Below are positions 1 to 64,000 of a DNA stretch of 64,000 bases, one piece after another. Position 1 is the stretch's first letter; each line of letters begins with the position of its first letter. The position numbers were made by a program, and so were the translations under genes. Source of the DNA: an uncultured Dysosmobacter sp. (GTDB taxonomy: Bacteria; Bacillota; Clostridia; Oscillospirales; Oscillospiraceae); contig CANQPD010000014.1 of NCBI GenBank assembly GCA_947625655.1, positions 1 through 64,000 of the forward strand, read 5' to 3'. The notes under the pieces were generated by a model. That model worked only from the letters and a program-made list of their open reading frames with translations. It made no database searches and was not told where the DNA came from.

Positions 1-84
1 GGTCCGGTGGGGAAGAGACGGCGCAGCGGAATGAGAGAGCATTCGCCGAAAGGCGGATGCGAAGGATATGGAGCTTGTGCCGTC
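1..84. repeat. window-edge intergenic sequence, possible repeat fragment
   Basis: No gene is visible here. The first 35 bases (GGTCCGGTGGGGA then a purine-rich run) resemble a stretch near 24595-24640 inside repeat region B, so the window may open inside another copy of that repeat. Positions 40-61 can form a stem-loop (GCATTCGCC, GAAA loop, GGCGGATGC). An mreD gene often follows mreC, but no convincing start for one is visible in the 84 bases left. Confidence 0.3.
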
Positions 85-930
85 TCAGGGGACGATGTCA
101 AAGGATTTGATGACGAACACCTCCGCCAGCGCGTCGAAATCCACGGCGGGGACCAGAATGGCATAGGACGCGGCGCCGGAGTCGTCCACCTGGACCTCCT
201 CCACGGAGCCGATAACAAGGCCGGCGGGATAGTATTCGCCCACGCCGGCGGTCACCACCAAGTCACCGCCCAGCAGCTGGCAGTCGGCGGGCAGGTAATC
301 CAGCCGCAGCCGGTCCTGGCCCATCAGGGAGAATTCCCCCTGGGCCACGCCCAGGTCGCCGGTGCGGAAGACCCGGGCCCCCAGGGAGGTGTCCGTGTCC
401 ACCAGGGTGAGGACCGTGGACCAGTTGGTGCCGCTGGCGCTGATGACGCCCACCAGAGCCCCCGTCTCGTCGATGACGCAGTCGCCCACCTCCACGCCGT
501 GGGCGGTGCCCTTGTTCAGCGTCAGAGAGGACTCCCAGTTGCTGACGTTGTGCTCCGTGATATAGGCGGCCTCCATGTCGCTGGTGATGTCCCGGCGCTG
601 TTCCCGCAGATTCAAAAGCTCCCGCAGGCGCTTGTTTTCCGCGCTGTCCGCCTCCGCCTGCCGCACGGCCTCCTCCATTTCGGCGATCCGCCTGCGCAGG
701 GCGGCGTTCTCCTCCTCCAGGGCCGTGGTGTCCCGGTAGTAGTTCTGCTTGTCGTTGAACCAGGTGGCAATGGCGGTATAGGCGGAGCGGAGGGGGGAGG
801 CCAGGGTGTTGACCACATTGGTCAACGGGGCGGAGGTGCTGCTGAGGGTGGACATGACAGCCAGCGCCACGGCGATGACCGCGGCGGCAAACAAAACCCA
901 CAAGCCGTGATTTTTCAGAAAGTTTTTCAA
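85..930 (-). CDS. mreC: Rod shape-determining protein MreC
   Basis: 281 aa. MreC is a membrane-anchored scaffold that links the MreB cytoskeleton to the peptidoglycan synthesis machinery of the side wall. The sequence has a short basic N-terminus, one membrane segment (about residues 10-30), a coiled coil (about 65-110, rich in E/A/R/L), and then the beta-rich MreC domain with the family's GxxxGVEVGDCVID and GLVGVIS-type strands. The start is read as TTG because AAGGAGG lies seven bases upstream and no ATG fits better. It is the third gene of a dut-maf-mreC run, 40 bp after maf. Length and domain order are normal for the family. Confidence 0.93.
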   Translation of the reverse strand: MKNFLKNHGLWVLFAAAVIAVALAVMSTLSSTSAPLTNVVNTLASPLRSAYTAIATWFNDKQNYYRDTTALEEENAALRRRIAEMEEAVRQAEADSAENKRLRELLNLREQRRDITSDMEAAYITEHNVSNWESSLTLNKGTAHGVEVGDCVIDETGALVGVISASGTNWSTVLTLVDTDTSLGARVFRTGDLGVAQGEFSLMGQDRLRLDYLPADCQLLGGDLVVTAGVGEYYPAGLVIGSVEEVQVDDSGAASYAILVPAVDFDALAEVFVIKSFDIVP

Positions 931-970
931 AGCAAGTCCTCCTTGGAGGGGTCAACTGAAAGGGTGGGGA

Positions 971-1561
971 TCAATCGAAGAAGGAGACGCCGAAGCGCTC
1001 CAGCATCCGGCTCAGCCGCAGCACCGGCAGGCCCATGACGTTGAAGAAGTCGCCGTTGAGCCGCTCCACCAGCAGCGCGCCCTTGCCCTGGACACCGTAG
1101 GCTCCGGCCTTGTCCATAGGCTCGCCGGTTTTGATGTAGCCCCGCAGCTCCGGCTCCGTGGCGGGGCGGAAATAGACCTCGGTGGACTCGCTCTCGGTGA
1201 CGGAGCGATCTCCCTGCCGCACGGTGACGCCGGTGCAGACGGTGTGGTGCCGCCCCTGAAGGGCTGCCAGCATCCGCAGGGCGTCTTCCTCGTCCACAGG
1301 CTTGCCCAGGCGCTGGTCGTCCAGAAACACCATGGTGTCGGCGGTAATGACGATCTCGTCATCGCCGCACAGCTTCATGGCGGCGTCGGCCTTCTCCCGG
1401 GAGATGTACTCCACGGTCTCCCGGGGCGTCAGGCCGGCGGGATAGGACTCCTCCGTCTCCGGCACCCGGATATCGAAGTCTGTGATGCCGATGCGCTGTA
1501 ATAACTCCTGCCGCCGGGGAGAGCCGGAGGCCAATACGATCCTTGCCACGGCGCGCCTCAC
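971..1561 (-). CDS. maf: Maf family nucleoside triphosphate pyrophosphatase
   Basis: About 196 aa. Maf proteins hydrolyse non-canonical or pyrimidine nucleoside triphosphates to monophosphates and are often encoded beside mreBCD. The N-terminal signature ASGSPRRQELL and the later ADTMVFLDDQRLGKP segment, which holds the catalytic aspartate, are both visible. The start is GTG; its bases overlap the dut stop codon (GTGA), which suggests translational coupling. A second in-frame GTG four codons on is a possible alternative start. It sits between dut, another nucleotide-pool cleaning enzyme, and mreC. Confidence 0.92.
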   Translation of the reverse strand: MRRAVARIVLASGSPRRQELLQRIGITDFDIRVPETEESYPAGLTPRETVEYISREKADAAMKLCGDDEIVITADTMVFLDDQRLGKPVDEEDALRMLAALQGRHHTVCTGVTVRQGDRSVTESESTEVYFRPATEPELRGYIKTGEPMDKAGAYGVQGKGALLVERLNGDFFNVMGLPVLRLSRMLERFGVSFFD

Positions 1562-1989
1562 TTTCCGGTGGAGCCGAAGCCGCCCCGGTCGGGCCCCTCC
1601 AGGCGTTCCACCCGGGTAAAGGCCAAGGAAGGCTGGTTCTTCATGATGCGGAACTGGCAGATCCGGGCGTTTTTCTCAATGGTCACGTCCCGGGTGGCGT
1701 AAACGGGCATCCGCCACTGGTCGTTGTCGCCGCAGTAGGAGCAGTCCACCACCCCCATGGAGTTGGTCTGCAGAATGCCATAGTTTTTAAACGTGGAGCT
1801 GCGGGGAACGATGTGGGCCTCATAGCCCGCCGGCAGGGCGATGGCCACCCCCAGGGGGATCAGGCGGAACTCGCCGGCCTTCAGGGTCACTTCCTCAGAG
1901 GCGTGGAGATCGATCCAGTCGGACTTCCCCGCCACATAGCACAGCTCGTCAATGTCGTTCACAAAATATTTTACCTTGATCTCTTCCAT
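1558..1989 (-). CDS. dut: dUTP diphosphatase (trimeric type)
   Basis: 143 aa. It hydrolyses dUTP to dUMP and pyrophosphate, keeping uracil out of DNA and supplying dTMP synthesis. Trimeric dUTPase motifs are present in order: PRSSTFKNYGI (about 66-76), the GVVDCSYCGDNDQW region, and the C-terminal glycine-rich arm GGFGSTGK that closes over the active site. The ATG at 1989 is chosen because GGAG lies six bases upstream; an in-frame TTG 12 bp earlier lacks a site. It is the first gene of the dut-maf-mreC unit. Confidence 0.93.
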   Translation of the reverse strand: MEEIKVKYFVNDIDELCYVAGKSDWIDLHASEEVTLKAGEFRLIPLGVAIALPAGYEAHIVPRSSTFKNYGILQTNSMGVVDCSYCGDNDQWRMPVYATRDVTIEKNARICQFRIMKNQPSLAFTRVERLEGPDRGGFGSTGK

Positions 1990-2022
1990 GTAAAACTCCA
2001 AATTTTGATAATGTTTTGTAGT

Positions 2023-2053
2023 ATTATAAAAGTATTATACAAATCGTATTCAA
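2023..2053 (-). promoter_or_regulatory. candidate dut promoter
   Basis: An AT-rich stretch upstream of dut reads TTGAAT, 19 bases, TATAAT on the minus strand. A second TATAAT lies 11 bp nearer the -35 box. The long spacer makes the exact pairing uncertain. Confidence 0.35.
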
Positions 2054-2880
2054 TGGAGATCCGCCCTGACGGGCAGGGGCGGGAGGTTTGCGCCGTGTTG
2101 CGGCGCTGGAATGCACCCCCCATTTTCTTTTTGAAGCATCAAAAAGAAAATGCGCCGTGCACGGTGGAAAAGAAAAAATGCTCTGATCCAAACTTGACCC
2201 AGTCGGGTCAAGTTTGGGGATGTGGGCTTAAAAAGATGCCTTGGGTGGAGATTTGCAGGTTTCCGCGTTGGGCACGGGAAGGATGCCGGTGCGCACCGTT
2301 CCCTTTCCGTCACGCGAATTGGGCGGTGCATGACCGGGCAAAACCTGCATGGGTATCTGCGCCTACTTTCACTGCCGCTCCCTCTTCTCTTTTCGGCAGG
2401 CCCGAAAAACATTGAGACATGTGGCCATAAACCGCATGTCCTGTTCACGCTCCGCTCCGTAGGGCGGGCCGACCCTGGCCCGCCGCATGGCGCAGCGTGG
2501 GATAACCGCCCGCGTAGTGTGTAGCGAAGCGGAACACACGGGTGGGTTGCGGAAACCCTTGCGTTGATATCCCGCAAATCCGCACCCACGCCGCAAATGC
2601 GGCTTGAACGCCAGACAATTACCAACGTCCAGCGCAGTTGGATGAGACTTTCCAAGTTTTATCCGGTCGCACCGTGACAATGGCCGCATCCCCAAACTTT
2701 CCCCATGAGACATGGGGAAAGTTTGGACAATAGCGGCTTTTCTTTTGGACCGTGCACGGCCCGTTTTCTTTTCGGCGCAACCGAAAAGAAAATGGGGGGT
2801 GCATTCCCAACGCCGCAACACGGCGCAAACCCTGCCCCGCCCGCAGGGCGGCTCCTGGACCGGAGACGAATGGGAGCGCA
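2042..2880. repeat. repeat region A: gene-free element with terminal inverted repeats
   Basis: No credible gene is seen in this 0.84-kb gap; the ORFs here are short, overlap on both strands and consist of repeat sequence. The left end (2108-2130) begins GGAATGCACCCCCC and the right end (2785-2808) is its reverse complement. The similarity continues outward for about 50 bp on each side. Just inside each end is a hairpin (arms TTTTCTTTTTGA/TCAAAAAGAAAA on the left, TTTTCTTTTCGG/CCGAAAAGAAAA on the right), then GTGCACGG, then a second hairpin (2189-2217 and 2692-2726). The middle carries a GTAGGGCGGGCC-type palindromic module near 2458. The same layout recurs at 23277-24698 and 42407-43597. Confidence 0.75.
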
Positions 2881-2885
2881 TTCCT

Positions 2886-4958
2886 TTACTCCACGCCCCG
2901 CTCATACAACCCCCGGGTGAATTCCCCGGAAGCCGCCGCGCCCTCCAGATACCCCCGGAACACCCGGACGCACTCCTCCGGCGATTCCGTGGTGAACCGG
3001 AGCCGCCCGTAAGCCAGCCCCAGCCGCCTCCACTCCGGCCGGTCCGCCAGCCACAGGACCCTGCTGTTTTGGAGCTCCGTCCGGTGTCCGTAGGCCCGCA
3101 GCAGGGGAAAGGCCGCGCCGGTGCGGTCAACCAGGAAATTGGGCCGGTCGCAGCGGCAGCCGCCGCTGTTTTCGATCAGGCAGTTCTCCGTGATCATCAG
3201 CGGCAGGCGGCCATATACGATGGCCTCGGCAGGCAAAATTTTCCGCAGGTCCCGGATCTGGGCAAACCGCAGCTCGAAGGACACGCAGGCGGAAGAGAGT
3301 CCCTTGCCTCGGAGATAATCCATAGCCCGGGCGTTGAACACGTTCAGACCGAAGTCGCCGTACAGGTCCAGCCCCGCCTCCCGCGCCAGGGGCAGGTGTC
3401 CAATATTGCCCAGTAAGGCCCCGGTAACGCCCAGGGCCCTGGCCTTGTCCAGCCAGCGGCGCAGCTCCGGCTCGTCCCGGTCCCGCCAGACCCGGGGCAG
3501 GATGGCGCACCACTCTGTTTCCCCCTGGGGCAGGGCGGGGAAGTCCGCCAGCAGCTCCAGGGGCACATAGGCCCGGGCGGGGCGGAGGTCCAGCAGCCCG
3601 CCGGTCAGCTGGGCGGCGTTGGTGACGGAGACCGTCAGCCGCGGCGCGGCCGCGGCACAGTCGATGTCCGGCAGAGGCGGCACCGGCAGCTCCCGGCGGG
3701 CGGGCACGGCGGTGCGGGCGGCGGACAGGGCCGCCAGGGCGTTCCGCCGCAGGGCGTTGACGGCGCTCACGGGGAGGGACAGCCCTTCGTCCACCGTCAC
3801 ATCGGCCCGCTGGCAGCGAAAAGCGGTGCCGCCGGTTTTTTTCAGGCGGCTTTCGACCTCTTCAGCGGTGACGCTGCGGTTCCGGGCGGTCTCCGGCACG
3901 GGGCCGGAGACCGTGACGGCGTGGCCGTCCGGGTCTTCCGCAGTCAGGGCGCAGGGGACACCCCCTCTGACCTCACAGGCAAAGCGCACCGGAACGGTGC
4001 GCAAATCGTCCTTCTCATAGGCGGCCCTGGCCGCGTCGAACAGCTCTTTCGGGTCCGCCGCGTTTTCCGGCCGGGTGCCGAACATCCCCGCGCCGTGCCG
4101 GCCCTGCCAGTACCAGTCGGTGAAGCCGGAGCGGGAGAAGGCCCGCTCCAGCTCCGCCTCCTCGGCGGCGGTGGGGCCCCGGCCCTCCTCCAGCAGGCGG
4201 GCGTAGATGCGGGTGACGACGGCCACATATTCGGGCCGCTTCATCCGGCCCTCCAGCTTCAAACAGGCTACGCCCATGTCGGCCATATCCCGCAGCTCGT
4301 GGGCCAGGCAGGTGTCCTTCAGGCTCAGCGGATACTGCTTTTTCGCAGGCCCGTTGACGCCATAGGGCAGCCGGCACGGCTGGGCGCACCGCCCCCGGTT
4401 GCCAGATCTTCCGCCGATCAAAGCGCTCATCTCGCATTGGCCGGAGTAGCACATGCACAGCGCGCCGTGGACGAAGACCTCCACCTCGGCGGGGCAGTTT
4501 TTGCAGATGGCGGCGGCGTCCTCCGCCGCGCACTCCCGGGCGATGACCACCCGCTCGCAGCCGTCCCGCGCCATCTCAACGGCACCGCCGGAGGTGAACA
4601 CGCTCATCTGGGTGCTGGCGTGAAGGGGCAGATCCGGCAGGGCGCGGCGCAGCAGGTCAAAAAGCCCCCAGTCCTGGACCAGCACGGCGTCCACCCCCAG
4701 GCGGCAGGCCGCGGCGGCGGTCTCCAGAGCGCGGGGCAGCTCCCGGTCTGTCACCAGGGTGTTCAGGGTCAAAAACACCCGTACGCCCCGGACGTGGCAA
4801 TAGGCCAGCGCGTCGGCGAATTCCCCGTCGGAGAAATTCCTGGCGCCCCGGCGTGCGTTGAAATCGCCCCAGCCCAGATACACCGCACCGGCCCCGTTCT
4901 GCACGGCGGCCCGCAGAGCCTCCGGCGACCCGGCCGGGGCAAGGAGCTCCGGCTTCAT
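2886..4958 (-). CDS. U32 family peptidase (RlhA/YdcP-like, with DUF3656-type region)
   Basis: 690 aa. The U32 signature is clear around residues 165-200 (EVFVHGALCMCYSGQCEMS), followed by further cysteines in GNRGRCAQPCRLPYG. The N-terminus MKPELLAPAGSPEALRAAV is typical. Family members of this length include RlhA, which hydroxylates 23S rRNA at C2501, and collagenase-like proteases. The long middle part after the U32 core resembles the DUF3656 region of RlhA-type proteins, so an RNA-modification role is plausible but unproven. Its ATG overlaps the zapA stop codon (ATGA), so the two are likely cotranscribed. Confidence 0.88.
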   Translation of the reverse strand: MKPELLAPAGSPEALRAAVQNGAGAVYLGWGDFNARRGARNFSDGEFADALAYCHVRGVRVFLTLNTLVTDRELPRALETAAAACRLGVDAVLVQDWGLFDLLRRALPDLPLHASTQMSVFTSGGAVEMARDGCERVVIARECAAEDAAAICKNCPAEVEVFVHGALCMCYSGQCEMSALIGGRSGNRGRCAQPCRLPYGVNGPAKKQYPLSLKDTCLAHELRDMADMGVACLKLEGRMKRPEYVAVVTRIYARLLEEGRGPTAAEEAELERAFSRSGFTDWYWQGRHGAGMFGTRPENAADPKELFDAARAAYEKDDLRTVPVRFACEVRGGVPCALTAEDPDGHAVTVSGPVPETARNRSVTAEEVESRLKKTGGTAFRCQRADVTVDEGLSLPVSAVNALRRNALAALSAARTAVPARRELPVPPLPDIDCAAAAPRLTVSVTNAAQLTGGLLDLRPARAYVPLELLADFPALPQGETEWCAILPRVWRDRDEPELRRWLDKARALGVTGALLGNIGHLPLAREAGLDLYGDFGLNVFNARAMDYLRGKGLSSACVSFELRFAQIRDLRKILPAEAIVYGRLPLMITENCLIENSGGCRCDRPNFLVDRTGAAFPLLRAYGHRTELQNSRVLWLADRPEWRRLGLAYGRLRFTTESPEECVRVFRGYLEGAAASGEFTRGLYERGVE

Positions 4959-5287
4959 CCCTTGTTCCGGCTGTCCAGCTTCTGCTGCAGGCGGAAGACC
5001 TCCCGCTTCAGCTCGCTGACCTCGGCCTGGGCCTTTCCGGCCTCGTCCAGATAGCCCTTGATCTGGCTGCGCAGCTGCTCCGCGGCGGCCTGGGCTTTGA
5101 ACAGCTCGTCGGCGATGTTGGCGGCGGTGAGGACGGCGGCATCGGTGCGGCCCACCTTGGCGCCCACCAAAACCTCCTGCATCTTATCGCCGACGTAGGT
5201 GCCGACCTTCTGCATGTAAGCGGCGGATTCCTCCGCCACAAAGGTGTATTCTTCTCCGCAAATGCTGACGACCACGCGGTTTGCCAT
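4955..5287 (-). CDS. zapA: Cell division protein ZapA
   Basis: 110 aa. ZapA binds FtsZ and promotes bundling of the Z-ring. The N-terminal MANRVVVSICGEEYTFVAEE region matches the ZapA fold, and the C-terminal half (from about residue 60) is a long coiled coil. The start at 5287 follows AAGGGGG with a seven-base gap; a longer reading frame upstream lacks a site. The stop codon overlaps the start of the U32 peptidase gene. Confidence 0.9.
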   Translation of the reverse strand: MANRVVVSICGEEYTFVAEESAAYMQKVGTYVGDKMQEVLVGAKVGRTDAAVLTAANIADELFKAQAAAEQLRSQIKGYLDEAGKAQAEVSELKREVFRLQQKLDSRNKG

Positions 5288-5487
5288 GAAAAATTCCCCC
5301 TTCATTTTGATAAAAGGGCGGATACCACCCATTTTTACAGCCTACAGTATATCATAAGGAGCGGATATGCGCCAGAAAAAATCAGGACATTTCCAAAAAA
5401 TTCACAAAAAAGTGTCCTACGGCCAAACAGCCTCCGGCCGTTGGGCGCGCAGAGCCGCGGATGCGGCGGAACAATTTTGACGGGGGC

Positions 5488-5516
5488 TTGTCCTTCCGGC
5501 AAAATTCGTGTAGAAT
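5488..5516 (+). promoter_or_regulatory. promoter of dnaD-like gene
   Basis: TTGTCC, a 17-base spacer and TAGAAT, 35 bp upstream of the GTG start at 5551. The 5335-5550 gap also serves the divergent zapA gene, for which no clear promoter was fixed. Confidence 0.55.
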
Positions 5517-5550
5517 AGAGGGCACGAAAAAACGGGAGGGAGGGGCCATC

Positions 5551-6441
5551 GTGGCAAATATCCTGGTACATACGGCAGACGAGGGCGTCACCCTGACCGC
5601 CCAGGCGGTAAAGCGCCTGCTGGACAGGGGCGACGGCGACGCGGCGCTTTTATATCTGGCCCTCCTGCGCCACCACGGCAGCGTGCCGCCCCGGTCCCTG
5701 GCGGGGGAGCTGCGGTGGGACCGCCCCCGCATCGAGGCGGCGGAGGAGACCCTCCGCGCCCTGGGCCTGATCGCCCCAGCGGAGGAGATTCCCCTGGAGC
5801 CCGCCGATGAAAAGCCCGTCTACCAGCGCGCCGACATCGCGGAGCGGCTGGAGGGCAGCGCGGAGTTTCGGGCCCTCACCGCCGAGGTGGAGAAAAAGCT
5901 GGGCAAGAAGCTGACCACGCCGGACACCGGCGTCCTGCTGGGCCTCAACGACTATCTGGGCCTGCCCGCCGACGTGATCTATCTCCTGGTCTGCCACTGC
6001 GACGAGCGGGTGCGCCGCCGCTACGGCGAGGGCCGCCGCCCCACCCTGCGGCAGATCGAAAAGGAGGGCTACGCCTGGGCCAGAATGGGCATCGACACTC
6101 AGCGGGCGGCGGTGGAGTACCTGAAAAAATACAACGAGCGCCAGGGCGCCCTGCCCAAGTACATGCGGGCCCTGCGGCTGGGGGACCGCCCCCCGGTGGC
6201 CTCAGAGGAGAAGTACCTCCTCTCCTGGCAGGAGATGGGCTTCCCGCCGGAGACCGTGGCCCTGGCCTACGACAAGACAGTGCTGAAGTGCCACGAGCTG
6301 AAGTGGCCCTACTGCAACGGCATTTTAAAGCGCTGGCACGCGGCCGGCCTCCACACCCCGGAGGAGGTGGAGCGGGGCGACCGCCCGGCGGCCAAGGCCC
6401 CGCCGCAGAAGCAGGCCGACGATGCCTGGAAATATGTGTAA
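5551..6441 (+). CDS. DnaD domain protein (replication initiation)
   Basis: 296 aa. DnaD-like proteins remodel DNA at the origin and help load the replicative helicase in Firmicutes. An N-terminal winged-helix-like region (about 20-75) is followed by a DnaD/DnaB_2 domain whose C-terminal part shows the expected aromatic pattern ending in WPYCNGILKRW (about 250-265). The GTG start is preceded by GGGAGGG. It lies 24 bp before a DnaC-like ATPase, an arrangement common in Clostridia where the two form a helicase-loading pair. Confidence 0.87.
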   Translation: MANILVHTADEGVTLTAQAVKRLLDRGDGDAALLYLALLRHHGSVPPRSLAGELRWDRPRIEAAEETLRALGLIAPAEEIPLEPADEKPVYQRADIAERLEGSAEFRALTAEVEKKLGKKLTTPDTGVLLGLNDYLGLPADVIYLLVCHCDERVRRRYGEGRRPTLRQIEKEGYAWARMGIDTQRAAVEYLKKYNERQGALPKYMRALRLGDRPPVASEEKYLLSWQEMGFPPETVALAYDKTVLKCHELKWPYCNGILKRWHAAGLHTPEEVERGDRPAAKAPPQKQADDAWKYV

Positions 6442-6465
6442 TGCACGGACGGAGAGGGTGAAAGA

Positions 6466-7464
6466 ATGGCCTATGACGGAAGGATCATGCGCCGGGCGCT
6501 TTTGCGGTTTGAGGAGGAGAAGCGCCAGCGGGAGGAGCGCTTTCAGGAGCGGCGGGAGAGTATTTTTCAACGCCAGCCCCGGCTGCGGGAGATCGACGCG
6601 GAGCTTTGCTCCACCATGAGCCGCATCATCTCCAGCGCCCTCCGCCACGGCACGGACCCCGCCCCGGCGGTGGAGGTGCTGCGGGAGGAGAACCTGCGCC
6701 TCCAGGAGGAGAAGCGGCAGCTTCTGGGCCGCATGGGCCTGCCGGAGGACTGCCTGGAGGAAAAGCCCGCCTGCCCCCTCTGCGGGGACACGGGCTATCG
6801 GGGCGGCCAGGTGTGCCGCTGCCTGCGGAATTACTACGCCCGGGAGCAGCAGAAGGAGCTCTCCCGGATGCTGGACCTGGGCGGCCAGAGCTTCGACACG
6901 TTCTCTCTGGACTGGTATTCCGACCGGGTGGAGCCGGGACAGAAAAAGTCCGCCCGCGCCCATATGGAGGAGCGGGTCTATAACAGCTGCGCGGAATATG
7001 CCCACCGCTTTGGGCGGAAGCCGGCGAACCTGCTGCTGTTCGGCGCGCCGGGGCTGGGCAAGACCCATCTGTCCGCCGCCATCGCCCGGGAGGTCAGCGC
7101 CGGGGGCTGGTCGGTGGTCTATGACACGGCGGCCCATGTGTTTGAACGGTTTGAAAGCCAGAAGTTCGGCAGGGAAGAGGGGGAGGAGGCCTCCTCCGAT
7201 GTGGACCGGGTGCTGAACTGCGACCTGCTGATCCTGGACGACCTGGGCACGGAGATGACCACCGCCTTTGTCCAGAGCGCCCTGTACCAGATCGTCAACA
7301 CCCGGCTGATGGAAAAGCGCTCCACGATCATCAACACAAACCTGTCGCCGGAAAAGCTGGCCCAGCGCTACACGCCTCAGATCGCCTCCCGCATCGAGGG
7401 GGAGTACGAGCTTCTGCCCTTTGTGGGCGAGGATATCCGAAAGCTGAAAAAAGAGCGTCAATAA
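6466..7464 (+). CDS. DnaC/DnaI-like helicase loader ATPase
   Basis: 332 aa. An AAA+ ATPase related to DnaC/DnaI, which loads the DnaB helicase. The N-terminal 100 residues are helical and charged, followed by a four-cysteine segment (CPLCGDTGYRGGQVCRC, about 104-120) that resembles the zinc-binding part of DnaI. The ATPase core has Walker A GAPGLGKTH (about 189-197), Walker B LLILDDLGTE (about 253-262) and a sensor-like IINTNLSPEKL. It directly follows the DnaD-domain gene. Confidence 0.9.
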   Translation: MAYDGRIMRRALLRFEEEKRQREERFQERRESIFQRQPRLREIDAELCSTMSRIISSALRHGTDPAPAVEVLREENLRLQEEKRQLLGRMGLPEDCLEEKPACPLCGDTGYRGGQVCRCLRNYYAREQQKELSRMLDLGGQSFDTFSLDWYSDRVEPGQKKSARAHMEERVYNSCAEYAHRFGRKPANLLLFGAPGLGKTHLSAAIAREVSAGGWSVVYDTAAHVFERFESQKFGREEGEEASSDVDRVLNCDLLILDDLGTEMTTAFVQSALYQIVNTRLMEKRSTIINTNLSPEKLAQRYTPQIASRIEGEYELLPFVGEDIRKLKKERQ

Positions 7465-7468
7465 CGTG

Positions 7469-7497
7469 AAAAAACCGGCCTAAAGGGCCGGTTTTTG
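7469..7497. terminator. bidirectional intrinsic terminator
   Basis: The stem AAAACCGGCC/GGCCGGTTTT with a short loop has A/T runs on both sides. It lies between the convergent dnaC-like (+) and rluD-like (-) genes and can serve both. Confidence 0.85.
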
Positions 7498-7513
7498 CGT
7501 GTAGCGGCGGATT

Positions 7514-8431
7514 TCACCGCCGGTTTTCCAGCTTCCTTAGCTGCTCCTGAAACTCCAGGGGCAACCCGCAGCGCAGCTCCACGGCTTCCCCCGTCCGGGG
7601 GTGGAGGAACCGCAGCCCCACGGCGTGGAGGCACTGCCCCTGCAGGCCCGGGACGGGCTTTCTATTGCCGTACACCGTATCTCCCAAAATGGGATGGCCG
7701 ATGTGGGCCATGTGGACCCGGATCTGATGGGTCCGCCCGGTCTCCAGGCGGCACTGCACATAGGTGAAGCCGGGATACCGGGCCAGCACCGTCCAGTGGG
7801 TGACAGCGGGGCGGCCGTTTGATACGACCGCCATTTTCTTCCGGTCCGTGGGGTGCCGCCCGATGGGGGCGTCCACAGTGCCCGCGTCCTGGCGCAGATT
7901 TCCAACCACAATGCACTCGTAGACCCGGGCCAGGGTGTGGTCCTGCAATTGGGCCGCCAGCTTCTGGTGGGCAAAATCGTTTTTCGCCGCGATGATGAGG
8001 CCGGAGGTGTCCCGGTCAATGCGGTGGACGATGCCGGGCCGCAGCTCCCCGCCGATGCCGGAGAGGCTGTCGCCGCAGTGGTGCAGCAGGGCGTTGACCA
8101 GGGTGCCGTCGGGGTGGCCGGGGGCGGGGTGGACCACCAGCCCCTTGGGCTTGTTCACCACGATGACGTCGCCGTCCTCATACACCACGTCCAGGGGGAT
8201 GTCCTGGGGCCGCACATCCACCGGCTCCGGCTCCGGCAGGGAGACCTGGATCGTCTCCGCGCCTGTCAGCCTGTAGTTTTTGGCCAGCGTTTTCCCGCCG
8301 CAGGCCACCCGGCCCTCCTCCAGCAGCCGGGCGGCGGCGGAGCGGGTCAGGCCTTCCACCCGGGCCGCCAGCCACGCGTCCACCCGCTGCCCGGCGTCCT
8401 CCTTATTCGGTTGGAGCGTCAGTTTCTCCAT
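7514..8431 (-). CDS. RluA/RluD family pseudouridine synthase
   Basis: 305 aa. It converts specific uridines in RNA, probably 23S rRNA, to pseudouridine. An N-terminal S4 RNA-binding domain (about 10-60: AGQRVDAWLAARVEGLTRSA) is followed by the catalytic domain with the invariant motif HRIDRDTSGLIIAAKN (about 136-151), which holds the catalytic aspartate. RTHQIRVHMAHIGHPILGD also fits the family. The start MEKLTLQP at 8431 gives the usual length and overlaps the lspA end by 29 bp, a typical arrangement for this gene pair. Confidence 0.92.
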   Translation of the reverse strand: MEKLTLQPNKEDAGQRVDAWLAARVEGLTRSAAARLLEEGRVACGGKTLAKNYRLTGAETIQVSLPEPEPVDVRPQDIPLDVVYEDGDVIVVNKPKGLVVHPAPGHPDGTLVNALLHHCGDSLSGIGGELRPGIVHRIDRDTSGLIIAAKNDFAHQKLAAQLQDHTLARVYECIVVGNLRQDAGTVDAPIGRHPTDRKKMAVVSNGRPAVTHWTVLARYPGFTYVQCRLETGRTHQIRVHMAHIGHPILGDTVYGNRKPVPGLQGQCLHAVGLRFLHPRTGEAVELRCGLPLEFQEQLRKLENRR

Positions 8432-8903
8432 GCTTTGCGTCCTTCTTGTCGTATTTTTCATAGAGGAACAGGTAGTAGATCACGCCCAGAACGCAGCCGC
8501 AGACCACGCAGATGTCCGCCACGTTGAAAACAGGGTAGTCCATGAACAAAAAGTTGAACATGTCCACCACATATCCCAGCCGCACCCGGTCGATGATGTT
8601 GCCCAGTCCCCCGGAGACGATGAGGAGGCAGGCGGCCACGCCCACCGGATGGCGGACGATCCGCCGGATCAGGACGGCCAGCACCGCCAAAACGATGCAG
8701 CAGGTGACGATGACTAGCAGCCATCTGCTCCCGGAAAAGCTGGACCAGGCCGCGCCGTAGTTGTGGACGGTCCGCAGTTCCACCAGCCCGGGCAGAAAGT
8801 CCATGCCCTCTCCCAGGGGCAGGTTGACAGTGATCCAGTGCTTGACCCACTGGTCCAACGCCAGCAGCGCCAGAGCCAGGAGGCTGAAAATGGCATATAA
8901 CAT
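8403..8903 (-). CDS. lspA: Lipoprotein signal peptidase II
   Basis: 166 aa. LspA cleaves the signal peptide of prolipoproteins after lipid attachment. Four membrane segments are visible. The catalytic aspartates lie in GGLGNIIDRVRLGYVVDMFNF and FNVADICVVCGC, and DQWVKHWI and NYGAAW are also family marks. The start follows GAGGAG by seven bases. It is cotranscribed with the overlapping rluD-like gene. One probable lipoprotein substrate is encoded at 51052-51576. Confidence 0.95.
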   Translation of the reverse strand: MLYAIFSLLALALLALDQWVKHWITVNLPLGEGMDFLPGLVELRTVHNYGAAWSSFSGSRWLLVIVTCCIVLAVLAVLIRRIVRHPVGVAACLLIVSGGLGNIIDRVRLGYVVDMFNFLFMDYPVFNVADICVVCGCVLGVIYYLFLYEKYDKKDAKHGETDAPTE

Positions 8904-9049
8904 GGGTGTTCTCCTCGGTTTTGAGATTTCCCAACCAGTTTACACGCTTTGGAGCAAAATTGCAACCTCGCGGGGGCGGGCCTCTGCGCCCGCCGCCGTG
9001 TCACATCTCATGATCCCCGCAGGGCGCCCCGCCGCCTTTCTGCGCAAAT

Positions 9050-9090
9050 GCAGCAAAAGCCCGGAAGCGTCAGCTTCCGGGCTTTTGCTT
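9050..9090 (-). terminator. ileS terminator
   Basis: Stem AAAAGCCCGGAAG/CTTCCGGGCTTTT with a six-base loop, 15 bp past the ileS stop. The symmetric A/T runs mean it could act in both directions. Confidence 0.85.
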
Positions 9091-9104
9091 ACATGAAAAT
9101 CAGC

Positions 9105-11858
9105 TTAGAGCTGGGGCAGCTTGGCGACCACTGCGGCACAGCGGGGGCACAGATCGTCCACGCCGGACCGGGTGGAGTGCTTCCAGCAGCGGGGGCACTT
9201 GGCGCCGGCGGCGTTTTCCACGGCGGCGGCAAGCTCGCCGCCCACAGTGACGTCCACATGGGAGACAATCAGCAGATCGGCCAGCAGCTCGCCGTCCATC
9301 TCCGCCAGGAACGCGTCCTCGGCGGGCACGGTCAGCCGCACCTCGGCCTCCAGGGCCTTGCCGATCTTCTTTTCGGCCCGGGCGCTCTCCAGCGCGCCGT
9401 TGGCCACGTCGCGGATGGCAATGATTCTGTCCCACCTGGCCATGGCGCCTTCGTCCAGGGCGTAGTCGGCAAAGACCTTGTTCATCTCGTTGAACACCAC
9501 GTTCCGTCCATCGTCCTCGGTCCGATGGGGCATGGCCTGCCAGATCTCGTCGCAGGTAAAGGCCAGAATGGGGGCCATGATCTTGGCCATGGTGTCCAGG
9601 ATCAGGAACAGGGCGGTTTGGGCGCTGCGGCGCTTGACGCCGTCCTGCTCCTCGCAGTACAGCCGGTCCTTGATGATGTCCAGATAGAAGTTGGACATCT
9701 CCACCACGCAGAAGTCGTTGACGGCGTGGGTGACGGCGTTGAATTCATAGTCGCAATAGGCCTTCTCGCATTTTTCGATCAGGGCGTTCAGGCGGGTGAG
9801 GGCCCAGCGGTCCAGTTCCTCCATCTGGTTGGCGGGCACCAGGTGGTCGGCGTCAAAGCCGTCCAGGTTGCCCAGGCAGTACCGGGCGGTGTTGCGGAAC
9901 TTCAGGTAGTTCTGGGAGAGCTGCTTGAAAATGGTGTCAGAGCAGCGCATGTCGGCGTGATAGTCGGCGCTGGCGGCCCACAGCCGCAGCAGGTCCGCGC
10001 CGTACTTGTCGAAGATCTCATAGGGGTCCATGCCATTGCCCAGGGACTTGTGCATGGCCTTGCCCTCGCCGTCCACAGTCCAGCCGTGGGTGACGCACTC
10101 CTTGAAGGGCGCGCCGTTGCCGAAGGCGCCCACGGCGGTCAGCAGGGAGGACTGGAACCAGCCGCGGTACTGATCCAGGCCCTCCATGTAGACGGTGGCG
10201 GGCCAGAAGCCCTGGTCCCGCTTCATGGCGGCGAAGTGGGTGGAGCCGGAGTCGAACCAGCCGTCCAGGGTGTCGGTCTCCTTCTCGAAGCCGGACTTGC
10301 CGCCGCAGTGGGGGCAGGTGAACCCGGCGGGGAGAATATCGCTGGCCTCCTTGGCGAACCAGGCGTTGGAGCCCTCCGCCTCGAACAGCTTGGAGATAGC
10401 GGCGATGGTCTCGTCGGTGACCACGGGCTTGCCGCAGTCCCTGCAGTAGACCACGGGGATAGGCAGGCCCCAGCGGCGCTGGCGGCTGATGCACCAGTCG
10501 GCACGCTCCCGGATCATGGACTTCATGCGGTCGATGCCCCAGCCGGGCACCCAGCGCACGTTGTCGCAGGCGGCGCAGGCCTCGTCCTTGAAGGAGTCTA
10601 CGGAGCAGAACCACTGGGGGGTGGCCCGGAAGATGATGGGGTGCTTGCAGCGCCAGCAGTGGGGATAGCTGTGAACGATCTCCTCGGAGGCGAACAGCGC
10701 GCCGCTCTCCTTCATGTCCGCCAGGATGACGGGGTTGGATTCGTCGGTCTTCATGCCGGCGTACTTGCCGGCGTAGTCGGTGTGGCGGCCCTGGTCGTCC
10801 ACGGGCACCACCATTTCCATGCCGTAGCGCTTACAGGTCTGATAGTCGTCGGCGCCGAAGCCGGGGGCGGTGTGGACGCAGCCGGTGCCGGAGTCCATGG
10901 TGACATAGTCCGCCAGCAGCAGGCGGCTGGTCTTGGGCAGGAAGGGGTGGTCCGCCAGCATGTTCTCGAAGAAGGAGCCGGGGTGGGTCTCCACGATCTC
11001 GTAATCGGTGATCCGGCCCACCCGCATCACCTTGTCCACCAGGGCCTCGGCCATAATATAGATCTCGCCGTTCTCGGCTTTCACCAGGGCGTAGCTCTCA
11101 TCGGGGTGCAGGGCGATGGCCAGGTTTCCCGGCAGGGTCCAGATGGTGGTGGTCCAGATCACGAAAAACAGCCGGCTGTGGTCATACTCCCGCAGCTTGC
11201 CCAGATCGTCGTGCATCCTGAACTTGACGTACACGGTGGTGCAGGGGTCGTCCTGATACTCGATCTCGGCCTCGGCCAGGGCGGTCTCGTCGTGGGGGCA
11301 CCAGTACACGGGCTTGAGGCCCTTGTAGATATAGCCCTTCTTGTACATCTCGCCGAACACCTTGACCTCCTCGGCCTCAAAGCCGGGATTCATGGTGGCG
11401 TAGGGATGCTCCCAGTCGCCGATGACGCCCAGCCGCTGGAACCCCTCGCTCTGTACGTCCATATAGTGCTGGGCGAAGTCGTGGCAGGCGGAGCGGAAAT
11501 CGGGGATGCTCATGGCCTTGCGGTTGAGCTTGTTCTGCTTGATGATGGCGGACTCGATGGGCATGCCGTGGTTGTCCCAGCCGGGGATGTAGGGGGTGTA
11601 GTAGCCCCGCATGGCGTAGGACCGGGTGATAAAGTCCTTGATGGACTTATTCAGGGCGTGGCCCATGTGCAGCGCGCCGTTGGAGAACGGAGGGCCGTCA
11701 TGGAGGTTGAACAGGGGCTTGCCCTCGTTCTTTTTCAAAAGCTCGTGATAGACGTCGATCTTCTTCCAGCGTGCCAGCATTTCCGGCTCCCGCTTGGGCA
11801 GGCCCGCCCGCATGGGAAAGTCGGTCTTCGGCAGATTGATGGTCTTGTTGTAGTCCAT
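9105..11858 (-). CDS. ileS: Isoleucine--tRNA ligase
   Basis: 917 aa. It charges tRNA-Ile. The class I signature HIGH appears as DGPPFSNGALHMGHALN (about 58-74). The KMSKS motif appears in the variant form GKAMHKSLGN, and the C-terminal zinc site has CPRCWKH and CPRC. The editing (CP1) domain is intact. The start at 11858 follows GGAGG with a normal gap; the longer frame upstream is repeat sequence. Expression is predicted to be under an isoleucine-responsive T-box (12022-12312). Confidence 0.97.
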   Translation of the reverse strand: MDYNKTINLPKTDFPMRAGLPKREPEMLARWKKIDVYHELLKKNEGKPLFNLHDGPPFSNGALHMGHALNKSIKDFITRSYAMRGYYTPYIPGWDNHGMPIESAIIKQNKLNRKAMSIPDFRSACHDFAQHYMDVQSEGFQRLGVIGDWEHPYATMNPGFEAEEVKVFGEMYKKGYIYKGLKPVYWCPHDETALAEAEIEYQDDPCTTVYVKFRMHDDLGKLREYDHSRLFFVIWTTTIWTLPGNLAIALHPDESYALVKAENGEIYIMAEALVDKVMRVGRITDYEIVETHPGSFFENMLADHPFLPKTSRLLLADYVTMDSGTGCVHTAPGFGADDYQTCKRYGMEMVVPVDDQGRHTDYAGKYAGMKTDESNPVILADMKESGALFASEEIVHSYPHCWRCKHPIIFRATPQWFCSVDSFKDEACAACDNVRWVPGWGIDRMKSMIRERADWCISRQRRWGLPIPVVYCRDCGKPVVTDETIAAISKLFEAEGSNAWFAKEASDILPAGFTCPHCGGKSGFEKETDTLDGWFDSGSTHFAAMKRDQGFWPATVYMEGLDQYRGWFQSSLLTAVGAFGNGAPFKECVTHGWTVDGEGKAMHKSLGNGMDPYEIFDKYGADLLRLWAASADYHADMRCSDTIFKQLSQNYLKFRNTARYCLGNLDGFDADHLVPANQMEELDRWALTRLNALIEKCEKAYCDYEFNAVTHAVNDFCVVEMSNFYLDIIKDRLYCEEQDGVKRRSAQTALFLILDTMAKIMAPILAFTCDEIWQAMPHRTEDDGRNVVFNEMNKVFADYALDEGAMARWDRIIAIRDVANGALESARAEKKIGKALEAEVRLTVPAEDAFLAEMDGELLADLLIVSHVDVTVGGELAAAVENAAGAKCPRCWKHSTRSGVDDLCPRCAAVVAKLPQL

Positions 11859-11884
11859 GTCTGTTTCCTCCGTATCTGAAATCA

Positions 11885-12022
11885 CTTTGAATTGATAATT
11901 CATAATTGATAATGGATAATTGACAATTGACAATGGACAATGATGGAATCCGCCTCCGGCGGATCGATTTCAATTGCCGCCGCAGGCGGCCTCTCTGTTC
12001 CCCCGTCATTGTCAATTATCAA
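11885..12022. repeat. palindromic AT-rich repeat between T-box and ileS start
   Basis: Runs of AATTGATAATTCATAATTG and GACAATTGACAATGG on one side pair with CATTGTCAATTATCAATT on the other. Between them lie GC-rich inverted segments (CCGCCTCCGGCGG and GCCGCCGCAGGCGGC). The block sits inside the transcribed leader, after the T-box terminator and before the ileS ribosome-binding site. No gene is present. Confidence 0.65.
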
Positions 12023-12312
12023 TTAAAAAACGCCTTGCCTCTTGTTCAAGAGACAAAGCGTTCAAAAACACTCTGCGGTACCACTCTCGGTTGCCGGCTC
12101 CTTGCGGAGGCCGGCCGCTCGCCGCCCGCCAATACGGGCCGATGCTGTAACGGGCATCATCCGTCCACGCTTACTTGCATACAGCCGTCTTTCAGCAGGA
12201 GGCTCCAAGGTGATTTTCGCCCTTTACGCCCGTCCGCCTTGCACCAAACGGCGGCTCTCTTCGCGGGAACCAAAGGGGTACTCGTCCTTATCCACGCCAA
12301 AATGTTCAATTA
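12022..12312 (-). promoter_or_regulatory. T-box leader, isoleucine-specific
   Basis: On the minus strand the T-box core AGTGGTACCGC lies at 12075-12085. It is followed by an intrinsic terminator (12025-12062: AACGCTTTGTCTCTTG paired with CAAGAGGCAAGGCGTT, then T6). Upstream, the specifier-loop context GAAAATCACC has ATC, an isoleucine codon, at 12212-12214. A stem I distal region and GAGAG-type elements precede it. Known T-box logic: uncharged tRNA-Ile stabilises the antiterminator and lets ileS be transcribed. Confidence 0.92.
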
Positions 12313-12316
12313 CCGG

Positions 12317-12347
12317 ATTATAATATCACGTTTTGGCGGTTTGTCAA
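12317..12347 (-). promoter_or_regulatory. ileS promoter
   Basis: Consensus TTGACA at 12342-12347 and TATAAT at 12317-12322 (19-base spacer). An overlapping TATTAT would give 16. It is placed immediately upstream of the T-box leader. Confidence 0.75.
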
Positions 12348-12384
12348 CCCGTTTTCCTGAATTTTTCCCCGAATTTCCGCCCGG

Positions 12385-12552
12385 TCACTGATAGCGGTAC
12401 CGCTGGGCGGTATAGCGGTCGATGCAGGCCTGAAACTGCTCGTGGCTGCGGAACTCCAGCAGCTGCCCGCCCTCGGTCTCGTGGAAGGACACCACCCGCC
12501 GCTCCGTATCCACCCAAATGCGCCAGACGGTTTCCTGCCTCTCCTTTGCCAC
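12385..12552 (-). CDS. mini-protein of an XRE-switch module (paralogue of 12935-13105)
   Basis: 55 aa, not recognised as a named family. The start is GTG, preceded by GGGAGGTG. It shares a frame-long pattern with the 56-aa protein at 12935-13105: W-R-(I/V)-W-V-D-T near the N-terminus, (V/I)VSFHE.EG..QLLEFRS in the middle and Y(R)YRYQ at the C-terminus. This conservation in both copies is what supports coding. It is transcribed divergently from the XRE regulator at 12684, and the shared promoter region holds two palindromes. It has no signal peptide or membrane segment. Function unknown. Confidence 0.72.
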   Translation of the reverse strand: MAKERQETVWRIWVDTERRVVSFHETEGGQLLEFRSHEQFQACIDRYTAQRYRYQ

Positions 12553-12588
12553 CGGCCCTCACCTCCCGTTCAAATGCCCCTATCCGTC

Positions 12589-12643
12589 ATTTTATGCGAA
12601 AACCGCATAAAATGCAATATGCAATTTTCGCATATCCTAGAAT
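12589..12643. promoter_or_regulatory. divergent promoter with two palindromic operators
   Basis: Operator 1 (12591-12611) is TTTATGCG, five bases, CGCATAAA. It fills the 17-base spacer of a minus-strand promoter (TTGCAT at 12612-12617, TAAAAT at 12589-12594) that would drive the mini-protein. Operator 2 (12617-12635) is ATATGC, seven bases, GCATAT, just upstream of a plus-strand -10 box TAGAAT (12638-12643) for the XRE gene. The likely ligand is the XRE protein itself. Confidence 0.65.
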
Positions 12644-12683
12644 AAAAGCGGATGGAAAACCAACGGAAGGGGAGGGGTGCGCG

Positions 12684-12902
12684 GTGGCATATCAGCGGCT
12701 GCGGGATCTGCGGGAGGACAGGGACCTGCCCCAGCGGGCGCTGGCGGAGCTGCTCCACGTCTCCCAGGCCACCTATTCCCGGTACGAGGGCGGCACGCTG
12801 GACATCCCCAGCGCGGCGCTGATCGCCCTGGCCCGGTTTTACGACACCAGCATCGACTATCTGCTGGGCCTGACCGACGACCCGGTGCCTTACCGAAAAT
12901 AA
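12684..12902 (+). CDS. XRE family transcriptional regulator (HTH_3)
   Basis: 72 aa, consisting of one Cro/C1-type helix-turn-helix domain (about residues 5-62). The recognition region is LAELLHVSQATYSRYEGG, followed by the typical ALARFYDTSIDYLLGLTD. The start is GTG after GGAAGGGGAGGGG. It is divergent from one mini-protein gene and convergent with its paralogue, so it probably represses its own operator region. Two similar regulators lie at 23012 and 42183. Confidence 0.9.
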   Translation: MAYQRLRDLREDRDLPQRALAELLHVSQATYSRYEGGTLDIPSAALIALARFYDTSIDYLLGLTDDPVPYRK

Positions 12903-12930
12903 AAAAGGACGCCGTTAGGCGTCCTTTTTC
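12902..12930. terminator. bidirectional terminator
   Basis: AAAAAGGACGCC/GGCGTCCTTTTT with a GTTA loop, between the XRE gene and the convergent mini-protein gene. Confidence 0.85.
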
Positions 12931-12934
12931 GCGC

Positions 12935-13105
12935 TTACTGATAGCGGTACTGCTTGCAGGTGTACTGATCCACGCAGCTCAAAAACATCTCCCGGCTGCG
13001 GAACTCCAGCAGCTGACAGCCCTCCTCTTCGTGGAAGGACACGATGCGCCGCCGGGTGTCCACCCAGACGCGCCACAGGTTTTCGCTGACCGTAGTTTTC
13101 TCCAT
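12935..13105 (-). CDS. mini-protein (paralogue of 12385-12552)
   Basis: 56 aa, starting at an ATG preceded by AAGGAG. It is homologous over its whole length to the 55-aa protein on the other side of the XRE gene: LWRVWVDTRRR, IVSFHEEEG, QLLEFRSRE and a YRYQ end are shared in position. Differences are spread along the protein while the W, V-D-T, F-H-E and L-L-E-F-R-S positions are kept, which argues for selection on the protein. No family is recognised. The tandem arrangement suggests a duplication around the regulator. Confidence 0.72.
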   Translation of the reverse strand: MEKTTVSENLWRVWVDTRRRIVSFHEEEGCQLLEFRSREMFLSCVDQYTCKQYRYQ

Positions 13106-13185
13106 AGGGGAAGGCTCCTTTCACACAGCTTCTGATAATAAGACGATCCAGCGGGGCGTTTTGTTTCACCCTTTTTGAAAATTTT

Positions 13186-13860
13186 CTAAGAATTTTTTTC
13201 CGCCGCCGCCTGGGCCTCCATCTCCGCCGCCACATCCGCCCGGAAGGCGTCCCAGGCCTCCGGGTGATCCACGAAATACAGCGGGCAGCGCTTCCCCGTC
13301 ACGTCATAGTGGCGGATGACGTCGGTTTCCGGGTCCAGCCGGAACTCCCGGCACAGCCAGGCGGTCAGCTCCACGGTCCGGTCATAGGTGACAGGGAGGA
13401 ACCGGCCCGTCTCATCGGGGTGGCACACCTCGATGGCCACCGTGTCGCCGTTGCGGGTGTTGGAGGCGTAGGCGATCTCCGACAACGGGATGCACTGGAT
13501 GGCCTCGCCCTCCAGCCCGATGACGAAGTGGCTGCTGGCGTAGGTGCCCTCCTGGCCGGAGGACAGGGACTCAAAGTAGTTGCGGTTGGCCTGGGCGGTG
13601 GTGTTGGGGTTGCCCACATAGTGGATGACCACGCCGTTCACCGCCTCCAGCTCCGTCCCGGGCCGGGACCACTCGTTGACCGTCAAAAAATCCTCTTGGA
13701 CGTAATCCGGCGCCTCCACATCCCTGGGGTCGGGGGCCCGCCGGGCCAGCAGCGCCCCGCCCACGGCGAATACCAGCACCAGCAGCGCCGCTCCCAGCGC
13801 CCCGGTTTTCAGCCGGGGGTCGATGTACCACCGCCGCCGTCTTCTTCTGCGGGTCGCCAT
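13186..13860 (-). CDS. N-acetylmuramoyl-L-alanine amidase (amidase_2), membrane-anchored
   Basis: 224 aa. It cleaves the bond between N-acetylmuramic acid and the stem peptide. A very basic N-terminus (MATRRRRRRRW) precedes one membrane segment (about 20-40) and the amidase_2 domain. Candidate zinc ligands are the histidine in VVIHYVGNP, the histidine in IRHYDVTGKRCP and the cysteine in that same motif. SSHFVIGLEG is also typical. Its start lies three bases after the ABC permease stop, so translation is probably coupled. The basic tail plus one membrane helix implies an externally facing domain. Confidence 0.88.
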   Translation of the reverse strand: MATRRRRRRRWYIDPRLKTGALGAALLVLVFAVGGALLARRAPDPRDVEAPDYVQEDFLTVNEWSRPGTELEAVNGVVIHYVGNPNTTAQANRNYFESLSSGQEGTYASSHFVIGLEGEAIQCIPLSEIAYASNTRNGDTVAIEVCHPDETGRFLPVTYDRTVELTAWLCREFRLDPETDVIRHYDVTGKRCPLYFVDHPEAWDAFRADVAAEMEAQAAAEKNS

Positions 13861-13863
13861 GTC

Positions 13864-15921
13864 TCAGCCCACCGCCCCCGCCACAAAGACCTCCGTGGGG
13901 CCGTCTTCCCCGCCGATGACGCCGATGGAGGCGGCGGGGGAGACGTAGTTTTCCTCAGCGAAGGGGTCTTCATAGGCGTATTCCGTGTTGGCAGGGACGC
14001 GCCCCTCAGAAACGGCGCCGTCATAACCCGGGCCATAGATCGCGTTGTCGTACTGCGACCAGGTCAGCAGCCGCTCCCGGTCGATCAGCCCCAGCTCCTC
14101 CAGGCAGGCCAGGGTGCTGGTCATCTCCGGCCGCATGGTGATGGAGATGGTGTCCCAGTTGGTGCCCGCTCCATCGGGCAGTTCCTGCGTAAAGTTCAGG
14201 GAGAAGTCCAGGGCATAGGCACCGTCATGGTTCTCGTCGAACCAGTCCACCTGCCCCCAGGCGCCCGCCGCGGCGTCCTTGCCGATAGCCTCCAGCACGG
14301 CGGCGGCCTCCCGGCTGCTCAGACCCAGATATTCCGTGGAATTGTCCCTGGTATACTGGTATATGCCCCCGCCGGCGACAGTATAACTGGGATCGTCCAG
14401 GTGCAGGCGCTTGGCCTTCATGGCTTCGCTGTTCACCAGCTGATCCAGCAGGCAGTCCAGTGTACCGGCCTGGCCGATCCGGCTCTGGGTGATGGGGATG
14501 GAATAGGAGCGCTCCAGCGTGCGGCCCGAGGCCAGCGTGTAGTTCAGATCCAGCCAGACATAGGTGTAGGCCTCGTCCCGGCTCCGGGCCTCCTCCAGGC
14601 GCTGATCCAGATTTCGCAGCTCGTCGGCGCTGGCGGTGATGGCCCGGTGAAGCCCCAGGACCTCTTCGATCAGGGCGTCGTCCTGGCCGGAGGAGAGGTC
14701 ATAGTTGTTGCTCGCCGTGTAGAGGTGGACGCGCTGGAGCTCCCCGGCCTCCGGCACCCGGCGCTCGATGCCCGCCAGGTCGAACCGCAGCCCGGCGCAC
14801 ACCGCCGCGCAGCCCGCCGCCACCAGGAGGACGCCCAGCCAGCTCCGGCGGAACACCCGCAGGGACTTGGCCAGCAGCATGGACGCCCCGTAGTAGCCGA
14901 TGATGCCCGCCGCGATCATGCACACCGCCATGGGCAGGGCGTCGCAGTAGCTGCCCTGCTGGAAGGGGCCCTCCCAGAACAGGGCGTACAGCAGCCGCCC
15001 GCCCAGCAGGGCCGCCAGCGCCGCCACACCGTAGCGGAACACGGGCTTCATCCAGCCCACGGCCACCACGTCGCCGGCGCACTCGCTTCTGCGGCGGCGG
15101 TACAATAGCCAGGCCAGGGCCAGCAGCACCGCTCCCACCAGGGCGTAAACGCCGATGAGCCAGAAGTTTTCCAGCTCCACGGCGGTCAGCTCCGCGGGGG
15201 CATAGACGCTGCTGTAGGCGGGGACTGACGATGTGTATGTGGTATCCACCCCCAGGTTGCCCATCAGATGCACCGTGGGGGACAGATAGCTGACAGCGCC
15301 GGTGTAGTAGGAATTCACGCCCACCAGGAAGCAGGAGGCGAACTCCGTGAGGAGCCACTCCAGCAGCACCGCCAGGAAGTGGAACAGGAAGTACAGCGCC
15401 GGCAGGGCAAAGATATTGCCGGTGACAAACGCCGCGAAGGTGGCGCTGGCAAAGTAGAAAAAGCTCAGGCCCAGCACGCCCAGGATGGTGTTGAACAGGC
15501 CCGCCGGGTCGATCCCGCCGTAAAAGGCGGAGATCAGCACGCACAGCGCCCCGGTGACGGCGTAGGGGATGATCATCATGGCCATGCCGGAGAGGAAGTT
15601 GGTGACAAAGACCCCCTCCCGCCGGATGGGCAGCGTGTGCATCAGCCCCACGCTGCGGGCGTTGTACAGATAGCTCCACACCACCATGGCGCAGAGGATG
15701 GCGTACAGCAGGGAGATGACCGGCACGATGGTCAGGACGGCATAGTAGCCCTCCGTAAAGTTCAGGGGCGTCATGCTCCGGGACGGATTCCGGATCAGCT
15801 CCAGCAGCATCGCCAGGGGGAACAGGGCCCCCAGCAGGCTGGCCATGCCCCACAGGGGCCAGAACCGGGTCAGGTTTTTGCGGAACAGGGTTTTATTAAA
15901 GAATGATGTCTTTGACTGCAT
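13864..15921 (-). CDS. ABC-2 type transporter permease
   Basis: 685 aa. The N-terminal part (to about residue 400) has multiple hydrophobic segments, including GMASLLGALFPLAMLLELI and the MHTLPIRREGVF loop seen in ABC-2 permeases. The C-terminal 280 residues are mostly hydrophilic and may face outward. The ATG at 15921 is preferred because GGGAGGTG lies upstream; it overlaps the ATPase gene by 26 bp. With the ATPase and GntR regulator it forms a YtrA-like operon. The substrate cannot be told from sequence. Confidence 0.85.
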   Translation of the reverse strand: MQSKTSFFNKTLFRKNLTRFWPLWGMASLLGALFPLAMLLELIRNPSRSMTPLNFTEGYYAVLTIVPVISLLYAILCAMVVWSYLYNARSVGLMHTLPIRREGVFVTNFLSGMAMMIIPYAVTGALCVLISAFYGGIDPAGLFNTILGVLGLSFFYFASATFAAFVTGNIFALPALYFLFHFLAVLLEWLLTEFASCFLVGVNSYYTGAVSYLSPTVHLMGNLGVDTTYTSSVPAYSSVYAPAELTAVELENFWLIGVYALVGAVLLALAWLLYRRRRSECAGDVVAVGWMKPVFRYGVAALAALLGGRLLYALFWEGPFQQGSYCDALPMAVCMIAAGIIGYYGASMLLAKSLRVFRRSWLGVLLVAAGCAAVCAGLRFDLAGIERRVPEAGELQRVHLYTASNNYDLSSGQDDALIEEVLGLHRAITASADELRNLDQRLEEARSRDEAYTYVWLDLNYTLASGRTLERSYSIPITQSRIGQAGTLDCLLDQLVNSEAMKAKRLHLDDPSYTVAGGGIYQYTRDNSTEYLGLSSREAAAVLEAIGKDAAAGAWGQVDWFDENHDGAYALDFSLNFTQELPDGAGTNWDTISITMRPEMTSTLACLEELGLIDRERLLTWSQYDNAIYGPGYDGAVSEGRVPANTEYAYEDPFAEENYVSPAASIGVIGGEDGPTEVFVAGAVG

Positions 15922-16792
15922 AGTCCGCACCTCCCAATTCATAGATAAAGATTTCCTCCAGCGTCAGGGGCACCGCGTCCACCAGCAGGGGGTCATAAGC
16001 GGAGACCTTCGCCGCGGCCTCCTCGGCGTTCATCCGCATGATCAGGGTGTGGATGCGGCCCACCCGGCTGGCGTGGAGCACCGGCAGCTCAGGCGGCACC
16101 TCCTCCGCGCCGTCCTTGAACACCACCTGCAGCTTCACCATGTTGTCCTGCAGCTGGGCAAGGCTCCGCTCCAGCAGCACCTTCCCGTGGTCCATAATGC
16201 CCACATGGTCGCACACGTCCTCCAGCTCCCGCAGGTTGTGGGAGCTGACCAGCACCGTGGTGCCCCGCTGGGCCACGTCCCCCATCACCAATGACCACAC
16301 CTGCCGCCGCATCACCGGGTCCAGGCCGTCCACCGGCTCGTCCAGGATCAGGTAGTCCGGCATGCAGCTCAGGGCCAGCCAGAAGGCCACCTGCTTCTGC
16401 ATGCCCTTGCTGAGGCGGCGGATGGTCTTCTTTTCGTCAATCTGAAAGACTTCCTTCAATTTTTCATAGCGCTCCATGGAAAAGCCGGGATAAAATCCCC
16501 GGTAAAAGCGCATCATATCCCGGACGCTGGACTGCATGAAGTAATACCAGTCGTCGGGAATGGCGGCAATGCGCGCCTTCAGCGCCGCGTTTTCCCACAC
16601 GTCCTGGCCGCCGGCGCGGATGCTGCCCTCGTCCTGGCGGTAGATGCCCGTCAGGCAGCGGATCAGGGTGGACTTGCCCGCGCCGTTGGGCCCCACCAGG
16701 CCATAGACGCTGCCTGTGGGGACGGAAATCGTGGCCCCGTCCAGCGCCGCGAAGCCGTCGAACCGCTTGACGGCGTTTTTCACTTCGATCAT
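15896..16792 (-). CDS. ABC transporter ATP-binding protein
   Basis: 298 aa, the energy-providing subunit. Walker A GPNGAGKST (about 34-42), signature-like RRLSKGMQKQ (about 124-133, a variant of LSGGQ), Walker B YLILDEPVDGLDP and the switch histidine in LVSSHNLRELE are present in order. The C-terminal extension is typical of drug/antibiotic-type exporters. Its start overlaps the GntR stop (ATGA), and its end overlaps the permease. Confidence 0.93.
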   Translation of the reverse strand: MIEVKNAVKRFDGFAALDGATISVPTGSVYGLVGPNGAGKSTLIRCLTGIYRQDEGSIRAGGQDVWENAALKARIAAIPDDWYYFMQSSVRDMMRFYRGFYPGFSMERYEKLKEVFQIDEKKTIRRLSKGMQKQVAFWLALSCMPDYLILDEPVDGLDPVMRRQVWSLVMGDVAQRGTTVLVSSHNLRELEDVCDHVGIMDHGKVLLERSLAQLQDNMVKLQVVFKDGAEEVPPELPVLHASRVGRIHTLIMRMNAEEAAAKVSAYDPLLVDAVPLTLEEIFIYELGGADYAVKDIIL

Positions 16793-17160
16793 GGTGTCTC
16801 CTCCTTTTGCGTCTCCGCCAGCAGCGCCAGCAGCTCCCCGTCATCCACGCCCAGATACCGCAGCTCCGCCACCAGCTCCCGCACCCGGCCCAAAAGCTCT
16901 TTTTTCCGGGCCGCGTCCGCGTCCACATTTCCGCTGGCGAAACTGCCCTTGCCGGGGACGGAGTAGATGTACCCCTCGCCCTCCAGCTCGTTATAGGCCC
17001 GCTGGATGGTGTTGGGGTTGATGCTGAGCTGCGTGGCCAGCGCCCGCACCGACGGCAGCTTTTCGTCCGGCGCCATGGCTCCGGTGACGATCAGCTTCCG
17101 CAGCCCGTCCTTGATCTGCTCGTAGATGGGCCGGGAGTCCCGGTAGTTCAGGCTGATCAT
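16789..17160 (-). CDS. GntR family regulator, YtrA subfamily
   Basis: 123 aa. A winged-helix GntR domain (RPIYEQIKDGLRKLIVTG, then LPSVRALATQLSINPNTIQRAY) is followed by only about 50 residues. That short helical tail defines the YtrA group, which usually controls an adjacent ABC transporter. The start at 17160 follows AAGGTG. The gene heads the transporter operon, and a perfect palindrome at 17200-17226 is a likely binding site, giving autorepression. Confidence 0.92.
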   Translation of the reverse strand: MISLNYRDSRPIYEQIKDGLRKLIVTGAMAPDEKLPSVRALATQLSINPNTIQRAYNELEGEGYIYSVPGKGSFASGNVDADAARKKELLGRVRELVAELRYLGVDDGELLALLAETQKEETP

Positions 17161-17199
17161 CGCTTCACCTTCCCTTCTGCGGCGGAACGGGCCGCCGCA

Positions 17200-17226
17200 A
17201 ACTGTATTAACCGTTCTAGTACAGTT
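17200..17226. promoter_or_regulatory. palindromic operator for the GntR/ABC operon
   Basis: A perfect inverted repeat AACTGTA, 13 bases, TACAGTT, about 40 bp upstream of the GntR start. YtrA-type regulators commonly bind TGTA/TACA palindromes over their own promoter. Confidence 0.7.
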
Positions 17227-17311
17227 AGGATAACACGGGGAGGAGACGCTGTCAAGCCCCGTTTTGGGGCAAAATTTCTGTATTTTCCCGGGGAAAGGCA
17301 TCAAATTCCTC

Positions 17312-17340
17312 TTTACAATTGGAAAATGGTGTGATATATT
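17312..17340 (+). promoter_or_regulatory. rpsO promoter
   Basis: TTTACA, 17-base spacer, TATATT. The leader of about 100 nt before rpsO could hold an S15 autoregulatory structure, but I cannot identify one. Confidence 0.65.
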
Positions 17341-17449
17341 TCTTAAGCACGCCATTGTGCGGAGCACGCCCCGGAACTTCGTTTTGCGGACTTTCACCGA
17401 TCCCGAAGCGCAGTCCCGCGGGGAATTTATGGAAAGGTGGAAATTTACC

Positions 17450-17716
17450 ATGCTGCGCAAAGAACAGAAGACCGCTATCATCGACGCCAACCGCACCCAC
17501 GAGACCGACACCGGCTCCCCCGAGGTGCAGATCGCCATTCTCACCGAGCGCATCAACGTGCTGACCGAGCACATGCGCAACAACCCCCAGGACAAGCACT
17601 CCAACCGCGGATTGCTGAAGATGGTCGGCAAGCGCCGCAGCCTGCTGGACTACCTGCAGAAGAAGGACATCGAGCGCTACCGCGCCCTGATCGCCAAGCT
17701 GGGTATCCGTAAGTAA
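17450..17716 (+). CDS. rpsO: 30S ribosomal protein S15
   Basis: 88 aa, the full family length. S15 binds the central domain of 16S rRNA early in assembly. [19 protein letters not shown] and the H-S-N-R-G-L motif ([16 protein letters not shown]) are diagnostic. The ATG follows GGAAAGGTGG. It is followed by a strong terminator and then pnp, the conserved rpsO-pnp order. Confidence 0.97.
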
Positions 17717-17724
17717 GACGCAAA

Positions 17725-17760
17725 TCGGGTGACGGAGGCCAGCCTCCGTCACCCGTTTCT
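17725..17760 (+). terminator. rpsO terminator or rpsO-pnp processing hairpin
   Basis: GGGTGACGGAGG/CCTCCGTCACCC stem with a short loop and a weak T run after it. Part of transcription may read through into pnp. Confidence 0.7.
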
Positions 17761-17888
17761 GCCATTTCCCGTATTTTTGCCGGGAGCCGCTGCCTTTTTG
17801 TGTTTGAAACTGTGCCCGAGCCTGATCGGACATGCTTTCAAATACGAAAAGAGCCGCTCCCGAGCTTTTGATGTAAAGGAGCAGACAC

Positions 17889-20039
17889 ATGTCAACGATT
17901 ATCACCCACAGACAGTTCCCCAACTACCGCAAGTATGAGATGGAGCTGGCCGGCCGTCCCCTGACCCTGGAGGTGGGCAAGCTGGCTGAGCTGGCCAACG
18001 CCGCCGTCATGGTGGGCTACGGCGACACCCGCGTGCTGGTGTGCGCCACCGCCTCCGCCCGTCCCCGGGACGGCATCGATTTCTTCCCCCTCAGCGTGGA
18101 CTTTGAGGAGAAGCTGTACTCCGTGGGCCGCATCCCCGGCAGCTTCAACCGCCGGGAGGGCCGCCCCGGTGAGAAGGGCATCCTGACCGCCCGCGTCATC
18201 GACCGGCCCATCCGCCCCCTGTTCCCCTATGACTTCCGCAACGACGTGTCCATCATGGCCACCGTCATGAGCGTGGACCACGATTGCTCTCCCGAGATCG
18301 CCGCCCTCATCGGCACCTCCGCCGCCCTGGCCATCTCCGACATTCCCTGGAACGGCCCTGTCGGCGCCCTGAAGGTGGGTTTGGTTGACGGCAAGCTGGT
18401 CTTCAACCCCAACAGCGAGCAGCGGAAGGTCTCCGACCTGGACGTCACCGTGGTCTCCACCGGCAAGAAGGTGGTCATGATCGAGGCCGGCGCCAACGAG
18501 GTGCCCAACGACGTCATGTTCGAGGCCATCCGCCAGGCCCACGAGGAGAACCAGAAGCAGATCGCCCTGATCAACCAGATGGTCTCCGAGATCGGCAAGC
18601 CCAAGTTCGACTATCCCCACGCCGCCTTCGACCAGGAGCTGTTTGACGACATCGTGGCCAATTTCATGGACGAGGCCAAGGCCGCCATGGACACCGACGA
18701 CAAGAATGTCCGGGAGGCCCGCTGGAATGCCATGATCGAGAAGTGGCACGAGAAGTATCTGGACACCCATCCCGACATGGACCAGTACCTGGAGGAGATC
18801 ACCTACAAGTTCCAGAAGAAGATCGTCAAGGCCTGGCTGCTGGAGGGCCACCGGGTGGACGGCCGTCAGAAGAACGAGATCCGTCCCCTGTCCGCCGAGG
18901 TGGGCGTCCTGCCCCGCACCCACGGTTCCGGCCTGTTCACCCGGGGCCAGACCCAGGTCCTCTCCGTCTGCACCCTGGACACCCTGTCCGCCAACCAGAA
19001 GCTGGACACCATCTGGGAGGAGACCGAGAAGCGCTATATGCACCACTACAACTTCCCCGGCTACTCCGTGGGCGAGGCCAAGCCCGCCCGTTCCCCCGGC
19101 CGCCGGGAGATCGGCCACGGCGCCCTGGCCGAGCGGGCCCTGCTGCCCGTGATCCCCTCTGTGGAGGAATTCCCCTACGCCATCCGCGTGGTGTCTGAGG
19201 TGGTTTCCTCCAACGGCTCCACCTCCCAGGGCTCCATCTGCGGCTCTACGCTTGCCCTGATGGACGCCGGCGTGCCCATCAAGGCCCCCGTGGCCGGCAT
19301 CTCCTGCGGATTGATCCAGGATGACGACGGCTCCTTCACCACCTTTATCGACATCCAGGGCGTGGAGGACTTCCACGGCGAGATGGACTTCAAGGTGGCC
19401 GGCACCAAGAAGGGCATCACCGCCATCCAGATGGATTTGAAGAACGACGGATTGACCATGGAGATCATCAAAAACGCCCTGGACATCACCTACGACGCCC
19501 GCGTCCAGATCCTGGACCAGATCATGCTGCCCTGCATCGCCGCGCCCCGGCCGGAGGTCAGCAAGTACGCCCCCAAGATGATCACCATGCACATCGATCC
19601 CGATAAGATCCGGGACGTCATCGGCAAGGGCGGCAGCGTCATCCAGAAGATCGTGGCCGACACCGGCGCCAAGATCGACATCAACGACGACGGCTCCATC
19701 TTCATCTCCGCCCCTAACCCCGACAGCTGCGACGCCGCCAAGAAGTGCATCGACGACATCGTCTTCGTCCCCGAGGTGGGCGCGCTGTACTATGGCCGCG
19801 TGGTGCGCCTGATGACCTTCGGCGCCTTCGTGGAGCTGGCCCCCGGCAAGGACGGCCTGGTCCACATCTCCAAGCTGGCGGACCACCGCATCGAAAAGGT
19901 GGAGGACGCCTGCAAGATCGGCGACATGATGTGGGTCAAGGTCACCGACATCGACGAAAAGGGCCGGGTGAACCTGAGCCACAAGGACGCGGTGAAGGAA
20001 GTCGCCGCCAAGGAGGCCGCCGGCGAGCGGGTGAAATAA
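17889..20039 (+). CDS. pnp: Polyribonucleotide nucleotidyltransferase (PNPase)
   Basis: 716 aa. It degrades RNA 3'-5' by phosphorolysis. It has two RNase PH domains (about 1-210 and 305-540; the second contains FSVGEAKPARSPGRREIGHG-like phosphate-binding sequence, here preceded by GY), a KH domain (HIDPDKIRDVIGKGGSVIQ, about 565-583) and an S1 domain (VGALYYGRVVRLMTFGAFVEL, about 630-650). The start follows AAAGGAG. It lies downstream of rpsO as in most bacteria. Confidence 0.97.
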   Translation: MSTIITHRQFPNYRKYEMELAGRPLTLEVGKLAELANAAVMVGYGDTRVLVCATASARPRDGIDFFPLSVDFEEKLYSVGRIPGSFNRREGRPGEKGILTARVIDRPIRPLFPYDFRNDVSIMATVMSVDHDCSPEIAALIGTSAALAISDIPWNGPVGALKVGLVDGKLVFNPNSEQRKVSDLDVTVVSTGKKVVMIEAGANEVPNDVMFEAIRQAHEENQKQIALINQMVSEIGKPKFDYPHAAFDQELFDDIVANFMDEAKAAMDTDDKNVREARWNAMIEKWHEKYLDTHPDMDQYLEEITYKFQKKIVKAWLLEGHRVDGRQKNEIRPLSAEVGVLPRTHGSGLFTRGQTQVLSVCTLDTLSANQKLDTIWEETEKRYMHHYNFPGYSVGEAKPARSPGRREIGHGALAERALLPVIPSVEEFPYAIRVVSEVVSSNGSTSQGSICGSTLALMDAGVPIKAPVAGISCGLIQDDDGSFTTFIDIQGVEDFHGEMDFKVAGTKKGITAIQMDLKNDGLTMEIIKNALDITYDARVQILDQIMLPCIAAPRPEVSKYAPKMITMHIDPDKIRDVIGKGGSVIQKIVADTGAKIDINDDGSIFISAPNPDSCDAAKKCIDDIVFVPEVGALYYGRVVRLMTFGAFVELAPGKDGLVHISKLADHRIEKVEDACKIGDMMWVKVTDIDEKGRVNLSHKDAVKEVAAKEAAGERVK

Positions 20040-20123
20040 GGCCCTTTCCCCACGGGGAAAAACCCGGACGCCGAAAGGCGGCCCCGCATGGGAGTAGCAA
20101 TTGAAAACCGTTACGGGCATGGA

Positions 20124-20164
20124 TCAGGACCGCCGGATGTAAGTCTGGCGGCCCTGATTTTGTT
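20124..20164 (+). terminator. pnp terminator
   Basis: An imperfect 14-bp stem (TCAGGACCGCCGGA with TCTGGCGGCCCTGA) followed by TTTTG. The rest of the 20040-20370 gap holds only the rpsF promoter and leader. Confidence 0.6.
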
Positions 20165-20264
20165 CCCCGCGCTTTCGGATGGATACACGCGCGGCATAGG
20201 GAAAGGAAATAAGAATGCTCCGGAGCATCTCTGTGGCGTTTTTGAAAAAAACAAAAGAATTTTC

Positions 20265-20292
20265 TTGACATTTGCGCCGATTCCGATATAAT
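20265..20292 (+). promoter_or_regulatory. rpsF operon promoter
   Basis: Consensus TTGACA, 16-base spacer, TATAAT, about 80 bp upstream of rpsF. Confidence 0.82.
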
Positions 20293-20298
20293 AATAAA

Positions 20299-20345
20299 GC
20301 TCGCAGTCTGCGGGCATATCCTTGCCCTCATCTGAGAATGAGGGC
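20299..20345 (+). promoter_or_regulatory. rpsF leader hairpins
   Basis: Two hairpins in the 5' leader: CTCGCAG/CTGCGGG and GCCCTCAT/ATGAGGGC (20324-20345). An S6:S18-binding leader is known upstream of rpsF in many bacteria. Whether these match that motif needs a covariance search. Confidence 0.35.
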
Positions 20346-20370
20346 CATTTGTCCAAAAGGAGGTGCAAAC

Positions 20371-20667
20371 ATGGCAAAGGTTTCTGCCAATTATGAGGTC
20401 GTGTATATCATCGACCCTGCACAGAGTGAGGAGGGCATCGCCGCTCTCGTCAACAACTTCAAGACCCTGGCTGAGCAGAACGGCTCCGCCGTTGAGGTGG
20501 AGGAGTGGGGCAGCCGCAAGCTGGCCTATCCCATCGACTACAAGACCGAAGGCTACTATGTGCTGATGAGCTTCACCAGCGAGCCGTCCTTCCCCCGCGA
20601 GCTGGACCGTAAGCTGCGGATCGCTGACGGCATCATGCGTTCCCTGATCGTCTGCAAGGGCGAGTAA
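20371..20667 (+). CDS. rpsF: 30S ribosomal protein S6
   Basis: 98 aa. S6 pairs with S18 in the small-subunit platform. YEVVYIIDP, VEEWGSRKLAYPI and YYVLMSF are characteristic. The start follows AAAAGGAGG. It is the first gene of the conserved rpsF-ssb-rpsR operon. Confidence 0.97.
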   Translation: MAKVSANYEVVYIIDPAQSEEGIAALVNNFKTLAEQNGSAVEVEEWGSRKLAYPIDYKTEGYYVLMSFTSEPSFPRELDRKLRIADGIMRSLIVCKGE

Positions 20668-20682
20668 GGAGGCAGCGGGAGC

Positions 20683-21138
20683 ATGCTCAACAAGGTAATC
20701 ATCATGGGCCGTCTGGTCAAAGACCCGGAATTGCGCCGCACCCAGTCCGGCATTGCCGTCACGTCCTTCCGCATCGCGGTGGACCGGGACTTCAAGAGCC
20801 AGGACGGAAGCAAGCAGGCCGACTTTTTTGACGTCGTTGCCTGGCGCGGCACCGCCGAGTTTGTCAGCAAATACTTCGCCAAGGGCCGCATGGCCGTGGT
20901 GGAGGGCCGGCTGCAGACCCGCGACTGGACGGACCGGGAGGGCGGCAAGCGTGTCGCCACCGAAATTGTTGCGGATAACATCTATTTCGGAGACTCCAAA
21001 CGGGACGGCGCCGGCGAATACGGCGGCGCACCCGCTTACAGCGCGCCCATGGGCGGAAGCCGCGCCCCCGCGGCCCCCATGGACAGCCATTCCGACTTCG
21101 CCGAGATCGGCGAGGAGGACGGCGAACTGCCGTTCTGA
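20683..21138 (+). CDS. ssb: Single-stranded DNA-binding protein
   Basis: 151 aa. The OB-fold spans residues 1-110 (MLNKVIIMGRLVKDPELRRT, VTSFRIAVDR, FFDVVAWRGTAEFV), followed by a low-complexity G/A/P linker. The acidic C-terminal tip GEEDGELPF recruits partner proteins. It lies between rpsF and rpsR. Confidence 0.97.
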   Translation: MLNKVIIMGRLVKDPELRRTQSGIAVTSFRIAVDRDFKSQDGSKQADFFDVVAWRGTAEFVSKYFAKGRMAVVEGRLQTRDWTDREGGKRVATEIVADNIYFGDSKRDGAGEYGGAPAYSAPMGGSRAPAAPMDSHSDFAEIGEEDGELPF

Positions 21139-21162
21139 TTTTGATAAAGGAGGAACCATCTC

Positions 21163-21414
21163 ATGGCTTTCGATCGTGAAGCAAGACCCGCTCGCCCCAT
21201 GCGCGGCAAGCGCCGTAAGGTCTGCCAGTTCTGCGCTGAGAAGTGCGAGAGCATCGATTATAAGGACGCCGCCAAGCTGCGTCGTTTTGTCTCCGAGCGT
21301 TCCAAGATCCTGCCCCGCAGGACCACCGGCACCTGCGCCATGCATCAGCGTCAGCTGACTGAGGCCATCAAGCGTGCCCGGCAGATCGCTCTGCTGCCCT
21401 ACGTCACCGACTGA
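21163..21414 (+). CDS. rpsR: 30S ribosomal protein S18
   Basis: 83 aa. The N-terminal CQFCAEKCE cluster indicates the zinc-binding (C+) form of S18. [27 protein letters not shown] is diagnostic in content. It is the last gene of the operon and is followed by a terminator. Confidence 0.97.
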
Positions 21415-21423
21415 TTTGGAAAA

Positions 21424-21452
21424 GACCCGGCCATTGGCCGGGCCTTTTTTCA
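21424..21452 (+). terminator. rpsF-ssb-rpsR terminator
   Basis: CCCGGCC/GGCCGGG stem followed by T6. Confidence 0.9.
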
Positions 21453-21482
21453 TGTTCCGCCCCTACGCCGGGGGCGGGCGCC

Positions 21483-21516
21483 AAAACCGGCCCGTCCGCC
21501 AGACGGGCCGGTTTTC
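21483..21516 (-). terminator. spoIIP terminator
   Basis: Stem AAAACCGGCCCGTC/GACGGGCCGGTTTT, immediately past the spoIIP stop on the minus strand; symmetric, so possibly bidirectional. Confidence 0.85.
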
Positions 21517-22680
21517 CTATTTGCTCCGGGCCTCCAAGACCTCGATCATCTGCTCCGCGAACAGCCGCCCCGCCAGCCGGGCCTCCTCCGGGGAGTTCCC
21601 CGCCGCCCCTACCTCCACCAGCAGCGACCCGGTGGTGGCGTGCTGATTGTACCGGGAGTTCCGCAGCAGAATGGGCCGCATCAGCGTGGGATAGGCCTGC
21701 AGGGCGTTCTCCTGAATGGCCGCCGCCAGCCGCAGGTTTTCCATCCAGCCCGGATGGGTCAGCCCGCTGCCGTCGCTGCCCACCACGATGGACAGCTGGG
21801 CGGCGGTGCCCACGCCCTCGATCTCGGAGACCACCTTGTACTCGTTGCCCTGGCCGTCCTCAATGGCGTCCCGGTGGATGTCCAGAATGAACCGGATGGA
21901 GGGATACTGGGCCAGATAGCTCTGAATGGCCGCCAGCGCCCGGTCATAGGCCCCGGTGTAGGAGGGATAGTCATACAGCGTCCGGTCGTGGAGGACGGAG
22001 ATACCCGCCGCGCCGAAGACCTCCGCCATCTCGTCCCCCACCTTCACCACGTTGTACCGGGAATCGGTGGTGCGGTGATCCCCGGACCAGACCACCTCCG
22101 TCTCCGCACCGGGGGTGTAGGCCTCGCTGCCGTGGGTGTGGAGAATGAGGATCTGGGGCGATTCGTCGGTCAGCTCCGCCGCGAACAGTGTTTGAAAATC
22201 AGTGACAGACAGCGTGTGGTCCGTGGAATTGCTGATATAGGTCCGTCCCACCACCGTATAGCCGCTGGGGTCCGTGGGGATCAGGGTCTTGGCGGGAACG
22301 CCGTTGTCGGCATCGTCCGGAGAGACGTCCAAAGGCGTTTCCTCCACCGGGACGGTGACCGGCTCTTCCGCCTCGCCGTCCTGGGCGGGAGCCGGCGCCT
22401 CCTCCCTGGCCCGCAGCTCTGCCACCGCCGGCCGGGCCGCCAGCAGCAGCGGGGCCTGCCCCAGTGTCAGCGATGCCGCCGGGGACAGGCTGTCGCTGGG
22501 CCAAAGGTCTCCCAGCTCCCACCGCAGGGCGCGGATGGGGGAGGACGCCCACAGCGCCCTGGCGGCGGAGGCGGCGGTGTCGCTCCCGGCGGTGACCGTC
22601 ACCGCCCACAGCGTCCCGCCGGCCAGGACCGCGGCCTCCAGCCGCCGCAGCAGGCCGGAGGGAAAGAGCTTTTGCTTCAT
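21517..22680 (-). CDS. spoIIP: Stage II sporulation protein P
   Basis: 387 aa. SpoIIP is an amidase/endopeptidase of the SpoIIDMP complex that thins septal peptidoglycan during engulfment. It has an N-terminal membrane segment (about 15-35), a proline/glutamate-rich linker (about 90-140) and the SpoIIP domain with the zinc-binding ILHTHGSEAYTP (about 198-209) and FILDIHRDA (about 263-271) motifs. The ATG at 22680 is chosen because AGAGGTG lies six bases upstream; the upstream GTG lies inside that site. It is good evidence that the organism sporulates or descends from a spore-former. Confidence 0.95.
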   Translation of the reverse strand: MKQKLFPSGLLRRLEAAVLAGGTLWAVTVTAGSDTAASAARALWASSPIRALRWELGDLWPSDSLSPAASLTLGQAPLLLAARPAVAELRAREEAPAPAQDGEAEEPVTVPVEETPLDVSPDDADNGVPAKTLIPTDPSGYTVVGRTYISNSTDHTLSVTDFQTLFAAELTDESPQILILHTHGSEAYTPGAETEVVWSGDHRTTDSRYNVVKVGDEMAEVFGAAGISVLHDRTLYDYPSYTGAYDRALAAIQSYLAQYPSIRFILDIHRDAIEDGQGNEYKVVSEIEGVGTAAQLSIVVGSDGSGLTHPGWMENLRLAAAIQENALQAYPTLMRPILLRNSRYNQHATTGSLLVEVGAAGNSPEEARLAGRLFAEQMIEVLEARSK

Positions 22681-22737
22681 GTGCCTCACCTCTGGGACAA
22701 CCTATGCGGGGGCGGGCGGGAATATGCGTGGCGGGGG

Positions 22738-22920
22738 CTATTTCTGCGGTCTGGCCCGCCAGGCGGGGCAGGCGCCGTCCTCCCGCCGGTCCTTAGTCCG
22801 CAGATAGACACAGTGGCCGAAGGTCAGGGGGATATACCGGGAGCGGTCCTTGACGTAGTGGCGGCAGAAGTGGGCGCAGGTGCCGCAGACGAGGTAGTCG
22901 ACCTTGGGATATAGGGGCAT
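22738..22920 (-). CDS. cysteine-rich mini-protein of an XRE-switch module
   Basis: 60 aa. Cysteines and histidines are arranged as C-x2-C-x3-C-x-H (residues 12-21), H-C (36-37) and a final C (51), which looks like a metal-binding site. The start is the second of two close methionines because GAGGTG then lies six bases upstream. It is transcribed divergently from the XRE gene at 23012 under a promoter containing an operator. It is not a recognised family; a zinc or iron-sulfur role is only an inference. Confidence 0.68.
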   Translation of the reverse strand: MPLYPKVDYLVCGTCAHFCRHYVKDRSRYIPLTFGHCVYLRTKDRREDGACPAWRARPQK

Positions 22921-22939
22921 TTTCATCACCTCATAGACA

Positions 22940-22985
22940 CTTATAGTCACAATACGACTATAAGTCAATAGTCATAATGCGACTA
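22940..22985. promoter_or_regulatory. divergent promoter with two palindromic operators
   Basis: Operator 1 (22941-22963) is TTATAGTC, seven bases, GACTATAA. It lies across the 17-base spacer of a minus-strand promoter (TTGACT at 22963-22968, TATAAG at 22940-22945) for the cysteine-rich mini-protein. Operator 2 (22969-22985) is TAGTC, seven bases, GACTA, upstream of the XRE gene. The centres are 25 bp apart. Confidence 0.75.
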
Positions 22986-23011
22986 CGATAAAATGATTTA
23001 AAGGTGATGTT

Positions 23012-23218
23012 ATGACGTTTCAACGAATCCGTGATCTCCGGGAAGACCATGACTGGAAACAGGAATATGTGGCGGAAAAGCTGGGCATCACACAGACGAA
23101 TTATTCCAAATATGAGTTGGGAAAGGTGAACATTCCCGTTGAAATGCTGATGAAACTGGCGGATTTATACGGCGTCAGCCTGGATTATTTAACTGGGCGC
23201 ACAGACAGGCCGCAGTAA
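23012..23218 (+). CDS. XRE family transcriptional regulator
   Basis: 68 aa, a single Cro/C1-type HTH domain: FQRIRDLREDHDWKQ, then VAEKLGITQTNYSKYELG (recognition helix) and LADLYGVSLDYLTGRTD. It resembles the regulator at 12684 in size and sequence. The ATG follows AAAGGTGATGTT. It sits directly before repeat region B and is divergent from the cysteine-rich mini-protein. Confidence 0.92.
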   Translation: MTFQRIRDLREDHDWKQEYVAEKLGITQTNYSKYELGKVNIPVEMLMKLADLYGVSLDYLTGRTDRPQ

Positions 23219-24770
23219 AATATGCCGCATGTAGGGGCGGATATCATCCGCCTGTAGTGCACGGTACCACCGCGCGGGGAATGCATCCCCCATTTTCTTT
23301 TCGGTTGCGCCGAAAAGAAAACGGGCCGTGCACGGTCATCTCCGCGCTAAGAGCCGCCGCTTTGCGGCGGTTGCGCTCCGAAACGCTCCGCTGCGGCTCC
23401 GTGAAAAGAAAAGCCGCTTTTGTCCAAACTTGACCCATAAAGGGTCAAGTTTGGGGATGCGGGCCTCCGTTACGATGCGACCAGATAAAACTTGACAAGT
23501 CTTATCCAGCTGCGCTGGACGTTGGCGGTGATCCGGCGTTTATGCCGCATTTGTCCCGTGGGTGCGGATTTGTGGGTGCTTGTCGGAAGGGCTTCTGCCG
23601 CTGGCCCCGCTGACGCTACGCGGGGCTGTTATCCTGCGCTGGCTTTTGACCATCCGTAGGGGCCGATCTCCGGCCTAAGAGCCGCCCTGCGGGCGGTTGG
23701 CCTCCGAAAGGCGGCCTGCGGGCCGCTCTGCCCACATCGGCCCTTGCCTACGCCGCATCTGCCTCCTTGGGCGCAAACTCACGGCTGCTTTCCGTAAGGG
23801 CTTTTACCTCCGCCCCCGCTGCCGCTACGCTGGCTATTGTTCTGCGTTGGAACCGTAGGGCGCGACGACCTCGGCGCGCCACCTGCGAAACCGCCTGTGG
23901 GTAATCCCCGTAGGGCGGGACGACCCCGGCCCGCCGAACGTCAAATTCTCCGCCGACTTTCTTGCTTACAAAAACCTTCGTAGGGGCGGCTATCAGCCGC
24001 CCGGTTTCTGCAAGCACCCGCGTTTCGGGCGGATAATATCCGCCCCTACAAAAGTCGACATCTATCACCCACGGAGTGCATGGCGAAGCGGAATGCACGG
24101 GTGGACTGCTCCAGCCCTTGCGTCGGCCTCCCGCAAATCCGCACCCCATGTCCCGATTGCGGCGGCGGGCCGATGTGGGCAGAGCGGCCCGCAGGCCGCC
24201 TTTCGGAGGCCAACCGCCCGCAGGGCGGCTCTTAGGCCGGAGATCGGCCCCTACGGGGGGTTGCATTCCCCGCAGGCCACGCTAACGCAGGATAACAGCC
24301 CTGCGTAGCGTCAGCGGGGCCAGAGGCAGAAGCCCTTCCGACAAGCACCCGCAAATTCGCACCCAACGTCCCAACTTGCGGCATAAACGCCCTACCGAAC
24401 GCCGACGTATAGCGCACCCGGATGAAGCCCGGCAAGTTTCTGCCAAACGTACCGTGACGAGGCCCGCATCCCCCAACTTTCCCCATGAGACATGGGGAAA
24501 GTTGGGACGAAAAGCGTTTTTCTTTTGGACCGTGCACGGCCCGTTTTCTTTGGCAAGACCAACGGGGCCCCCGCCGGAGCCCAGCGGAGCGGGTCCGGTG
24601 GGGAGAGGAGAAAGAAACGGAGCGGTGCGAGTTCTGCCCGACAGGGCGGAACGAGTGTAGCGCAGTTTCTTTCGACGACAATGGGGGGTGCATCTCCCAC
24701 GCAAGTCTGCGTGATCCTTCGCTCCCCGCCCGCCAGGGCGGCCTTCCTGCCTCCCTCTTCCAAAAAGCGC
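23219..24770. repeat. repeat region B: gene-free element with terminal inverted repeats
   Basis: No credible gene lies in this 1.55-kb gap. Ends are GGGGAATGCATCCCCC (23277) and its inverse (24679-24698). The left end shares about 300 bp with region C in the same order. Hairpins at 23424-23454 (AAACTTGACCC/GGGTCAAGTTT) and 24472-24506 (CAACTTTCCCCATG/CATGGGGAAAGTTG) have different but self-complementary arms. The interior holds at least six GTAGGGGC-type palindromic modules (near 23231, 23656, 23855, 23908, 23980, 24027, 24235). The right end carries an extra stretch of roughly 120 bp near 24560-24680 inside its hairpin. Confidence 0.75.
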
Positions 24771-24813
24771 AAAAAAACAGCCGCCAAGGCAATCCCTTGC
24801 CCCGGCGGCTGTC
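24771..24813 (-). terminator. thiW-thiM terminator
   Basis: Stem ACAGCCGCC/GGCGGCTGT with T7 on the minus strand, directly past the thiM stop. Confidence 0.88.
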
Positions 24814-24816
24814 ATA

Positions 24817-25620
24817 TTACAGCTTTTCAATCTCCGCCCCAGCGGCAATCTCCGCCGCCGTCACCGTTCCGGCGGCGTCCAGCAGGGCTGTGCGGAAACT
24901 CCCCGGCCCCCGGCCCCCGGCCATGCCCTCCGCCTTCTGGGAACAGCCCTTCCAGAACGCGGAGGCCAGCACGGCGGCGGACACCATATCCGGCTCCACG
25001 GCGGCAAACACGCCGCACAGCACTGACAGCATGCACCCCGTCCCGGTGACCCGGGCCATCAGGCCGCTGCCGCCGGAGACGCGCCAGGTCTCCCGCCCAT
25101 CGGTGATGAGATCCTCCGGCCCGGACAGCAGCACCACGGCCCGGCGGTGCTCCGCCAGCCGCTTCGCCGCTGCCAGCCGCTCGGCCCGGGAAGCGGGGTC
25201 AGGGCTGTCCACCCCCTGTTCCCGGCCGGCATTCCGGGACAGGGCCTGGGCCTCCCCCAGGTTCACCCGCAATATGGAGGGTGTGAACAGATGCAGCAGC
25301 TCGCAGGTCCGCTCCAGCCGCCAGGGGCTGGCGCCGACGCCCACCGGGTCCAGCACCACCGGACGGCCCAGCCGCGCCGCCTCTTTGCCGCACAGCATGC
25401 AGACCTGAAACTTCTCCTCGTCCGGCGTGCCGGTATTCAGCACGGTGGCGTCGCTGATGGCGGTGATATCCGCCATCTCCTGGGGGGCCTGGGCCATCAT
25501 GGGACTGGCCCCCACCGCCAGGGCCAGGTTGGCGCAGTCTGTGGCGGTGACGATGTTGCTGACGCAGTGGACCAGGGGCCGCTGCTTTTTCACATTGTCC
25601 AGACGGGTGAAGTCGATCAT
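24817..25620 (-). CDS. thiM: Hydroxyethylthiazole kinase
   Basis: 267 aa. ThiM phosphorylates 4-methyl-5-(2-hydroxyethyl)thiazole in the thiamine salvage pathway. PLVHCVSNIVTATDCANLAL (N-terminus), ASPMMAQAPQEMADI, VVLDPVGVGAS and the ATP-binding VTGTGCMLSVLCGVF region are all present, with the catalytic cysteine in GTGC. Length is normal. It is cotranscribed after thiW under the minus-strand TPP riboswitch. Confidence 0.95.
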   Translation of the reverse strand: MIDFTRLDNVKKQRPLVHCVSNIVTATDCANLALAVGASPMMAQAPQEMADITAISDATVLNTGTPDEEKFQVCMLCGKEAARLGRPVVLDPVGVGASPWRLERTCELLHLFTPSILRVNLGEAQALSRNAGREQGVDSPDPASRAERLAAAKRLAEHRRAVVLLSGPEDLITDGRETWRVSGGSGLMARVTGTGCMLSVLCGVFAAVEPDMVSAAVLASAFWKGCSQKAEGMAGGRGPGSFRTALLDAAGTVTAAEIAAGAEIEKL

Positions 25621-25638
25621 AAAAAACCTCTTAAAAAA

Positions 25639-26160
25639 TCAGTGTTCCAAGGAGGCCCGCATGGAGTTCAGCGCGCCGCTCTTCTGCAGGGCGAACACCA
25701 GGGCGCCCGCCAGGATGGAGCCCACGACTGTGGAGATCAGGAAGGGCACGACATAGCCGTAAAACACCGTGGGGACGATGCTGGGGTCCAGAAAGGCCTT
25801 TGCCAACGGATAAGCGGCAAGGCCGCCGACAACGCCGGTGCCCAGCACCTCCGCCACAAGGGTGGCGGGCAGGTTTTTGCTCTTTTGGTAAACGAGGCCG
25901 CACAGCAGCGCACCGCACATGCTGCCGGGGAAGGCCAGCACGCTGCCGGAACCCAGGATGTTCCGCAGCAAGCTGGTGACGAAGGCCGCGCCAACGCCGT
26001 ACCAGGGTCCCAGGAACACGGCGCACAGGATGTTCACCATGTGCTGCACCGGGGCGCATTTGCTGCCCAGGACGGGGAATACGATGAACATGCTGCCCAC
26101 CACGGCGACAGCGCACAGGATGCCGGCCACAGCCAGCTTTTTGGTGGAATTGCTCTTCAT
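25639..26160 (-). CDS. thiW: ThiW, thiazole-specific ECF/transport protein
   Basis: 173 aa with five or six hydrophobic segments. LGSKCAPVQHMVNILCAVFLGPWYG and SLLRNILGSGSVLAFPGSMCG are typical of ThiW, a predicted S component for hydroxyethylthiazole uptake. The ATG at 26160 follows AAAGGAG; the longer frame upstream has no site. It is paired with thiM, which phosphorylates the imported thiazole. Confidence 0.92.
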   Translation of the reverse strand: MKSNSTKKLAVAGILCAVAVVGSMFIVFPVLGSKCAPVQHMVNILCAVFLGPWYGVGAAFVTSLLRNILGSGSVLAFPGSMCGALLCGLVYQKSKNLPATLVAEVLGTGVVGGLAAYPLAKAFLDPSIVPTVFYGYVVPFLISTVVGSILAGALVFALQKSGALNSMRASLEH

Positions 26161-26421
26161 AAAAAACACTCCTTTGAAGAATTGGACGCGCACGGAGAAA
26201 ACGTCATTTTTGCAGCGTTTTCCCCTTGCATGGCAAGGTTGGGGCGCAGTTGCGCCCGCTGGAAAATTCGGTCGAGGCTCGCTGGCCTCCTCTCACGCCG
26301 GAACACGGCTTCCCATCGCTGCAATGCGGCCCGGACACAGGGCGCTCCCCCTCTGTCCGCTCCCGGTGAACCGGGACGCCATATGTTTTCTCCGAAACAC
26401 CCCTTTCCCGCAAAAGAGCTG

Positions 26422-26453
26422 AAAACGGCGGGGCCCTGCCGATGCCCCGCCGC
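26422..26453 (-). terminator. riboswitch-linked terminator upstream of thiW
   Basis: CGGCGGGGC/GCCCCGCCG with TTTT on the minus strand, 15 nt past the TPP aptamer, so TPP probably controls transcription termination. The 26161-26421 stretch between it and thiW holds GC-rich inverted segments but no gene. Confidence 0.7.
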
Positions 26454-26463
26454 GTTGGAAAAC

Positions 26464-26550
26464 GTGATAACTTCCTACGGCGGCATTACCCGCATCAGGT
26501 AAAAGGGTCGAAGCGCACGCTTCCTCTCAGCCGTCCGGCTCCCCTGTTTT
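26464..26550 (-). promoter_or_regulatory. TPP riboswitch controlling thiW-thiM
   Basis: Minus-strand aptamer core: CAGGGGAGCC, GGCTGAGAGGA, GACCCTTTTACCTGATGCGG, GTAATGCCG, CGTAGGAAG. CTGAGA and ACCTGAT are the diagnostic thi-box pieces. Confidence 0.95.
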
Positions 26551-26558
26551 TCAAGGGT

Positions 26559-26587
26559 ATTATGACATTTGACAAAAAACTTGTCAA
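26559..26587 (-). promoter_or_regulatory. thiW-thiM promoter
   Basis: TTGACA (26582-26587), 17-base spacer, CATAAT (26559-26564), just upstream of the minus-strand TPP aptamer. Confidence 0.78.
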
Positions 26588-26592
26588 GAGGC

Positions 26593-26621
26593 TTGCAAAC
26601 AATAAAAAAAGCGCGTATGAT
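26593..26621 (+). promoter_or_regulatory. thiE operon promoter
   Basis: TTGCAA, 17-base spacer, TATGAT, ten bases before the plus-strand TPP aptamer. It is back-to-back with the thiW promoter, with only five bases between the two -35 boxes. Confidence 0.75.
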
Positions 26622-26630
26622 GAGGGTAAT

Positions 26631-26724
26631 TAAAAAGGGGAGTCCGCTGGCGCGGGCTGAGAGGAGGCTGTGAAGGCCTCGACCCGGAACCTGATTTGGA
26701 TCATGCCAACGTAGGGAAATCATG
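26631..26724 (+). promoter_or_regulatory. TPP riboswitch controlling thiE operon
   Basis: AAAAAGGGGAGTCC, GGGCTGAGAGGAGG, CGACCCGGAACCTGATTTGG, ATCATGCCAACGTAGGGAAA. These are all conserved thi-box parts. No clear separate terminator was found before thiE, so control may be translational or use a weak hairpin. Confidence 0.96.
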
Positions 26725-26792
26725 GGGCGCATCGCCGCGGACAGACCTGTTTTGGGATGTTCGCGGGCTTTTTGCTTTTAGGAGGAGACGAT

Positions 26793-27437
26793 ATGAAACT
26801 GGAATCCAGACAGCTGCGACTATACGCTGTGACGGACCGGGCCTGGGCGGCGGACGAGGATGCCCTGCTGGCCCAGATCGAGGCTGCCATCGACGGCGGC
26901 GCCGCCATGGTCCAGCTGCGGGAAAAGCACCTGGACGATGCGGCTTTTCTGAAAGAGGCGGAGCGCTTCGTGGCCCTGTGCCGGAGGAAGGGCGCCCTCA
27001 GCATCATCAACGACAACGTGGAGATCGCGGCCAGGACCGGGGCCGACGGCGTCCATGTGGGCCAGGAGGACCTGGAGGCGGGCCGCGTCCGGGAGCTGCT
27101 GGGGCCGGACAAGCTCATCGGCGTCTCCGCCCACACGGTGGCCGAGGCCCTGGCTGCTCAGGCGGCGGGGGCCGACTACCTGGGCACCGGCGCGGCCTTC
27201 GTCACCGGCACCAAGACCGACGCCAGGCCCATCTCCCGGGAGACCATCCGGGCCATCACCGCCGCGGTGGACATCCCCGTGGTGGCCATCGGCGGCATCA
27301 GCCGGGACAACCTCCTGGAGCTGAAGGGCTGCGGCCTGGACGGCGTGGCGGTGGTCTCCGCCCTGTTCGCCCAGGCCGATGTGAAGGCCGCCGCCCGGGA
27401 GCTGCTGGCCCTGTCGGAGGAGATGGCGGAGGCATGA
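26793..27437 (+). CDS. thiE: Thiamine-phosphate synthase
   Basis: 214 aa TIM barrel. ThiE joins HMP-PP and thiazole phosphate to form thiamine phosphate. MVQLREKHLDD (pyrophosphate/substrate site), SIINDNVEIAARTGADGVHVGQED, YLGTGAAFVTGTKTDA and IPVVAIGGISRDN are the expected motifs in order. The ATG follows TTAGGAGGAG. It is the first gene after the plus-strand TPP riboswitch. Confidence 0.96.
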   Translation: MKLESRQLRLYAVTDRAWAADEDALLAQIEAAIDGGAAMVQLREKHLDDAAFLKEAERFVALCRRKGALSIINDNVEIAARTGADGVHVGQEDLEAGRVRELLGPDKLIGVSAHTVAEALAAQAAGADYLGTGAAFVTGTKTDARPISRETIRAITAAVDIPVVAIGGISRDNLLELKGCGLDGVAVVSALFAQADVKAAARELLALSEEMAEA

Positions 27438-28075
27438 ACATCCGGGGCGCGGTTTTTGACCTGGACGGAACGCTGACGGACTCCATGTATATCTGGAACG
27501 AGGCCCCAAAGGCCCTGGTTCGCCGTTACGGCGGCGAACCGCCGGAAAATCTGGCTCAGGAGATCAAGAAGATGGGCCGCCGTGAAGCCTCTATATACAT
27601 GAGGGAAAAATTTTGCCTGGACTGTTCCGTGGAAGAGCTGATGGACGGCATCAACGCCCTGGTGACGGAGGAATACCGCTGCCGGGTGCCCATGAAGCCG
27701 GGAGCGGACCGGCTGCTGGCCCGTCTGGCGGCGGAAGGGATCCCCTGCTGCATCGCCACCGCCAGCGAGAGCGCCCAGGCTCAGGCGGCCATGGAACGGC
27801 TGGGCCTGTGGAAGTATTTCCGCTTCGCCGTCAGCTGTATCCAGTACGGCGGCAAGACGGAGCCGGACATTTATCTGGAGGCCGCGCGGCGGCTGGGTAC
27901 GGATATCGGGGAGACGGCGGTTTTTGAAGATGCTCTTCACGCTGCCCGGACAGCCCGAAAGGCGGGTTTCCCCGTCTGCGGCGTCTATGACGCTTCCGCT
28001 GAGGAGGATCAGCCCCAGCTCCGGGCGCTTTCCACCTGGTATGTCCGGACCCTGAGCGACTGGAACAGCCGCTGA
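27434..28075 (+). CDS. HAD family phosphatase (beta-phosphoglucomutase-like)
   Basis: 213 aa. HAD motif I FDLDGTLTDSM (residues 8-18), motif II in CCIATASES, motif III lysine in GGKTEPD and motif IV in VFEDALHAAR are complete, with an alpha-helical cap after motif I. The ATG overlaps the thiE stop (ATGA), so it is in the thiamine operon. A thiamine-phosphate or HMP-phosphate phosphatase role would fit the context, but HAD substrate cannot be read from sequence. Confidence 0.88.
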   Translation: MNIRGAVFDLDGTLTDSMYIWNEAPKALVRRYGGEPPENLAQEIKKMGRREASIYMREKFCLDCSVEELMDGINALVTEEYRCRVPMKPGADRLLARLAAEGIPCCIATASESAQAQAAMERLGLWKYFRFAVSCIQYGGKTEPDIYLEAARRLGTDIGETAVFEDALHAARTARKAGFPVCGVYDASAEEDQPQLRALSTWYVRTLSDWNSR

Positions 28076-28167
28076 ACGATCCCTTGTCATTCCTGCCGCA
28101 GTGGATTGGGGGCACCACCTTCCGCCGCGTAATAAAACCTTGCTGTCAAATAAGAAAGGAGCACATG

Positions 28168-28965
28168 ATGAAAACAGCATTGACCATTGCTGGAAGCGAT
28201 TCCAGCGGAGGCGCCGGGATCCAGGCAGATATCAAGACCATGACCGCCAACGGCGTATACGCCATGAGCGCCGTCACGGCCCTGACTGCTCAGAACACCA
28301 CCGGCGTCACAGACATCCTGAACGCGACCCCCGCATTCCTGGGAAAGGAGCTGGACGCGGTCTTTACCGACATTTTCCCCGACGCGGTGAAGATCGGTAT
28401 GGTCTCCTCGGCGGATCTCATCGCCGTCATCGCGGACAAGCTGCGCCAATACGGCGCCCGGCACATCGTGGTGGACCCGGTGATGGTGGCAACCTCCGGC
28501 GCAAAGCTCCTGGAAGACGACGCCATTGATACCCTGAAAGAACAGCTCCTGCCCCTGGCGGAGGTCCTGACGCCTAACATCCCGGAGGCGGAGATCCTGG
28601 CCGGCATGCGGATTGCCAGCCCCGCCGATATGGAGGCCGCCGCCAGGTCCATCAGCGAGACCTACGGCTGCGCCGTCCTCTGCAAGGGCGGCCACGACCT
28701 GAACGACGCCAACGACCTGCTCTGGCGCGATGGTACGGGCAAGTGGTTCAACGGCCGCCGCATCGACAACCCCAACACCCACGGCACCGGCTGCACCCTC
28801 TCCAGCGCCATCGCCTCCAACCTGGCCAAGGGCTTCACGCTGGATGAGGCCGTGGAGCGGGCCAAGGCCTACATTTCCGGCGCCCTGGCCGCCATGCTGG
28901 ACCTGGGCGCGGGCCGGGGTCCCATGGACCACATGTTTGATTTGAAGGGGGAATTTTTCGCATGA
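28168..28965 (+). CDS. thiD: Hydroxymethylpyrimidine/phosphomethylpyrimidine kinase
   Basis: 265 aa, ribokinase fold. ThiD phosphorylates HMP and HMP-P. The N-terminal AGSDSSGGAGIQADIKTM, VVDPVMVATSGA, TPNIPEAEILAGM and NTHGTGCTLSSAIASNLA (the GTGC catalytic loop) are diagnostic. The second of two adjacent ATGs is chosen because it sits six bases after AAAGGAG. Confidence 0.96.
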   Translation: MKTALTIAGSDSSGGAGIQADIKTMTANGVYAMSAVTALTAQNTTGVTDILNATPAFLGKELDAVFTDIFPDAVKIGMVSSADLIAVIADKLRQYGARHIVVDPVMVATSGAKLLEDDAIDTLKEQLLPLAEVLTPNIPEAEILAGMRIASPADMEAAARSISETYGCAVLCKGGHDLNDANDLLWRDGTGKWFNGRRIDNPNTHGTGCTLSSAIASNLAKGFTLDEAVERAKAYISGALAAMLDLGAGRGPMDHMFDLKGEFFA

Positions 28966-29573
28966 TCTCTCCCATCATCGCCGCCGCTTTCGCGGTGGTT
29001 TATCTGCTGGCCACGGTGCGGCTGTGCCGGGGCGTGAAGCTGGACGCAAAGGCGCTGTGCCTGGGCGGCGTGATCTGCGCCCTGACACTGGTGCTGGCCT
29101 CCGTCCGCATCCCCCTGCCCACCGGCTCCAACATCACCTGCGGCTCCTGGATCCCTTTGATGCTGCTGGCCCTGGTGTACGATTACCGGCTGGCAATGCT
29201 GACGGGCTGGGTCTGCGGCATCCTGGTCATGATCCTGATTCCCGGCTGGGAGGCGGTCCACTGGGCGCAGATCTTCGTGCAGCAGCTGGTGTGCTTTTCC
29301 TGCCTGGGCTACGCCGGCGTCTTCGGCGCGGACAAGCGGTGGAAGGCCCTCTGCGGCATGGCCCTGGCAGTGGCCATCCGCTGCTGCGGCCATGTGCTCA
29401 GCGGCGTGATCTTCTACTCCCAGAACGCCTGGGACGGCTGGGGGGCCTGGGGCTACAGTCTGGCCTTCAATTCCTCCCGGCTGATCGAGGGGGTCCTCAG
29501 CATCCTGATCGTCTCGCTTCTTCCGCTGCGGCTTATGCGGCGGACGGCGCTTCAAAAAGGAGGAAACGTATGA
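28962..29573 (+). CDS. thiT: Energy-coupled thiamine transporter ThiT
   Basis: 203 aa with about six membrane segments. ThiT is the substrate-binding S component of an ECF transporter for thiamine. The C-terminal FYSQNAWDGWGAWGYSLAFN carries the aromatic/asparagine pattern of the ThiT binding site. The start overlaps the thiD stop (ATGA). The shared energising module (EcfAAT) is not in this window. Confidence 0.92.
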   Translation: MISPIIAAAFAVVYLLATVRLCRGVKLDAKALCLGGVICALTLVLASVRIPLPTGSNITCGSWIPLMLLALVYDYRLAMLTGWVCGILVMILIPGWEAVHWAQIFVQQLVCFSCLGYAGVFGADKRWKALCGMALAVAIRCCGHVLSGVIFYSQNAWDGWGAWGYSLAFNSSRLIEGVLSILIVSLLPLRLMRRTALQKGGNV

Positions 29574-30232
29574 AAACAGCGGAAAGGCTGCTGAAGGCGG
29601 CGGAGGACATCTGGGCGGGCTATCACACCCACCCCTTTGTGGAGGGGCTGAAGGACGGCACCCTGGACGTGAAGAAATTCCGGCGTTACATCATCCAGGA
29701 CTACTGGTATCTCATGGAGTACACCAAAGTCTTCGCCGTGGGCGTGGCCAAGAGCAAGAGCGTGGAGACCATGAAGCTGTTCGCCAAGTACATCCAGGCC
29801 ATCCTGGACGGCGAGGTGGACGTCCACAACGGCTACATGGGGATGCTGGGCATCACCCGGGAGGAGCTGGAGGGGACGCCCATCGCCCAGGACAACCGCT
29901 CCTACACCGCCTATATGCTCAGCGTAGCCTATAAGGGCGGCGAGGCGGAGGTGCTGACCGCCATCCTCTCCTGCGCCTACAGCTACGAGGTCATTGCCCG
30001 CAGGATTGTGGCCGAGCGCCCGGACGCCCCCGATCACCCGCTGTACGGCAGATGGGTGCGGGGCTACATCACTCCGCGCTACACCGGCAACAACATCGTG
30101 CTGATGGAGATGCTGGAGCGGCTGACGGCGGATTACACCGAAAGCCAGCTGCGGGAACTGGAGGAGATCTTCACGGCCTGTTCCCGGTACGAGGCCTCCT
30201 TCTGGGACATGGCGTGGGAGGAACGGACCTGA
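29570..30232 (+). CDS. tenA: Aminopyrimidine aminohydrolase/thiaminase II
   Basis: 220 aa, all-helical. TenA hydrolyses aminomethyl-HMP, a thiamine breakdown product, to HMP for salvage. FRRYIIQDYWYLMEYTKVF, the active-site cysteine in SCAYSYEVIARR, and the C-terminal EASFWDMAW with the conserved glutamate are visible. The ATG overlaps the thiT stop (ATGA) and follows AAGGAGG. It is the last gene of the thiE operon. Confidence 0.95.
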   Translation: MKTAERLLKAAEDIWAGYHTHPFVEGLKDGTLDVKKFRRYIIQDYWYLMEYTKVFAVGVAKSKSVETMKLFAKYIQAILDGEVDVHNGYMGMLGITREELEGTPIAQDNRSYTAYMLSVAYKGGEAEVLTAILSCAYSYEVIARRIVAERPDAPDHPLYGRWVRGYITPRYTGNNIVLMEMLERLTADYTESQLRELEEIFTACSRYEASFWDMAWEERT

Positions 30233-30251
30233 AAAGACCGGCCGGTCCGGA

Positions 30252-30288
30252 TAAAAAACATGGACGCCTTTCGGCGTCCATGTTTTTA
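30252..30288. terminator. bidirectional terminator after tenA
   Basis: AACATGGACGCC/GGCGTCCATGTT with A and T runs on the two sides, between convergent tenA and the SLH gene. Confidence 0.9.
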
Positions 30289-30314
30289 TCAGCTGCTCTG
30301 ACGGATCGGGCTTC

Positions 30315-31373
30315 TCAGTCCTCGGCCTTTTCAGCGGCCTGGGCGGCGCGGTACAGGAAGGTTGCGATCTGGCCCCGGGTGCAGGTGTTGCTGGGGGAGA
30401 AGGTGGTATCGGTGGTGCCCAGGGTGACGCCGTTGGCCACGGCCCAGTTCACGGCGGGGATAAACTGGGCATAGTCACCGGTGAGATCGGTGAAGGAGGT
30501 GGCCTCAGCCTCGCCGCTGCCGTTGGCCCGCCAGATGAAGTACACGGCCATGGCGCGGGTGCAGGGATCGTTGGGGGCGAAGGTGCCGCCGCCGGCGATC
30601 TCCTTCTCGGCGGCCCACAGGACGGCCTTGTAATAATAGGCGGTGGAATCCGTCACATCGCGGAACTGGCTCTCAGTGGAGGCGGGCTCGGGAGAGCCGG
30701 CGGCCCGCCACAGGAAGGTGATGATCTGGGCCCGGGTGCAGGGGATGGAGGGGCCGAAGGTGCCGTCGGTGTAGCCGGTGGTGATCTTCTTCTCCGCGGC
30801 CCACAGGATGCCGGGATAGTAGGGGGAGGTCTCCGCCACGTCGGAGAAGGGGTTCACGGTCTCGGCGGGAGTCTCGGGCTCAGCCGGGGTCTCAGGCTCG
30901 GCGGGCTTCTCGGGCTCGGCGGCGGGCAGGGCGTTGTAGGTGCCGCCCTCCTTCACGTCCACCTCCAGGGTGCCCTGGGAGACCAGCTTGCCGGTCTTGG
31001 CGGCGGAGCTGTCCACGATGGTCAGCTTGTAGCTGCTCTGGACCTCAAAAATGGCGCAGTCCTTCGCGCCGGTCAGGGTGTGGCCGTTGAGGTCGATGGT
31101 CACGTCGTGGGAGGCCACGGTCATGACCTGGCCGCCCATAAGGCCGTTGTAGTCGCTGGAGCCGATGACCACCGCCGCGGTCAGCTCCACGTCGGTGTCC
31201 AGGCGTGCGGAGACGGGCTTGTCCTCCGTCTGGGACATAATGGCACCCAGAAGGACGGTATAGGTCTCCTCGCCCACGACGATCTTCTGATCCTCCTGCG
31301 CGGCGAAGGTGGGGACGGTCAGGCCCGGGCACAGTGCCAGAACCAGACACAGGGACACGAGTTTCTTCTTCAT
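30315..31373 (-). CDS. Secreted SLH-domain surface protein
   Basis: 352 aa. A signal peptide (MKKKLVSLCLVLALCPGLTVPTFA, with cleavage expected after AFA/AQE around residue 25) precedes a beta-rich region (about 30-145) and a proline/glutamate linker with repeated AEPETPAE (about 150-170). Three S-layer homology repeats follow (FSDVAETSPYYPGILWAAE, FRDVTDSTAYYYKAVLWAAE and FTDLTGDYAQFIPAVNWAV, each with a C-T-R-A/G-Q motif). SLH repeats bind pyruvylated cell-wall polymers. The N-terminal domain is not recognised. Confidence 0.88.
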   Translation of the reverse strand: MKKKLVSLCLVLALCPGLTVPTFAAQEDQKIVVGEETYTVLLGAIMSQTEDKPVSARLDTDVELTAAVVIGSSDYNGLMGGQVMTVASHDVTIDLNGHTLTGAKDCAIFEVQSSYKLTIVDSSAAKTGKLVSQGTLEVDVKEGGTYNALPAAEPEKPAEPETPAEPETPAETVNPFSDVAETSPYYPGILWAAEKKITTGYTDGTFGPSIPCTRAQIITFLWRAAGSPEPASTESQFRDVTDSTAYYYKAVLWAAEKEIAGGGTFAPNDPCTRAMAVYFIWRANGSGEAEATSFTDLTGDYAQFIPAVNWAVANGVTLGTTDTTFSPSNTCTRGQIATFLYRAAQAAEKAED

Positions 31374-31854
31374 GCTTTTGTCTCCTTCGTTTTGATGTAT
31401 TCGACTGACCGGGCGGCCTCCGGGAAGGCCGTCCGGATAAGCCCGGGCTTCGCCGGAACCATCCAGGAAAGCGGCGGGTGTGAACCCGGCGCCGCCTGGG
31501 CGGGATCAAAGCACGGCATGCCCACATTCCCGGCTTCCGCCTTGCAAAAGAAGACGCGGGCCGGTATAATGGGATGCAAAACAGGCCGCCGGATCGCCGC
31601 GCCCTGCCACGTTTTGATGCTTTACCCCTCATTTTAGCGGAAATGCCATAAAAAAGTAAGAGTTTCCAGCTGCTTTTTTGGGCAGAGCGCGGAGACTGGC
31701 GGCGTCCCGCTTTCCGTGGATGCCGCACGAAGAGCGGCCCAATGACGATTCGCCGCCGTTCTGCGGCTTCCCCGCGAGGGCCGAGATCCATTTCTGTGCC
31801 GCCTGGGGAGGGACAGGCGCCGGCCGATTACCTGATGGAAAAGGAGCTGATCTG
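31374..31854. other. 480-bp gap upstream of mnmE: promoter and long leader
   Basis: No gene or known riboswitch was recognised. A good plus-strand promoter lies at 31542-31570 (TTGCAA, 17 bases, TATAAT), giving mnmE a leader of about 280 nt. The part nearer 31374 carries the ribosome-binding site of the SLH gene and GC-rich inverted segments such as GGCGGGTGTGAACCCGGCGCC. Confidence 0.55.
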
Positions 31855-33237
31855 ATGGACGTTATTGCCGCCATCGCGACAGGCGGGAATCCCACCGCCA
31901 TCGGCATCGTCCGGGTCTCCGGCGAGGGGTGTTTCGCCCTGTGCGATCAGGTGTTCCGCGCCGCCAACAGGAAGGCGCTGGCGGAGCAGGAGCCCCGGAA
32001 AATGGTTTTTGGCGGGATGCTGGACGCCCGGGGCCGCCGCATCGACCAGGGGCTTGCTGTTCGCTTTCCCGGCCCCAACAGCTATACCGGCGAGGACTCC
32101 GCCGAGTTCCACTGCCACGGCTCCCCGGTGGTGCTGCGGGAGCTGCTGGCCGCCCTGTTCGCCGCCGGGGCCCGGCAGGCGGGGCCCGGGGAGTTCACCA
32201 GGCGGGCCTTTCTCAACGGGCGGCTGGACCTGACCCAGGCGGAGGCCGTGGTGGATCTCATCGACGCGGAGACCGCCGCCGCCGCCCGGAACGCCGCCGC
32301 GCAGCTGGACGGGGGACTGCGCCGGGTCCTGGAGCCCATTCAGGACGCCCTGCTGGACGTCTCCTCCCGGTTTTACGCCGTGGTGGACTATCCTGACGAA
32401 GATATCGAGGATATCCGGCCGGAGCAGATCGCCCAGGCGCTGCAATCCGCCGATGATTCCCTGACGGCGCTGCTGGCCGCCTGCGGGCGGGGCAGGGTGC
32501 TGAAATCCGGCGTCCGCGCCGCCATTGTGGGCCGGCCCAACGCCGGGAAATCCTCGCTTTTGAACGCCCTGGCGGGCTATGACCGGGCCATCGTCACCGA
32601 CATCCCCGGCACCACCCGGGACACGGTGGAGGAGTCCGTCCTCTGCGGCGGCGTGCTGCTGCGGCTCATCGACACCGCCGGCATCCATGACACGGAGGAC
32701 ACGGTGGAGCGGCTGGGGGTGGAGCGCAGCCGCAGGGCCCTGGAGACCGCCGACCTGGTGCTGGCAGTGGTGGACGGCGCCGCCGGGATGACGGCGGAGG
32801 ATGGGGAGATCCTGGATCTGGCCGCCGGCTCCGGCAGGCCCTGGATCCTCGTGACATCCAAGCTGGACCTGCTGAAAGGCCCCGGCGCCCCCGATATCGC
32901 CGGCCGGCGGGAAACGGCCCCCGCCGCCAGCGTGGCCCTCTCCTCTGTCACCGGAGAGGGGCTGGACGAGCTGGAAAACGCCATATCCGCCCTGTTTCCC
33001 GCCGGGGACCCGGAGGCCCCCGGCAGCCTGCTGACGGACGCCCGGCAGGAGGATGCCGCCTCCCGGGCAAGAGACGCCATCCGCCGGGCGGCGGAGGCCC
33101 TGACCGCCGGACTGACCCCCGACGCGGTGCTGACCGACGTGGAGGAGGCCTTGGACGCCCTGGGCGAGCTGACGGGCCGCACGGCAAGGGAGGAGATCGT
33201 CTCCCGCATTTTCTCCCGGTTCTGCGTTGGAAAATAA
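31855..33237 (+). CDS. mnmE: tRNA uridine-5-carboxymethylaminomethyl(34) synthesis GTPase
   Basis: 460 aa. MnmE with MnmG modifies wobble uridine 34. The N-terminal tetrahydrofolate-binding domain (about 1-120) starts DVIAAIATGGNPTAIGIVRVSG. The G domain has GRPNAGKSSLLN (about 224), DIPGTTRDTVEE, DTAGIHDTEDTVERLGVERS and TSKLD. The C-terminus FCVGK carries the catalytic cysteine. The ATG follows AAGGAG. It is alone here; mnmG is not in the window. Confidence 0.97.
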   Translation: MDVIAAIATGGNPTAIGIVRVSGEGCFALCDQVFRAANRKALAEQEPRKMVFGGMLDARGRRIDQGLAVRFPGPNSYTGEDSAEFHCHGSPVVLRELLAALFAAGARQAGPGEFTRRAFLNGRLDLTQAEAVVDLIDAETAAAARNAAAQLDGGLRRVLEPIQDALLDVSSRFYAVVDYPDEDIEDIRPEQIAQALQSADDSLTALLAACGRGRVLKSGVRAAIVGRPNAGKSSLLNALAGYDRAIVTDIPGTTRDTVEESVLCGGVLLRLIDTAGIHDTEDTVERLGVERSRRALETADLVLAVVDGAAGMTAEDGEILDLAAGSGRPWILVTSKLDLLKGPGAPDIAGRRETAPAASVALSSVTGEGLDELENAISALFPAGDPEAPGSLLTDARQEDAASRARDAIRRAAEALTAGLTPDAVLTDVEEALDALGELTGRTAREEIVSRIFSRFCVGK

Positions 33238-33292
33238 AATACCCCCGGGAGTATTTGAAGGCCTCTTTCAAAATACCCCGGGGGTTTTTGAC
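33235..33292 (+). terminator. mnmE terminator
   Basis: Long stem: AATACCCCCGGGAGTATTTGA pairs imperfectly with TTTCAAAATACCCC/GGGGGT, followed by TTTTT. Confidence 0.78.
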
Positions 33293-33316
33293 CCGGAATA
33301 TCATTTTCAACTTTTT

Positions 33317-33354
33317 AAAACGTGGTTTACAAAACCGCGTTTTCGTGCTATCCT
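33317..33354 (+). promoter_or_regulatory. promoter and palindromic operator of the DUF1836 gene
   Basis: TTTACA (33326-33331), 17-base spacer, TATCCT (33349-33354). The -35 box is centred in an inverted repeat AAAACGTGGTTT, three bases, AAACCGCGTTTT (33317-33343, one mismatch), which would suit autoregulation. Confidence 0.6.
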
Positions 33355-33394
33355 TGATGCAATGGGGAGATATCCCAAAAAGGAGGAGATCTGC

Positions 33395-33958
33395 ATGTGC
33401 GATCTGACCGAGCTGCAGGAGCGGCTGCGGACCCAGCGGCCTGTGGAGTGGGACCAGCTTCCGGACTTTGCCCTGTACATGGATCAGGTGCTCAGCTATA
33501 TGGACCGCCAGGTGATCCGCTTCGGCGAGGAGGACGTTTTGACCGCCGCCATGGTGAACAACTACACCAAAAGCGGCCTGGTCCCCAGGGCCGAGGGGAA
33601 GAAGTACAGCCGGGAGCATCTGGCCTATCTCACGGCCATCTGCGTTTTGAAGCGGGTCATGTCCGCCAGGGATATGGATTTGCTGCTGCGGGAAGAATTG
33701 CAGGGGGACCGGCCGGTGTCCGACGGCTACGCCGCCTTCTGCGCCAGCCTGGACAAGGCCCTGAACATCACCGCCGACGAGATGGCGGACCGGGAGGGAA
33801 AGGACACCCTGGCGGATTCGGCCATCCATTTCGCCCTGCTGAGCTACGCCGCCGGCGTGGCCAGCAGCCGGTATGTGGCCCTGCTGCGCCGGCAGAAGCC
33901 TGAAGAAGAGCCCGCCCGCGCCAAGGCCAAGGGCAAAAAGGAAAAGGAGCGTGAGTGA
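33395..33958 (+). CDS. DUF1836 domain-containing protein
   Basis: 187 aa. The central part has the DUF1836 pattern: DVLTAAMVNNYTKSGLVP, KKYSREHLAYLTAICVLKRVMS and the aspartate-rich helix after it. Members are thought to contain a MerR-like DNA-binding fold, so a regulator is likely. The C-terminus is lysine/glutamate-rich (ARAKAKGKKEKERE). The ATG follows AAGGAGGAG. The palindrome over its own promoter supports self-control; targets are unknown. degV follows after two bases. Confidence 0.82.
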   Translation: MCDLTELQERLRTQRPVEWDQLPDFALYMDQVLSYMDRQVIRFGEEDVLTAAMVNNYTKSGLVPRAEGKKYSREHLAYLTAICVLKRVMSARDMDLLLREELQGDRPVSDGYAAFCASLDKALNITADEMADREGKDTLADSAIHFALLSYAAGVASSRYVALLRRQKPEEEPARAKAKGKKEKERE

Positions 33959-33960
33959 CC

Positions 33961-34833
33961 ATGGGGGACTATGTGATCCTGACGGACAGCTGCTGCGACA
34001 TGACTGCCCAAATGGCGGAGGAGCTGGGGGTGGAGGTGCTGCCCCTGAGTCTGCAGATGGGGGAGGCGACCTACCGCAACTGGCTGGACGGCCGGGAGAT
34101 CGGTTTCCGGGACTTCTACGCCCGGATCCGGGGCGGCGAAACCGCCACCACCTCCGCCGTCAGCGTGGGGGATTTTGAGGAGCGGATGCGGCCCATCCTG
34201 CAAGGGGGAAAGGATATCCTGTGCGTCAGCTTTTCCTCTGCCCTCTCCACCACCTACCAGTCCGCCGTCATCGCGGCGGAGGAGCTGGGGAGCGCCTTCC
34301 CGGAGAGGAAGGTCCTGGTGGTGGACTCCCTGTGCGCGTCCCTGGGTCAGGGGCTTTTGGTGTATCTCTGCGCCCGAGAGAAAGAAGCCGGCAGGTCGCT
34401 GGAGGAGGTCCGGGATTTCGCCGAGGAGACCAAGGGGAAGGTCTGCCACTGGTTTACCGTGGACGACCTGAACCACCTGAAGCGGGGCGGGCGCATCAGC
34501 GCCGCCACGGCGCTGTTCGGCACCATGCTGGCCATCAAGCCCGTGATGCACGTGGACGACGGCGGCCATTTGACCGCCGTTGGCAAGGCCCGGGGGCGGA
34601 AGGCGTCCCTGCTGGCCCTGGTGGACCACATGGCGGAGACCGCCATTGACCCGGCGGGGCAGACGGTGTTCATCAGCCACGGCGACTGTGAGGACGATGC
34701 CCGCTTTGTGGCGGAGGAGGTGCGCCGCCGCTTCGGCGTGCGGGACATCCACATCAACTTTGTGGGCCCGGTCATCGGCAACCACTCCGGCCCGGGGACC
34801 ATGGCGCTGTTTTTCATCGGGAAGACCCGATGA
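33961..34833 (+). CDS. DegV family fatty-acid-binding protein
   Basis: 290 aa. DegV proteins (FakB-like) bind a fatty acid and present it to the kinase FakA. VILTDSCCDM at the N-terminus, TTSAVSVGDFEE, FSSALSTTYQSA, the RGGRIS motif and the C-terminal GPVIGNHSGPGTMALFF are the family marks. The gene end is unusual: its last 18 bp before and through the stop are repeated as a perfect inverted copy immediately downstream. Confidence 0.93.
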   Translation: MGDYVILTDSCCDMTAQMAEELGVEVLPLSLQMGEATYRNWLDGREIGFRDFYARIRGGETATTSAVSVGDFEERMRPILQGGKDILCVSFSSALSTTYQSAVIAAEELGSAFPERKVLVVDSLCASLGQGLLVYLCAREKEAGRSLEEVRDFAEETKGKVCHWFTVDDLNHLKRGGRISAATALFGTMLAIKPVMHVDDGGHLTAVGKARGRKASLLALVDHMAETAIDPAGQTVFISHGDCEDDARFVAEEVRRRFGVRDIHINFVGPVIGNHSGPGTMALFFIGKTR

Positions 34834-34843
34834 AAAACAGCGC
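34804..34843. repeat. perfect 18-bp inverted copy of the degV 3' end
   Basis: Arms GCGCTGTTTTTCATCGGG and CCCGATGAAAAACAGCGC with loop AAGA. The left arm lies within the last codons of degV; the right arm contains the stop codon and the next bases. There is no T run, so it is not a standard terminator, although it could act as an RNA end-cap. Confidence 0.85.
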
Positions 34844-34950
34844 AGATAAGAGATAGGAGATAAGAGATAAAAGATATATTCCTGTCCAAAGCGGGTAAAT
34901 AGCTTTACCTCATTCTCCTATCTTTTATCTCTTCTCTTTTATCTCTTAAC
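34844..34950. repeat. low-complexity palindrome between degV and prmA
   Basis: Repeated GATAAGAGATA units end in AAGAGATAAAAGATA (34862-34876), which is the exact reverse complement of 34919-34933. Inside is a small hairpin GGTAAA/TTTACC. The block is more AT-rich than the surrounding genes. No gene is present. Confidence 0.7.
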
Positions 34951-34965
34951 TCGAAAGGAATTGCT

Positions 34966-35940
34966 ATGGACTGGCTGGAACTGCATATCGACACCACCCA
35001 CGCCGGGCTGGAGCGGGTGGAGCCCCTGCTCTCCGCCCTGGGCATTGACGGGGTGGTCATCGACGATGAGACGGAATTCCAGGATTTTCTGGAGAACAAC
35101 CGCCAATACTGGGACTACGTGGACGAGGATCTGGAAGCGAAGATGCGGGGCAGGTCCCGCATCACCTTTTACCTCCAGGCCGACGAGGAGAGCTTTGCCA
35201 AGCTGGGGGAGGTCCGCATTGCCCTCCAGCAGCTGAAGGCGGAGGCGGCGGACTGCGGCACGCTGCTGATGACCATGGGAAACCTCCGGGAGACCGACTG
35301 GGAGAACAACTGGAAGCAGTATTACAAGCCCATGGAGATCGGGGAGCGGCTGCTGGTGATCCCTCAGTGGGAACAGGACGACCCCAAGGTCCGCAAAGCC
35401 CTGGAGGCCGGCCGGGTGCCGCTGATCCTGGAGCCGGGACTGACCTTCGGCACCGGCAGCCACGCCACCACCCGCCTGTGCCTGACGGGGCTGGAGACCG
35501 CCGTAAAGGGCGGGGAGCGGGTGCTGGACCTGGGCTGCGGCAGCGGCATTTTGTCCATCGCGGCGCTGAAGCTGGGGGCGGCCTCCGCCCTGGCGGTGGA
35601 CATCGACGACAAGTGCCTGGACGTGGCCCATGAAAACGCGGCTATGAACGGCATCGGCAGGGATACTTATACCGTCCGGGTGGGCGATGTTTTGAGCGAC
35701 GAGGCCCTGCGGGCAGAGATCGGCGGAGGCTATGACATCGTGCTGGCCAACATCGTGGCGGATGTCATCATCGGCCTTGCCCCCGTGGTGCGGACGCTGC
35801 TGGCGGAGGGCGGCGTGTTTCTGTGCTCCGGCATCATCGATGACCGGGCGACGGAGGTGGCGGAGAAGCTCCGCCAGGCGGGACTGGAGATCACCGAGAC
35901 CCGCAGCGCCGAGGGCTGGTACGCCTATACCTGCCGGTGA
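34966..35940 (+). CDS. prmA: Ribosomal protein L11 methyltransferase
   Basis: 324 aa. PrmA trimethylates ribosomal protein L11 using SAM. The N-terminal substrate-recognition domain is followed by NWKQYYKPMEIGERLLVIPQW, GLTFGTGSHATTRLCL and the SAM site LDLGCGSGILSIAALKLG (about 187-204), then LANIVADVII. The start follows AAAGGAATTGCT. All expected motifs are intact. Confidence 0.95.
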   Translation: MDWLELHIDTTHAGLERVEPLLSALGIDGVVIDDETEFQDFLENNRQYWDYVDEDLEAKMRGRSRITFYLQADEESFAKLGEVRIALQQLKAEAADCGTLLMTMGNLRETDWENNWKQYYKPMEIGERLLVIPQWEQDDPKVRKALEAGRVPLILEPGLTFGTGSHATTRLCLTGLETAVKGGERVLDLGCGSGILSIAALKLGAASALAVDIDDKCLDVAHENAAMNGIGRDTYTVRVGDVLSDEALRAEIGGGYDIVLANIVADVIIGLAPVVRTLLAEGGVFLCSGIIDDRATEVAEKLRQAGLEITETRSAEGWYAYTCR

Positions 35941-36102
35941 AGGCGGGCGGTGCGTTTCCTCGAAATGTGGAATATGATGGAACACAAAGCGCGCGGCGGG
36001 AGCCGCGCGCTTTTTTTGCCTGCCGCCGCCCCTTCGACAGAATCCAGCCGTCTTCTTGCGGTTCCTGAAGTAAAATGTAGGAAATTGGAAGGAGGCGGTT
36101 CC

Positions 36103-36906
36103 ATGGCGGAGACAGAGGAGCGGCGGGTGCTGAGCCTGCCGGCGGCGGAGATCCGGCCCAACCCCCGGCAGCCCCGGAGGACCTTTGACGAAGGAGGTCT
36201 GCGGGAGCTGGCGTCGTCCATCCGGCGCCACGGCATTCTCCAGCCCCTGACGGTGCGGCGGCGGCCGGAGGGCTGGGAGCTGGTGGCGGGGGAGCGGCGG
36301 CTCCGGGCGGCGAAGCTGGCGGGGCTGGAGACGGTGCCCTGCATTGAGACCGCCGCGGACGATGAGGAATCCGCCCTGCTGGCCTTGGTGGAGAATTTAC
36401 AGCGGCGGGATCTCCACTATTTTGAGGAGGCCGCCGCCATCGCGGACTACTTAAAGCGCTCCGGCGCCACCCAGGAGGAGGCCGCCGCCCAGCTGGGGCG
36501 GTCGCCGTCGGCCCTGGCCAACAAGCTGCGGCTGCTGCGGCTGTCCCCGGAGTGCCGGGAGGCCCTGCGGACGGGCGGCCTGACGGAGCGCCACGCCCGG
36601 GCCCTGCTGCGGCTGGAGGACGAGGGGGAGCGGCTGGCGGCCATCCGGCACATCTCGAAGCGCCAGCTGAACGTGGCCCAGACGGAGCAGTACATCGAGC
36701 GGCGGCTGGCGGAGCTGCGGTCCACGCCCCCCGCGGGCCGCCGGACCTTTATTTTGAAGGACGTGCGGCTGTTTCTGAACAGCCTGGACCGGGGCCTGCG
36801 GCTGATTCGGGAGGCCGGCGTGGGGGCGGAGAGCCGCCGGGAGGAGACGGAGGACGATATCCTGCTGACCATCCGTATTCCCAAGCAGCGGAAAAATCCG
36901 GGATAA
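36103..36906 (+). CDS. ParB/RepB/Spo0J (Noc-like) partition protein
   Basis: 267 aa. The ParB N-terminal CTPase region (PNPRQPRRTFDEGGLRELASSI, GILQPLTVRRR, ELVAGERRLRAAKLAG) is followed by the central HTH (ATQEEAAAQLGRSPSALANKLRLLRL) and a C-terminal dimerisation part. It binds parS-like DNA and acts in chromosome segregation or nucleoid occlusion. No parA accompanies it here, so it may be the Noc-like paralogue rather than Spo0J. The start follows AAGGAGG. Confidence 0.87.
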   Translation: MAETEERRVLSLPAAEIRPNPRQPRRTFDEGGLRELASSIRRHGILQPLTVRRRPEGWELVAGERRLRAAKLAGLETVPCIETAADDEESALLALVENLQRRDLHYFEEAAAIADYLKRSGATQEEAAAQLGRSPSALANKLRLLRLSPECREALRTGGLTERHARALLRLEDEGERLAAIRHISKRQLNVAQTEQYIERRLAELRSTPPAGRRTFILKDVRLFLNSLDRGLRLIREAGVGAESRREETEDDILLTIRIPKQRKNPG

Positions 36907-36915
36907 GACCCAAAA

Positions 36916-37025
36916 TGTTGTTACGATATTGTAATCTCTTTTTGAAAAAAGTGTGCTAAAATAGGGAACTGGCGGAATAGGCTGTTGTGTGTGTGGACAG
37001 CCTGTTTCAAATCATCGTAACAACA
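36916..37025. promoter_or_regulatory. long-range 12-bp inverted repeat around the VanW-gene leader
   Basis: TGTTGTTACGAT (36916-36927) and ATCGTAACAACA (37014-37025) are exact inverses 86 bases apart. The second arm runs into the AGGAGG ribosome-binding site of the VanW-like gene. Between them lie a possible -10 box (TAAAAT) and a hairpin GGCTGT/ACAGCC. Confidence 0.45.
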
Positions 37026-37035
37026 GGAGGGCTTC

Positions 37036-38865
37036 ATGGAACAGAGAACGAACGAAGCCGCTGTGCAAAAGAAAGGCGGTTCCCGGCTGCAAAAGGAAGA
37101 GGCTCCGAAGCGCGGCCGTAAAAAATGGGGCTTCTTGATCGTACTGTTTCTTTGCGCCGCCTGTCTGGCGGCTTATCTGGGACTTGGCGCGTATGCCCTG
37201 CGTCTGGACCGGTTTTGGCCCGGCAGCTATATCCTGCGCCATGACGTCAGCGGCCTGACTCTGCCGGAGGCCGCGCAGGTGCTGCGGGACAGCCTTCCCG
37301 AAACAGACCTTTTTATTTACTATCTTCCGGAGGACGCCGCTGACGGCCGGGCTTTCTCCGCCCCGGAGGACCCTGACGCGGAGGGCGTTCCGCCGCATTA
37401 CTCTGTCCTGCTCTCGGACCTGGGGATGGAGCTGGACGCCCAGGAGCTGGCGGAGAGCGCCTTTGCCGCCCAGCGGAGCGGCTCCATGCTCAGCGCCGGA
37501 AGGGACTATCTCCAGCACCACCGGACCGCCCGATTCAGCAACTTCTATGCCGGCAACATGCTCACGCTGGACGAGACAAAGGCCGCCTCCGCCGCGGAGG
37601 CCGCCGCGGAGGCGCTGTCCATCGCGCCGCAGGACGCCTCCTATACTGTCACAGACGATTCCATCCGGATCCAAGCGGCGAAGGACGGCCTGCAGATCGA
37701 CGGGGCCGCGCTGAAAACCGCCATCCGGGACATGGAGTGGCTGGCTGACCTCTCCTTGAAAGCGGACTATACCGTCGCGCCCGCCAAGACTCTGACCGCC
37801 CAGGAAATTTACGATGAGGTCTCCGCCGAGGTGAAGAACGCCGGCTACGACCCGGAGACCGGCACCATCACCCCCGAGCAGGTGGGAGCGGAATTCGACG
37901 TGGCCGCCGCCCAGGCGGCGCTGGACGCGGCGGCACCGGGGGAGACGGTGGAGATCGACGCCGTCATCGAATACCCGGAGGTCACCGCCGACGAGCTGAA
38001 GGCCGTCCTGTTCCGGGACGTGCTGGGGGAGTACACCACCAAGGTCGGCGGCACCGCCGCCCGGCGGAGCAATGTGAAGCTGTCCGCCTCCAGCATCAAC
38101 GGCTGTGTGCTGAACACCGGAGACGTGTTTTCCTATAACGGCGTGGTGGGGCAGCGGACCGCCGCCCGGGGCTATCAGCCCGCTCCCGCCTATGTGAAGG
38201 GCGAGACGGTGGACGAGATCGGCGGCGGCATCTGCCAGACCTCCTCCACCCTGTACTACGCCTGCCTGCTGGCCAATCTGGAGATCACGGAGCGGTACGC
38301 CCACCGCTATATCCCCGCCTACATCACCGCCGGCATGGACGCCACCGTGTCCTGGGGCGGGCCGGATTACAAGTTCACCAACAACACCAGCTATCCCATC
38401 AAGATCGTCGCCGTGTACGAAAATAACCGGGTGACCGTGCGGATCCTGGGCACCAAGACCGACGGCGTCACGGTGAAGATGACCAACGAGCGGCTGTCCA
38501 CCACCAATTTTGAGGTGGTGTACGAGGATGATCCCACCCTGGCCCCCGGCACGGAGCAGGTGAAGACCACCCCCTACACCGGGTCCAAGTGGCGGACCTA
38601 CCGCCACCTGTACGACGCGGACGGCAAGCTGATCTCCAGCACCTACGAGGCCACCAGCGACTACAAGGCCCGGAACAAGGTCGTCCTCCGGGGCCCCGCC
38701 AAGGCGGCGGAGCCCAGCGCCCCCGTGATCGGCCCCGGAGAGCTCCCCGGGGATCCGGAGGAGCCGGAGATCCCCGCGGAGGAGCCGGCCCTGGAGCCGC
38801 CGGTGGAGGAGCCGCCCGTTTCCGTGATCGTGCTGCCGGAAGAGGAGCTGGAGACCACGCCGTAA
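37036..38865 (+). CDS. VanW family protein (membrane-anchored, peptidoglycan-associated)
   Basis: 609 aa. A basic N-terminus and one membrane segment (about 32-55) are followed by a PG_binding_4-like region (about 80-300). The VanW domain (about 335-480) contains NVKLSASSINGCVLNTGDVFSYN, GGGICQTSSTLYYACLL and the HRYIPAYITAGMDATVSWG run. The C-terminal 60 residues are proline/glutamate-rich (EEPEIPAEEPALEPP). VanW domains occur beside vancomycin-resistance genes but are common in Clostridia as cell-envelope proteins; the reaction is unknown. Confidence 0.88.
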   Translation: MEQRTNEAAVQKKGGSRLQKEEAPKRGRKKWGFLIVLFLCAACLAAYLGLGAYALRLDRFWPGSYILRHDVSGLTLPEAAQVLRDSLPETDLFIYYLPEDAADGRAFSAPEDPDAEGVPPHYSVLLSDLGMELDAQELAESAFAAQRSGSMLSAGRDYLQHHRTARFSNFYAGNMLTLDETKAASAAEAAAEALSIAPQDASYTVTDDSIRIQAAKDGLQIDGAALKTAIRDMEWLADLSLKADYTVAPAKTLTAQEIYDEVSAEVKNAGYDPETGTITPEQVGAEFDVAAAQAALDAAAPGETVEIDAVIEYPEVTADELKAVLFRDVLGEYTTKVGGTAARRSNVKLSASSINGCVLNTGDVFSYNGVVGQRTAARGYQPAPAYVKGETVDEIGGGICQTSSTLYYACLLANLEITERYAHRYIPAYITAGMDATVSWGGPDYKFTNNTSYPIKIVAVYENNRVTVRILGTKTDGVTVKMTNERLSTTNFEVVYEDDPTLAPGTEQVKTTPYTGSKWRTYRHLYDADGKLISSTYEATSDYKARNKVVLRGPAKAAEPSAPVIGPGELPGDPEEPEIPAEEPALEPPVEEPPVSVIVLPEEELETTP

Positions 38866-38914
38866 GGCGGCGCGGTCATTATGGCGCCGCGCACCGGCGT
38901 GAAAAAATTTGCAC

Positions 38915-38951
38915 GAAAAAAGAAGCTGTCGAAAAGACAGCTTCTTTTTTC
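38915..38951 (+). terminator. VanW-gene terminator
   Basis: GAAGCTGTC/GACAGCTTC with flanking A and T runs. Confidence 0.88.
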
Positions 38952-39014
38952 GCGTTTTTGCGCATACTGAGGGTATCGTGTGCCGTGAAATTCTGATCTG
39001 CGGGAGGTGCGTGT

Positions 39015-39647
39015 ATGGACAGGCGGTGGTGGGTGCCGCTTTTGATTTTGTGCGCGGGGGCCCTGGCGCTTTGGCCCCTCCGGGGAGCGCTGACGGCTGA
39101 GGGCATCGCCGCCCGGTCGCCCCGGCAGGCGTGGCTGGCGGCGGCGTTTTTGCTGGCGCTGTACGCGGTGAAGAGCCTGTCGGTGGCCTTTCCGCTGTCG
39201 GCCCTGGAGGCGGCGGGGGGAATGCTGTTCCCCCTTCCGGCGGCGCTGGCGGTGAATGCCTGCGGCGTGGCCGTGGCCCAGGCGGTGCCCTATCTGCTGG
39301 GACGGCGGCAGCGGGGCGGCCTGGGGGCGCTGCGGGAGCGATTCCCCGCGTTGGCGGCACTGGCGCCGCCGGCGGAGAACGGGGCCGGCAGGGCGGTGTT
39401 TCTGCTGCGGCTGGGAGGCGCCTCCCCCGGGGATCTGGTGAGCATGTACCTGGGGGCGGCAGGGGTCCCCTGGCGGGCCTATTTCGTCGGCGGACTGCTG
39501 GGCAGCCTGCCCCGGGCGGCCTCCGCCACCCTGCTGGGGACGGCGCTGTGGGAGATCGGGGGAGACCGTTTTTGGCTTTCTCTAGGGGCCGGGGGGCTGC
39601 TGACGGCGGTCTCCTTGGTGCTGTGGAGGGCCTGGCACCGGGGCTGA
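39015..39647 (+). CDS. TVP38/TMEM64 (DedA-like) family membrane protein
   Basis: 210 aa, about five hydrophobic segments. The central stretch KSLSVAFPLSALEAAGGMLFP followed by a helix and YLLGRR, then FLLRLGGASPGDLVSMYLGAAG and FVGGLLGSLPRAASATLLGTAL, matches the VTT domain. Such proteins are linked to lipid scrambling or transport. It has fewer conserved residues than typical members, so confidence is moderate. Confidence 0.75.
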   Translation: MDRRWWVPLLILCAGALALWPLRGALTAEGIAARSPRQAWLAAAFLLALYAVKSLSVAFPLSALEAAGGMLFPLPAALAVNACGVAVAQAVPYLLGRRQRGGLGALRERFPALAALAPPAENGAGRAVFLLRLGGASPGDLVSMYLGAAGVPWRAYFVGGLLGSLPRAASATLLGTALWEIGGDRFWLSLGAGGLLTAVSLVLWRAWHRG

Positions 39648-39834
39648 GGAATCCCTTTTTTTGACAGGCGTTGGAACGAAAACGTTTAAAATGTGCAATA
39701 TAACCATAAAGAAATCGATTACTTTATACAATTCTGGCAATTTGTGGTGTTGACGACGGAGGGCAAGACTGTTAATATGTTCACGATCTCGCAAGGGGCG
39801 GGATCACAACCATAACGATAAGGAGGAAACGAGC

Positions 39835-40056
39835 ATGACTCGAGAGATCGATATTAAGAGCAGGGAGCAGGCGGAGAAGATCGCCAAGCTGGCCTGCAAA
39901 GCGCCCTATGAGGTCTGGGTGAGCACCGAGACCGTGATGCTGGACGCCAGGTCCCTGCTGGGACTGCTGGCGCTGGTGGGCAAGAAGGCCCATGTGGTTG
40001 CCGAGGACGATGTAAACCCCGTCTCTTTCGGCAAGCTGGTTTCTAAAATGGAATAA
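39835..40056 (+). CDS. HPr-like protein lacking the phosphorylatable histidine
   Basis: 73 aa. The length and the second half (VMLDARSLLGLLALVGKKAHVVAEDD) match HPr, including the serine that in true HPr is the regulatory Ser46 site. In the place of the HARPA active-site segment it reads LACKAPYEVWVS, with no histidine anywhere in the first half. It therefore cannot carry phosphate between EI and EIIA and is probably a regulatory or orphan HPr relative. Upstream, TTGACA at 39661 is a possible -35 box. Confidence 0.82.
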   Translation: MTREIDIKSREQAEKIAKLACKAPYEVWVSTETVMLDARSLLGLLALVGKKAHVVAEDDVNPVSFGKLVSKME

Positions 40057-40070
40057 GCGAAACGGTCAAA

Positions 40071-40106
40071 AGCGGAAGGCGGCGCCATGAGGCGCCGCCT
40101 TCCGCT
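40071..40106. terminator. hairpin after the HPr-like gene
   Basis: A perfect 16-bp stem beginning AGCGGAAGGCGGCGCC with loop ATGA. There is no T run of note on the plus strand. Its outer 13 bp are the same as those of the hairpin at 40325-40359. Confidence 0.7.
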
Positions 40107-40282
40107 CAGCTTATCGCCCCCTGTTTAGAGAAAAAGCGTTCCGTTTCGCAGGGGGAGTACGAGGGGGCGGGAGCCCCCTCGTGTTGAATCGAATGCCTGC
40201 AAAAAGCCTGCGGAAGCAGGCGTTTGCGCCGCGAAGCGGCTGCTTTTTGGGCTGCGAAGCAGGCAAAAAAACGAGGCATTGT
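40107..40282. other. gene-free GC-rich repeat stretch
   Basis: Contains several short inverted pairs (GAGGGGGC/GCCCCCTC near 40162, GCCTGC/GCAGGC pairs near 40195-40260). No gene, promoter or known RNA is recognised. Confidence 0.5.
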
Positions 40283-40325
40283 TCAGGCTGTTGAAAAAGT
40301 CCAACGGACTTTTTCAACAGCCTGA
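40283..40325. repeat. 20-bp perfect palindromic hairpin
   Basis: TCAGGCTGTTGAAAAAGTCC, loop AAC, then the exact inverse. The GGCTGTTGAAAAA sequence is reminiscent of some IS element ends, but no transposase is near. Confidence 0.75.
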
Positions 40326-40359
40326 GCGGAAGGCGGCATGGACAATGCCGCCTTCCGCT
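40325..40359 (+). terminator. intrinsic terminator upstream of miaB
   Basis: AGCGGAAGGCGGCAT/ATGCCGCCTTCCGCT with loop GGACA and TTTT after it; arms shared with 40071-40106. Confidence 0.75.
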
Positions 40360-40367
40360 TTTTGCTG

Positions 40368-40413
40368 TTGTGCTTTTCCGGGTTTTATGCTATGATACTT
40401 TAGTTAAAGTATC
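40368..40413 (+). promoter_or_regulatory. miaB promoter with overlapping palindrome
   Basis: TTGTGC (40368-40373), 17-base spacer, TATGAT (40391-40396) with an extended -10 TGC. A perfect palindrome GATACTTTA-GT-TAAAGTATC (40394-40413) covers the -10 end and the likely start site, so it may be an operator. Confidence 0.6.
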
Positions 40414-40432
40414 TGTATGCGGAGGAACTGCT

Positions 40433-41845
40433 TTGGAACGCAAAAACGTACTGGTCCCGGAGGCGGAGCTGGCCCGCCAGCGGGGCTTTGAGGATAAGAT
40501 CCGGGCCATGTTCGCCGCCCGGGAGGCCCACCCCGCGGCCTGCGTGGACACCTTCGGCTGCCAGCAGAACGTGGCCGACGGCCAGAAGCTGATGGGCATG
40601 CTGGAGAGCTGCGGCTTCACCTTCACCCAGGACCCGGGGGAGGCCGATCTGGTGATTCTGAACACCTGCGCCGTCCGGGAGCACGCCGAGGACCGGGTGT
40701 TCGGCAATCTGGGGGCCCTGACCCACACGAAAAAGGAGAACCCGGAGCAGGTCATCGCCCTGTGCGGCTGCATGGCCCAGGAGAGCCGGGTGTCGGAGCG
40801 GATCAAGCGGTCCTATCCCCATGTGAATCTGGTGTTCGGCCCCCACGCCCTGTGGAAATTCCCGGAGCTTCTGTGGCAGGTCTATGAGAGCCGGAAGCGG
40901 GTCTTTTCCGTGGACGACGAGCACGGCACCATCGCCGAGGGCATCCCCGTGGTGCGGGAGAAGGGCGTGAAGGCCTGGGTCTCCATCATGTACGGGTGCA
41001 ACAACTTCTGCTCCTACTGCATCGTGCCCTATGTCCGGGGCCGGGAGCGGAGCCGGGACCCCCAGTGCGTGCTGCAGGAAGTGCGGGAGCTGGTGGCCGC
41101 CGGGTACAAGGACATCACCCTGCTGGGCCAGAACGTCAACTCCTACGGCAACGACCTGGACCTGGGGTATGACTTCGCCGACCTGCTGGCGGACATCGAC
41201 CGGATCCCCGGCGAGTATCTCATCCGCTTTATGTCCAGCCATCCCAAGGACGCCACAAAAAAGCTCTTTGACACCATGGCCCGGTGTCCGCATGTTGCCA
41301 AGCAGCTGCATCTGCCCTTCCAGTCCGGCAACGACCGGGTTTTGAAGGAGATGAACCGGCGGTACACCCGGGCCCAGTATCTGGAGCTGGTGAACTACGC
41401 CAAGTCCGTGATGCCGGGGCTGGTGCTGACCTCCGACGTCATCATCGGCTTTCCCGGCGAGACCGAGGTGGAGGCCATGGACACGGTGTCCCTGGTGGAG
41501 GAGGTGGGCTTTGACGCCCTGTTTACGTTTATTTACAGCCCCCGGCCCGGCACCCGGGCCGCGGAGATGCCCGATCCGGCCAGCCGCCAGGAGAAGCAGA
41601 AGTGGTTCGACAAGCTGCTGGAGGTGCAGAACGGCATGTCCGCCGCCCTCCACGCCGGGTATATCGGAAAGACCGTGCGGGTGCTGGTGGACGGCGAGAG
41701 CGACGACGCGGACTTCCCCCTGGCCTCCCGCACCGAGGGCAACCGGCTGGTGCGGCTGAAGGGGGACAAGGGGCTGATCGGGCAGTTCATCGATGTGAAG
41801 GTGACGGACAGCAACACCTGGGCGCTGTACGGCGAGCCGGTCTAA
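40433..41845 (+). CDS. miaB: tRNA-2-methylthio-N6-dimethylallyladenosine synthase
   Basis: 470 aa radical-SAM enzyme that adds a methylthio group to i6A37 of tRNAs. The N-terminal UPF0004 domain has cysteines in VDTFGCQQNVADG, ILNTCAVRE and ALCGCMAQ. The radical-SAM motif is CNNFCSYC (about 192-199), and a C-terminal TRAM domain begins near residue 405. The start is taken as TTG because GGAGGA lies six bases upstream and no ATG fits; a longer frame reaches back over the promoter. MiaA, which makes the substrate, is encoded at 51601. Confidence 0.95.
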   Translation: MERKNVLVPEAELARQRGFEDKIRAMFAAREAHPAACVDTFGCQQNVADGQKLMGMLESCGFTFTQDPGEADLVILNTCAVREHAEDRVFGNLGALTHTKKENPEQVIALCGCMAQESRVSERIKRSYPHVNLVFGPHALWKFPELLWQVYESRKRVFSVDDEHGTIAEGIPVVREKGVKAWVSIMYGCNNFCSYCIVPYVRGRERSRDPQCVLQEVRELVAAGYKDITLLGQNVNSYGNDLDLGYDFADLLADIDRIPGEYLIRFMSSHPKDATKKLFDTMARCPHVAKQLHLPFQSGNDRVLKEMNRRYTRAQYLELVNYAKSVMPGLVLTSDVIIGFPGETEVEAMDTVSLVEEVGFDALFTFIYSPRPGTRAAEMPDPASRQEKQKWFDKLLEVQNGMSAALHAGYIGKTVRVLVDGESDDADFPLASRTEGNRLVRLKGDKGLIGQFIDVKVTDSNTWALYGEPV

Positions 41846-42087
41846 CGGTAGATCTCCCTGGCCAGCAGGAAGGCCTGACGGGCAAAGGCGTCCATGCGCA
41901 TGGAGGCGCTGGCGTTGTGTTCTTCTTCGTAGGATAGAAAAAGGGCCTGCTGGTCTTTGGACAGCGAGCGGGACAGCGCTTCGGAGGCAAGCCGTTCCCG
42001 CTTTTGCTGGAGGAAGTATTCATAGCCGAGAGCGGAGAGACGGGTTTCGCTCAGGGATTCGAGCAGAATATCGATGTAATCTCTCAT
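41842..42087 (-). CDS. mini-protein of the third XRE-switch module
   Basis: 81 aa, predicted helical and charged (LLESLSETRLSALGYEYFLQ, then EALSRSLSKDQQALFLSYEEE). No cysteines, signal peptide or membrane segment. The ATG at 42087 follows AGGGGA. It has a consensus promoter (TTGACA, 17, TATAAT) with an operator in its spacer and is divergent from the XRE gene at 42183. The stop overlaps the end of miaB on the other strand. No family recognised. Confidence 0.72.
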   Translation of the reverse strand: MRDYIDILLESLSETRLSALGYEYFLQQKRERLASEALSRSLSKDQQALFLSYEEEHNASASMRMDAFARQAFLLAREIYR

Positions 42088-42107
42088 GATGATTCCCCTA
42101 AAATAAA

Positions 42108-42166
42108 TTGACATGCCATTTTTGGAATGATAGATTGATTATAGCACCCCATTTTTGGAATGTCAA
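42108..42166. promoter_or_regulatory. two divergent promoters, each with an operator in its spacer
   Basis: Plus promoter: TTGACA (42108-42113), 17 bases, TAGATT (42131-42136). Minus promoter: TTGACA (42161-42166), 17 bases, TATAAT (42138-42143). The palindrome CATT-TTTGG-AATG occurs at 42117-42129 and at 42150-42162, one in each spacer, as a direct repeat of CCATTTTTGGAATG 33 bp apart. Confidence 0.85.
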
Positions 42167-42182
42167 GAGACAGAGGTTTTTT

Positions 42183-42383
42183 ATGAAATTTTCTGAACAT
42201 CTTGTGTTCCTGCGTGAAAAAAAGAACGTTTTACAAAAGGATCTGGCGGAGATCGCCGGGGTCAGTCTGCATACATATCAGCGCTATGAGTATGGCGAGC
42301 GGGAGCCGCAACTGTCTGCGTTGATCGCCTTGGCGGATTTTTACGATCTCTCTCTGGACGAGCTGGTCTGCCGGAAGCGGTAG
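42183..42383 (+). CDS. XRE family transcriptional regulator
   Basis: 66 aa with one Cro/C1 HTH: FLREKKNVLQKDLAEIAGVSLHTYQRYEYG, then ALIALADFYDLSLDELVCRKR. The ATG follows AGAGG; the longer frame upstream runs through the operators. It is the best-supported of the three small switches because both operators lie inside clear promoters. It directly precedes repeat region C. Confidence 0.92.
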   Translation: MKFSEHLVFLREKKNVLQKDLAEIAGVSLHTYQRYEYGEREPQLSALIALADFYDLSLDELVCRKR

Positions 42384-43660
42384 GGCTTTTTGCGGAGTTT
42401 CCGCAAGGGAATGCACCCCCCATTTTCTTTGGTCTTGCCAAAGAAAACGGGCCGTGCACGGTCATCTCCGCGCTAAGAGCCGCCGCTTTGCGGCGGTTGC
42501 GCTCCGAAACGCTCCGCTGCGGCTCCGTGAAAAGAAAAACGTCTTTCGTCCCAACTTTCCCCATGAGACATGGGGAAAGTTGGGGGATGCGGGCCTCGTC
42601 ACGGTGCGTTTGGCAAAAACTTGCCGGGTCTTATCCGGGTGCGCTGGACGTTGGAGGGTATCCAATGTTTAAGCCGCAAGTTGGGACGTTGGGTGCGGAT
42701 TTGTGGGTGCTTGTCGGAAGAGCTTGCGCCTCTGGCCCCGCTGACGCTACGGGGGCGGTTATCCTGCGTTGGTGTGGCCTGCGGGGAATGCCCCGCCCGT
42801 AGGGGCCGATCTCCGGCCTAAGAGCCGCCCTGCGGGCGGTTGGCCTCCGAAAGGAGGCCTGCGGGCCGCTCTGCCCACATCGGCCCGCCGCCGCAAGTTG
42901 GGGCGTGGGGTGCCAGCCTGTGGGATATCGACGAAAGGGCTTTATCATCCCACCCGTGTGTTCCGCTTCGCTACACACTGCGTGGGCGACTGATGAGGGT
43001 TTGTAGGGGCGGATATTATCCGCCCGAAACGCAGGGGCTTGCGGAAACCGGGCGGCTGATAGCCGCCCCTACGAAGGTTTTTTGTAAACAAGAAAGTTGA
43101 CAAAGGAATTGACATTCGGCGGGCCGGGGTCGTCCCGCCCTACGGGGGGCTTCAACTTCGTAGGGGCCGATGCCTACATCGGCCCGCAGGCCTCCTTTCG
43201 GAGGCCAACCGCCCGCAGAGCGGCTCTTAGGCCGGAGACCGGCCCCTGCGGGGATTTCCCGACGGGCGGTTTCACAGATGGTGCGCCGGGGTCGTCCCGC
43301 CCTACGGATGTTCAAAAGCCAACGCAGCGTCAGCGGGGTGGTTGCGGAAACCCTTGCGATGAGCACCCACAAGTCTGCACCCAGTGTTCCAAATGCGGCA
43401 TAGACGCCCTACCGAACGCCGGCGTATAGCGCAGCCGGATGAAGCCTGGCAAGTTTTTGCCAAATGCAGCGTAACGGGGCCCGCATCCCCAAACTTGACC
43501 CTTTATGGGTCAAGTTTGGACGGAAAGCGTTTTTCTTTTGGACCGTGCACGGCCCGTTTTCTTTGGCAAGACCAAAGAAAATGGGGGGTGCATTCCCCAC
43601 GCGGCAAAACCGCGTAAACCCAACGCCCCCGCCCGCCAGGGCGGCTCTCCCCCCAAAAAA
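42384..43660. repeat. repeat region C: gene-free element with terminal inverted repeats
   Basis: No credible gene lies in this 1.3-kb gap. Ends: GGGAATGCACCCCCC at 42407-42430 and its inverse at 43574-43597. Inner hairpins: CTTTGG/CCAAAG on both ends, and second hairpins at 42551-42583 (CAACTTTCCCCATG arms) and 43488-43518 (AAACTTGACCC arms). The order of blocks on the left matches region B for about 300 bp. GTAGGGGC-type modules lie near 42799, 43003, 43049, 43114, 43159, 43230 and 43277. Confidence 0.75.
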
Positions 43661-43704
43661 ATGACATTTATCCGTACAGACAGAAAGATAACGAGGTGAA
43701 CTCC

Positions 43705-46311
43705 ATGGCGGAACTGACCCCCATGATGCGGCAATACTTGGAGATCAAAAAGAACAACCCGGATTCCATCCTGTTTTTCCGGCTGGGCGACTTCTACGAG
43801 ATGTTCGACGAGGACGCCCGCCTGGCATCGAAGGAGCTGGATCTGACGCTGACCTCCCGGGACCACGGCAAGCACGCAAAGCCCGCCGAGGAACAGATCC
43901 CCATGTGCGGTATCCCCTATCACGCCAGCGAGGCCTATATCGCCCGCCTGATCGCCAAGGGCTACAAGGTGGCCATCTGCGAGCAGATGGAGGACCCCGC
44001 CGCCGCCAAGGGCCTGGTGAAGCGGGACATCATCCGGGTGGTTACCCCCGGCACCGTCATCGACGCCGCGTGCCTGGACGACAAGGCCAGCAATTTCCTC
44101 TGCGGTATCTACATAGACTCCCGCTCCGCCGGCGCGGCCTTCTGTGACATCACCACCGGCAAGGCCCATCTGACCGCCTTCACCGGCAGGGACCGGGTGG
44201 AGCACGTCATCAACGAGCTGGGCCGCTTCTCCCCGGCGGAGGCCATTCTGAACGACGGCGCCTATGCCGAAAAGGCTCTGACCGGCGCCCTGACGGAAAA
44301 ATTCCGCTGCCGGGTGGAAAACGGCGGCGAACGCCGCTTCCTTTTGAACGAGGCGGAGAAGAACATCCGCAAACAGTTCGGCGAGGACGCCCTGAAAAGC
44401 CTGCCCGCCGGAAATCCGGCGGCGGCCATGGCGCTGGGCGGCCTTTTGAATTATCTGTACGAGACCCAGAAGACCGACCTTTCCCACATCAACGACCTGG
44501 ACTACTACGAGCAGGGCTGGTTCATGGAGCTGGACCTGACCGCCCGGCGGAACCTGGAGCTGACGGAGACCCTCCGGGGCAAGGAGAAGAAGGGGAGCCT
44601 TCTCTGGGTTCTGGACAAGACGAAGACCCCCATGGGCGCCAGGTGCCTGCGGAGCTGGCTGGAGCGGCCCCTGCTTTCCGTCACCGCCATCTGCAGGCGG
44701 AACTCCGCCGTGGCGGCGCTGGTGGATAACACCATCGCAAGAGAAGAGCTGACCGCCGCCATGACGGGCCTGGGGGACATGGAGCGGCTGATCGGCCGCA
44801 TCGTCTACGGCACCGCCGGGGGACGGGATATGGCGTCCCTCCGGGCGGCCATTGAAAAGCTGCCTGCCGTGAAGGAGCAGCTCTCCGCCCTCTCCGACCG
44901 GCGGATCTCCGAGCTGGCGGCGGAGCTGGACACCCTGGACGACATCGGCGAACGCATCGCCGCCGCCATCTGCGACGAGCCGCCGTTTTCCGTCCGGGAG
45001 GGGGGCTTCATCCGGGACGGCTTTGACGAAGAAGTGGACCGCCTGCGGCATATCCTCAAGGGCGGCAAGGGCGTCATCGCGGAGATGGAGGCCAAGGAGA
45101 AGGAGCGCACCGGCATCCGCACGCTGAAGATCGGCTATAACAAGGTCTTCGGCTACTATATCGAGGTCAGCAACTCCTTCCGCGACCAGGTGCCCGACAC
45201 CTATATCCGCAAGCAGACCCTGGTGGGCGGCGAGCGGTTCATCACCCAGGAGCTGAAGGATCTGGAGCACGAGATCCTGACCGCCTCGGAGCGGGTGGTG
45301 GCCCTGGAATATGAGCTGTTCACTAAACTCCGGGAGGAGGTCTCCGGCGAGGCGCAGCGCATCCAGAAAACCGCCGCCGCCATTGCCGAGACCGACGCGC
45401 TGGCGTCCTTCGCCGCCGTGGCGGTGCGGAACAACTACTGCCGCCCTGATGTGGACGAGTCCGGCGTCATCGAGATCAAAGAGGGCCGCCACCCGGTGGT
45501 GGAGCGGGTGCTGAAGGACAGCCTGTTCGTCCCCAACGACACCTTTATGGGGGAAAAGGAGGAACGGGTGGCCATCATCACCGGCCCCAACATGGCGGGC
45601 AAATCCACCTACATGCGCCAGGTGGCGCTGATCGTCCTGATGGCCCAGATGGGCTCCTTCGTCCCGGCGGCCCACGCCCGCATCGGCGTGGTGGACCGCA
45701 TCTTCACCCGCATCGGCGCGTCGGACGACCTCAGCGCCGGGCAGTCCACCTTTATGGTGGAGATGACGGAGGTGTCCGACATCCTGCACCACGCCACGAA
45801 AAATTCCCTGCTGATTCTGGACGAGATCGGACGGGGCACCAGCACCTTTGACGGCATGTCCATCGCCCGGGCGGTGCTGGAGTACTGCGCGGACAAAAAA
45901 ACGCTGGGGGCCAAGACCCTGTTCGCCACCCACTACCACGAGCTGACGGAGCTGGAGAACACCCTCCCCGGCACGGTGAATTACAACATCGCCGTCAGAA
46001 CAAAGGGGGAGGATATCATCTTCCTGCGGAAGATCGTCCCCGGCGGCGCGGACCGCAGCTATGGCATCGAGGTGGCCAAGCTGGCGGGGCTGCCGGACAA
46101 GGTCGTCCAGCGGGCCAAGGCGGTTTTGAAGGAGCTGGAGGAGGAAAACGGCGTGCAGTATGTGGCGGCCCGGAAGGAGACGGACCAGGTGTCCCTGGGG
46201 GCCATTGGCGAGGGCGAGGTGCTGGACGCGCTGCGCCGCTGCCAGCCGGACACCCTGACGCCTATCGAGGCCATGAGCCTGCTGTATGACCTGAAGAAAA
46301 AATTACAGTGA
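43705..46311 (+). CDS. mutS: DNA mismatch repair protein MutS
   Basis: 868 aa. MutS recognises mismatches. The mismatch-binding FYEMF (about 32-36) carries the phenylalanine wedge and glutamate. The ATPase has Walker A GPNMAGKST (about 629), the FMVEMTEVSDIL helix and Walker B-type LILDEIGRGTSTFDG. The start follows GAGGTG. The last 71 bp are duplicated 207 bp downstream on the far side of a small element, so the gene end has been rearranged, but the protein is full-length. Confidence 0.97.
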   Translation: MAELTPMMRQYLEIKKNNPDSILFFRLGDFYEMFDEDARLASKELDLTLTSRDHGKHAKPAEEQIPMCGIPYHASEAYIARLIAKGYKVAICEQMEDPAAAKGLVKRDIIRVVTPGTVIDAACLDDKASNFLCGIYIDSRSAGAAFCDITTGKAHLTAFTGRDRVEHVINELGRFSPAEAILNDGAYAEKALTGALTEKFRCRVENGGERRFLLNEAEKNIRKQFGEDALKSLPAGNPAAAMALGGLLNYLYETQKTDLSHINDLDYYEQGWFMELDLTARRNLELTETLRGKEKKGSLLWVLDKTKTPMGARCLRSWLERPLLSVTAICRRNSAVAALVDNTIAREELTAAMTGLGDMERLIGRIVYGTAGGRDMASLRAAIEKLPAVKEQLSALSDRRISELAAELDTLDDIGERIAAAICDEPPFSVREGGFIRDGFDEEVDRLRHILKGGKGVIAEMEAKEKERTGIRTLKIGYNKVFGYYIEVSNSFRDQVPDTYIRKQTLVGGERFITQELKDLEHEILTASERVVALEYELFTKLREEVSGEAQRIQKTAAAIAETDALASFAAVAVRNNYCRPDVDESGVIEIKEGRHPVVERVLKDSLFVPNDTFMGEKEERVAIITGPNMAGKSTYMRQVALIVLMAQMGSFVPAAHARIGVVDRIFTRIGASDDLSAGQSTFMVEMTEVSDILHHATKNSLLILDEIGRGTSTFDGMSIARAVLEYCADKKTLGAKTLFATHYHELTELENTLPGTVNYNIAVRTKGEDIIFLRKIVPGGADRSYGIEVAKLAGLPDKVVQRAKAVLKELEEENGVQYVAARKETDQVSLGAIGEGEVLDALRRCQPDTLTPIEAMSLLYDLKKKLQ

Positions 46312-46518
46312 GCAAGCTGGCAGCGGCGGTTCGCGCCGGAAGGCGCGTCAAGGGTTTTGCCAAAGGCAAACCCTTGAAATGGACGGGCTTTGCCCGGCCA
46401 TTTGAGTCAAATGCGGGGTCCCCGCCGCGCCCCGCGCGGTGGGGTGCGCCAGCCGGACACCCTGACGCCTATTGAGGCCATGAGCCTGTTGTATGAACTG
46501 AAGAAGAAACTGCAGTGA
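46312..46518 (+). repeat. gene-end element at mutS with duplicated mutS terminus
   Basis: The element (46312-46447) starts with GCTGGCAGCGGCG (46316-46328), the exact inverse of mutS 46234-46246. It then carries hairpins (CAAGGGTTT/AAACCCTTG; GGGC/GCCC) and ATTTGAGTC, and ends GGTGGGGTGC. A second copy of the mutS end follows (46448-46518; 65 of 71 bases identical to 46241-46311) and stops at TGA just before the next gene. The same element type is found at hfq and lepA. Confidence 0.85.
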
Positions 46519-46536
46519 GGCAGAGGGAGGAGACCT

Positions 46537-47247
46537 ATGGCAAAATGCAAGTCCGCCACTTATATGACGGCGGGGGAGCAGATCGCGGGAGTGGTGTTTT
46601 TCGTCATCTATCTGCTGGTGCTGCCCTTTGCCACGGCGCCGCTGTTCCGCCTGGCGGGAAAGCTGCTGGGGGTAAGCATCTCCGGCGCGATGCAGAATGT
46701 GATCTACTACTATGTGCTGTTTGCCGTGACCGTCATCATCTTCCACGGCTTTCTGGCCCGGACCTCCCGGCAGCTGGCGGACAATCCGGGGGGCGCGGGC
46801 AAGGCGCTGGTCGTCGGCCTGATCGGCCTGTACGGCCTGAACGAGCTGGTCTACCGCCTGACGAACCTGGTCATGGCCAACCACACCAACCTGAACGACA
46901 CCACCATCTCCGCCCAGATCGACGACGCGCCCCATATGACGCTGCTGATCGTCATTTTCCTGGCGCCCTTCGTGGAGGAGGTGCTGTTCCGGGGGCTGGT
47001 GTTCGGCAATTTGAAGCACAAGAGCCGGGGGCTGGCCTATCTTGTGTCCTGCGGGCTGTTTGCCCTGCTGCACGTGTGGCAGTTCGCGGTGGTGAACCAG
47101 GACATCACCTATTTCCTGCTGATGATCCAATACCTGGTTCCGGGTCTGGTGCTGGCCTGGGCCTATGAGCACAGCGGCACGCTGTGGACCTCCATCGGCC
47201 TCCACGCCGCTGCCAACGCCCTGAGCGTGTGGACGCTGGTGGGCTGA
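46537..47247 (+). CDS. CPBP family intramembrane metalloprotease
   Basis: 236 aa with about seven membrane segments. The CPBP (Abi/CAAX-like) motifs are present: EEVLFRG (about 149-155), FALLHVWQ with the metal-binding histidine, and GLHAAANAL near the C-terminus. Members may process prenylated or bacteriocin-related peptides. The start follows AGGGAGGAG, directly after the duplicated mutS end. Confidence 0.87.
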   Translation: MAKCKSATYMTAGEQIAGVVFFVIYLLVLPFATAPLFRLAGKLLGVSISGAMQNVIYYYVLFAVTVIIFHGFLARTSRQLADNPGGAGKALVVGLIGLYGLNELVYRLTNLVMANHTNLNDTTISAQIDDAPHMTLLIVIFLAPFVEEVLFRGLVFGNLKHKSRGLAYLVSCGLFALLHVWQFAVVNQDITYFLLMIQYLVPGLVLAWAYEHSGTLWTSIGLHAAANALSVWTLVG

Positions 47248-47278
47248 ATTCTGAGATAGAGATAGGGAAGAGCGTGCT

Positions 47279-48190
47279 ATGAGTTTTTTTGACACCCTTT
47301 GTGAAATGCTGGTGATCCTGTTTGCCATCGTCCTAGGCTATGCCGCCAACCACATGGGCATCATGGGCGGGGAGATGGACCGGAAGGTCAGCAAGCTGCT
47401 TTTGTCATTTACCATGCCCTGCATGATTGTGGCGGCGGTCGTTACCGGGGACGCGCTGCCCGGACTGGCGGAGGTCTTGTCCGTTTTGAAGGTGGCGGCG
47501 GTGTTTTACCTGTTGGAGACCGTGTTCATGCTGGTGGTGCCCCGCTTCTTGGGCGGCACCCCGGCACAGAAAGGCGTCTGGCGGTATGTGCTGGCGTTTC
47601 CCAATGTGGGCTTTATCGGGTATCCGGTGGCGGTGGCGCTGTTTGGGCCGGAGGCGCTGTTTTATGCCGTGGTGCTGGCGCTGCCGTTCAACCTGATGTC
47701 CTTTGCCCTGGGGCCGCTGCTGCTGGTGGGGGCCAAGCGGTTCCAGCTCCGGCAGGTGTTTTCTCCCTGCGTGGTGGCGTCGCTGCTGGCGCTGGTTTTG
47801 GCGCTCAGCGGCCTGCGGCCGCCGGCACTGCTGGGAGAGATGCTGAACTTTGTCGGCGGGATCACCGTGCCGCTGTCGCTGCTGCTGGTGGGGTCTTTGC
47901 TGGCGGGGCTGCCCGCCGGACAGGTGTTTGCCTCGCCCAGGCTGTGGGTGCTGTCGGTCCTGCGGCTGCTGGTGCTGCCGGCGGCGCTGTGGCTGATCCT
48001 GCGGGGAATGGATATTGGCTATATGGTGCTGGGCGTCGCTGTCACCCAGATGGCCATGCCCGCCGCCGTCAACGGCTCCATGCTCTGCATGGAATACGGC
48101 GGCGACAGTCAGTGCATGGCCCAGATCACGTTCTTATCGACTTTGGCATCCATTGTCACCATTCCCGTCATCGCGGCGCTGCTGCTGTGA
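47279..48190 (+). CDS. AEC family transporter (auxin efflux carrier-like)
   Basis: 303 aa, about ten membrane segments in two five-helix halves. FTMPCMIVAAVV, FPNVGFIGYPVAVALFG, GGITVPLSLLLVGSLLA and TQMAMPAAVNGSMLCMEYGGD are typical of the family. It probably moves organic acids; the substrate is unknown. mutL starts 28 bp downstream. Confidence 0.88.
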   Translation: MSFFDTLCEMLVILFAIVLGYAANHMGIMGGEMDRKVSKLLLSFTMPCMIVAAVVTGDALPGLAEVLSVLKVAAVFYLLETVFMLVVPRFLGGTPAQKGVWRYVLAFPNVGFIGYPVAVALFGPEALFYAVVLALPFNLMSFALGPLLLVGAKRFQLRQVFSPCVVASLLALVLALSGLRPPALLGEMLNFVGGITVPLSLLLVGSLLAGLPAGQVFASPRLWVLSVLRLLVLPAALWLILRGMDIGYMVLGVAVTQMAMPAAVNGSMLCMEYGGDSQCMAQITFLSTLASIVTIPVIAALLL

Positions 48191-48218
48191 GACCTTTTTG
48201 AGAGAGGAGGTGGGCGGT

Positions 48219-50231
48219 ATGCCCCATATTCAGCAATTGGAGACCCATGTGGCGGACCTGATCGCCGCGGGCGAGGTGGTGGAGCGGCCGGCCAGCGTGG
48301 TCAAGGAGCTGGTGGAAAACGCCGTGGACGCCGGAGCCACCGCCGTGGTGGTGGAGATCCGGCGGGGCGGCATGGGCATGATCCGCGTGACAGACGACGG
48401 CTGCGGCATCGCCCCTGAGGAGCTGCCCACCGCCTTTCTGCGCCACGCCACCAGCAAGCTCCGCACGCCGGAGGACCTGGGAAAGATCGGCACCCTGGGC
48501 TTCCGGGGCGAGGCCCTGGCGGCCATCTCCGCCGTCAGCCGGGTGGACATCCTGACCCGGCAGCGGGGTGCGGGCAGCGGCGCCTCCCTGCATTTGGAGG
48601 GCGGCGCGCCCGGCCAGGTGGAGGAGGCCGGCGCGCCGGAGGGCACCACCATCCGGGTGGCGGACCTCTTTTACAACACCCCGGCCCGGCTGAAATTCAT
48701 GAAGAAGGACAGCGCCGAGACCGCCGCCGTGGCGGGGCTGATGCAGCACCTGGCCCTGTCCCATCCCGATATTTCCTTCAAATTCATCAAGGACGGGGCG
48801 GAGGCCCTCCACACCCCCGGCGACGGGAAGCTGGACTCCACCGTCTACGCCGCCCTGGGCCGGGACTTTGCCAAAACCCTGATCCCCGTGGAGGGCCGGG
48901 GGGGAGACACGGCGGTCTCCGGCTTTGTGACAGCGCCTTTGATGGGCCGGGGGTCCCGGGCCATGCAGGTGTTTTTCGTCAACGGGCGGTTCATCAAGTC
49001 CCAGCTGCTGACGGCGGCCCTGGAGGAGGGCTACCGCAACCAGATCATGAAGGGCAAGTTTCCCGGCTGCGTGCTTTCCGTGACGCTGCCGGTGACGGCG
49101 GTGGACGTCAACGTCCACCCTGCCAAGACCCAGGTCAAGTTCGCCCGGGAACGGGAGGTATTCGACGCGGTGTACCACACCGTGCTGGACTGCCTGGACG
49201 CCAGGGGCGGGGCGATCCCGGCCCCCAGGAGCCCGGAGCAGGTGGTGAATCCCCGGCGGGACTTCTTCCAGTCCATGGACGCCAAGACCTACCGGGAGCA
49301 GGGCGTGAAAAGCGAGGTCAGGCCGCCGGAGCGGCAGACGCCCCCTGTCCGGCCCTCGGCCCCCGCCCGCCCCGCGTGGGACACGGAGTGGAAACCGGCG
49401 GCCAAGGTGGCGGACAGCGCGCCGGAGAAGCCGTTTTACCGAACGGCCCAGCTCCCGGCAAAGCCCGTGGGCTCCGCTCTGGGCAGGCCGCCGGCCTCTG
49501 TGGCGGCAAAGCCCCCGGAAGCGCCGCCTGCGGAAAGGGCCCCCGCTTCACCGGAACCGGAGGCCCCCGTGAAGCCGGAGGCGGCCCGGCGGCCCTTTGT
49601 GCCCGCCATCCCGGCGGCGCAGCAGGCCCTGGACCTGCCGGGGCAGCAGACCATCGAGCCGCCGAAGGAGGCCCCCTGGCGCATCGCCGGGGAGGTGCTG
49701 CACACCTATATCATCTGCGAGAGCGAAGACGGCTGCGTCTGGCTCATCGACAAGCACGCCGCCCACGAGCGGATCAATTTCGACCGCCTGAAGGCGGCCC
49801 AGACCCCGCCCATGCGGCAGACGCTGCTGCAGCCCGTTGCGGCGGAGCTGGACCGGGAGGCCGGGGCGCTGCTGCTGGAAAACCTGGAGCTGCTGGAGGA
49901 ACTGGGCTTCGCCTGTGAGGACTTCGGCGACGGGGCCATCCTGGTGCGGGAGGTTCCGGCGGACATCGACGCCGGAGACACCGCGGCCACCCTGGAGGAG
50001 CTGGCGGAAAACCTGCGGACTGGCCGGGATCTGGCGGAAAAGCGGGAAAACCTGCTGCACACCATGGCCTGCAAGGCCGCCATCAAGGGCGGCTGGACCA
50101 GCGATGTGGCGGAGCTGAGGGTTTTGGTTGAAAAAGTCCAGAGCGGCGAGGTGCGCTTCTGCCCCCACGGGCGGCCGGTGGCGGTGAAGCTGACCCGATA
50201 CGAGCTGGAGAAGATGTTCAAGCGGGCCTGA
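48219..50231 (+). CDS. mutL: DNA mismatch repair protein MutL
   Basis: 670 aa. The N-terminal GHKL ATPase has ELVENAVDAGA, DDGCGI and GFRGEAL. A long proline/alanine linker (about 370-490) leads to the C-terminal dimerisation/endonuclease domain with DKHAAHERINFD, MACKAAIKGG and CPHGRPV, the set found in nicking MutL proteins. The start follows GAGGAGG. Its partner mutS is about 2 kb upstream, separated by the CPBP and AEC genes. Confidence 0.96.
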   Translation: MPHIQQLETHVADLIAAGEVVERPASVVKELVENAVDAGATAVVVEIRRGGMGMIRVTDDGCGIAPEELPTAFLRHATSKLRTPEDLGKIGTLGFRGEALAAISAVSRVDILTRQRGAGSGASLHLEGGAPGQVEEAGAPEGTTIRVADLFYNTPARLKFMKKDSAETAAVAGLMQHLALSHPDISFKFIKDGAEALHTPGDGKLDSTVYAALGRDFAKTLIPVEGRGGDTAVSGFVTAPLMGRGSRAMQVFFVNGRFIKSQLLTAALEEGYRNQIMKGKFPGCVLSVTLPVTAVDVNVHPAKTQVKFAREREVFDAVYHTVLDCLDARGGAIPAPRSPEQVVNPRRDFFQSMDAKTYREQGVKSEVRPPERQTPPVRPSAPARPAWDTEWKPAAKVADSAPEKPFYRTAQLPAKPVGSALGRPPASVAAKPPEAPPAERAPASPEPEAPVKPEAARRPFVPAIPAAQQALDLPGQQTIEPPKEAPWRIAGEVLHTYIICESEDGCVWLIDKHAAHERINFDRLKAAQTPPMRQTLLQPVAAELDREAGALLLENLELLEELGFACEDFGDGAILVREVPADIDAGDTAATLEELAENLRTGRDLAEKRENLLHTMACKAAIKGGWTSDVAELRVLVEKVQSGEVRFCPHGRPVAVKLTRYELEKMFKRA

Positions 50232-50252
50232 CGGCCATCAAGGAGGATCAAC

Positions 50253-50441
50253 ATGGCGAAAAAGGACGAGCGGTTTATCAAGACTTACAGTCAGGGAGTG
50301 GTGACCATCAGCGAGATCTGGGTGGACCGGGAGACCGGGGTGAATTACCTCTTCCACAAGGACGGCTACGGCGGTGGTCTGACGCCGCTGCTGGACCGGG
50401 ACGGAAAGCCCGTCGTCACGACGGTATACGATGAGGAGTAA
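50253..50441 (+). CDS. DUF6440 family small protein
   Basis: 62 aa. The pattern RFIKTYSQG, IWVDRETGVNYLFHKDGYGGGLTPLLDRDG matches the DUF6440 family of small Firmicutes proteins, which have no known function. The ATG follows AAGGAGG. It is cotranscribed with mutL and the following oxidoreductase. Confidence 0.8.
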   Translation: MAKKDERFIKTYSQGVVTISEIWVDRETGVNYLFHKDGYGGGLTPLLDRDGKPVVTTVYDEE

Positions 50442-50444
50442 ACG

Positions 50445-51038
50445 ATGAAACTGTTATTTGTGGACTGCTGCATCAGCCAGCGGGGAGCGGAGTCCCGGAC
50501 CCGGGCGCTGACGGAGGCGTTTTTGAAGGTATTCCGGAAAGCACATCCGGAGGCGGAGATCGAGACCGTGATGCCGGAGGCCCTGCTGGCCCTGAAGCCC
50601 TTCGCGCCGGATATGCTGGACGAGCGGGACGCCCTGGCCTCTGTGGAGGCCTGGGACGCGCCGGTATTTGACCTGGCCCGGCAGTTCCGGGGGGCGGACC
50701 GGATCGCGGTGGCCGCGCCCTTCTGGGATCTGAGCTTCCCGGCGGCGCTGCGGACGTATATTGAGTACATCTCCGCCAACGGGCTGACCTATCACTACGA
50801 GGCGGACGGCTGCCACGGCGACTGTAAGGCGGAGCGGCTGGTGTATCTGACCTCCGGCGGCGACTTCGAGCGGGAGGACAGCATCGGCGTGGTGTACTGG
50901 CGGCAGCTTTGTGCCATGTTCGGCATCGGGCAGTTCGACTATGTGTTCGCCGGGGGGCTGGATATCGACCCAGCGAAAACGCCGGAGCTGCTGGACGGGG
51001 CCTGCGGCCTGGCGGAGAAGCTGGCGGAGACCTTCTGA
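50445..51038 (+). CDS. NAD(P)H-dependent oxidoreductase (flavodoxin-like fold)
   Basis: 197 aa. The N-terminal KLLFVDCCISQRGAESRTRALTEAF is a flavodoxin-fold FMN phosphate-binding loop. APFWDLSFPAALRTYIEYI and YLTSGGDF are typical of AzoR/MdaB-type quinone or azo reductases. It starts three bases after the DUF6440 stop. The substrate is unknown. Confidence 0.83.
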   Translation: MKLLFVDCCISQRGAESRTRALTEAFLKVFRKAHPEAEIETVMPEALLALKPFAPDMLDERDALASVEAWDAPVFDLARQFRGADRIAVAAPFWDLSFPAALRTYIEYISANGLTYHYEADGCHGDCKAERLVYLTSGGDFEREDSIGVVYWRQLCAMFGIGQFDYVFAGGLDIDPAKTPELLDGACGLAEKLAETF

Positions 51039-51051
51039 AAGGGGGCGCGGG

Positions 51052-51576
51052 ATGAAGCGGGAAAACCGGATCCTGCTGGGGATCGCGGTGCTGCTGATCG
51101 CGGCCTGCCTGGGGGACGTCTGGTTCCGGCGGCAGGGAAAGGCGCGGACCTTGGCGGAACAGGAGGCCAGGGAGGGCAGCGTGGTGATCGAAAATTCCCA
51201 TGTGCTCTCCGGCGCGGATATCTGGGCGGAGTTCTATCAGGCGGCCCAGGCCGGGGAGCCCGCCCAGGTCCGGCTGGTCAAAAGCTATACCGGCGTGGGG
51301 GAGGACAGCACCTATATCACGGACCTGGCCTTTGATGGGGAGACCTATGCCATTGCGGGCAGCCAGGACACCTATCGATATCTGCTCTGCTTTCCGGATG
51401 TGGCGTCGCCCAGCGGCGCGAGAACTTCCAGCGCGACCTATTATATCCTGTCCAACGACGACACGGTGACGCCGGAGAAGATCGAACGGTATGAAACCTC
51501 GTCTTTTGCTTTTGAGGAAACGCCGCCGGACGCCTACAAAGTGTACACGGAATACGTCTGGAAAGACGAGCCGTAA
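51052..51576 (+). CDS. hypothetical lipoprotein
   Basis: 174 aa. The N-terminus MKRENRILLGIAVLLIAACLG reads as a lipoprotein signal (charged start, hydrophobic run, LIAAC lipobox with Cys19), though a simple membrane anchor is possible. The rest is a soluble domain of about 150 residues with no recognised family. The start follows AAAGGGGG. It lies between an oxidoreductase and miaA. Confidence 0.68.
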   Translation: MKRENRILLGIAVLLIAACLGDVWFRRQGKARTLAEQEAREGSVVIENSHVLSGADIWAEFYQAAQAGEPAQVRLVKSYTGVGEDSTYITDLAFDGETYAIAGSQDTYRYLLCFPDVASPSGARTSSATYYILSNDDTVTPEKIERYETSSFAFEETPPDAYKVYTEYVWKDEP

Positions 51577-51600
51577 TTTGCGGGAAAGGAAGGTGAGACC

Positions 51601-52545
51601 GTGCCGCAGAAGATCGTCTGCGTCGTCGGCCCCACGGCCTGCGGCAAGACCACCCTGGGCGTGCTGCTGGCAAAGCGGTTCAACGGGGAAGTGGTCTCCG
51701 CCGACTCCATGCAGATCTACCGGGGCATGACCATCGGCACCGCCGCCCCGACGGCGGCGGAGACGGACGGCGTGCCCCACCACATGATCGCCGTGGCGGA
51801 CCCGGCGGAGCAGTGGTCCGCCGCCCGGTACGCTTCGACGGTCATTCCCATCATCGACGGTATCCTGGCCCGGGGGAAGCTGCCCATCCTGGTGGGCGGC
51901 ACCGGGCTGTGGCTGGACGCGGTGGTAAAAGGCCACGGCTTTGCCGGGGGCCATGCGGGAGGCGAGACCCGGAAAACGCTCCAGCGCCGGCTGGAGGCGG
52001 AGGGCATCGCGCCGCTGCTGGCGGAGCTGCGCCAGGTGGACCCGGAGGCGGCGGAGCGGCTGCACCCGGCGGACGAGAAGCGCATCCTCCGGGCGCTGGA
52101 GGTGTATCTGGAGACCGGGAAGACCATCACCGCCCACAACGAGGAGACAAAGGCGCTCCCGCCCCGGTACGACGCTGTGTGGATCGGCCTGCGGTTCGCT
52201 GACCGGGCGGACATGCGGGCGCTGATCGACCGGCGGGTGGACAAAATGGTGGAGGAGGGCCTGCTGGACGAGGTGCGGCGGCTGCTGCAAGGCGGGCTGC
52301 CCCGGGAGGCCACGGCCCTCCAGGCCATCGGCTATAAGGAGTTCCTGGGGGTGCTGGAAGGCGCCGCCCCGGAGGCGGAGGCCATCGAGGAGGTGAAGCT
52401 CCGCTCCCGGCAGTACGCCAAGCGCCAGCTGACCTGGCTGCGGCGGAATCCGGACATCCACTGGATTATTTGGGAAAAAGAGCGGGATTTTGGCCGGGCC
52501 CTACAGGTTTCGACCAAAATCCTGGCCGCCGGGGGCGTATGCTAG
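51601..52545 (+). CDS. miaA: tRNA dimethylallyltransferase
   Basis: 314 aa. MiaA adds the isopentenyl group to A37 of tRNAs reading UNN codons. The P-loop GPTACGKTTLG, SADSMQIYRGM, GGTGLWLDAVV and the C-terminal QAIGYKEF and SRQYAKRQLTWLRR are diagnostic. The start is GTG. It lies 57 bp upstream of hfq, the usual miaA-hfq pairing. Confidence 0.96.
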   Translation: MPQKIVCVVGPTACGKTTLGVLLAKRFNGEVVSADSMQIYRGMTIGTAAPTAAETDGVPHHMIAVADPAEQWSAARYASTVIPIIDGILARGKLPILVGGTGLWLDAVVKGHGFAGGHAGGETRKTLQRRLEAEGIAPLLAELRQVDPEAAERLHPADEKRILRALEVYLETGKTITAHNEETKALPPRYDAVWIGLRFADRADMRALIDRRVDKMVEEGLLDEVRRLLQGGLPREATALQAIGYKEFLGVLEGAAPEAEAIEEVKLRSRQYAKRQLTWLRRNPDIHWIIWEKERDFGRALQVSTKILAAGGVC

Positions 52546-52602
52546 CCTCAGGCGGACGAAACATGGAACATCGTCCGTACAAAGAAAAAAGGAGCGGACG
52601 AT

Positions 52603-52827
52603 ATGCAGAGCAAAGCGAATTTACAGGACATTTTTCTCCTTCGGGCTAGACGGGACAAGGTGCCTGTCACCATGTTTTTGATGAACGGCTTCCAGATGCG
52701 GGGGACCATCACCGGCTTCGATGCCTTTGTGGTCACCCTGGACAGCGACGGCAGGCAGCAGATTATCTATAAACATGCGATTTCGACGATCGCGCCCATC
52801 AGGCCGGTGGATATGGCGGAGGAATGA
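52603..52827 (+). CDS. hfq: RNA chaperone Hfq
   Basis: 74 aa. Hfq forms hexamers that pair small RNAs with mRNAs. The Sm1 motif ([41 protein letters not shown]) and the Sm2 motif (IIYKHAIST) are intact. The protein ends DMAEE. A second copy of the last 76 bp lies downstream, past a small element, and would end DVAEELP, so the native C-terminus may have been trimmed by two residues. Confidence 0.96.
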
Positions 52828-53060
52828 GCTTGCCGCCGCGCGAGCGGAAGCGAGCCGCCGCGAAAGCGGCGTCAAGCGTTTTGCCCGCAGGGCAAAACCT
52901 TGAAATCGACCGGATTCATTCCGGGCGATTTGAGTCCAATGTGGGGACCCACGCGATGCGCAGCATCGGGTGGGGCGGCAGGCAGCAGATTATCTATAAA
53001 CATGCGATTTCGACGATCGCGCCCATCAGGCCGGTGGATGTGGCGGAGGAACTGCCGTAA
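52824..53060 (+). CDS. doubtful ORF fusing the element to a duplicated Hfq end
   Basis: 78 codons, starting at an ATG that overlaps the hfq stop (ATGA) and reading through the element into the duplicated hfq terminus in the hfq frame. The last 25 residues equal the Hfq C-terminus except M to V and two extra residues (LP). The first 50 residues are unlike any known protein. It may be a chance open frame. Confidence 0.2.
52828..53060 (+). repeat. gene-end element at hfq with duplicated hfq terminus
   Basis: The element (52828-52975) begins GCTTGCCGCCGC, nearly the inverse (10 of 12) of hfq 52745-52756. A GC-rich hairpin (GCGAGCGG...), the hairpin CAAGCGTTTTG/CAAAACCTTG, a CCGG/CCGG hairpin around ATTCATT and GATTTGAGTC follow, ending GGTGGGGCGG. 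Copy 2 of the hfq end is 52976-53051, identical to 52749-52824 at 75 of 76 positions. Confidence 0.85.
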
Positions 53061-53104
53061 TCGGAGCGCGCCTTTGGGAGCGCGTGGTACATAAGAGGTT
53101 TTCC

Positions 53105-54370
53105 ATGAAGAAAAACAACGCTCTCGGAACAAAATTGCTGATGCTGGCGGTGACGCTGGCGCTGGCGGCTTATTTCGGCGTGCAGGGGTATCTCTATTTC
53201 ACCGATCCCCTGTCCACCACCCTGGCCTACAATTATCAGGTGGAAGAGTCCGTCAGCCTGTCCGGCTATGTGGCGCGGACGGAGCGGGTGCTGGAGGACG
53301 ACGCCAGCGGGCTGCTGCGGCTCCAGCGGAGCGAGGGCGAGCGGGTCAGCAGGGGCGGCACCGTGGCCGCCGTGTACGCCGACCAGGCGTCCCTGGACCG
53401 CCAGGCGGAGATCGACGCCCTGACCACCCGCATCGAGCAGTTGGAATACGCCCAGGAGGCGGCGCTGGGGTCCGAGGTCTCCCTGAAGCTGGACGCCCAG
53501 ATCATGCAGAGCATCCTGGACTACCAGAGCAGCCTTGCGGAGGACCGCCTGGTGAAGGCGGAGGAGCACGGCGGAAAGCTGCGGAATCTGGTGCTGAAGC
53601 GGGACTACACCTATTCGGAGACAGAGGACCTCTCCGGCCAGATCACCGAGCTGCGGACCCAGCTGAAGGAGGTCCGGGCCCGGGCGGCGGGGTCCGTCCG
53701 GTACATCACCGCTCCCGCGGCGGGACTGTACTCCGCCGTGGTGGACGGCTATGAGACCGTGCTGACGCCGGAGAGCCTGGAGGACATGACGCCCTCCCGG
53801 CTGACCGCCGTCAGGGCGGACAGTGGCGTGCGCTCCTCGGTGGGCAAGCTGATTTTGGGCGACACGTGGTATTATGCCGCGGTGATGTCCGCCGGGGAGG
53901 CGGAGGAGCTGCGGGAGAACGGCGGCAGCCTGACCCTGCGCTTTACCAAAAGCGTGGAGCGGGATCTGCCGGTGGAGCTGGCCTTTGTGGGGCCGGAGGA
54001 AAACGGCCGCGCGGTGGCGGTGTTCCGGGGGGAGACGTATCTTTCCCTGCTGACGCTGCTGCGCCAGCAGAGCGCCCAGGTGATCTTCCACACGGTGGAG
54101 GGCATCCGGGTGCCCAAGGAGGCACTGCGGATCGTCACCAGCACGGCGGAGAACGAGGACGGCATCCCGGAGACCACCCAGACCACCGGCGTTTACTGCG
54201 TGGTGGGCATGGAGGCCCGCTTCAAGCCGGTGGAGGTGGTTTACACCGGGGACAATTTCGTGCTGGTGCGGTCCGCAGCGCCGGCGGACCGGGAGAATCT
54301 GCGGCTGCGACCCGGAGACGAGGTCATCATTTCGGCCAACGGGCTGTATGACGGAAAGGTGCTTGGCTGA
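53105..54370 (+). CDS. HlyD family/efflux adaptor-like protein
   Basis: 421 aa. One N-terminal membrane segment (about 14-33) is followed by a biotinyl-lipoyl-like region (VEESVSLSGYVARTERVL, SEGERVSRGGTVAAVY), a coiled coil (about 100-200) and a second beta region ending LRPGDEVIISANGLYDGKVLG. Clostridia often carry such a gene just upstream of yggS-sepF-divIVA, so an envelope or division role is possible. The start follows AAGAGG. Confidence 0.8.
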   Translation: MKKNNALGTKLLMLAVTLALAAYFGVQGYLYFTDPLSTTLAYNYQVEESVSLSGYVARTERVLEDDASGLLRLQRSEGERVSRGGTVAAVYADQASLDRQAEIDALTTRIEQLEYAQEAALGSEVSLKLDAQIMQSILDYQSSLAEDRLVKAEEHGGKLRNLVLKRDYTYSETEDLSGQITELRTQLKEVRARAAGSVRYITAPAAGLYSAVVDGYETVLTPESLEDMTPSRLTAVRADSGVRSSVGKLILGDTWYYAAVMSAGEAEELRENGGSLTLRFTKSVERDLPVELAFVGPEENGRAVAVFRGETYLSLLTLLRQQSAQVIFHTVEGIRVPKEALRIVTSTAENEDGIPETTQTTGVYCVVGMEARFKPVEVVYTGDNFVLVRSAAPADRENLRLRPGDEVIISANGLYDGKVLG

Positions 54371-54435
54371 CCGATTTTTTTAGAATACGGAAGGATTAAG
54401 AGACGGAATCAATTGGGAAGGAAGTTGGAACGCTT

Positions 54436-55128
54436 ATGTCTATCGCGGAAAACATCGCCCGGGTGCGCGCCGAGATCGCGGCTGCGGCCAGGGAGGCCGG
54501 GAGAGATCCCGGGGAAATCATTTTGGTGGGCGCCAGCAAGATGAATGACGCCGCCGCCTGCCGGGAGGCCATCGCCGCCGGCATCGACGCGCTGGGGGAG
54601 AACCGGGTCCAGGAGATGACCCAGAAGCTGGGGGAGAACGCCTATGACGGCGCGCCGCTGCACTTCATCGGCCATCTCCAGCGCAACAAGGTGAAGCAGG
54701 TGGTGGGCAGGGTGGCCCTGATCCAGTCCGTGGGCTCCATCGAGCTGCTGGACGAGATCGAAAAGACAGCCGCCCAGCGGGAGCTGACACAGGACATTCT
54801 GCTGGAGGTCAACATCGGGGAAGAGGCGGCCAAGAGCGGCTTTGCCCCGGCGGATATCTTCGCGGCGGCTGAGGCGGCCATGACCCGGCCCCATGTCCGG
54901 GCGCGGGGGCTGATGACCATTCCCCCGGCGGACGCGGACCGGGATGCCAATATGCGGTATTTTGAGAAAGTTCGGGCGCTTTATGTTGACATCAATGCGA
55001 AATTGTTCCATAATGAATTAGAATATCTCTCCATGGGCATGAGCGGCGATTTCGCGGACGCGATCCGCGCCGGCGCCACCATGGTCCGGGTGGGCACCGC
55101 CATCTTCGGCGCCCGCCACTACAACTGA
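54436..55128 (+). CDS. YggS family pyridoxal phosphate-binding protein
   Basis: 230 aa. PLP homeostasis protein. ILVGASKMNDAAACREAI holds the PLP lysine, GENRVQEM, LHFIGHLQRNKVK and the C-terminal LSMGMSGDFADAIRAGATMVRVGTAIFG are family marks. It is placed before sepF as in most Firmicutes and Actinobacteria division clusters. Confidence 0.94.
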   Translation: MSIAENIARVRAEIAAAAREAGRDPGEIILVGASKMNDAAACREAIAAGIDALGENRVQEMTQKLGENAYDGAPLHFIGHLQRNKVKQVVGRVALIQSVGSIELLDEIEKTAAQRELTQDILLEVNIGEEAAKSGFAPADIFAAAEAAMTRPHVRARGLMTIPPADADRDANMRYFEKVRALYVDINAKLFHNELEYLSMGMSGDFADAIRAGATMVRVGTAIFGARHYN

Positions 55129-55152
55129 GGACTCCAACAAGGAGGTTTTGCC

Positions 55153-55587
55153 ATGAGCATCATTGACGAGCTGAAGAAGCTGGCGCACCCTTATGAAGAT
55201 GAAGACGAGGAATTTGAGGACTTTGAGGAGACGCCCCGGAAGGACGCCTTTGAGGAGCGCCGCAGCAAGGCCGAGGACCGCCGCAACAAGGTGGTGAACA
55301 TCCATGCCACCACCCAGCTGAAGGTAGTGCTGGTGAAGCCGGAGCGGTTTGAAAACGCGTCGGAGATCGCCGACCATCTGAAGGACAAGCGGACAGTGGT
55401 TTTGAACCTGGAGTCCACCAACAAGGATATTGCCCGCCGCCTCATCGACTTTTTGTCCGGCGTGGCCTACGCCGGAGAGGGCAAAATCAAAAAGGTGGCC
55501 GCCAACACCTACATCATCACGCCCTACCATGTGGATATCGAGGGCGACCTGATCGACGAGCTGGAGAGCAACGGGCTGTATTTTTAA
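55153..55587 (+). CDS. sepF: Cell division protein SepF
   Basis: 144 aa. SepF anchors FtsZ to the membrane. A short amphipathic N-terminus (MSIIDELKKLAHPY) is followed by an acidic linker and the SepF core (LKVVLVKPERFENASEIADHL, RTVVLNLESTNKDIARRLIDFLSGVAYA). Length is normal. The start follows AAGGAGG. Confidence 0.94.
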   Translation: MSIIDELKKLAHPYEDEDEEFEDFEETPRKDAFEERRSKAEDRRNKVVNIHATTQLKVVLVKPERFENASEIADHLKDKRTVVLNLESTNKDIARRLIDFLSGVAYAGEGKIKKVAANTYIITPYHVDIEGDLIDELESNGLYF

Positions 55588-55632
55588 GGAAAATCTAAAC
55601 CAAACGGATTTTGATAGGGGGATCAACGGGAT

Positions 55633-56322
55633 ATGCTGACACCGCAGGAGGTTTCCACCCATGCCTTTACCAAGGCGGTCATGGGCGGCTACAACATGGC
55701 CATGGTCGACGAGTTTCTGGACGAGCTGACCGACGATTACACGGCCCTTTACAAGGAAAACGCGGCCCTGAAGGCCAAGATGAAGGTTTTGGTGGAAAAG
55801 GTGGAGGAGTACCGCGCCACCGAGGATTCCATGCGGGCCACCCTGCTGACCGCCCAGCGGATGGCGGATTCCATCGTCCGGGAGGCCGAGGGCAAGCGGG
55901 ATGAGATCCTGGCCAAGGCCGAGGCCGGCGCCCAGGAGAAGATCGCCCGCTATCAGCAGGAGCTGGCCGCGGCGGAGGACCGGCTGAAGCAGGGACAGCA
56001 GGAGCTGGCCCGGTTTATCGCCGCCAGCCGGGAGATCTGTGACAAGGAGCTGCAATTCCTGGAGCAGCTGCCCCAGCTGCCGGTGGAGACGGAGCAGCCC
56101 GCCCCGGCGGAGGCCCCTGTGGAGGAGATCGAGGAGAAGGTGATGGCGGCCTTTTCCGCCCAGCAGCCTGAGGAGGCGCCGGAGGAGCAGCCCGCCCCGG
56201 AGACGCCGGCGGACGACTATCCCGAGGGCGACCCCTTTGCCCGGGAAGAGCCTCTGGAGGCCACCCGCCGCATCAATCTGGACGATCTGAAGTTTGGCCG
56301 CAACTACGGCGGAGAGAGCTAA
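55633..56322 (+). CDS. DivIVA domain-containing protein
   Basis: 229 aa. The N-terminal DivIVA motif (MLTPQEVSTHAFTKAVMGGYNMAMVDEFLDEL) binds curved membrane. A long coiled coil (about 40-150) and a proline/glutamate-rich tail follow. It acts in pole or septum localisation. It is next to sepF, as expected. Confidence 0.93.
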   Translation: MLTPQEVSTHAFTKAVMGGYNMAMVDEFLDELTDDYTALYKENAALKAKMKVLVEKVEEYRATEDSMRATLLTAQRMADSIVREAEGKRDEILAKAEAGAQEKIARYQQELAAAEDRLKQGQQELARFIAASREICDKELQFLEQLPQLPVETEQPAPAEAPVEEIEEKVMAAFSAQQPEEAPEEQPAPETPADDYPEGDPFAREEPLEATRRINLDDLKFGRNYGGES

Positions 56323-56398
56323 ACGGACCTGAAAAGCGGCTCGGCTTGGCGAAAGGCGTTTCGCCAGGCCGGCCGCTTTTTTCTGAAAGGAGCGGCTT

Positions 56399-57280
56399 AT
56401 GGCCAAGCAGCGGCCCATCGTGGCGTTTTTGTACGACTTTGACAAGACCCTGTGCACCACCGACATGCAGGACTACGCCTTCATCCCCAGCCTGGGCATG
56501 ACCCCGGCGGAATTTTGGGCGGAGGCCAACGGCTTTGGCCGGGCCAACCGCATCGACGGCATCCTGGCCTATATGTACACCATGATCCGGGAGGCGGAGC
56601 GGAAAAACCTGCCCTTTACCCGGGAGGACCTGGTGGAGAAGGGCCGGAGCATCGTGCTCTTCCCCGGTGTGCGGGACTGGTTCCGCCGCATCAACGCCTT
56701 CGGCGAGAGCCAGGGGGTCCGGGTGGAGCACTACATCATCTCTTCCGGCCTGCGGGAGATCATTGAGGGGTCCTCCATCAGCGGCGAATTCAAGGAGATC
56801 TACGCCAGCGAGTTCTACTACGACGGGGCGGGCCGCCCGGTGTGGCCTAAGCTGGCGGTGAACTTCACCGCCAAGACCCAGTTCGTCTACCGCATCAACA
56901 AGGGCGTGCTGGACGTGTCCGACGACAAGACCCTCAACGACTCCATGCCCGACGACAGCAAGCGGGTGCCCTTCACCAACATGATTTATATGGGCGACGG
57001 CCTCTCCGACGTGCCCTGCATGAAGATGATGCGGGCCTACGGCGGCCAGGCCATCGCGGTGTATCAGCAGAGCAACCGCCTGGGGGTGGAGGACCTGCTG
57101 GCCAAGGGGCGGGTGGATTTCATCTTCCCGGCGGACTACAGCGAGGGCACCGCCCTGGATCTGACGGTGAAGAACATTATCCGCAAAATGGCCATCACGG
57201 ACCTGCTGTGGGAGGAGAATGTCCAGCAGCTGCGCTCCATCGGGGGGGATGTGCTGCCCGACCAGGTGGGACTGTTCTGA
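56399..57280 (+). CDS. HAD family hydrolase
   Basis: 293 aa. HAD motif I FLYDFDKTLCTTDMQ (residues 10-24), motif II YIISSGLREII and motif IV IYMGDGLSDVPCMKMM are clear. The spacing and the large cap after motif I resemble the phosphoserine phosphatase-like branch. The substrate is unknown. The start follows AAAGGAG. Confidence 0.86.
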   Translation: MAKQRPIVAFLYDFDKTLCTTDMQDYAFIPSLGMTPAEFWAEANGFGRANRIDGILAYMYTMIREAERKNLPFTREDLVEKGRSIVLFPGVRDWFRRINAFGESQGVRVEHYIISSGLREIIEGSSISGEFKEIYASEFYYDGAGRPVWPKLAVNFTAKTQFVYRINKGVLDVSDDKTLNDSMPDDSKRVPFTNMIYMGDGLSDVPCMKMMRAYGGQAIAVYQQSNRLGVEDLLAKGRVDFIFPADYSEGTALDLTVKNIIRKMAITDLLWEENVQQLRSIGGDVLPDQVGLF

Positions 57281-57310
57281 CGGCTTCTCCGGTGTGCTGA
57301 CAAAAGATTG

Positions 57311-57346
57311 AAAGCGGCCCTCCCGCATCCGCGGGCGGGCCGCTTT
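57311..57346 (+). terminator. probable terminator after the HAD gene
   Basis: AAAGCGGCCC/GGGCCGCTTT outer stem with a weak T run. Confidence 0.5.
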
Positions 57347-57381
57347 CCGCTGAGCCGGCTGCGGAAAATCTCCCCAAGGAC

Positions 57382-57410
57382 TTTACATTCGGTAACTTCT
57401 CTGCTAAACT
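57382..57410 (+). promoter_or_regulatory. promoter of the 57453 XRE gene
   Basis: TTTACA, 17-base spacer, TAAACT, 43 bp upstream of the start codon. Confidence 0.6.
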
Positions 57411-57452
57411 ATACCCTGCGTATTTAGAAACAAACCCAAAGGAGAGAGAAAG

Positions 57453-58136
57453 ATGGCTTCCACTTCTGAATTTTCCCGCACGCTGTCCCTGCTGCGGCGG
57501 GAGCGGGGCGTTTCCCAGCGCACCGCGGCGGCGGACCTGGGCATCTCCCAGGCGCTGCTTTCCCACTATGAAAACGGTGTCCGGGAGCCGGGCCTTTCCT
57601 TCGTGGTGAAGGCCTGCGATTACTATAACGTCTCCGCTGACTTTATCCTGGGCCGCACTTTGTCCCGGGAGGGCAGCATGCTGACCCGTGAAGAGGTGCT
57701 GAACGCCGCCGAGCCGGGGAACATCCTCCAGGGCAGTGTCATGGCGACGCTGCAGAGCAAGCTGCTCTCCGGCGCGGTGGGGGTGCTGTTCGGCCTGCTG
57801 GGCAAGCTGGGGGACAAGGCCGCCATCAATGCGGCGGCGTCCTATCTGGGCAGCGGGGTGTATCAGCTGTACCGCCATTTGTACAAGGCCGCCGGGGCCA
57901 ACGAGGCGTACTTCGCCCTGGACCCCGCCGGCTGTGCCATGGGCATGGCCGGGGCGGACATGAAGCTGTCTGAGAACCGCTATGCCCACGCCCTGCGGAG
58001 CCAGGCGGCCCGGAAGGCGGAATTTCCTGACCTGTCGGCGGAAGCCCTGGCCGCCGCCTATCCCGGCCGCTGCCAGAGCCTGACCCAGGTGCTCAGCACC
58101 GCCGACGCCCGGCTGAACAAGCTGTCGGAGCAGTGA
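57453..58136 (+). CDS. XRE family regulator with C-terminal extension
   Basis: 227 aa. The N-terminal HTH_3 domain (LLRRERGVSQRTAAADLGISQALLSHYENGVREPG, about 12-46; VKACDYYNVSADFILGRTL follows) is joined to a 150-residue mostly helical part with glycine-rich stretches (SGAVGVLFGLLGKLGDKAAIN). The extension is not a recognised sensor domain. It is followed at once by an MBOAT gene (one base between), so it may be cotranscribed with surface-polymer modification. Confidence 0.85.
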   Translation: MASTSEFSRTLSLLRRERGVSQRTAAADLGISQALLSHYENGVREPGLSFVVKACDYYNVSADFILGRTLSREGSMLTREEVLNAAEPGNILQGSVMATLQSKLLSGAVGVLFGLLGKLGDKAAINAAASYLGSGVYQLYRHLYKAAGANEAYFALDPAGCAMGMAGADMKLSENRYAHALRSQAARKAEFPDLSAEALAAAYPGRCQSLTQVLSTADARLNKLSEQ

Positions 58137-58137
58137 G

Positions 58138-59562
58138 ATGAGCTTTCAGTCTTTTTCATTTCTGGCCTTTTTGGCCCTTACTGTGACCGTGTGCCTGACG
58201 GCGGGGCGAAAGGCCCCGTGGCTGGGGCGGTTGCTGCTGATGCTGGCCTGCCTGGTGTTTTACATCGCCGGAGCGGGCTGGACCGGCTTCCTGGTGCTGG
58301 CGGTGGGCATGACGGTGACCGCCGTGACCCTCCAACGCCTGTGCGGGGAAGATGCGCCCGCCCGCCGCAGGGCGATGGCCCTGGCCTGCTGCTATCACAT
58401 TGCCGTGCTGGCGGCCTTTAAATACGCCGGCTTCCTTACCGGCGGCAGAGTGTCCGCCGGGTGGGCGCCCCTGGGACTCAGCTTCTTCACCTTTCAGCAG
58501 CTGTGGCTACTGAAGGAGGGCTATACCCGGCAGTATGTGCCCGCCCAGGGGGACGATTTGATCCTCTACGCGTTTTTCTTCCCCACCGTCACCTCCGGCC
58601 CCATCCTGCGGCCCGGGGCGTTCTTCCCTCAGCTGCGGGGGGACAAGTTTCTGCACCCTGATTGGCAGGACGCGGCCGCGGGCCTGTATGCCATCTGCAT
58701 CGGCATGGCGAAAAAGGCCCTGCTGGCGGAGGGCTTCGGCGTCATCGTCAACAACGGCTATGCCCATCCGGAGCAGCTGACCACCCTGTCGGGCGCCATG
58801 GTGGTGCTGGGCTATACCCTGCAATTGTACTTCGATTTCTCCGGCTACTGCGATGTGGCGGCGGGCTGCGCCCGGCTGCTGGGCATCCGCCTGCCGGTGA
58901 ACTTTGATTCGCCCTACCGCAGCCTGTCCGTGGGGGAGTTCTGGAAGCGGTGGCACATCACCCTGACCACTTTTCTGCGGGAGTGCCTCTATTTCCCCCT
59001 GGGCGGCAGCAAAAAGGGCCGTGCCCGGACCTATCTGAATATTCTCATCGTCTTTCTCGTCAGCGGCCTGTGGCACGGCGCCGGGTGGACCTTCCTGCTG
59101 TGGGGCGCTCTCCACGGCCTGGCCCAGATCGCGGAGCGATTGCTGGGACGGCGTCTGGACAGGCTCCCCGCCTGGCTGCGGTGGGGACTGACCTTCGTCT
59201 TCGTCAACCTGGCCTGGGTCTACTTCCGGGCGCCGACGGTGGCGGCGGGCAACCAGATCCTGGGCGCCCTGTGCGCCTTTGACTTCGCCAAGCCCACGCA
59301 GTGGCTGTCCGAGGGCCTGTTCACCTGTGAGCAGGAGGTTATCCGCATCCTGCTGCCGGCCATTGCGCCCTGGCGCAACACGCTGGTGACGGGGACGCTG
59401 TACATCGTGGGCCTGGCCGCCGTGCTGTGGCCCCGGAACGCCGTCCGGGAGATGGACCGGTTCCGGCCCACTTTTTGGCGGGGCGCGGCCCTGTGGGTGC
59501 TGGGAGTGTGGTCGGTGCTGTCCTTCAGCGGCATCACGCAGTTTATCTATGCGAATTTTTAA
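58138..59562 (+). CDS. MBOAT family O-acyltransferase
   Basis: 474 aa, about ten membrane segments. It transfers acyl groups, often acetyl, to surface polysaccharides (AlgI/DltB type). LGLSFFTFQQ, TSGPILRPGAFFPQL, LYFDFSGYCDVAAGCARLLGI, FWKRWHITL and the catalytic histidine in VSGLWHGAGWTFLLWG are diagnostic. Its partner is the AlgX-like gene that starts 14 bp downstream. Confidence 0.93.
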   Translation: MSFQSFSFLAFLALTVTVCLTAGRKAPWLGRLLLMLACLVFYIAGAGWTGFLVLAVGMTVTAVTLQRLCGEDAPARRRAMALACCYHIAVLAAFKYAGFLTGGRVSAGWAPLGLSFFTFQQLWLLKEGYTRQYVPAQGDDLILYAFFFPTVTSGPILRPGAFFPQLRGDKFLHPDWQDAAAGLYAICIGMAKKALLAEGFGVIVNNGYAHPEQLTTLSGAMVVLGYTLQLYFDFSGYCDVAAGCARLLGIRLPVNFDSPYRSLSVGEFWKRWHITLTTFLRECLYFPLGGSKKGRARTYLNILIVFLVSGLWHGAGWTFLLWGALHGLAQIAERLLGRRLDRLPAWLRWGLTFVFVNLAWVYFRAPTVAAGNQILGALCAFDFAKPTQWLSEGLFTCEQEVIRILLPAIAPWRNTLVTGTLYIVGLAAVLWPRNAVREMDRFRPTFWRGAALWVLGVWSVLSFSGITQFIYANF

Positions 59563-59576
59563 AGGGGGGAGAGGGC

Positions 59577-60620
59577 TTGCGGCAAGGATATCGAAAATGG
59601 GCCCTGGGCCTTTTGGCGGCGCTGCTGGCGGGGCTGGGGCTCTGCGCCGCCATTGTCGTGGCGGTGGACCCCTTTTTTCACTACCGGGCGCCAAGCCCGG
59701 AGGCGGAGGTCTGGTTTGAGCAGCGGTACCAGACGGCGGGACTGCTCCGCAGCCAGGACTATGAGACGGTGCTGATGGGCACCTCCCTGGCGGCCAACTA
59801 CCGCCCCCTGTGGTTCGATGCCTATTTTGACACCACGACGGTGAAGGTTACCTTCCCCAACGGCGGCTTTCATGAGTTCACCCAGGCCCTGGACTACGCC
59901 TGCGAGACCCATGATGTGAAGCGGGTGATTTTCGGCCTGGACCCCAACATCCTGGTCCGGGACCCGGAGGAGGCCCCGGACCAGCTTCCGGCGTATCTCT
60001 ACGACACCAACCCCTGGAACGACAGCCCCTATCTGCTGAACAAGGACGTGCTGGTGCGGGCGCTGTATGTGGCGCGGGAGAAGGCGGCGGGCAACACCCA
60101 GGCCCTGCAGGACGCCTTTGTCTGGGACGGGAACGTCTTTTTCTCCCGGGAGCTGGCCCTGGCGGGCTACCAGCGGCCGGAGGTTGAAGACACCGTCCTG
60201 CCGGACGACGCTTTTTTGGATATCTGCGCTAAGAATCTGGACGTGGTGAAGGGCTGGCTGACCAAGTATCCGGATACCGAGTTCATCTTCTACTACTCGC
60301 CGTACAGCATCCTGTTCTGGGACAAAATGGCCCGCCAGGGCCAGACGGACGCCATGTTCACCGCGCTGAAATACGCGACCGGGGAGCTTCTGGCCTACGA
60401 CAACGCGAAGATCCAGTGCTTCCTGACGGATACCGACACCATCACCGACCTGGACAATTACGCCGACCACCTCCACGTGGCGGGCCGGGTGACCTGGCGG
60501 ATGTCCAAGGCCATGGCCCAGACGGAGTATCTGCTGACCCCGGGAAATTATAATGAGAAGTTGGACGCTCTGCGGGAATTTGTGATAAACTACGACTATG
60601 ATAGCATTTGGGAGGACTGA
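59577..60620 (+). CDS. AlgX/DltD-like partner of the MBOAT protein
   Basis: 347 aa. One N-terminal membrane segment (about 9-28) leads to a soluble domain; ETVLMGTSLAANYRP resembles an SGNH-type serine loop, and ADHLHVAGRVTWRMSKAMA near the C-terminus could supply the D-x2-H pair. Such proteins complete acyl transfer with an MBOAT transporter outside the cell. The start is taken as TTG after GGGGGGAG. It ends just before the rearranged lepA start region. Confidence 0.78.
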   Translation: MRQGYRKWALGLLAALLAGLGLCAAIVVAVDPFFHYRAPSPEAEVWFEQRYQTAGLLRSQDYETVLMGTSLAANYRPLWFDAYFDTTTVKVTFPNGGFHEFTQALDYACETHDVKRVIFGLDPNILVRDPEEAPDQLPAYLYDTNPWNDSPYLLNKDVLVRALYVAREKAAGNTQALQDAFVWDGNVFFSRELALAGYQRPEVEDTVLPDDAFLDICAKNLDVVKGWLTKYPDTEFIFYYSPYSILFWDKMARQGQTDAMFTALKYATGELLAYDNAKIQCFLTDTDTITDLDNYADHLHVAGRVTWRMSKAMAQTEYLLTPGNYNEKLDALREFVINYDYDSIWED

Positions 60621-60663
60621 CGGCGTCCCCGCGAACAGAACTGAAAGCCCCAAACGGAGGTTT

Positions 60664-60750
60664 ATGAGAGTGACAAAGCAAGCAAATATCCGAAATTTTT
60701 TCATCATCGCCCACATTGACCGCGGCAAGTCGATTTCCCAGACCGCCTGA
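60664..60750 (+). pseudogene. truncated duplicate of the lepA 5' end
   Basis: A 28-codon frame with its own CGGAGG site, reading [20 protein letters not shown] and ending soon after GKS. Residues 5-22 match the LepA N-terminus ([19 protein letters not shown]). Over 58 bases (60674-60731 against 60893-60950) 51 are identical. It would yield only a short peptide. Confidence 0.8.
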
Positions 60751-60872
60751 GGGCAGTCCGGGAGCCCTTTTGATTGAAAATCCTCGGGCGAAATGAATTC
60801 GCCCTGCGGCAAGGTTTTGGCTGCCGCCAAAACGCTTGTACGCGCGTCCGCGCGAAGCAGCGTGGACTTGCC
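60732..60872 (-). repeat. gene-end element at lepA, inverted orientation
   Basis: Read on the minus strand, it begins GGCAAGTCCACGCTG (60872-60858), which is the exact lepA codon sequence at 60943-60957 in opposite orientation. CAAGCGTTTTG, CAAAACCTTG and a hairpin around ATTCATT then match the hfq element, followed by GATTTT. So it lies between a truncated first copy and the intact second copy of the lepA start. Confidence 0.8.
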
Positions 60873-60888
60873 CAAGGAGGTTTAATAT

Positions 60889-62694
60889 ATGGCAAAACAA
60901 GCAAATATCCGAAACTTTTCGATCATCGCCCACATCGATCACGGCAAGTCCACGCTGGCGGACCGGCTGCTGGAGAAGTGCGAGGCCGTCAGCCAGCGGC
61001 AGATGGAGAGCCAGCTGCTGGACAACATGGACCTGGAGCGGGAGCGGGGCATCACCATCAAGGCCCGGGCCGTCCGGCTGAATTACAAGGCCCGGGACGG
61101 GCAGGTCTATGAGCTGAACCTCATCGACACCCCGGGCCATGTGGACTTCAACTATGAGGTCTCCCGGTCCCTGGCGGCCTGCGAGGGGGCGGTGTTGGTG
61201 GTGGACGCCACCCAGGGCGTGGAGGCCCAGACCCTGGCCAACACCTATCTCGCCATGGAGCATGACCTCGAGATCCTGCCGGTCTTCAACAAGATCGACC
61301 TGCCCGCCGCTGACACCCAGAAGGCCAAGCACGAGGTGGAGGACATCATCGGCCTGCCCGCCATGGACGCGCCGGAGATCTCCGCCAAAATGGGCATCAA
61401 CATCGACGCCGTGCTGGAGGACATCGTGCAGAACGTGCCCGCCCCTGTCGGCGATGTGAACGCGCCGCTGAAGGCCCTGATCTTCGACAGCCAGTACGAC
61501 AGCTACCGGGGCGTCATCGTGTACATGCGGCTGATGGAGGGCAGCCTCCGCACCGGCCAGCAGGTGAAGCTGATGGCCACCGGCGCTGTTTACCAGGTGG
61601 TGGAGTGCGGCCATCTGCTGCCCCTGGGGCTGGAGGCCTGCGACAGCCTGGAGGCCGGCGAGGTGGGGTATTTCACCGCGTCTATCAAGAACGTGCAGGA
61701 CACCCGGGTGGGCGACACCGTCACCGACGCCGCCGTTCCCGCGGCGGAGCCCCTGCCCGGCTACCGCCCGGTGCAGCCCATGGTCTACTGCGGCATCTAC
61801 ACCGAGGACGGCTCCAAGTACCCGGACCTGCGGGACGCCCTGGAGAAGCTGCGGCTGAACGACGCCTCCCTCAGCTTTGAGCCGGAGTCCTCCGCGGCCC
61901 TGGGCTTCGGTTTCCGGTGCGGCTTTCTGGGCATGCTCCACATGGAGGTCATCCAGGAGCGGCTGGAGCGGGAATTCGACCTGGAGCTGGTGACCACCCT
62001 GCCCTCCGTCATCTATAACGTCTACAAGACCGACGGCACGCTGGTAAGGGTGGACAATCCCCACAACTACCCGGATCCCGCCTCCATCGAGCGGGCGGAG
62101 GAGCCTTACGTGAAGGTCTCCATCATCAGCCCCAACGAATATGTGGGCAACATCATGCCCATGTGCCAGAACCGCCGGGGCGAGTTCAAGGATATGCAGT
62201 ATCTGGACACGAATCTGGTGGAGCTCCACTACCAGATGCCTCTGAACGAGATCATCTACGATTTCTTTGACACCCTGAAGGCCAACACCAAGGGCTACGC
62301 CTCACTGGACTATGAGCTGTCCGACTACCGGCCCAGCGAACTGGTGAAGGTGGATCTGCTTTTAAACGGCGACAAGGTGGACGCCCTGAGCTTCATTGCC
62401 CACAAGGACAAGGCATACCCCCGGGCCCGGAAGCTGTGCGAGAAGCTGAAGGAAAACGTGCCCCGCCAGCTGTTCGAGGTGCCTATCCAGGCGGCCATCG
62501 GCGGCCGGGTCATTGCCCGGGAGACCATCAAGGCCATGCGCAAGGACGTGCTGGCCAAGTGCTACGGCGGCGACGTGACCCGGAAGAAAAAGCTGCTGGA
62601 AAAGCAGAAAGAGGGCAAAAAGCGGATGCGGAGTTTGGGCAGCGTACAGATGCCTACAGAGGCGTTTTTGGCGGTGCTCAAGCTGGACGAGTGA
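60889..62694 (+). CDS. lepA: Elongation factor 4
   Basis: 601 aa translational GTPase that acts on stalled or mispositioned ribosomes. G1 [16 protein letters not shown] (about 14-29), G3 [22 protein letters not shown]-type region, G4 NKIDLP and the LepA-specific C-terminal domain ([18 protein letters not shown]) are present. The ATG follows AAGGAGG. An element and a partial copy of its own start lie upstream. Confidence 0.97.
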
Positions 62695-62707
62695 TTTTTT
62701 GCCCTCT

Positions 62708-62740
62708 GCGAGCGGCAGCGAGCCGCCGCGGAAGCGGCGT
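62708..62740 (+). repeat. solo fragment of the gene-end element after lepA
   Basis: 33 bp matching the GC-rich left hairpin of the hfq element (52840-52872) at 31 positions, starting GCGAGCGGCAGCGAGC. The rest of the element is absent and no gene-end duplication follows. Confidence 0.7.
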
Positions 62741-62754
62741 ATCGAATAAATGTG

Positions 62755-62791
62755 TAAAGAGCCGCCCATCAGCAAGATGGGCGGCTCTTTT
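62755..62791. terminator. lepA terminator (possibly bidirectional)
   Basis: AAGAGCCGCCCATC/GATGGGCGGCTCTT with loop AGCAA and T4, between convergent lepA and the SLH-transglutaminase gene. Confidence 0.9.
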
Positions 62792-62800
62792 CGGTGTGTC

Positions 62801-63907
62801 TCAAAGGTAGGGGTGCTGGTACGGGGCAGGTTCCGCGCCGCAGTAGAGGCCGTAGGCGTCGCAGATCCAGTATTCGCCGTCCACATACACGCGGCACCAC
62901 TGGTGGCCCCACTGGTTTTCGTTTACATGCTCATATGTGATGCCCAGGATGTTCAGGCACAGGCCGGTGGCCCGGGTGCAGCCCGCGCAGGAGGCCGTGT
63001 GCAGTACAAAATAGCCGTAGGGGTCGTTGTAGTGGGGCGTGTCGGTGGAGTAGGTCATGCCCTGGTCGAACAACGCCCGGAGGGCTTTGGCGATGCCCTG
63101 GAGCTGCTCCTTTTCAGACTTTTTGGCCAGGGGCGTGACGATCTCAAGGGCCACGTCGTAGGCGGCCTGCAATTCCACGTTCGTACACTTCTTCTGGATG
63201 CTTTTCAGGTTCGCCAGTTGGTTCATGGGGACCGGCTCAAAGGGGGCCTTTTCCAGGGTGAAGGTCTTGCGCAGGGCGGAATCGACCATCCGGCCGATGA
63301 TGGCCGCCGCGGCGCCCCGGGAGATGCTGCTATTGGGGGCAAAGGAGCCTTTTTTGTCGCTGCCGGTCAGGACGCCCGCCCGGTAGAGGTGGTAGACCGC
63401 CTTGCCGTGCCAGTCGCCGGTCTTGACATCGGGAATGGCGTCGGCTTCCACGTCGTTGATCTCCGGCAGGGCGCTGGCGGGGAGAGCGCTGTTCAGGATC
63501 ACGGCAAAGCTGGCCCGGTCGATGGAGACGTCATAGCTGTCAAAATCGCAGACGATGCCGTTTTGTTTGGCGTAATCCAGATAGGACTGGTACCAGGGCG
63601 TGACGCCCTCGGCCAGGGCCATGGTCTTGCCGTGGTACTGACTGTGAAGGCGGCAGGCCATGACGATGGTCTGGGCCACGGTCAGGCTGCCGTTGGCGTC
63701 GAAATAGACGGCGGTCTTGCCGCCCATGATGCCGTATTCAAAGGCGGTCTTGACATTGTCGGCGCACCAGGCGTCGGCGGCGATGTCGGAAAATTGGCCG
63801 GGCGTGTAGTCGTTGACCTTTTGAAATTTGGGGCCGGCCGCCAGGGCGGGGACGCAGAGGGAGGACGCCAGCGCCAGGGCGCACAGCAGGGCGATGAGCT
63901 TTTTCAT
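62801..63907 (-). CDS. Secreted SLH-transglutaminase-like protein
   Basis: 368 aa. A signal peptide (MKKLIALLCALALASSLCVPALA) is followed by SLH-type repeats (FSDIAADAWCADNVKTAFEYG; IPDVKTGDWHGKAVYHLYRAG; NSSISRGAAAAIIGRMV). The C-terminal transglutaminase-like domain (about 250-368) has the triad pieces SCAGCTRATGLCLNILGI (cysteine), WGHQWCRVYVDGEYW (histidine) and ICDAYG (aspartate). It could act on cell-wall peptides or surface proteins while bound to the envelope. The start follows AAAGAGG. Confidence 0.86.
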   Translation of the reverse strand: MKKLIALLCALALASSLCVPALAAGPKFQKVNDYTPGQFSDIAADAWCADNVKTAFEYGIMGGKTAVYFDANGSLTVAQTIVMACRLHSQYHGKTMALAEGVTPWYQSYLDYAKQNGIVCDFDSYDVSIDRASFAVILNSALPASALPEINDVEADAIPDVKTGDWHGKAVYHLYRAGVLTGSDKKGSFAPNSSISRGAAAAIIGRMVDSALRKTFTLEKAPFEPVPMNQLANLKSIQKKCTNVELQAAYDVALEIVTPLAKKSEKEQLQGIAKALRALFDQGMTYSTDTPHYNDPYGYFVLHTASCAGCTRATGLCLNILGITYEHVNENQWGHQWCRVYVDGEYWICDAYGLYCGAEPAPYQHPYL

Positions 63908-64000
63908 GGTAAAACCTCTTTTCTTTCAAAGTGGGGATCGCCACAGGGGGGACGCTCAGGAAGGCGGGGGGTTGTCAGGCTCCGCCGCCGGAGGATCGCG
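63908..64000. other. upstream region of the SLH-transglutaminase gene
   Basis: Contains the ribosome-binding site of the minus-strand gene; nothing else is recognised before the window ends. Confidence 0.4.

Follow-up and report, generated by a model that had tools for sequence, protein, structure and literature searches.

Short ORF-less elements between duplicated core-gene ends in gut bacteria, many with a segment complementary to the target junction

Three invaded genes in the window

Three genes of the window (the whole 64,000-nucleotide stretch that was analysed), mutS, hfq and lepA, have a short element at one end. At each of them the gene end is present twice, as a gene-linked copy (A) and a second copy (A'). 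Between the two lie a segment X', the inverse of a segment X at the gene's junction, and a folded body. At mutS and hfq the 3' end is involved, while at lepA it is the 5' end and the element is inverted.

mutS site
43696..46311, forward: mutS, target gene 1, invaded at its 3' end (NCBIfam MutS, 1076 bits)
46234..46246, forward: X, junction segment complementary to X' (direct reading and scoring)
46241..46312, forward: A, gene-linked mutS end, 92% identical to 46448-46519
46316..46328, forward: X' (locus L051), 13/13 inverse of X (direct reading; score 13)
46329..46447, forward: folded body P1-P4 (covariance-model match 46329-46425, E 2.1e-23)
46332-46347 (P1), 46349-46376 (P2), 46377-46403 (P3), within 46413-46447 (P4), forward: body helices
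46448..46519, forward: A', second mutS end, repeat of 46241-46312

hfq site
52603..52827, forward: hfq, target gene 2, 3' end (NCBIfam Hfq)
52745..52756, forward: X (predicted coordinates, direct reading)
52749..52824, forward: A, gene-linked hfq end, 99% identical to 52976-53051
52828..52839, forward: X', 10/12 to 52745-52756, weak alone
52840..52975, forward: folded body (covariance-model match 52853-52953, E 5.4e-26)
52976..53051, forward: A', second hfq end, repeat of 52749-52824

lepA site
60889..62694, forward: lepA, target gene 3, 5' end, element inverted (NCBIfam lepA, 989 bits)
60943..60957, reverse: X (direct reading)
about 60876..60950 (limits approximate), reverse: A, gene-linked lepA 5' end with ribosome-binding site, 84% identical to A'
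60858..60872, reverse: X' (locus L070), 15/15 inverse of X (direct reading; score 15)
60732..60857, reverse: folded body (covariance-model match 60759-60857, E 5.5e-14)
about 60656..60731 (limits approximate), reverse: A', second lepA 5' end (repeat comparison)

The duplicated termini described in the original prediction are thus present at all three sites, at the identities listed. Direct reading also bears out the inverse matches claimed at mutS and lepA. The match at hfq is confirmed but taken alone it is weak, because its score of 7 is reached by 12.6% of mispaired controls. Predicted folds of the elements have z-values of -4.0 at mutS (46312-46452), -6.1 at hfq (52826-52975), where the body contains an extra hairpin ahead of P1, and -4.7 at lepA (60727-60874).

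The element family and its folded body

A covariance-model search with the body, called for by the original prediction, carries the pattern far beyond the window: there are 40 matches in the window's own genome (E<=0.1), and matches in 18 of 41 genomes of the genus and in 47 of 200 genomes of the family, representing 34 of 106 genera (own genome included in both counts). The family consists of short, protein-less elements present in dozens of copies in gut bacteria. Invaded core genes include mutS, hfq, lepA, leucyl-tRNA synthetase, EF-G, glmS and uvrB. Sites are observed both occupied and empty, and the same target sites recur across genera. On reading the comparison, bodies look related by target. 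The distribution is biased towards genomes with a mutS close to that of the window.

Copies elsewhere without both the inverse match and the duplication would have spoken against the predicted family, and this is not what the copies show: direct repeats of the gene end, with a median length of around 75 bp, flank 130 of 146 distinct copies, and three of the 16 copies without duplication are at contig ends. A further 29 loci, each from a different additional genome, formed a second set, in which 23 are duplicated; at least one of the 29 (L256) is the same locus as L042 of the first set. The distance from A to A' has a median of 140 nt (5th-95th percentile 116-174 nt, 110 copies) and is therefore too short for a homing endonuclease to be encoded. 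The right end is regular: A' starts 18-30 nt past the end of the model in 96 of the 130 copies, while 14 more have a repeat that runs into the end of the model, as arrays do; tandem [A-E]n arrays are present. The 107 clean copies cover 61 different target contexts. The data support the claim of a single family whose body is constant while one end varies to match the target, with the gene terminus duplicated and too little space for a protein.

The body is about 110-140 nt long. On an alignment fitted to the structure model, 17 of 21 base pairs covary with two-sided changes, a number reached in none of 500 shuffles; on a plain, unfitted MAFFT alignment 11 of the 21 pairs do so. These family alignments confirm the common body with covarying pairs that had been proposed. 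G.T combinations outnumber A.C combinations 168 to 16, which places the G.T pairs on one strand, and the fold of the body is RNA-like and specific to one strand. A known RNA family was rejected as its identity, as Rfam searches of the window and five loci gave no element match at the gathering threshold, only hits far below it. Carriage by phages or plasmids was likewise rejected: two exact patterns had no match in IMG/VR, and the mutS-site body had none to phages or to plasmids by blastn. No such bacterial element appeared in the result lists of searches of the open PMC literature.

The junction-spanning segment and the two gene ends

X' scores at least 9 in 55 of the 107 clean copies, compared with a mean of 2.3 and a maximum of 8 in permutations, and the same score is reached by only 0.9% of 632 other windows of the same genes. 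Counted by target, 34 of the 61 contexts hold such a copy; 52 clean copies have no X' at this score. In the second set it is reached by 17 of the 23 duplicated loci, against 6.1% of 506 mispairs. The X:X' match spans 13 nt with the junction at its centre (-6 to +7), and 42 of 46 matches straddle that point. X extends past the border by a median of 7 nt across the family, and the second copy begins inside X, as originally noted. Mismatches (16 G.T, 11 A.C, 60 other) reveal no clear G.U preference. Two borders are used in mutS, one in genomes G000 and G027 and the other in G004, G008, G017 and G022, and X' and border shift together by about 13 bp; G023, G037, G007 and G028 have a single mutS end only.

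Of 141 comparisons across species, only 68 show a better fit of X' to its own host than to the relative, and in 41 the gene of the other species is the better match. X' is therefore often older than the present insertion, and the idea that every X' was newly copied from its current host is disfavoured. The guide or template logic of the original prediction retains its target-matched end, which need not be templated on the spot.

Codon differences between A and A' are mostly synonymous, with 207 synonymous and 48 non-synonymous changes in 75 pairs of 3' ends (12:0, 10:0 and 7:0 in single pairs) and 29 and 12, respectively, in 12 pairs of 5' ends. Both ends were therefore coding while they diverged, and a simple target-site duplication in every case is disfavoured at 3' and 5' ends. 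A and A' are identical in 14 of the 107 clean copies, eight of which have no X' scoring at least 9.

Comparison with empty sister sites, also proposed originally, covered five loci (L100, L118, L156, L159 and L161). At L100 A is the foreign end, since the empty sister G037 shares the A' state at 7 of the 8 sites that differ in G023 and at 3 of 4 in G017. At L118 the empty sister agrees with A over A' by 10:3 and 8:5, at L161 by 4:1 and 5:0, and at the G037 copy of L159 by 4:0; these three lean towards what would be expected of simple duplication with a decaying second copy. Few sites are available at L156 (1:0, 1:0 and 0:1) and in the other L159 copies (no site, and 0:1). The gene-linked end is thus foreign at one of five tested loci, three lean the opposite way and one has few sites. 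Because the sister test is mixed, simple duplication is kept as a rival.

Models of insertion and known systems compared

We put at about even the chance that these are ORF-less site-specific homing elements, with a mobile unit of about 180-220 bp made up of gene end A, X' and hairpins P1-P4. X', about 13 nt located just 5' of the first hairpin, would pair with the target across the insertion point, covering about 6 nt of the gene body (U) and about 7 nt of the gene end, and may act as a guide that sets the junction. The unit would enter at U|A and leave the native gene end behind as A'; because it carries a copy of that end itself, the gene would stay intact. The body, as RNA or as a folded single strand, would be bound by a trans-acting helper. 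Spread would start with a cut at U|A; repair templated by a donor copy would then bring in the donor's gene end and also account for the tandem [A-E]n arrays. The base-pairing guide would stand in place of an encoded endonuclease. The genome- and family-wide copies with their duplications, the junction-centred X', the regular right end, the joint shift of X' and border in mutS, the covariation and strand bias, the mostly synonymous A/A' differences and the L100 locus speak for this model. Counting against it are the mixed sister test, the clean copies (eight of the identical pairs among them) that have no X' scoring at least 9, the lack of a clear G.U preference, the mere 68 of 141 comparisons in which X' fits its own host better, the negative helper searches described below, and a U|A left site that is intact after insertion, unlike in classical homing. 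More tentatively, and with clearly lower confidence, this may be a new kind of bacterial RNA-guided homing. Each dispersed element would make a small RNA in which X' forms a 13-nt guide at the 5' end, next to a four-hairpin scaffold. Directed by it, a trans-acting protein would cut one specific gene halfway along the guide match, and repair from the donor would introduce both the element and a replacement gene end.

Fungal mitochondrial mobile-ORF elements, as described in PMC3630166 and PMC7315562, swap gene ends in Allomyces (atp6) and Glomus (atp6, atp9, cox2 and nad3), and Tremella introns come with a duplication of the host gene. Their order of gene body, foreign end, element and native end is the one proposed here, and the Glomus cases combine nucleotide divergence with near-identical protein, as here; spread is driven by the element, as we propose for ours. 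In these accounts the elements either encode an endonuclease (an ORF of about 1 kb in Glomus atp6) or are introns about 2 kb in length, and number a handful per genome, whereas ours reach dozens per bacterial genome, lack an ORF and have a base-pairing X' next to a structured body of about 110-140 nt.

Helper proteins were sought in the ten element-rich genomes (at least 13 copies each), where each of six candidate families went undetected in four to nine: reverse transcriptase (PF00078) was found in four and undetected in six, TnpB (PF07282) in two and eight, IS110 transposase (PF02371) in five and five, and IscB (RRXRR, PF14239) and Cas9/IscB HNH_4 (PF13395) each in one and nine. Y1 transposase (PF01797) was matched in six, with several matches only partial or stop-broken, and undetected in four (G000, G008, G017 and G039). 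Absence from a draft is weak for one genome and consistent over several, and all six families were rejected as obligatory helpers. IS110/IS1111 bridge RNA elements resemble ours in having a structured RNA and a crossover that falls within a target about 14 nt long; here, in contrast, the complement is continuous and on one strand, and the IS110 transposase is undetected in half of these genomes. A chromosomal tyrosine or serine integrase could act in trans. In integrase islands at gene 3' ends (tRNA genes, trmE and dusA; for examples, see PMC8409611) a carried copy restores the gene, as here, but our elements have no room for an integrase and one body family serves many different targets. Two routes raised in the original prediction, insertion guided by RNA in trans and integration of a circle that carries a gene end, are both possible.

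Less probable than either form of homing is duplicative insertion of a mobile structured element, with an unusually long target duplication (roughly 40-105 bp), a decaying A' and an X' made on the spot when a broken strand snaps back, copies the border and then joins the element. The identical pairs, the greater divergence of A' from the empty sister at L118, L161 and the G037 copy of L159, and the position of X' exactly on the junction all fit it. Synonymous-dominated differences would be unexpected for a trailing neutral copy, however, and the 41 comparisons in which X' fits another species better, the recurrence of sites across genera and bodies that look related by target also argue against it.

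Improbable is an IS200/IS605-like single-stranded DNA transposition, in which a trans-acting nickase would recognise the folded top strand and X' would be an enlarged guide at the cleavage site. In IS608, as presented in PMC5934647, the target is chosen by a guide immediately 5' of the hairpin foot, which base-pairs with the cleavage site; the position of X' and the strand asymmetry match this logic. IS608 guides are nevertheless only 4 nt and pair with the cleavage-site tetranucleotide (PMC5934647). That system needs a Y1 transposase, and the distribution of Y1 given above and a carried gene end, foreign to that system, speak against it. We regard as just as improbable a passive spread of an old regulatory or terminator RNA, multiplied by strain recombination and repeat slippage with no dedicated enzyme; the tandem arrays and the bias to genomes with a mutS close to the window's would fit, while the 13-nt junction-centred complement, the right end fixed in most copies and the 61 target contexts would be left unexplained.

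Group I and IIA introns pair across the splice junction through an internal guide or EBS1-delta, so that the end of the 5' exon and the start of the 3' exon are bound without a break, a continuity of pairing that our elements share. Very improbable all the same is an intron-like RNA in which A-X'-body is spliced out, A and A' are both translated and X' is the internal guide pairing both exon ends: the complement does span the end of U and the start of A', and A' behaves as coding at 3' ends, but elements at 5' ends are antisense to the gene and have a similar, weaker pattern (29:12), which argues against splicing, the body of about 110 nt is far too small and has no Rfam match at threshold, and reverse transcriptase is undetected in six of the ten genomes.

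The interpretation originally proposed is partly supported as a whole, and is sharpened by the junction-centred complement, the strand-specific RNA-like fold and the targets recurring across genera. If the guided-homing reading is true, these are tiny site-specific elements that use base-pairing to spread and compensate the gene for each insertion with a new end, which lets them occupy core genes. They would be the protein-less equivalent of the mitochondrial elements that swap gene ends, would suggest an undescribed enzyme that cuts or recombines under guidance, and would provide a steady route for the exchange of core-gene ends between gut bacterial species.

Anatomy of the element and the duplicated gene end

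Three elements in the window, about 135–160 nt long, each have a copy of a gene end on either side, at the 3' end of mutS, the 3' end of hfq and, inverted, the 5' end of lepA, as the original prediction had it; family models name the targets MutS, Hfq and LepA. On the element strand, the order is the gene body (U), the gene-linked copy of its end (A), a short filler, the segment X', the four hairpins P1 to P4 of the constant body, the second copy of the gene end (A') and the flank. X' is inverse to the segment that spans the U|A junction (X), and the agreement claimed at mutS (13/13) and lepA (15/15) is exact; at hfq it is 10/12.

The set studied contains 146 distinct copies (11 duplicates removed), a subset of the matches listed by the searches: 37 are from the genome of the window and the remainder from 17 other genomes of the genus and from named stretches. 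A direct repeat spans the element at E<1e-4 in 130 of the 146. Another copy from the window's genome, L008, is outside this set yet has the repeat (100%, 77 bp). For the 110 copies whose right end is clean and whose A does not exceed 115 bp, the medians are 75.5 bp for the length of A, 140 nt for the A-to-A' distance and 95% for A/A' identity. By a mechanical ORF rule, 88 of these lie at the 3' end of a gene, 14 at the 5' end and 8 elsewhere; some frames are doubtful, including that of copy L054, whose repeat reads as a tRNA-Leu gene.

From reading the sequence, a whole tRNA-Leu gene appears to lie inside the repeated block of L054 (genome G000); if this holds, two near-identical tRNA copies would flank the element. 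The bodies of L140 (G007) and L096 (G027) are similar to that of L054. Arrays in which the unit recurs in tandem about every 135–220 bp are present at L060, L062, L074, L093, L110, L116, L133, L145, L151 and other loci, and several contigs of the draft genome terminate within or next to element copies.

The folded body and its distribution

Covariation in the body is strong. In an alignment of 31 bodies not fitted to the structure, 11 of the 21 pairs show two-sided changes. In an alignment fitted to the structure itself, 17 of 21 pairs do so and 97.4% of cells are paired; no measure is equalled in any of 500 shuffles, and sliding the structure leaves no more than 55% paired. Non-Watson-Crick pairs in the stems, read on the element strand, are 168 G.T, 16 A.C and 124 other, counted in stems found by strand-symmetric scoring and among related, non-independent copies. 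Because G.T so outnumbers A.C, the functional form is likely one strand, either RNA or single-stranded DNA. Mismatches in the X:X' duplex (16 G.T, 11 A.C, 60 other) have no clear bias.

In the window and at five loci, the element has no Rfam match at threshold, matches being solely far below it. Two other features of the window are assigned by Rfam:

12046–12303 (-), T-box leader
26455–26555 (-), TPP riboswitch

Another repeated element, rich in inverted repeats and about 0.7–1.3 kb long, has three copies in the window (2085–2831, 23272–24562 and 42407–43597), some arms being 98–100% complementary.

The mutS body as BLAST query gives 13 matches with E below 1e-4 in its own genome, itself counted, and a pattern scan of named genomes gives 21 stretches, most from Oscillospiraceae, including Flavonifractor, Oscillibacter, Dysosmobacter and Pseudoflavonifractor. 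A covariance model built from the 31 bodies finds 40 matches in the window's genome at E<=0.1, 37 of them below 1e-4, which bears out the proposal of an element family. It matches 18 of 41 genomes of the genus and, in the family survey, 47 of 200 genomes and 34 of 106 genera, copy counts per genome there being lower bounds.

The complementary segment and its targets

X' was scored by comparing the reverse-complemented left part of the element with the border of A in 107 clean copies (right end clean, upstream sequence sufficient; 23 of the 130 repeat-bearing copies excluded). With gaps allowed, 56 of the 107 score at least 9, against 3.0% of mispairs. Ungapped, 55 do, against a mean of 2.3 and a maximum of 8 in 2000 permutations, among which same-target pairs are retained, and against 0.9% of the 632 other windows taken from these genes. 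Per target, 34 of 61 contexts include at least one such copy. The 46 matches scoring at least 10 have a median span of -6 to +7 about the border and a median length of 13, and 42 straddle it. X' is located immediately ahead of P1, or ahead of one extra hairpin. In a second set of 29 loci from 29 other genomes (one, L256, repeating L042), the repeat is present in 23, two of them array members, and 17 of these 23 score at least 9, against 6.1% of 506 mispairs. In 141 comparisons, X' matches the gene of its own host more closely than that of a relative in 68, equally in 32 and less closely in 41, so it often came ready-made.

Among the 107 copies there are 61 target contexts, of which 29 hold two or more copies. 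Targets identified by family models are leucyl- and aspartyl-tRNA synthetase, EF-G, RsmH, release factor 3, MutS, IMP dehydrogenase, glucose-6-phosphate isomerase, GlmS and UvrB; from their translations, others read as formate-tetrahydrofolate ligase, MutL, SecA and acetate kinase. By reading, similarity of the bodies among the copies listed seems to follow the target and not the genome, and the second set shows the same sites again in other genera. At mutS, 6 of the 30 loci read contain the element, with two borders about 13 bp apart among the six genomes, each with its own X'. In genome G012, a different short body (L173) lies between two mutS ends; this hairpin body occupies the same place as the family element, which suggests a second or degenerate body type. 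The remaining mutS loci have a single end within the stretch shown.

Origin of the two gene ends and a possible mechanism

A freely evolving trailing copy is expected to accumulate mostly non-synonymous change. Between A and A', synonymous differences dominate instead, so both would seem to have been coding through much of their divergence: 207 synonymous and 48 non-synonymous codon differences in 1574 codons for 75 3'-end pairs (a few frames probably not genes), and 29 and 12 in 222 codons for 12 5'-end pairs. Comparison with relatives lacking the element at the same site gave a mixed outcome at five loci. At L100, genome G037, where the site is empty, agrees with A' by 7:1 and by 3:1, which makes A the foreign end there. 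The empty sister agrees with A at L118 (10:3 and 8:5), at L161 (4:1 and 5:0) and for G037's copy of L159 (4:0), which fits decay of A'. Of the other two L159 copies, one has no differing site and one gives A:A' 0:1; L156, at 1:0, 1:0 and 0:1, is uninformative.

Candidate helpers were sought in the ten genus genomes with at least 13 copies each (G000, G004, G007, G008, G017, G023, G027, G028, G037 and G039). Matches were found for RT in four, Y1 in six (several partial), TnpB in two, IS110 in five, and IscB RRXRR and HNH_4 in one each; as each went undetected in four to nine of the ten, all were rejected as an obligatory helper.

No published account of this bacterial element was found in the open-access literature searched, most subscription journals lying outside it. 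The closest working analogue is the fungal mitochondrial mobile-ORF element, which replaces a gene end (PMC3630166, PMC7315562); the present element is not classed with these because the endonuclease that defines them is missing from it. In IS608, the target can be chosen by a guide placed 5' of a hairpin (PMC5934647).

The mechanism we favour, by inference, is homing: X' would guide recognition of U|A, a cut would be made there, and donor-templated repair would carry in A together with the element. Homing would place the left border in the middle of X, leave a native A' in fresh events, and yield recurring targets and arrays.
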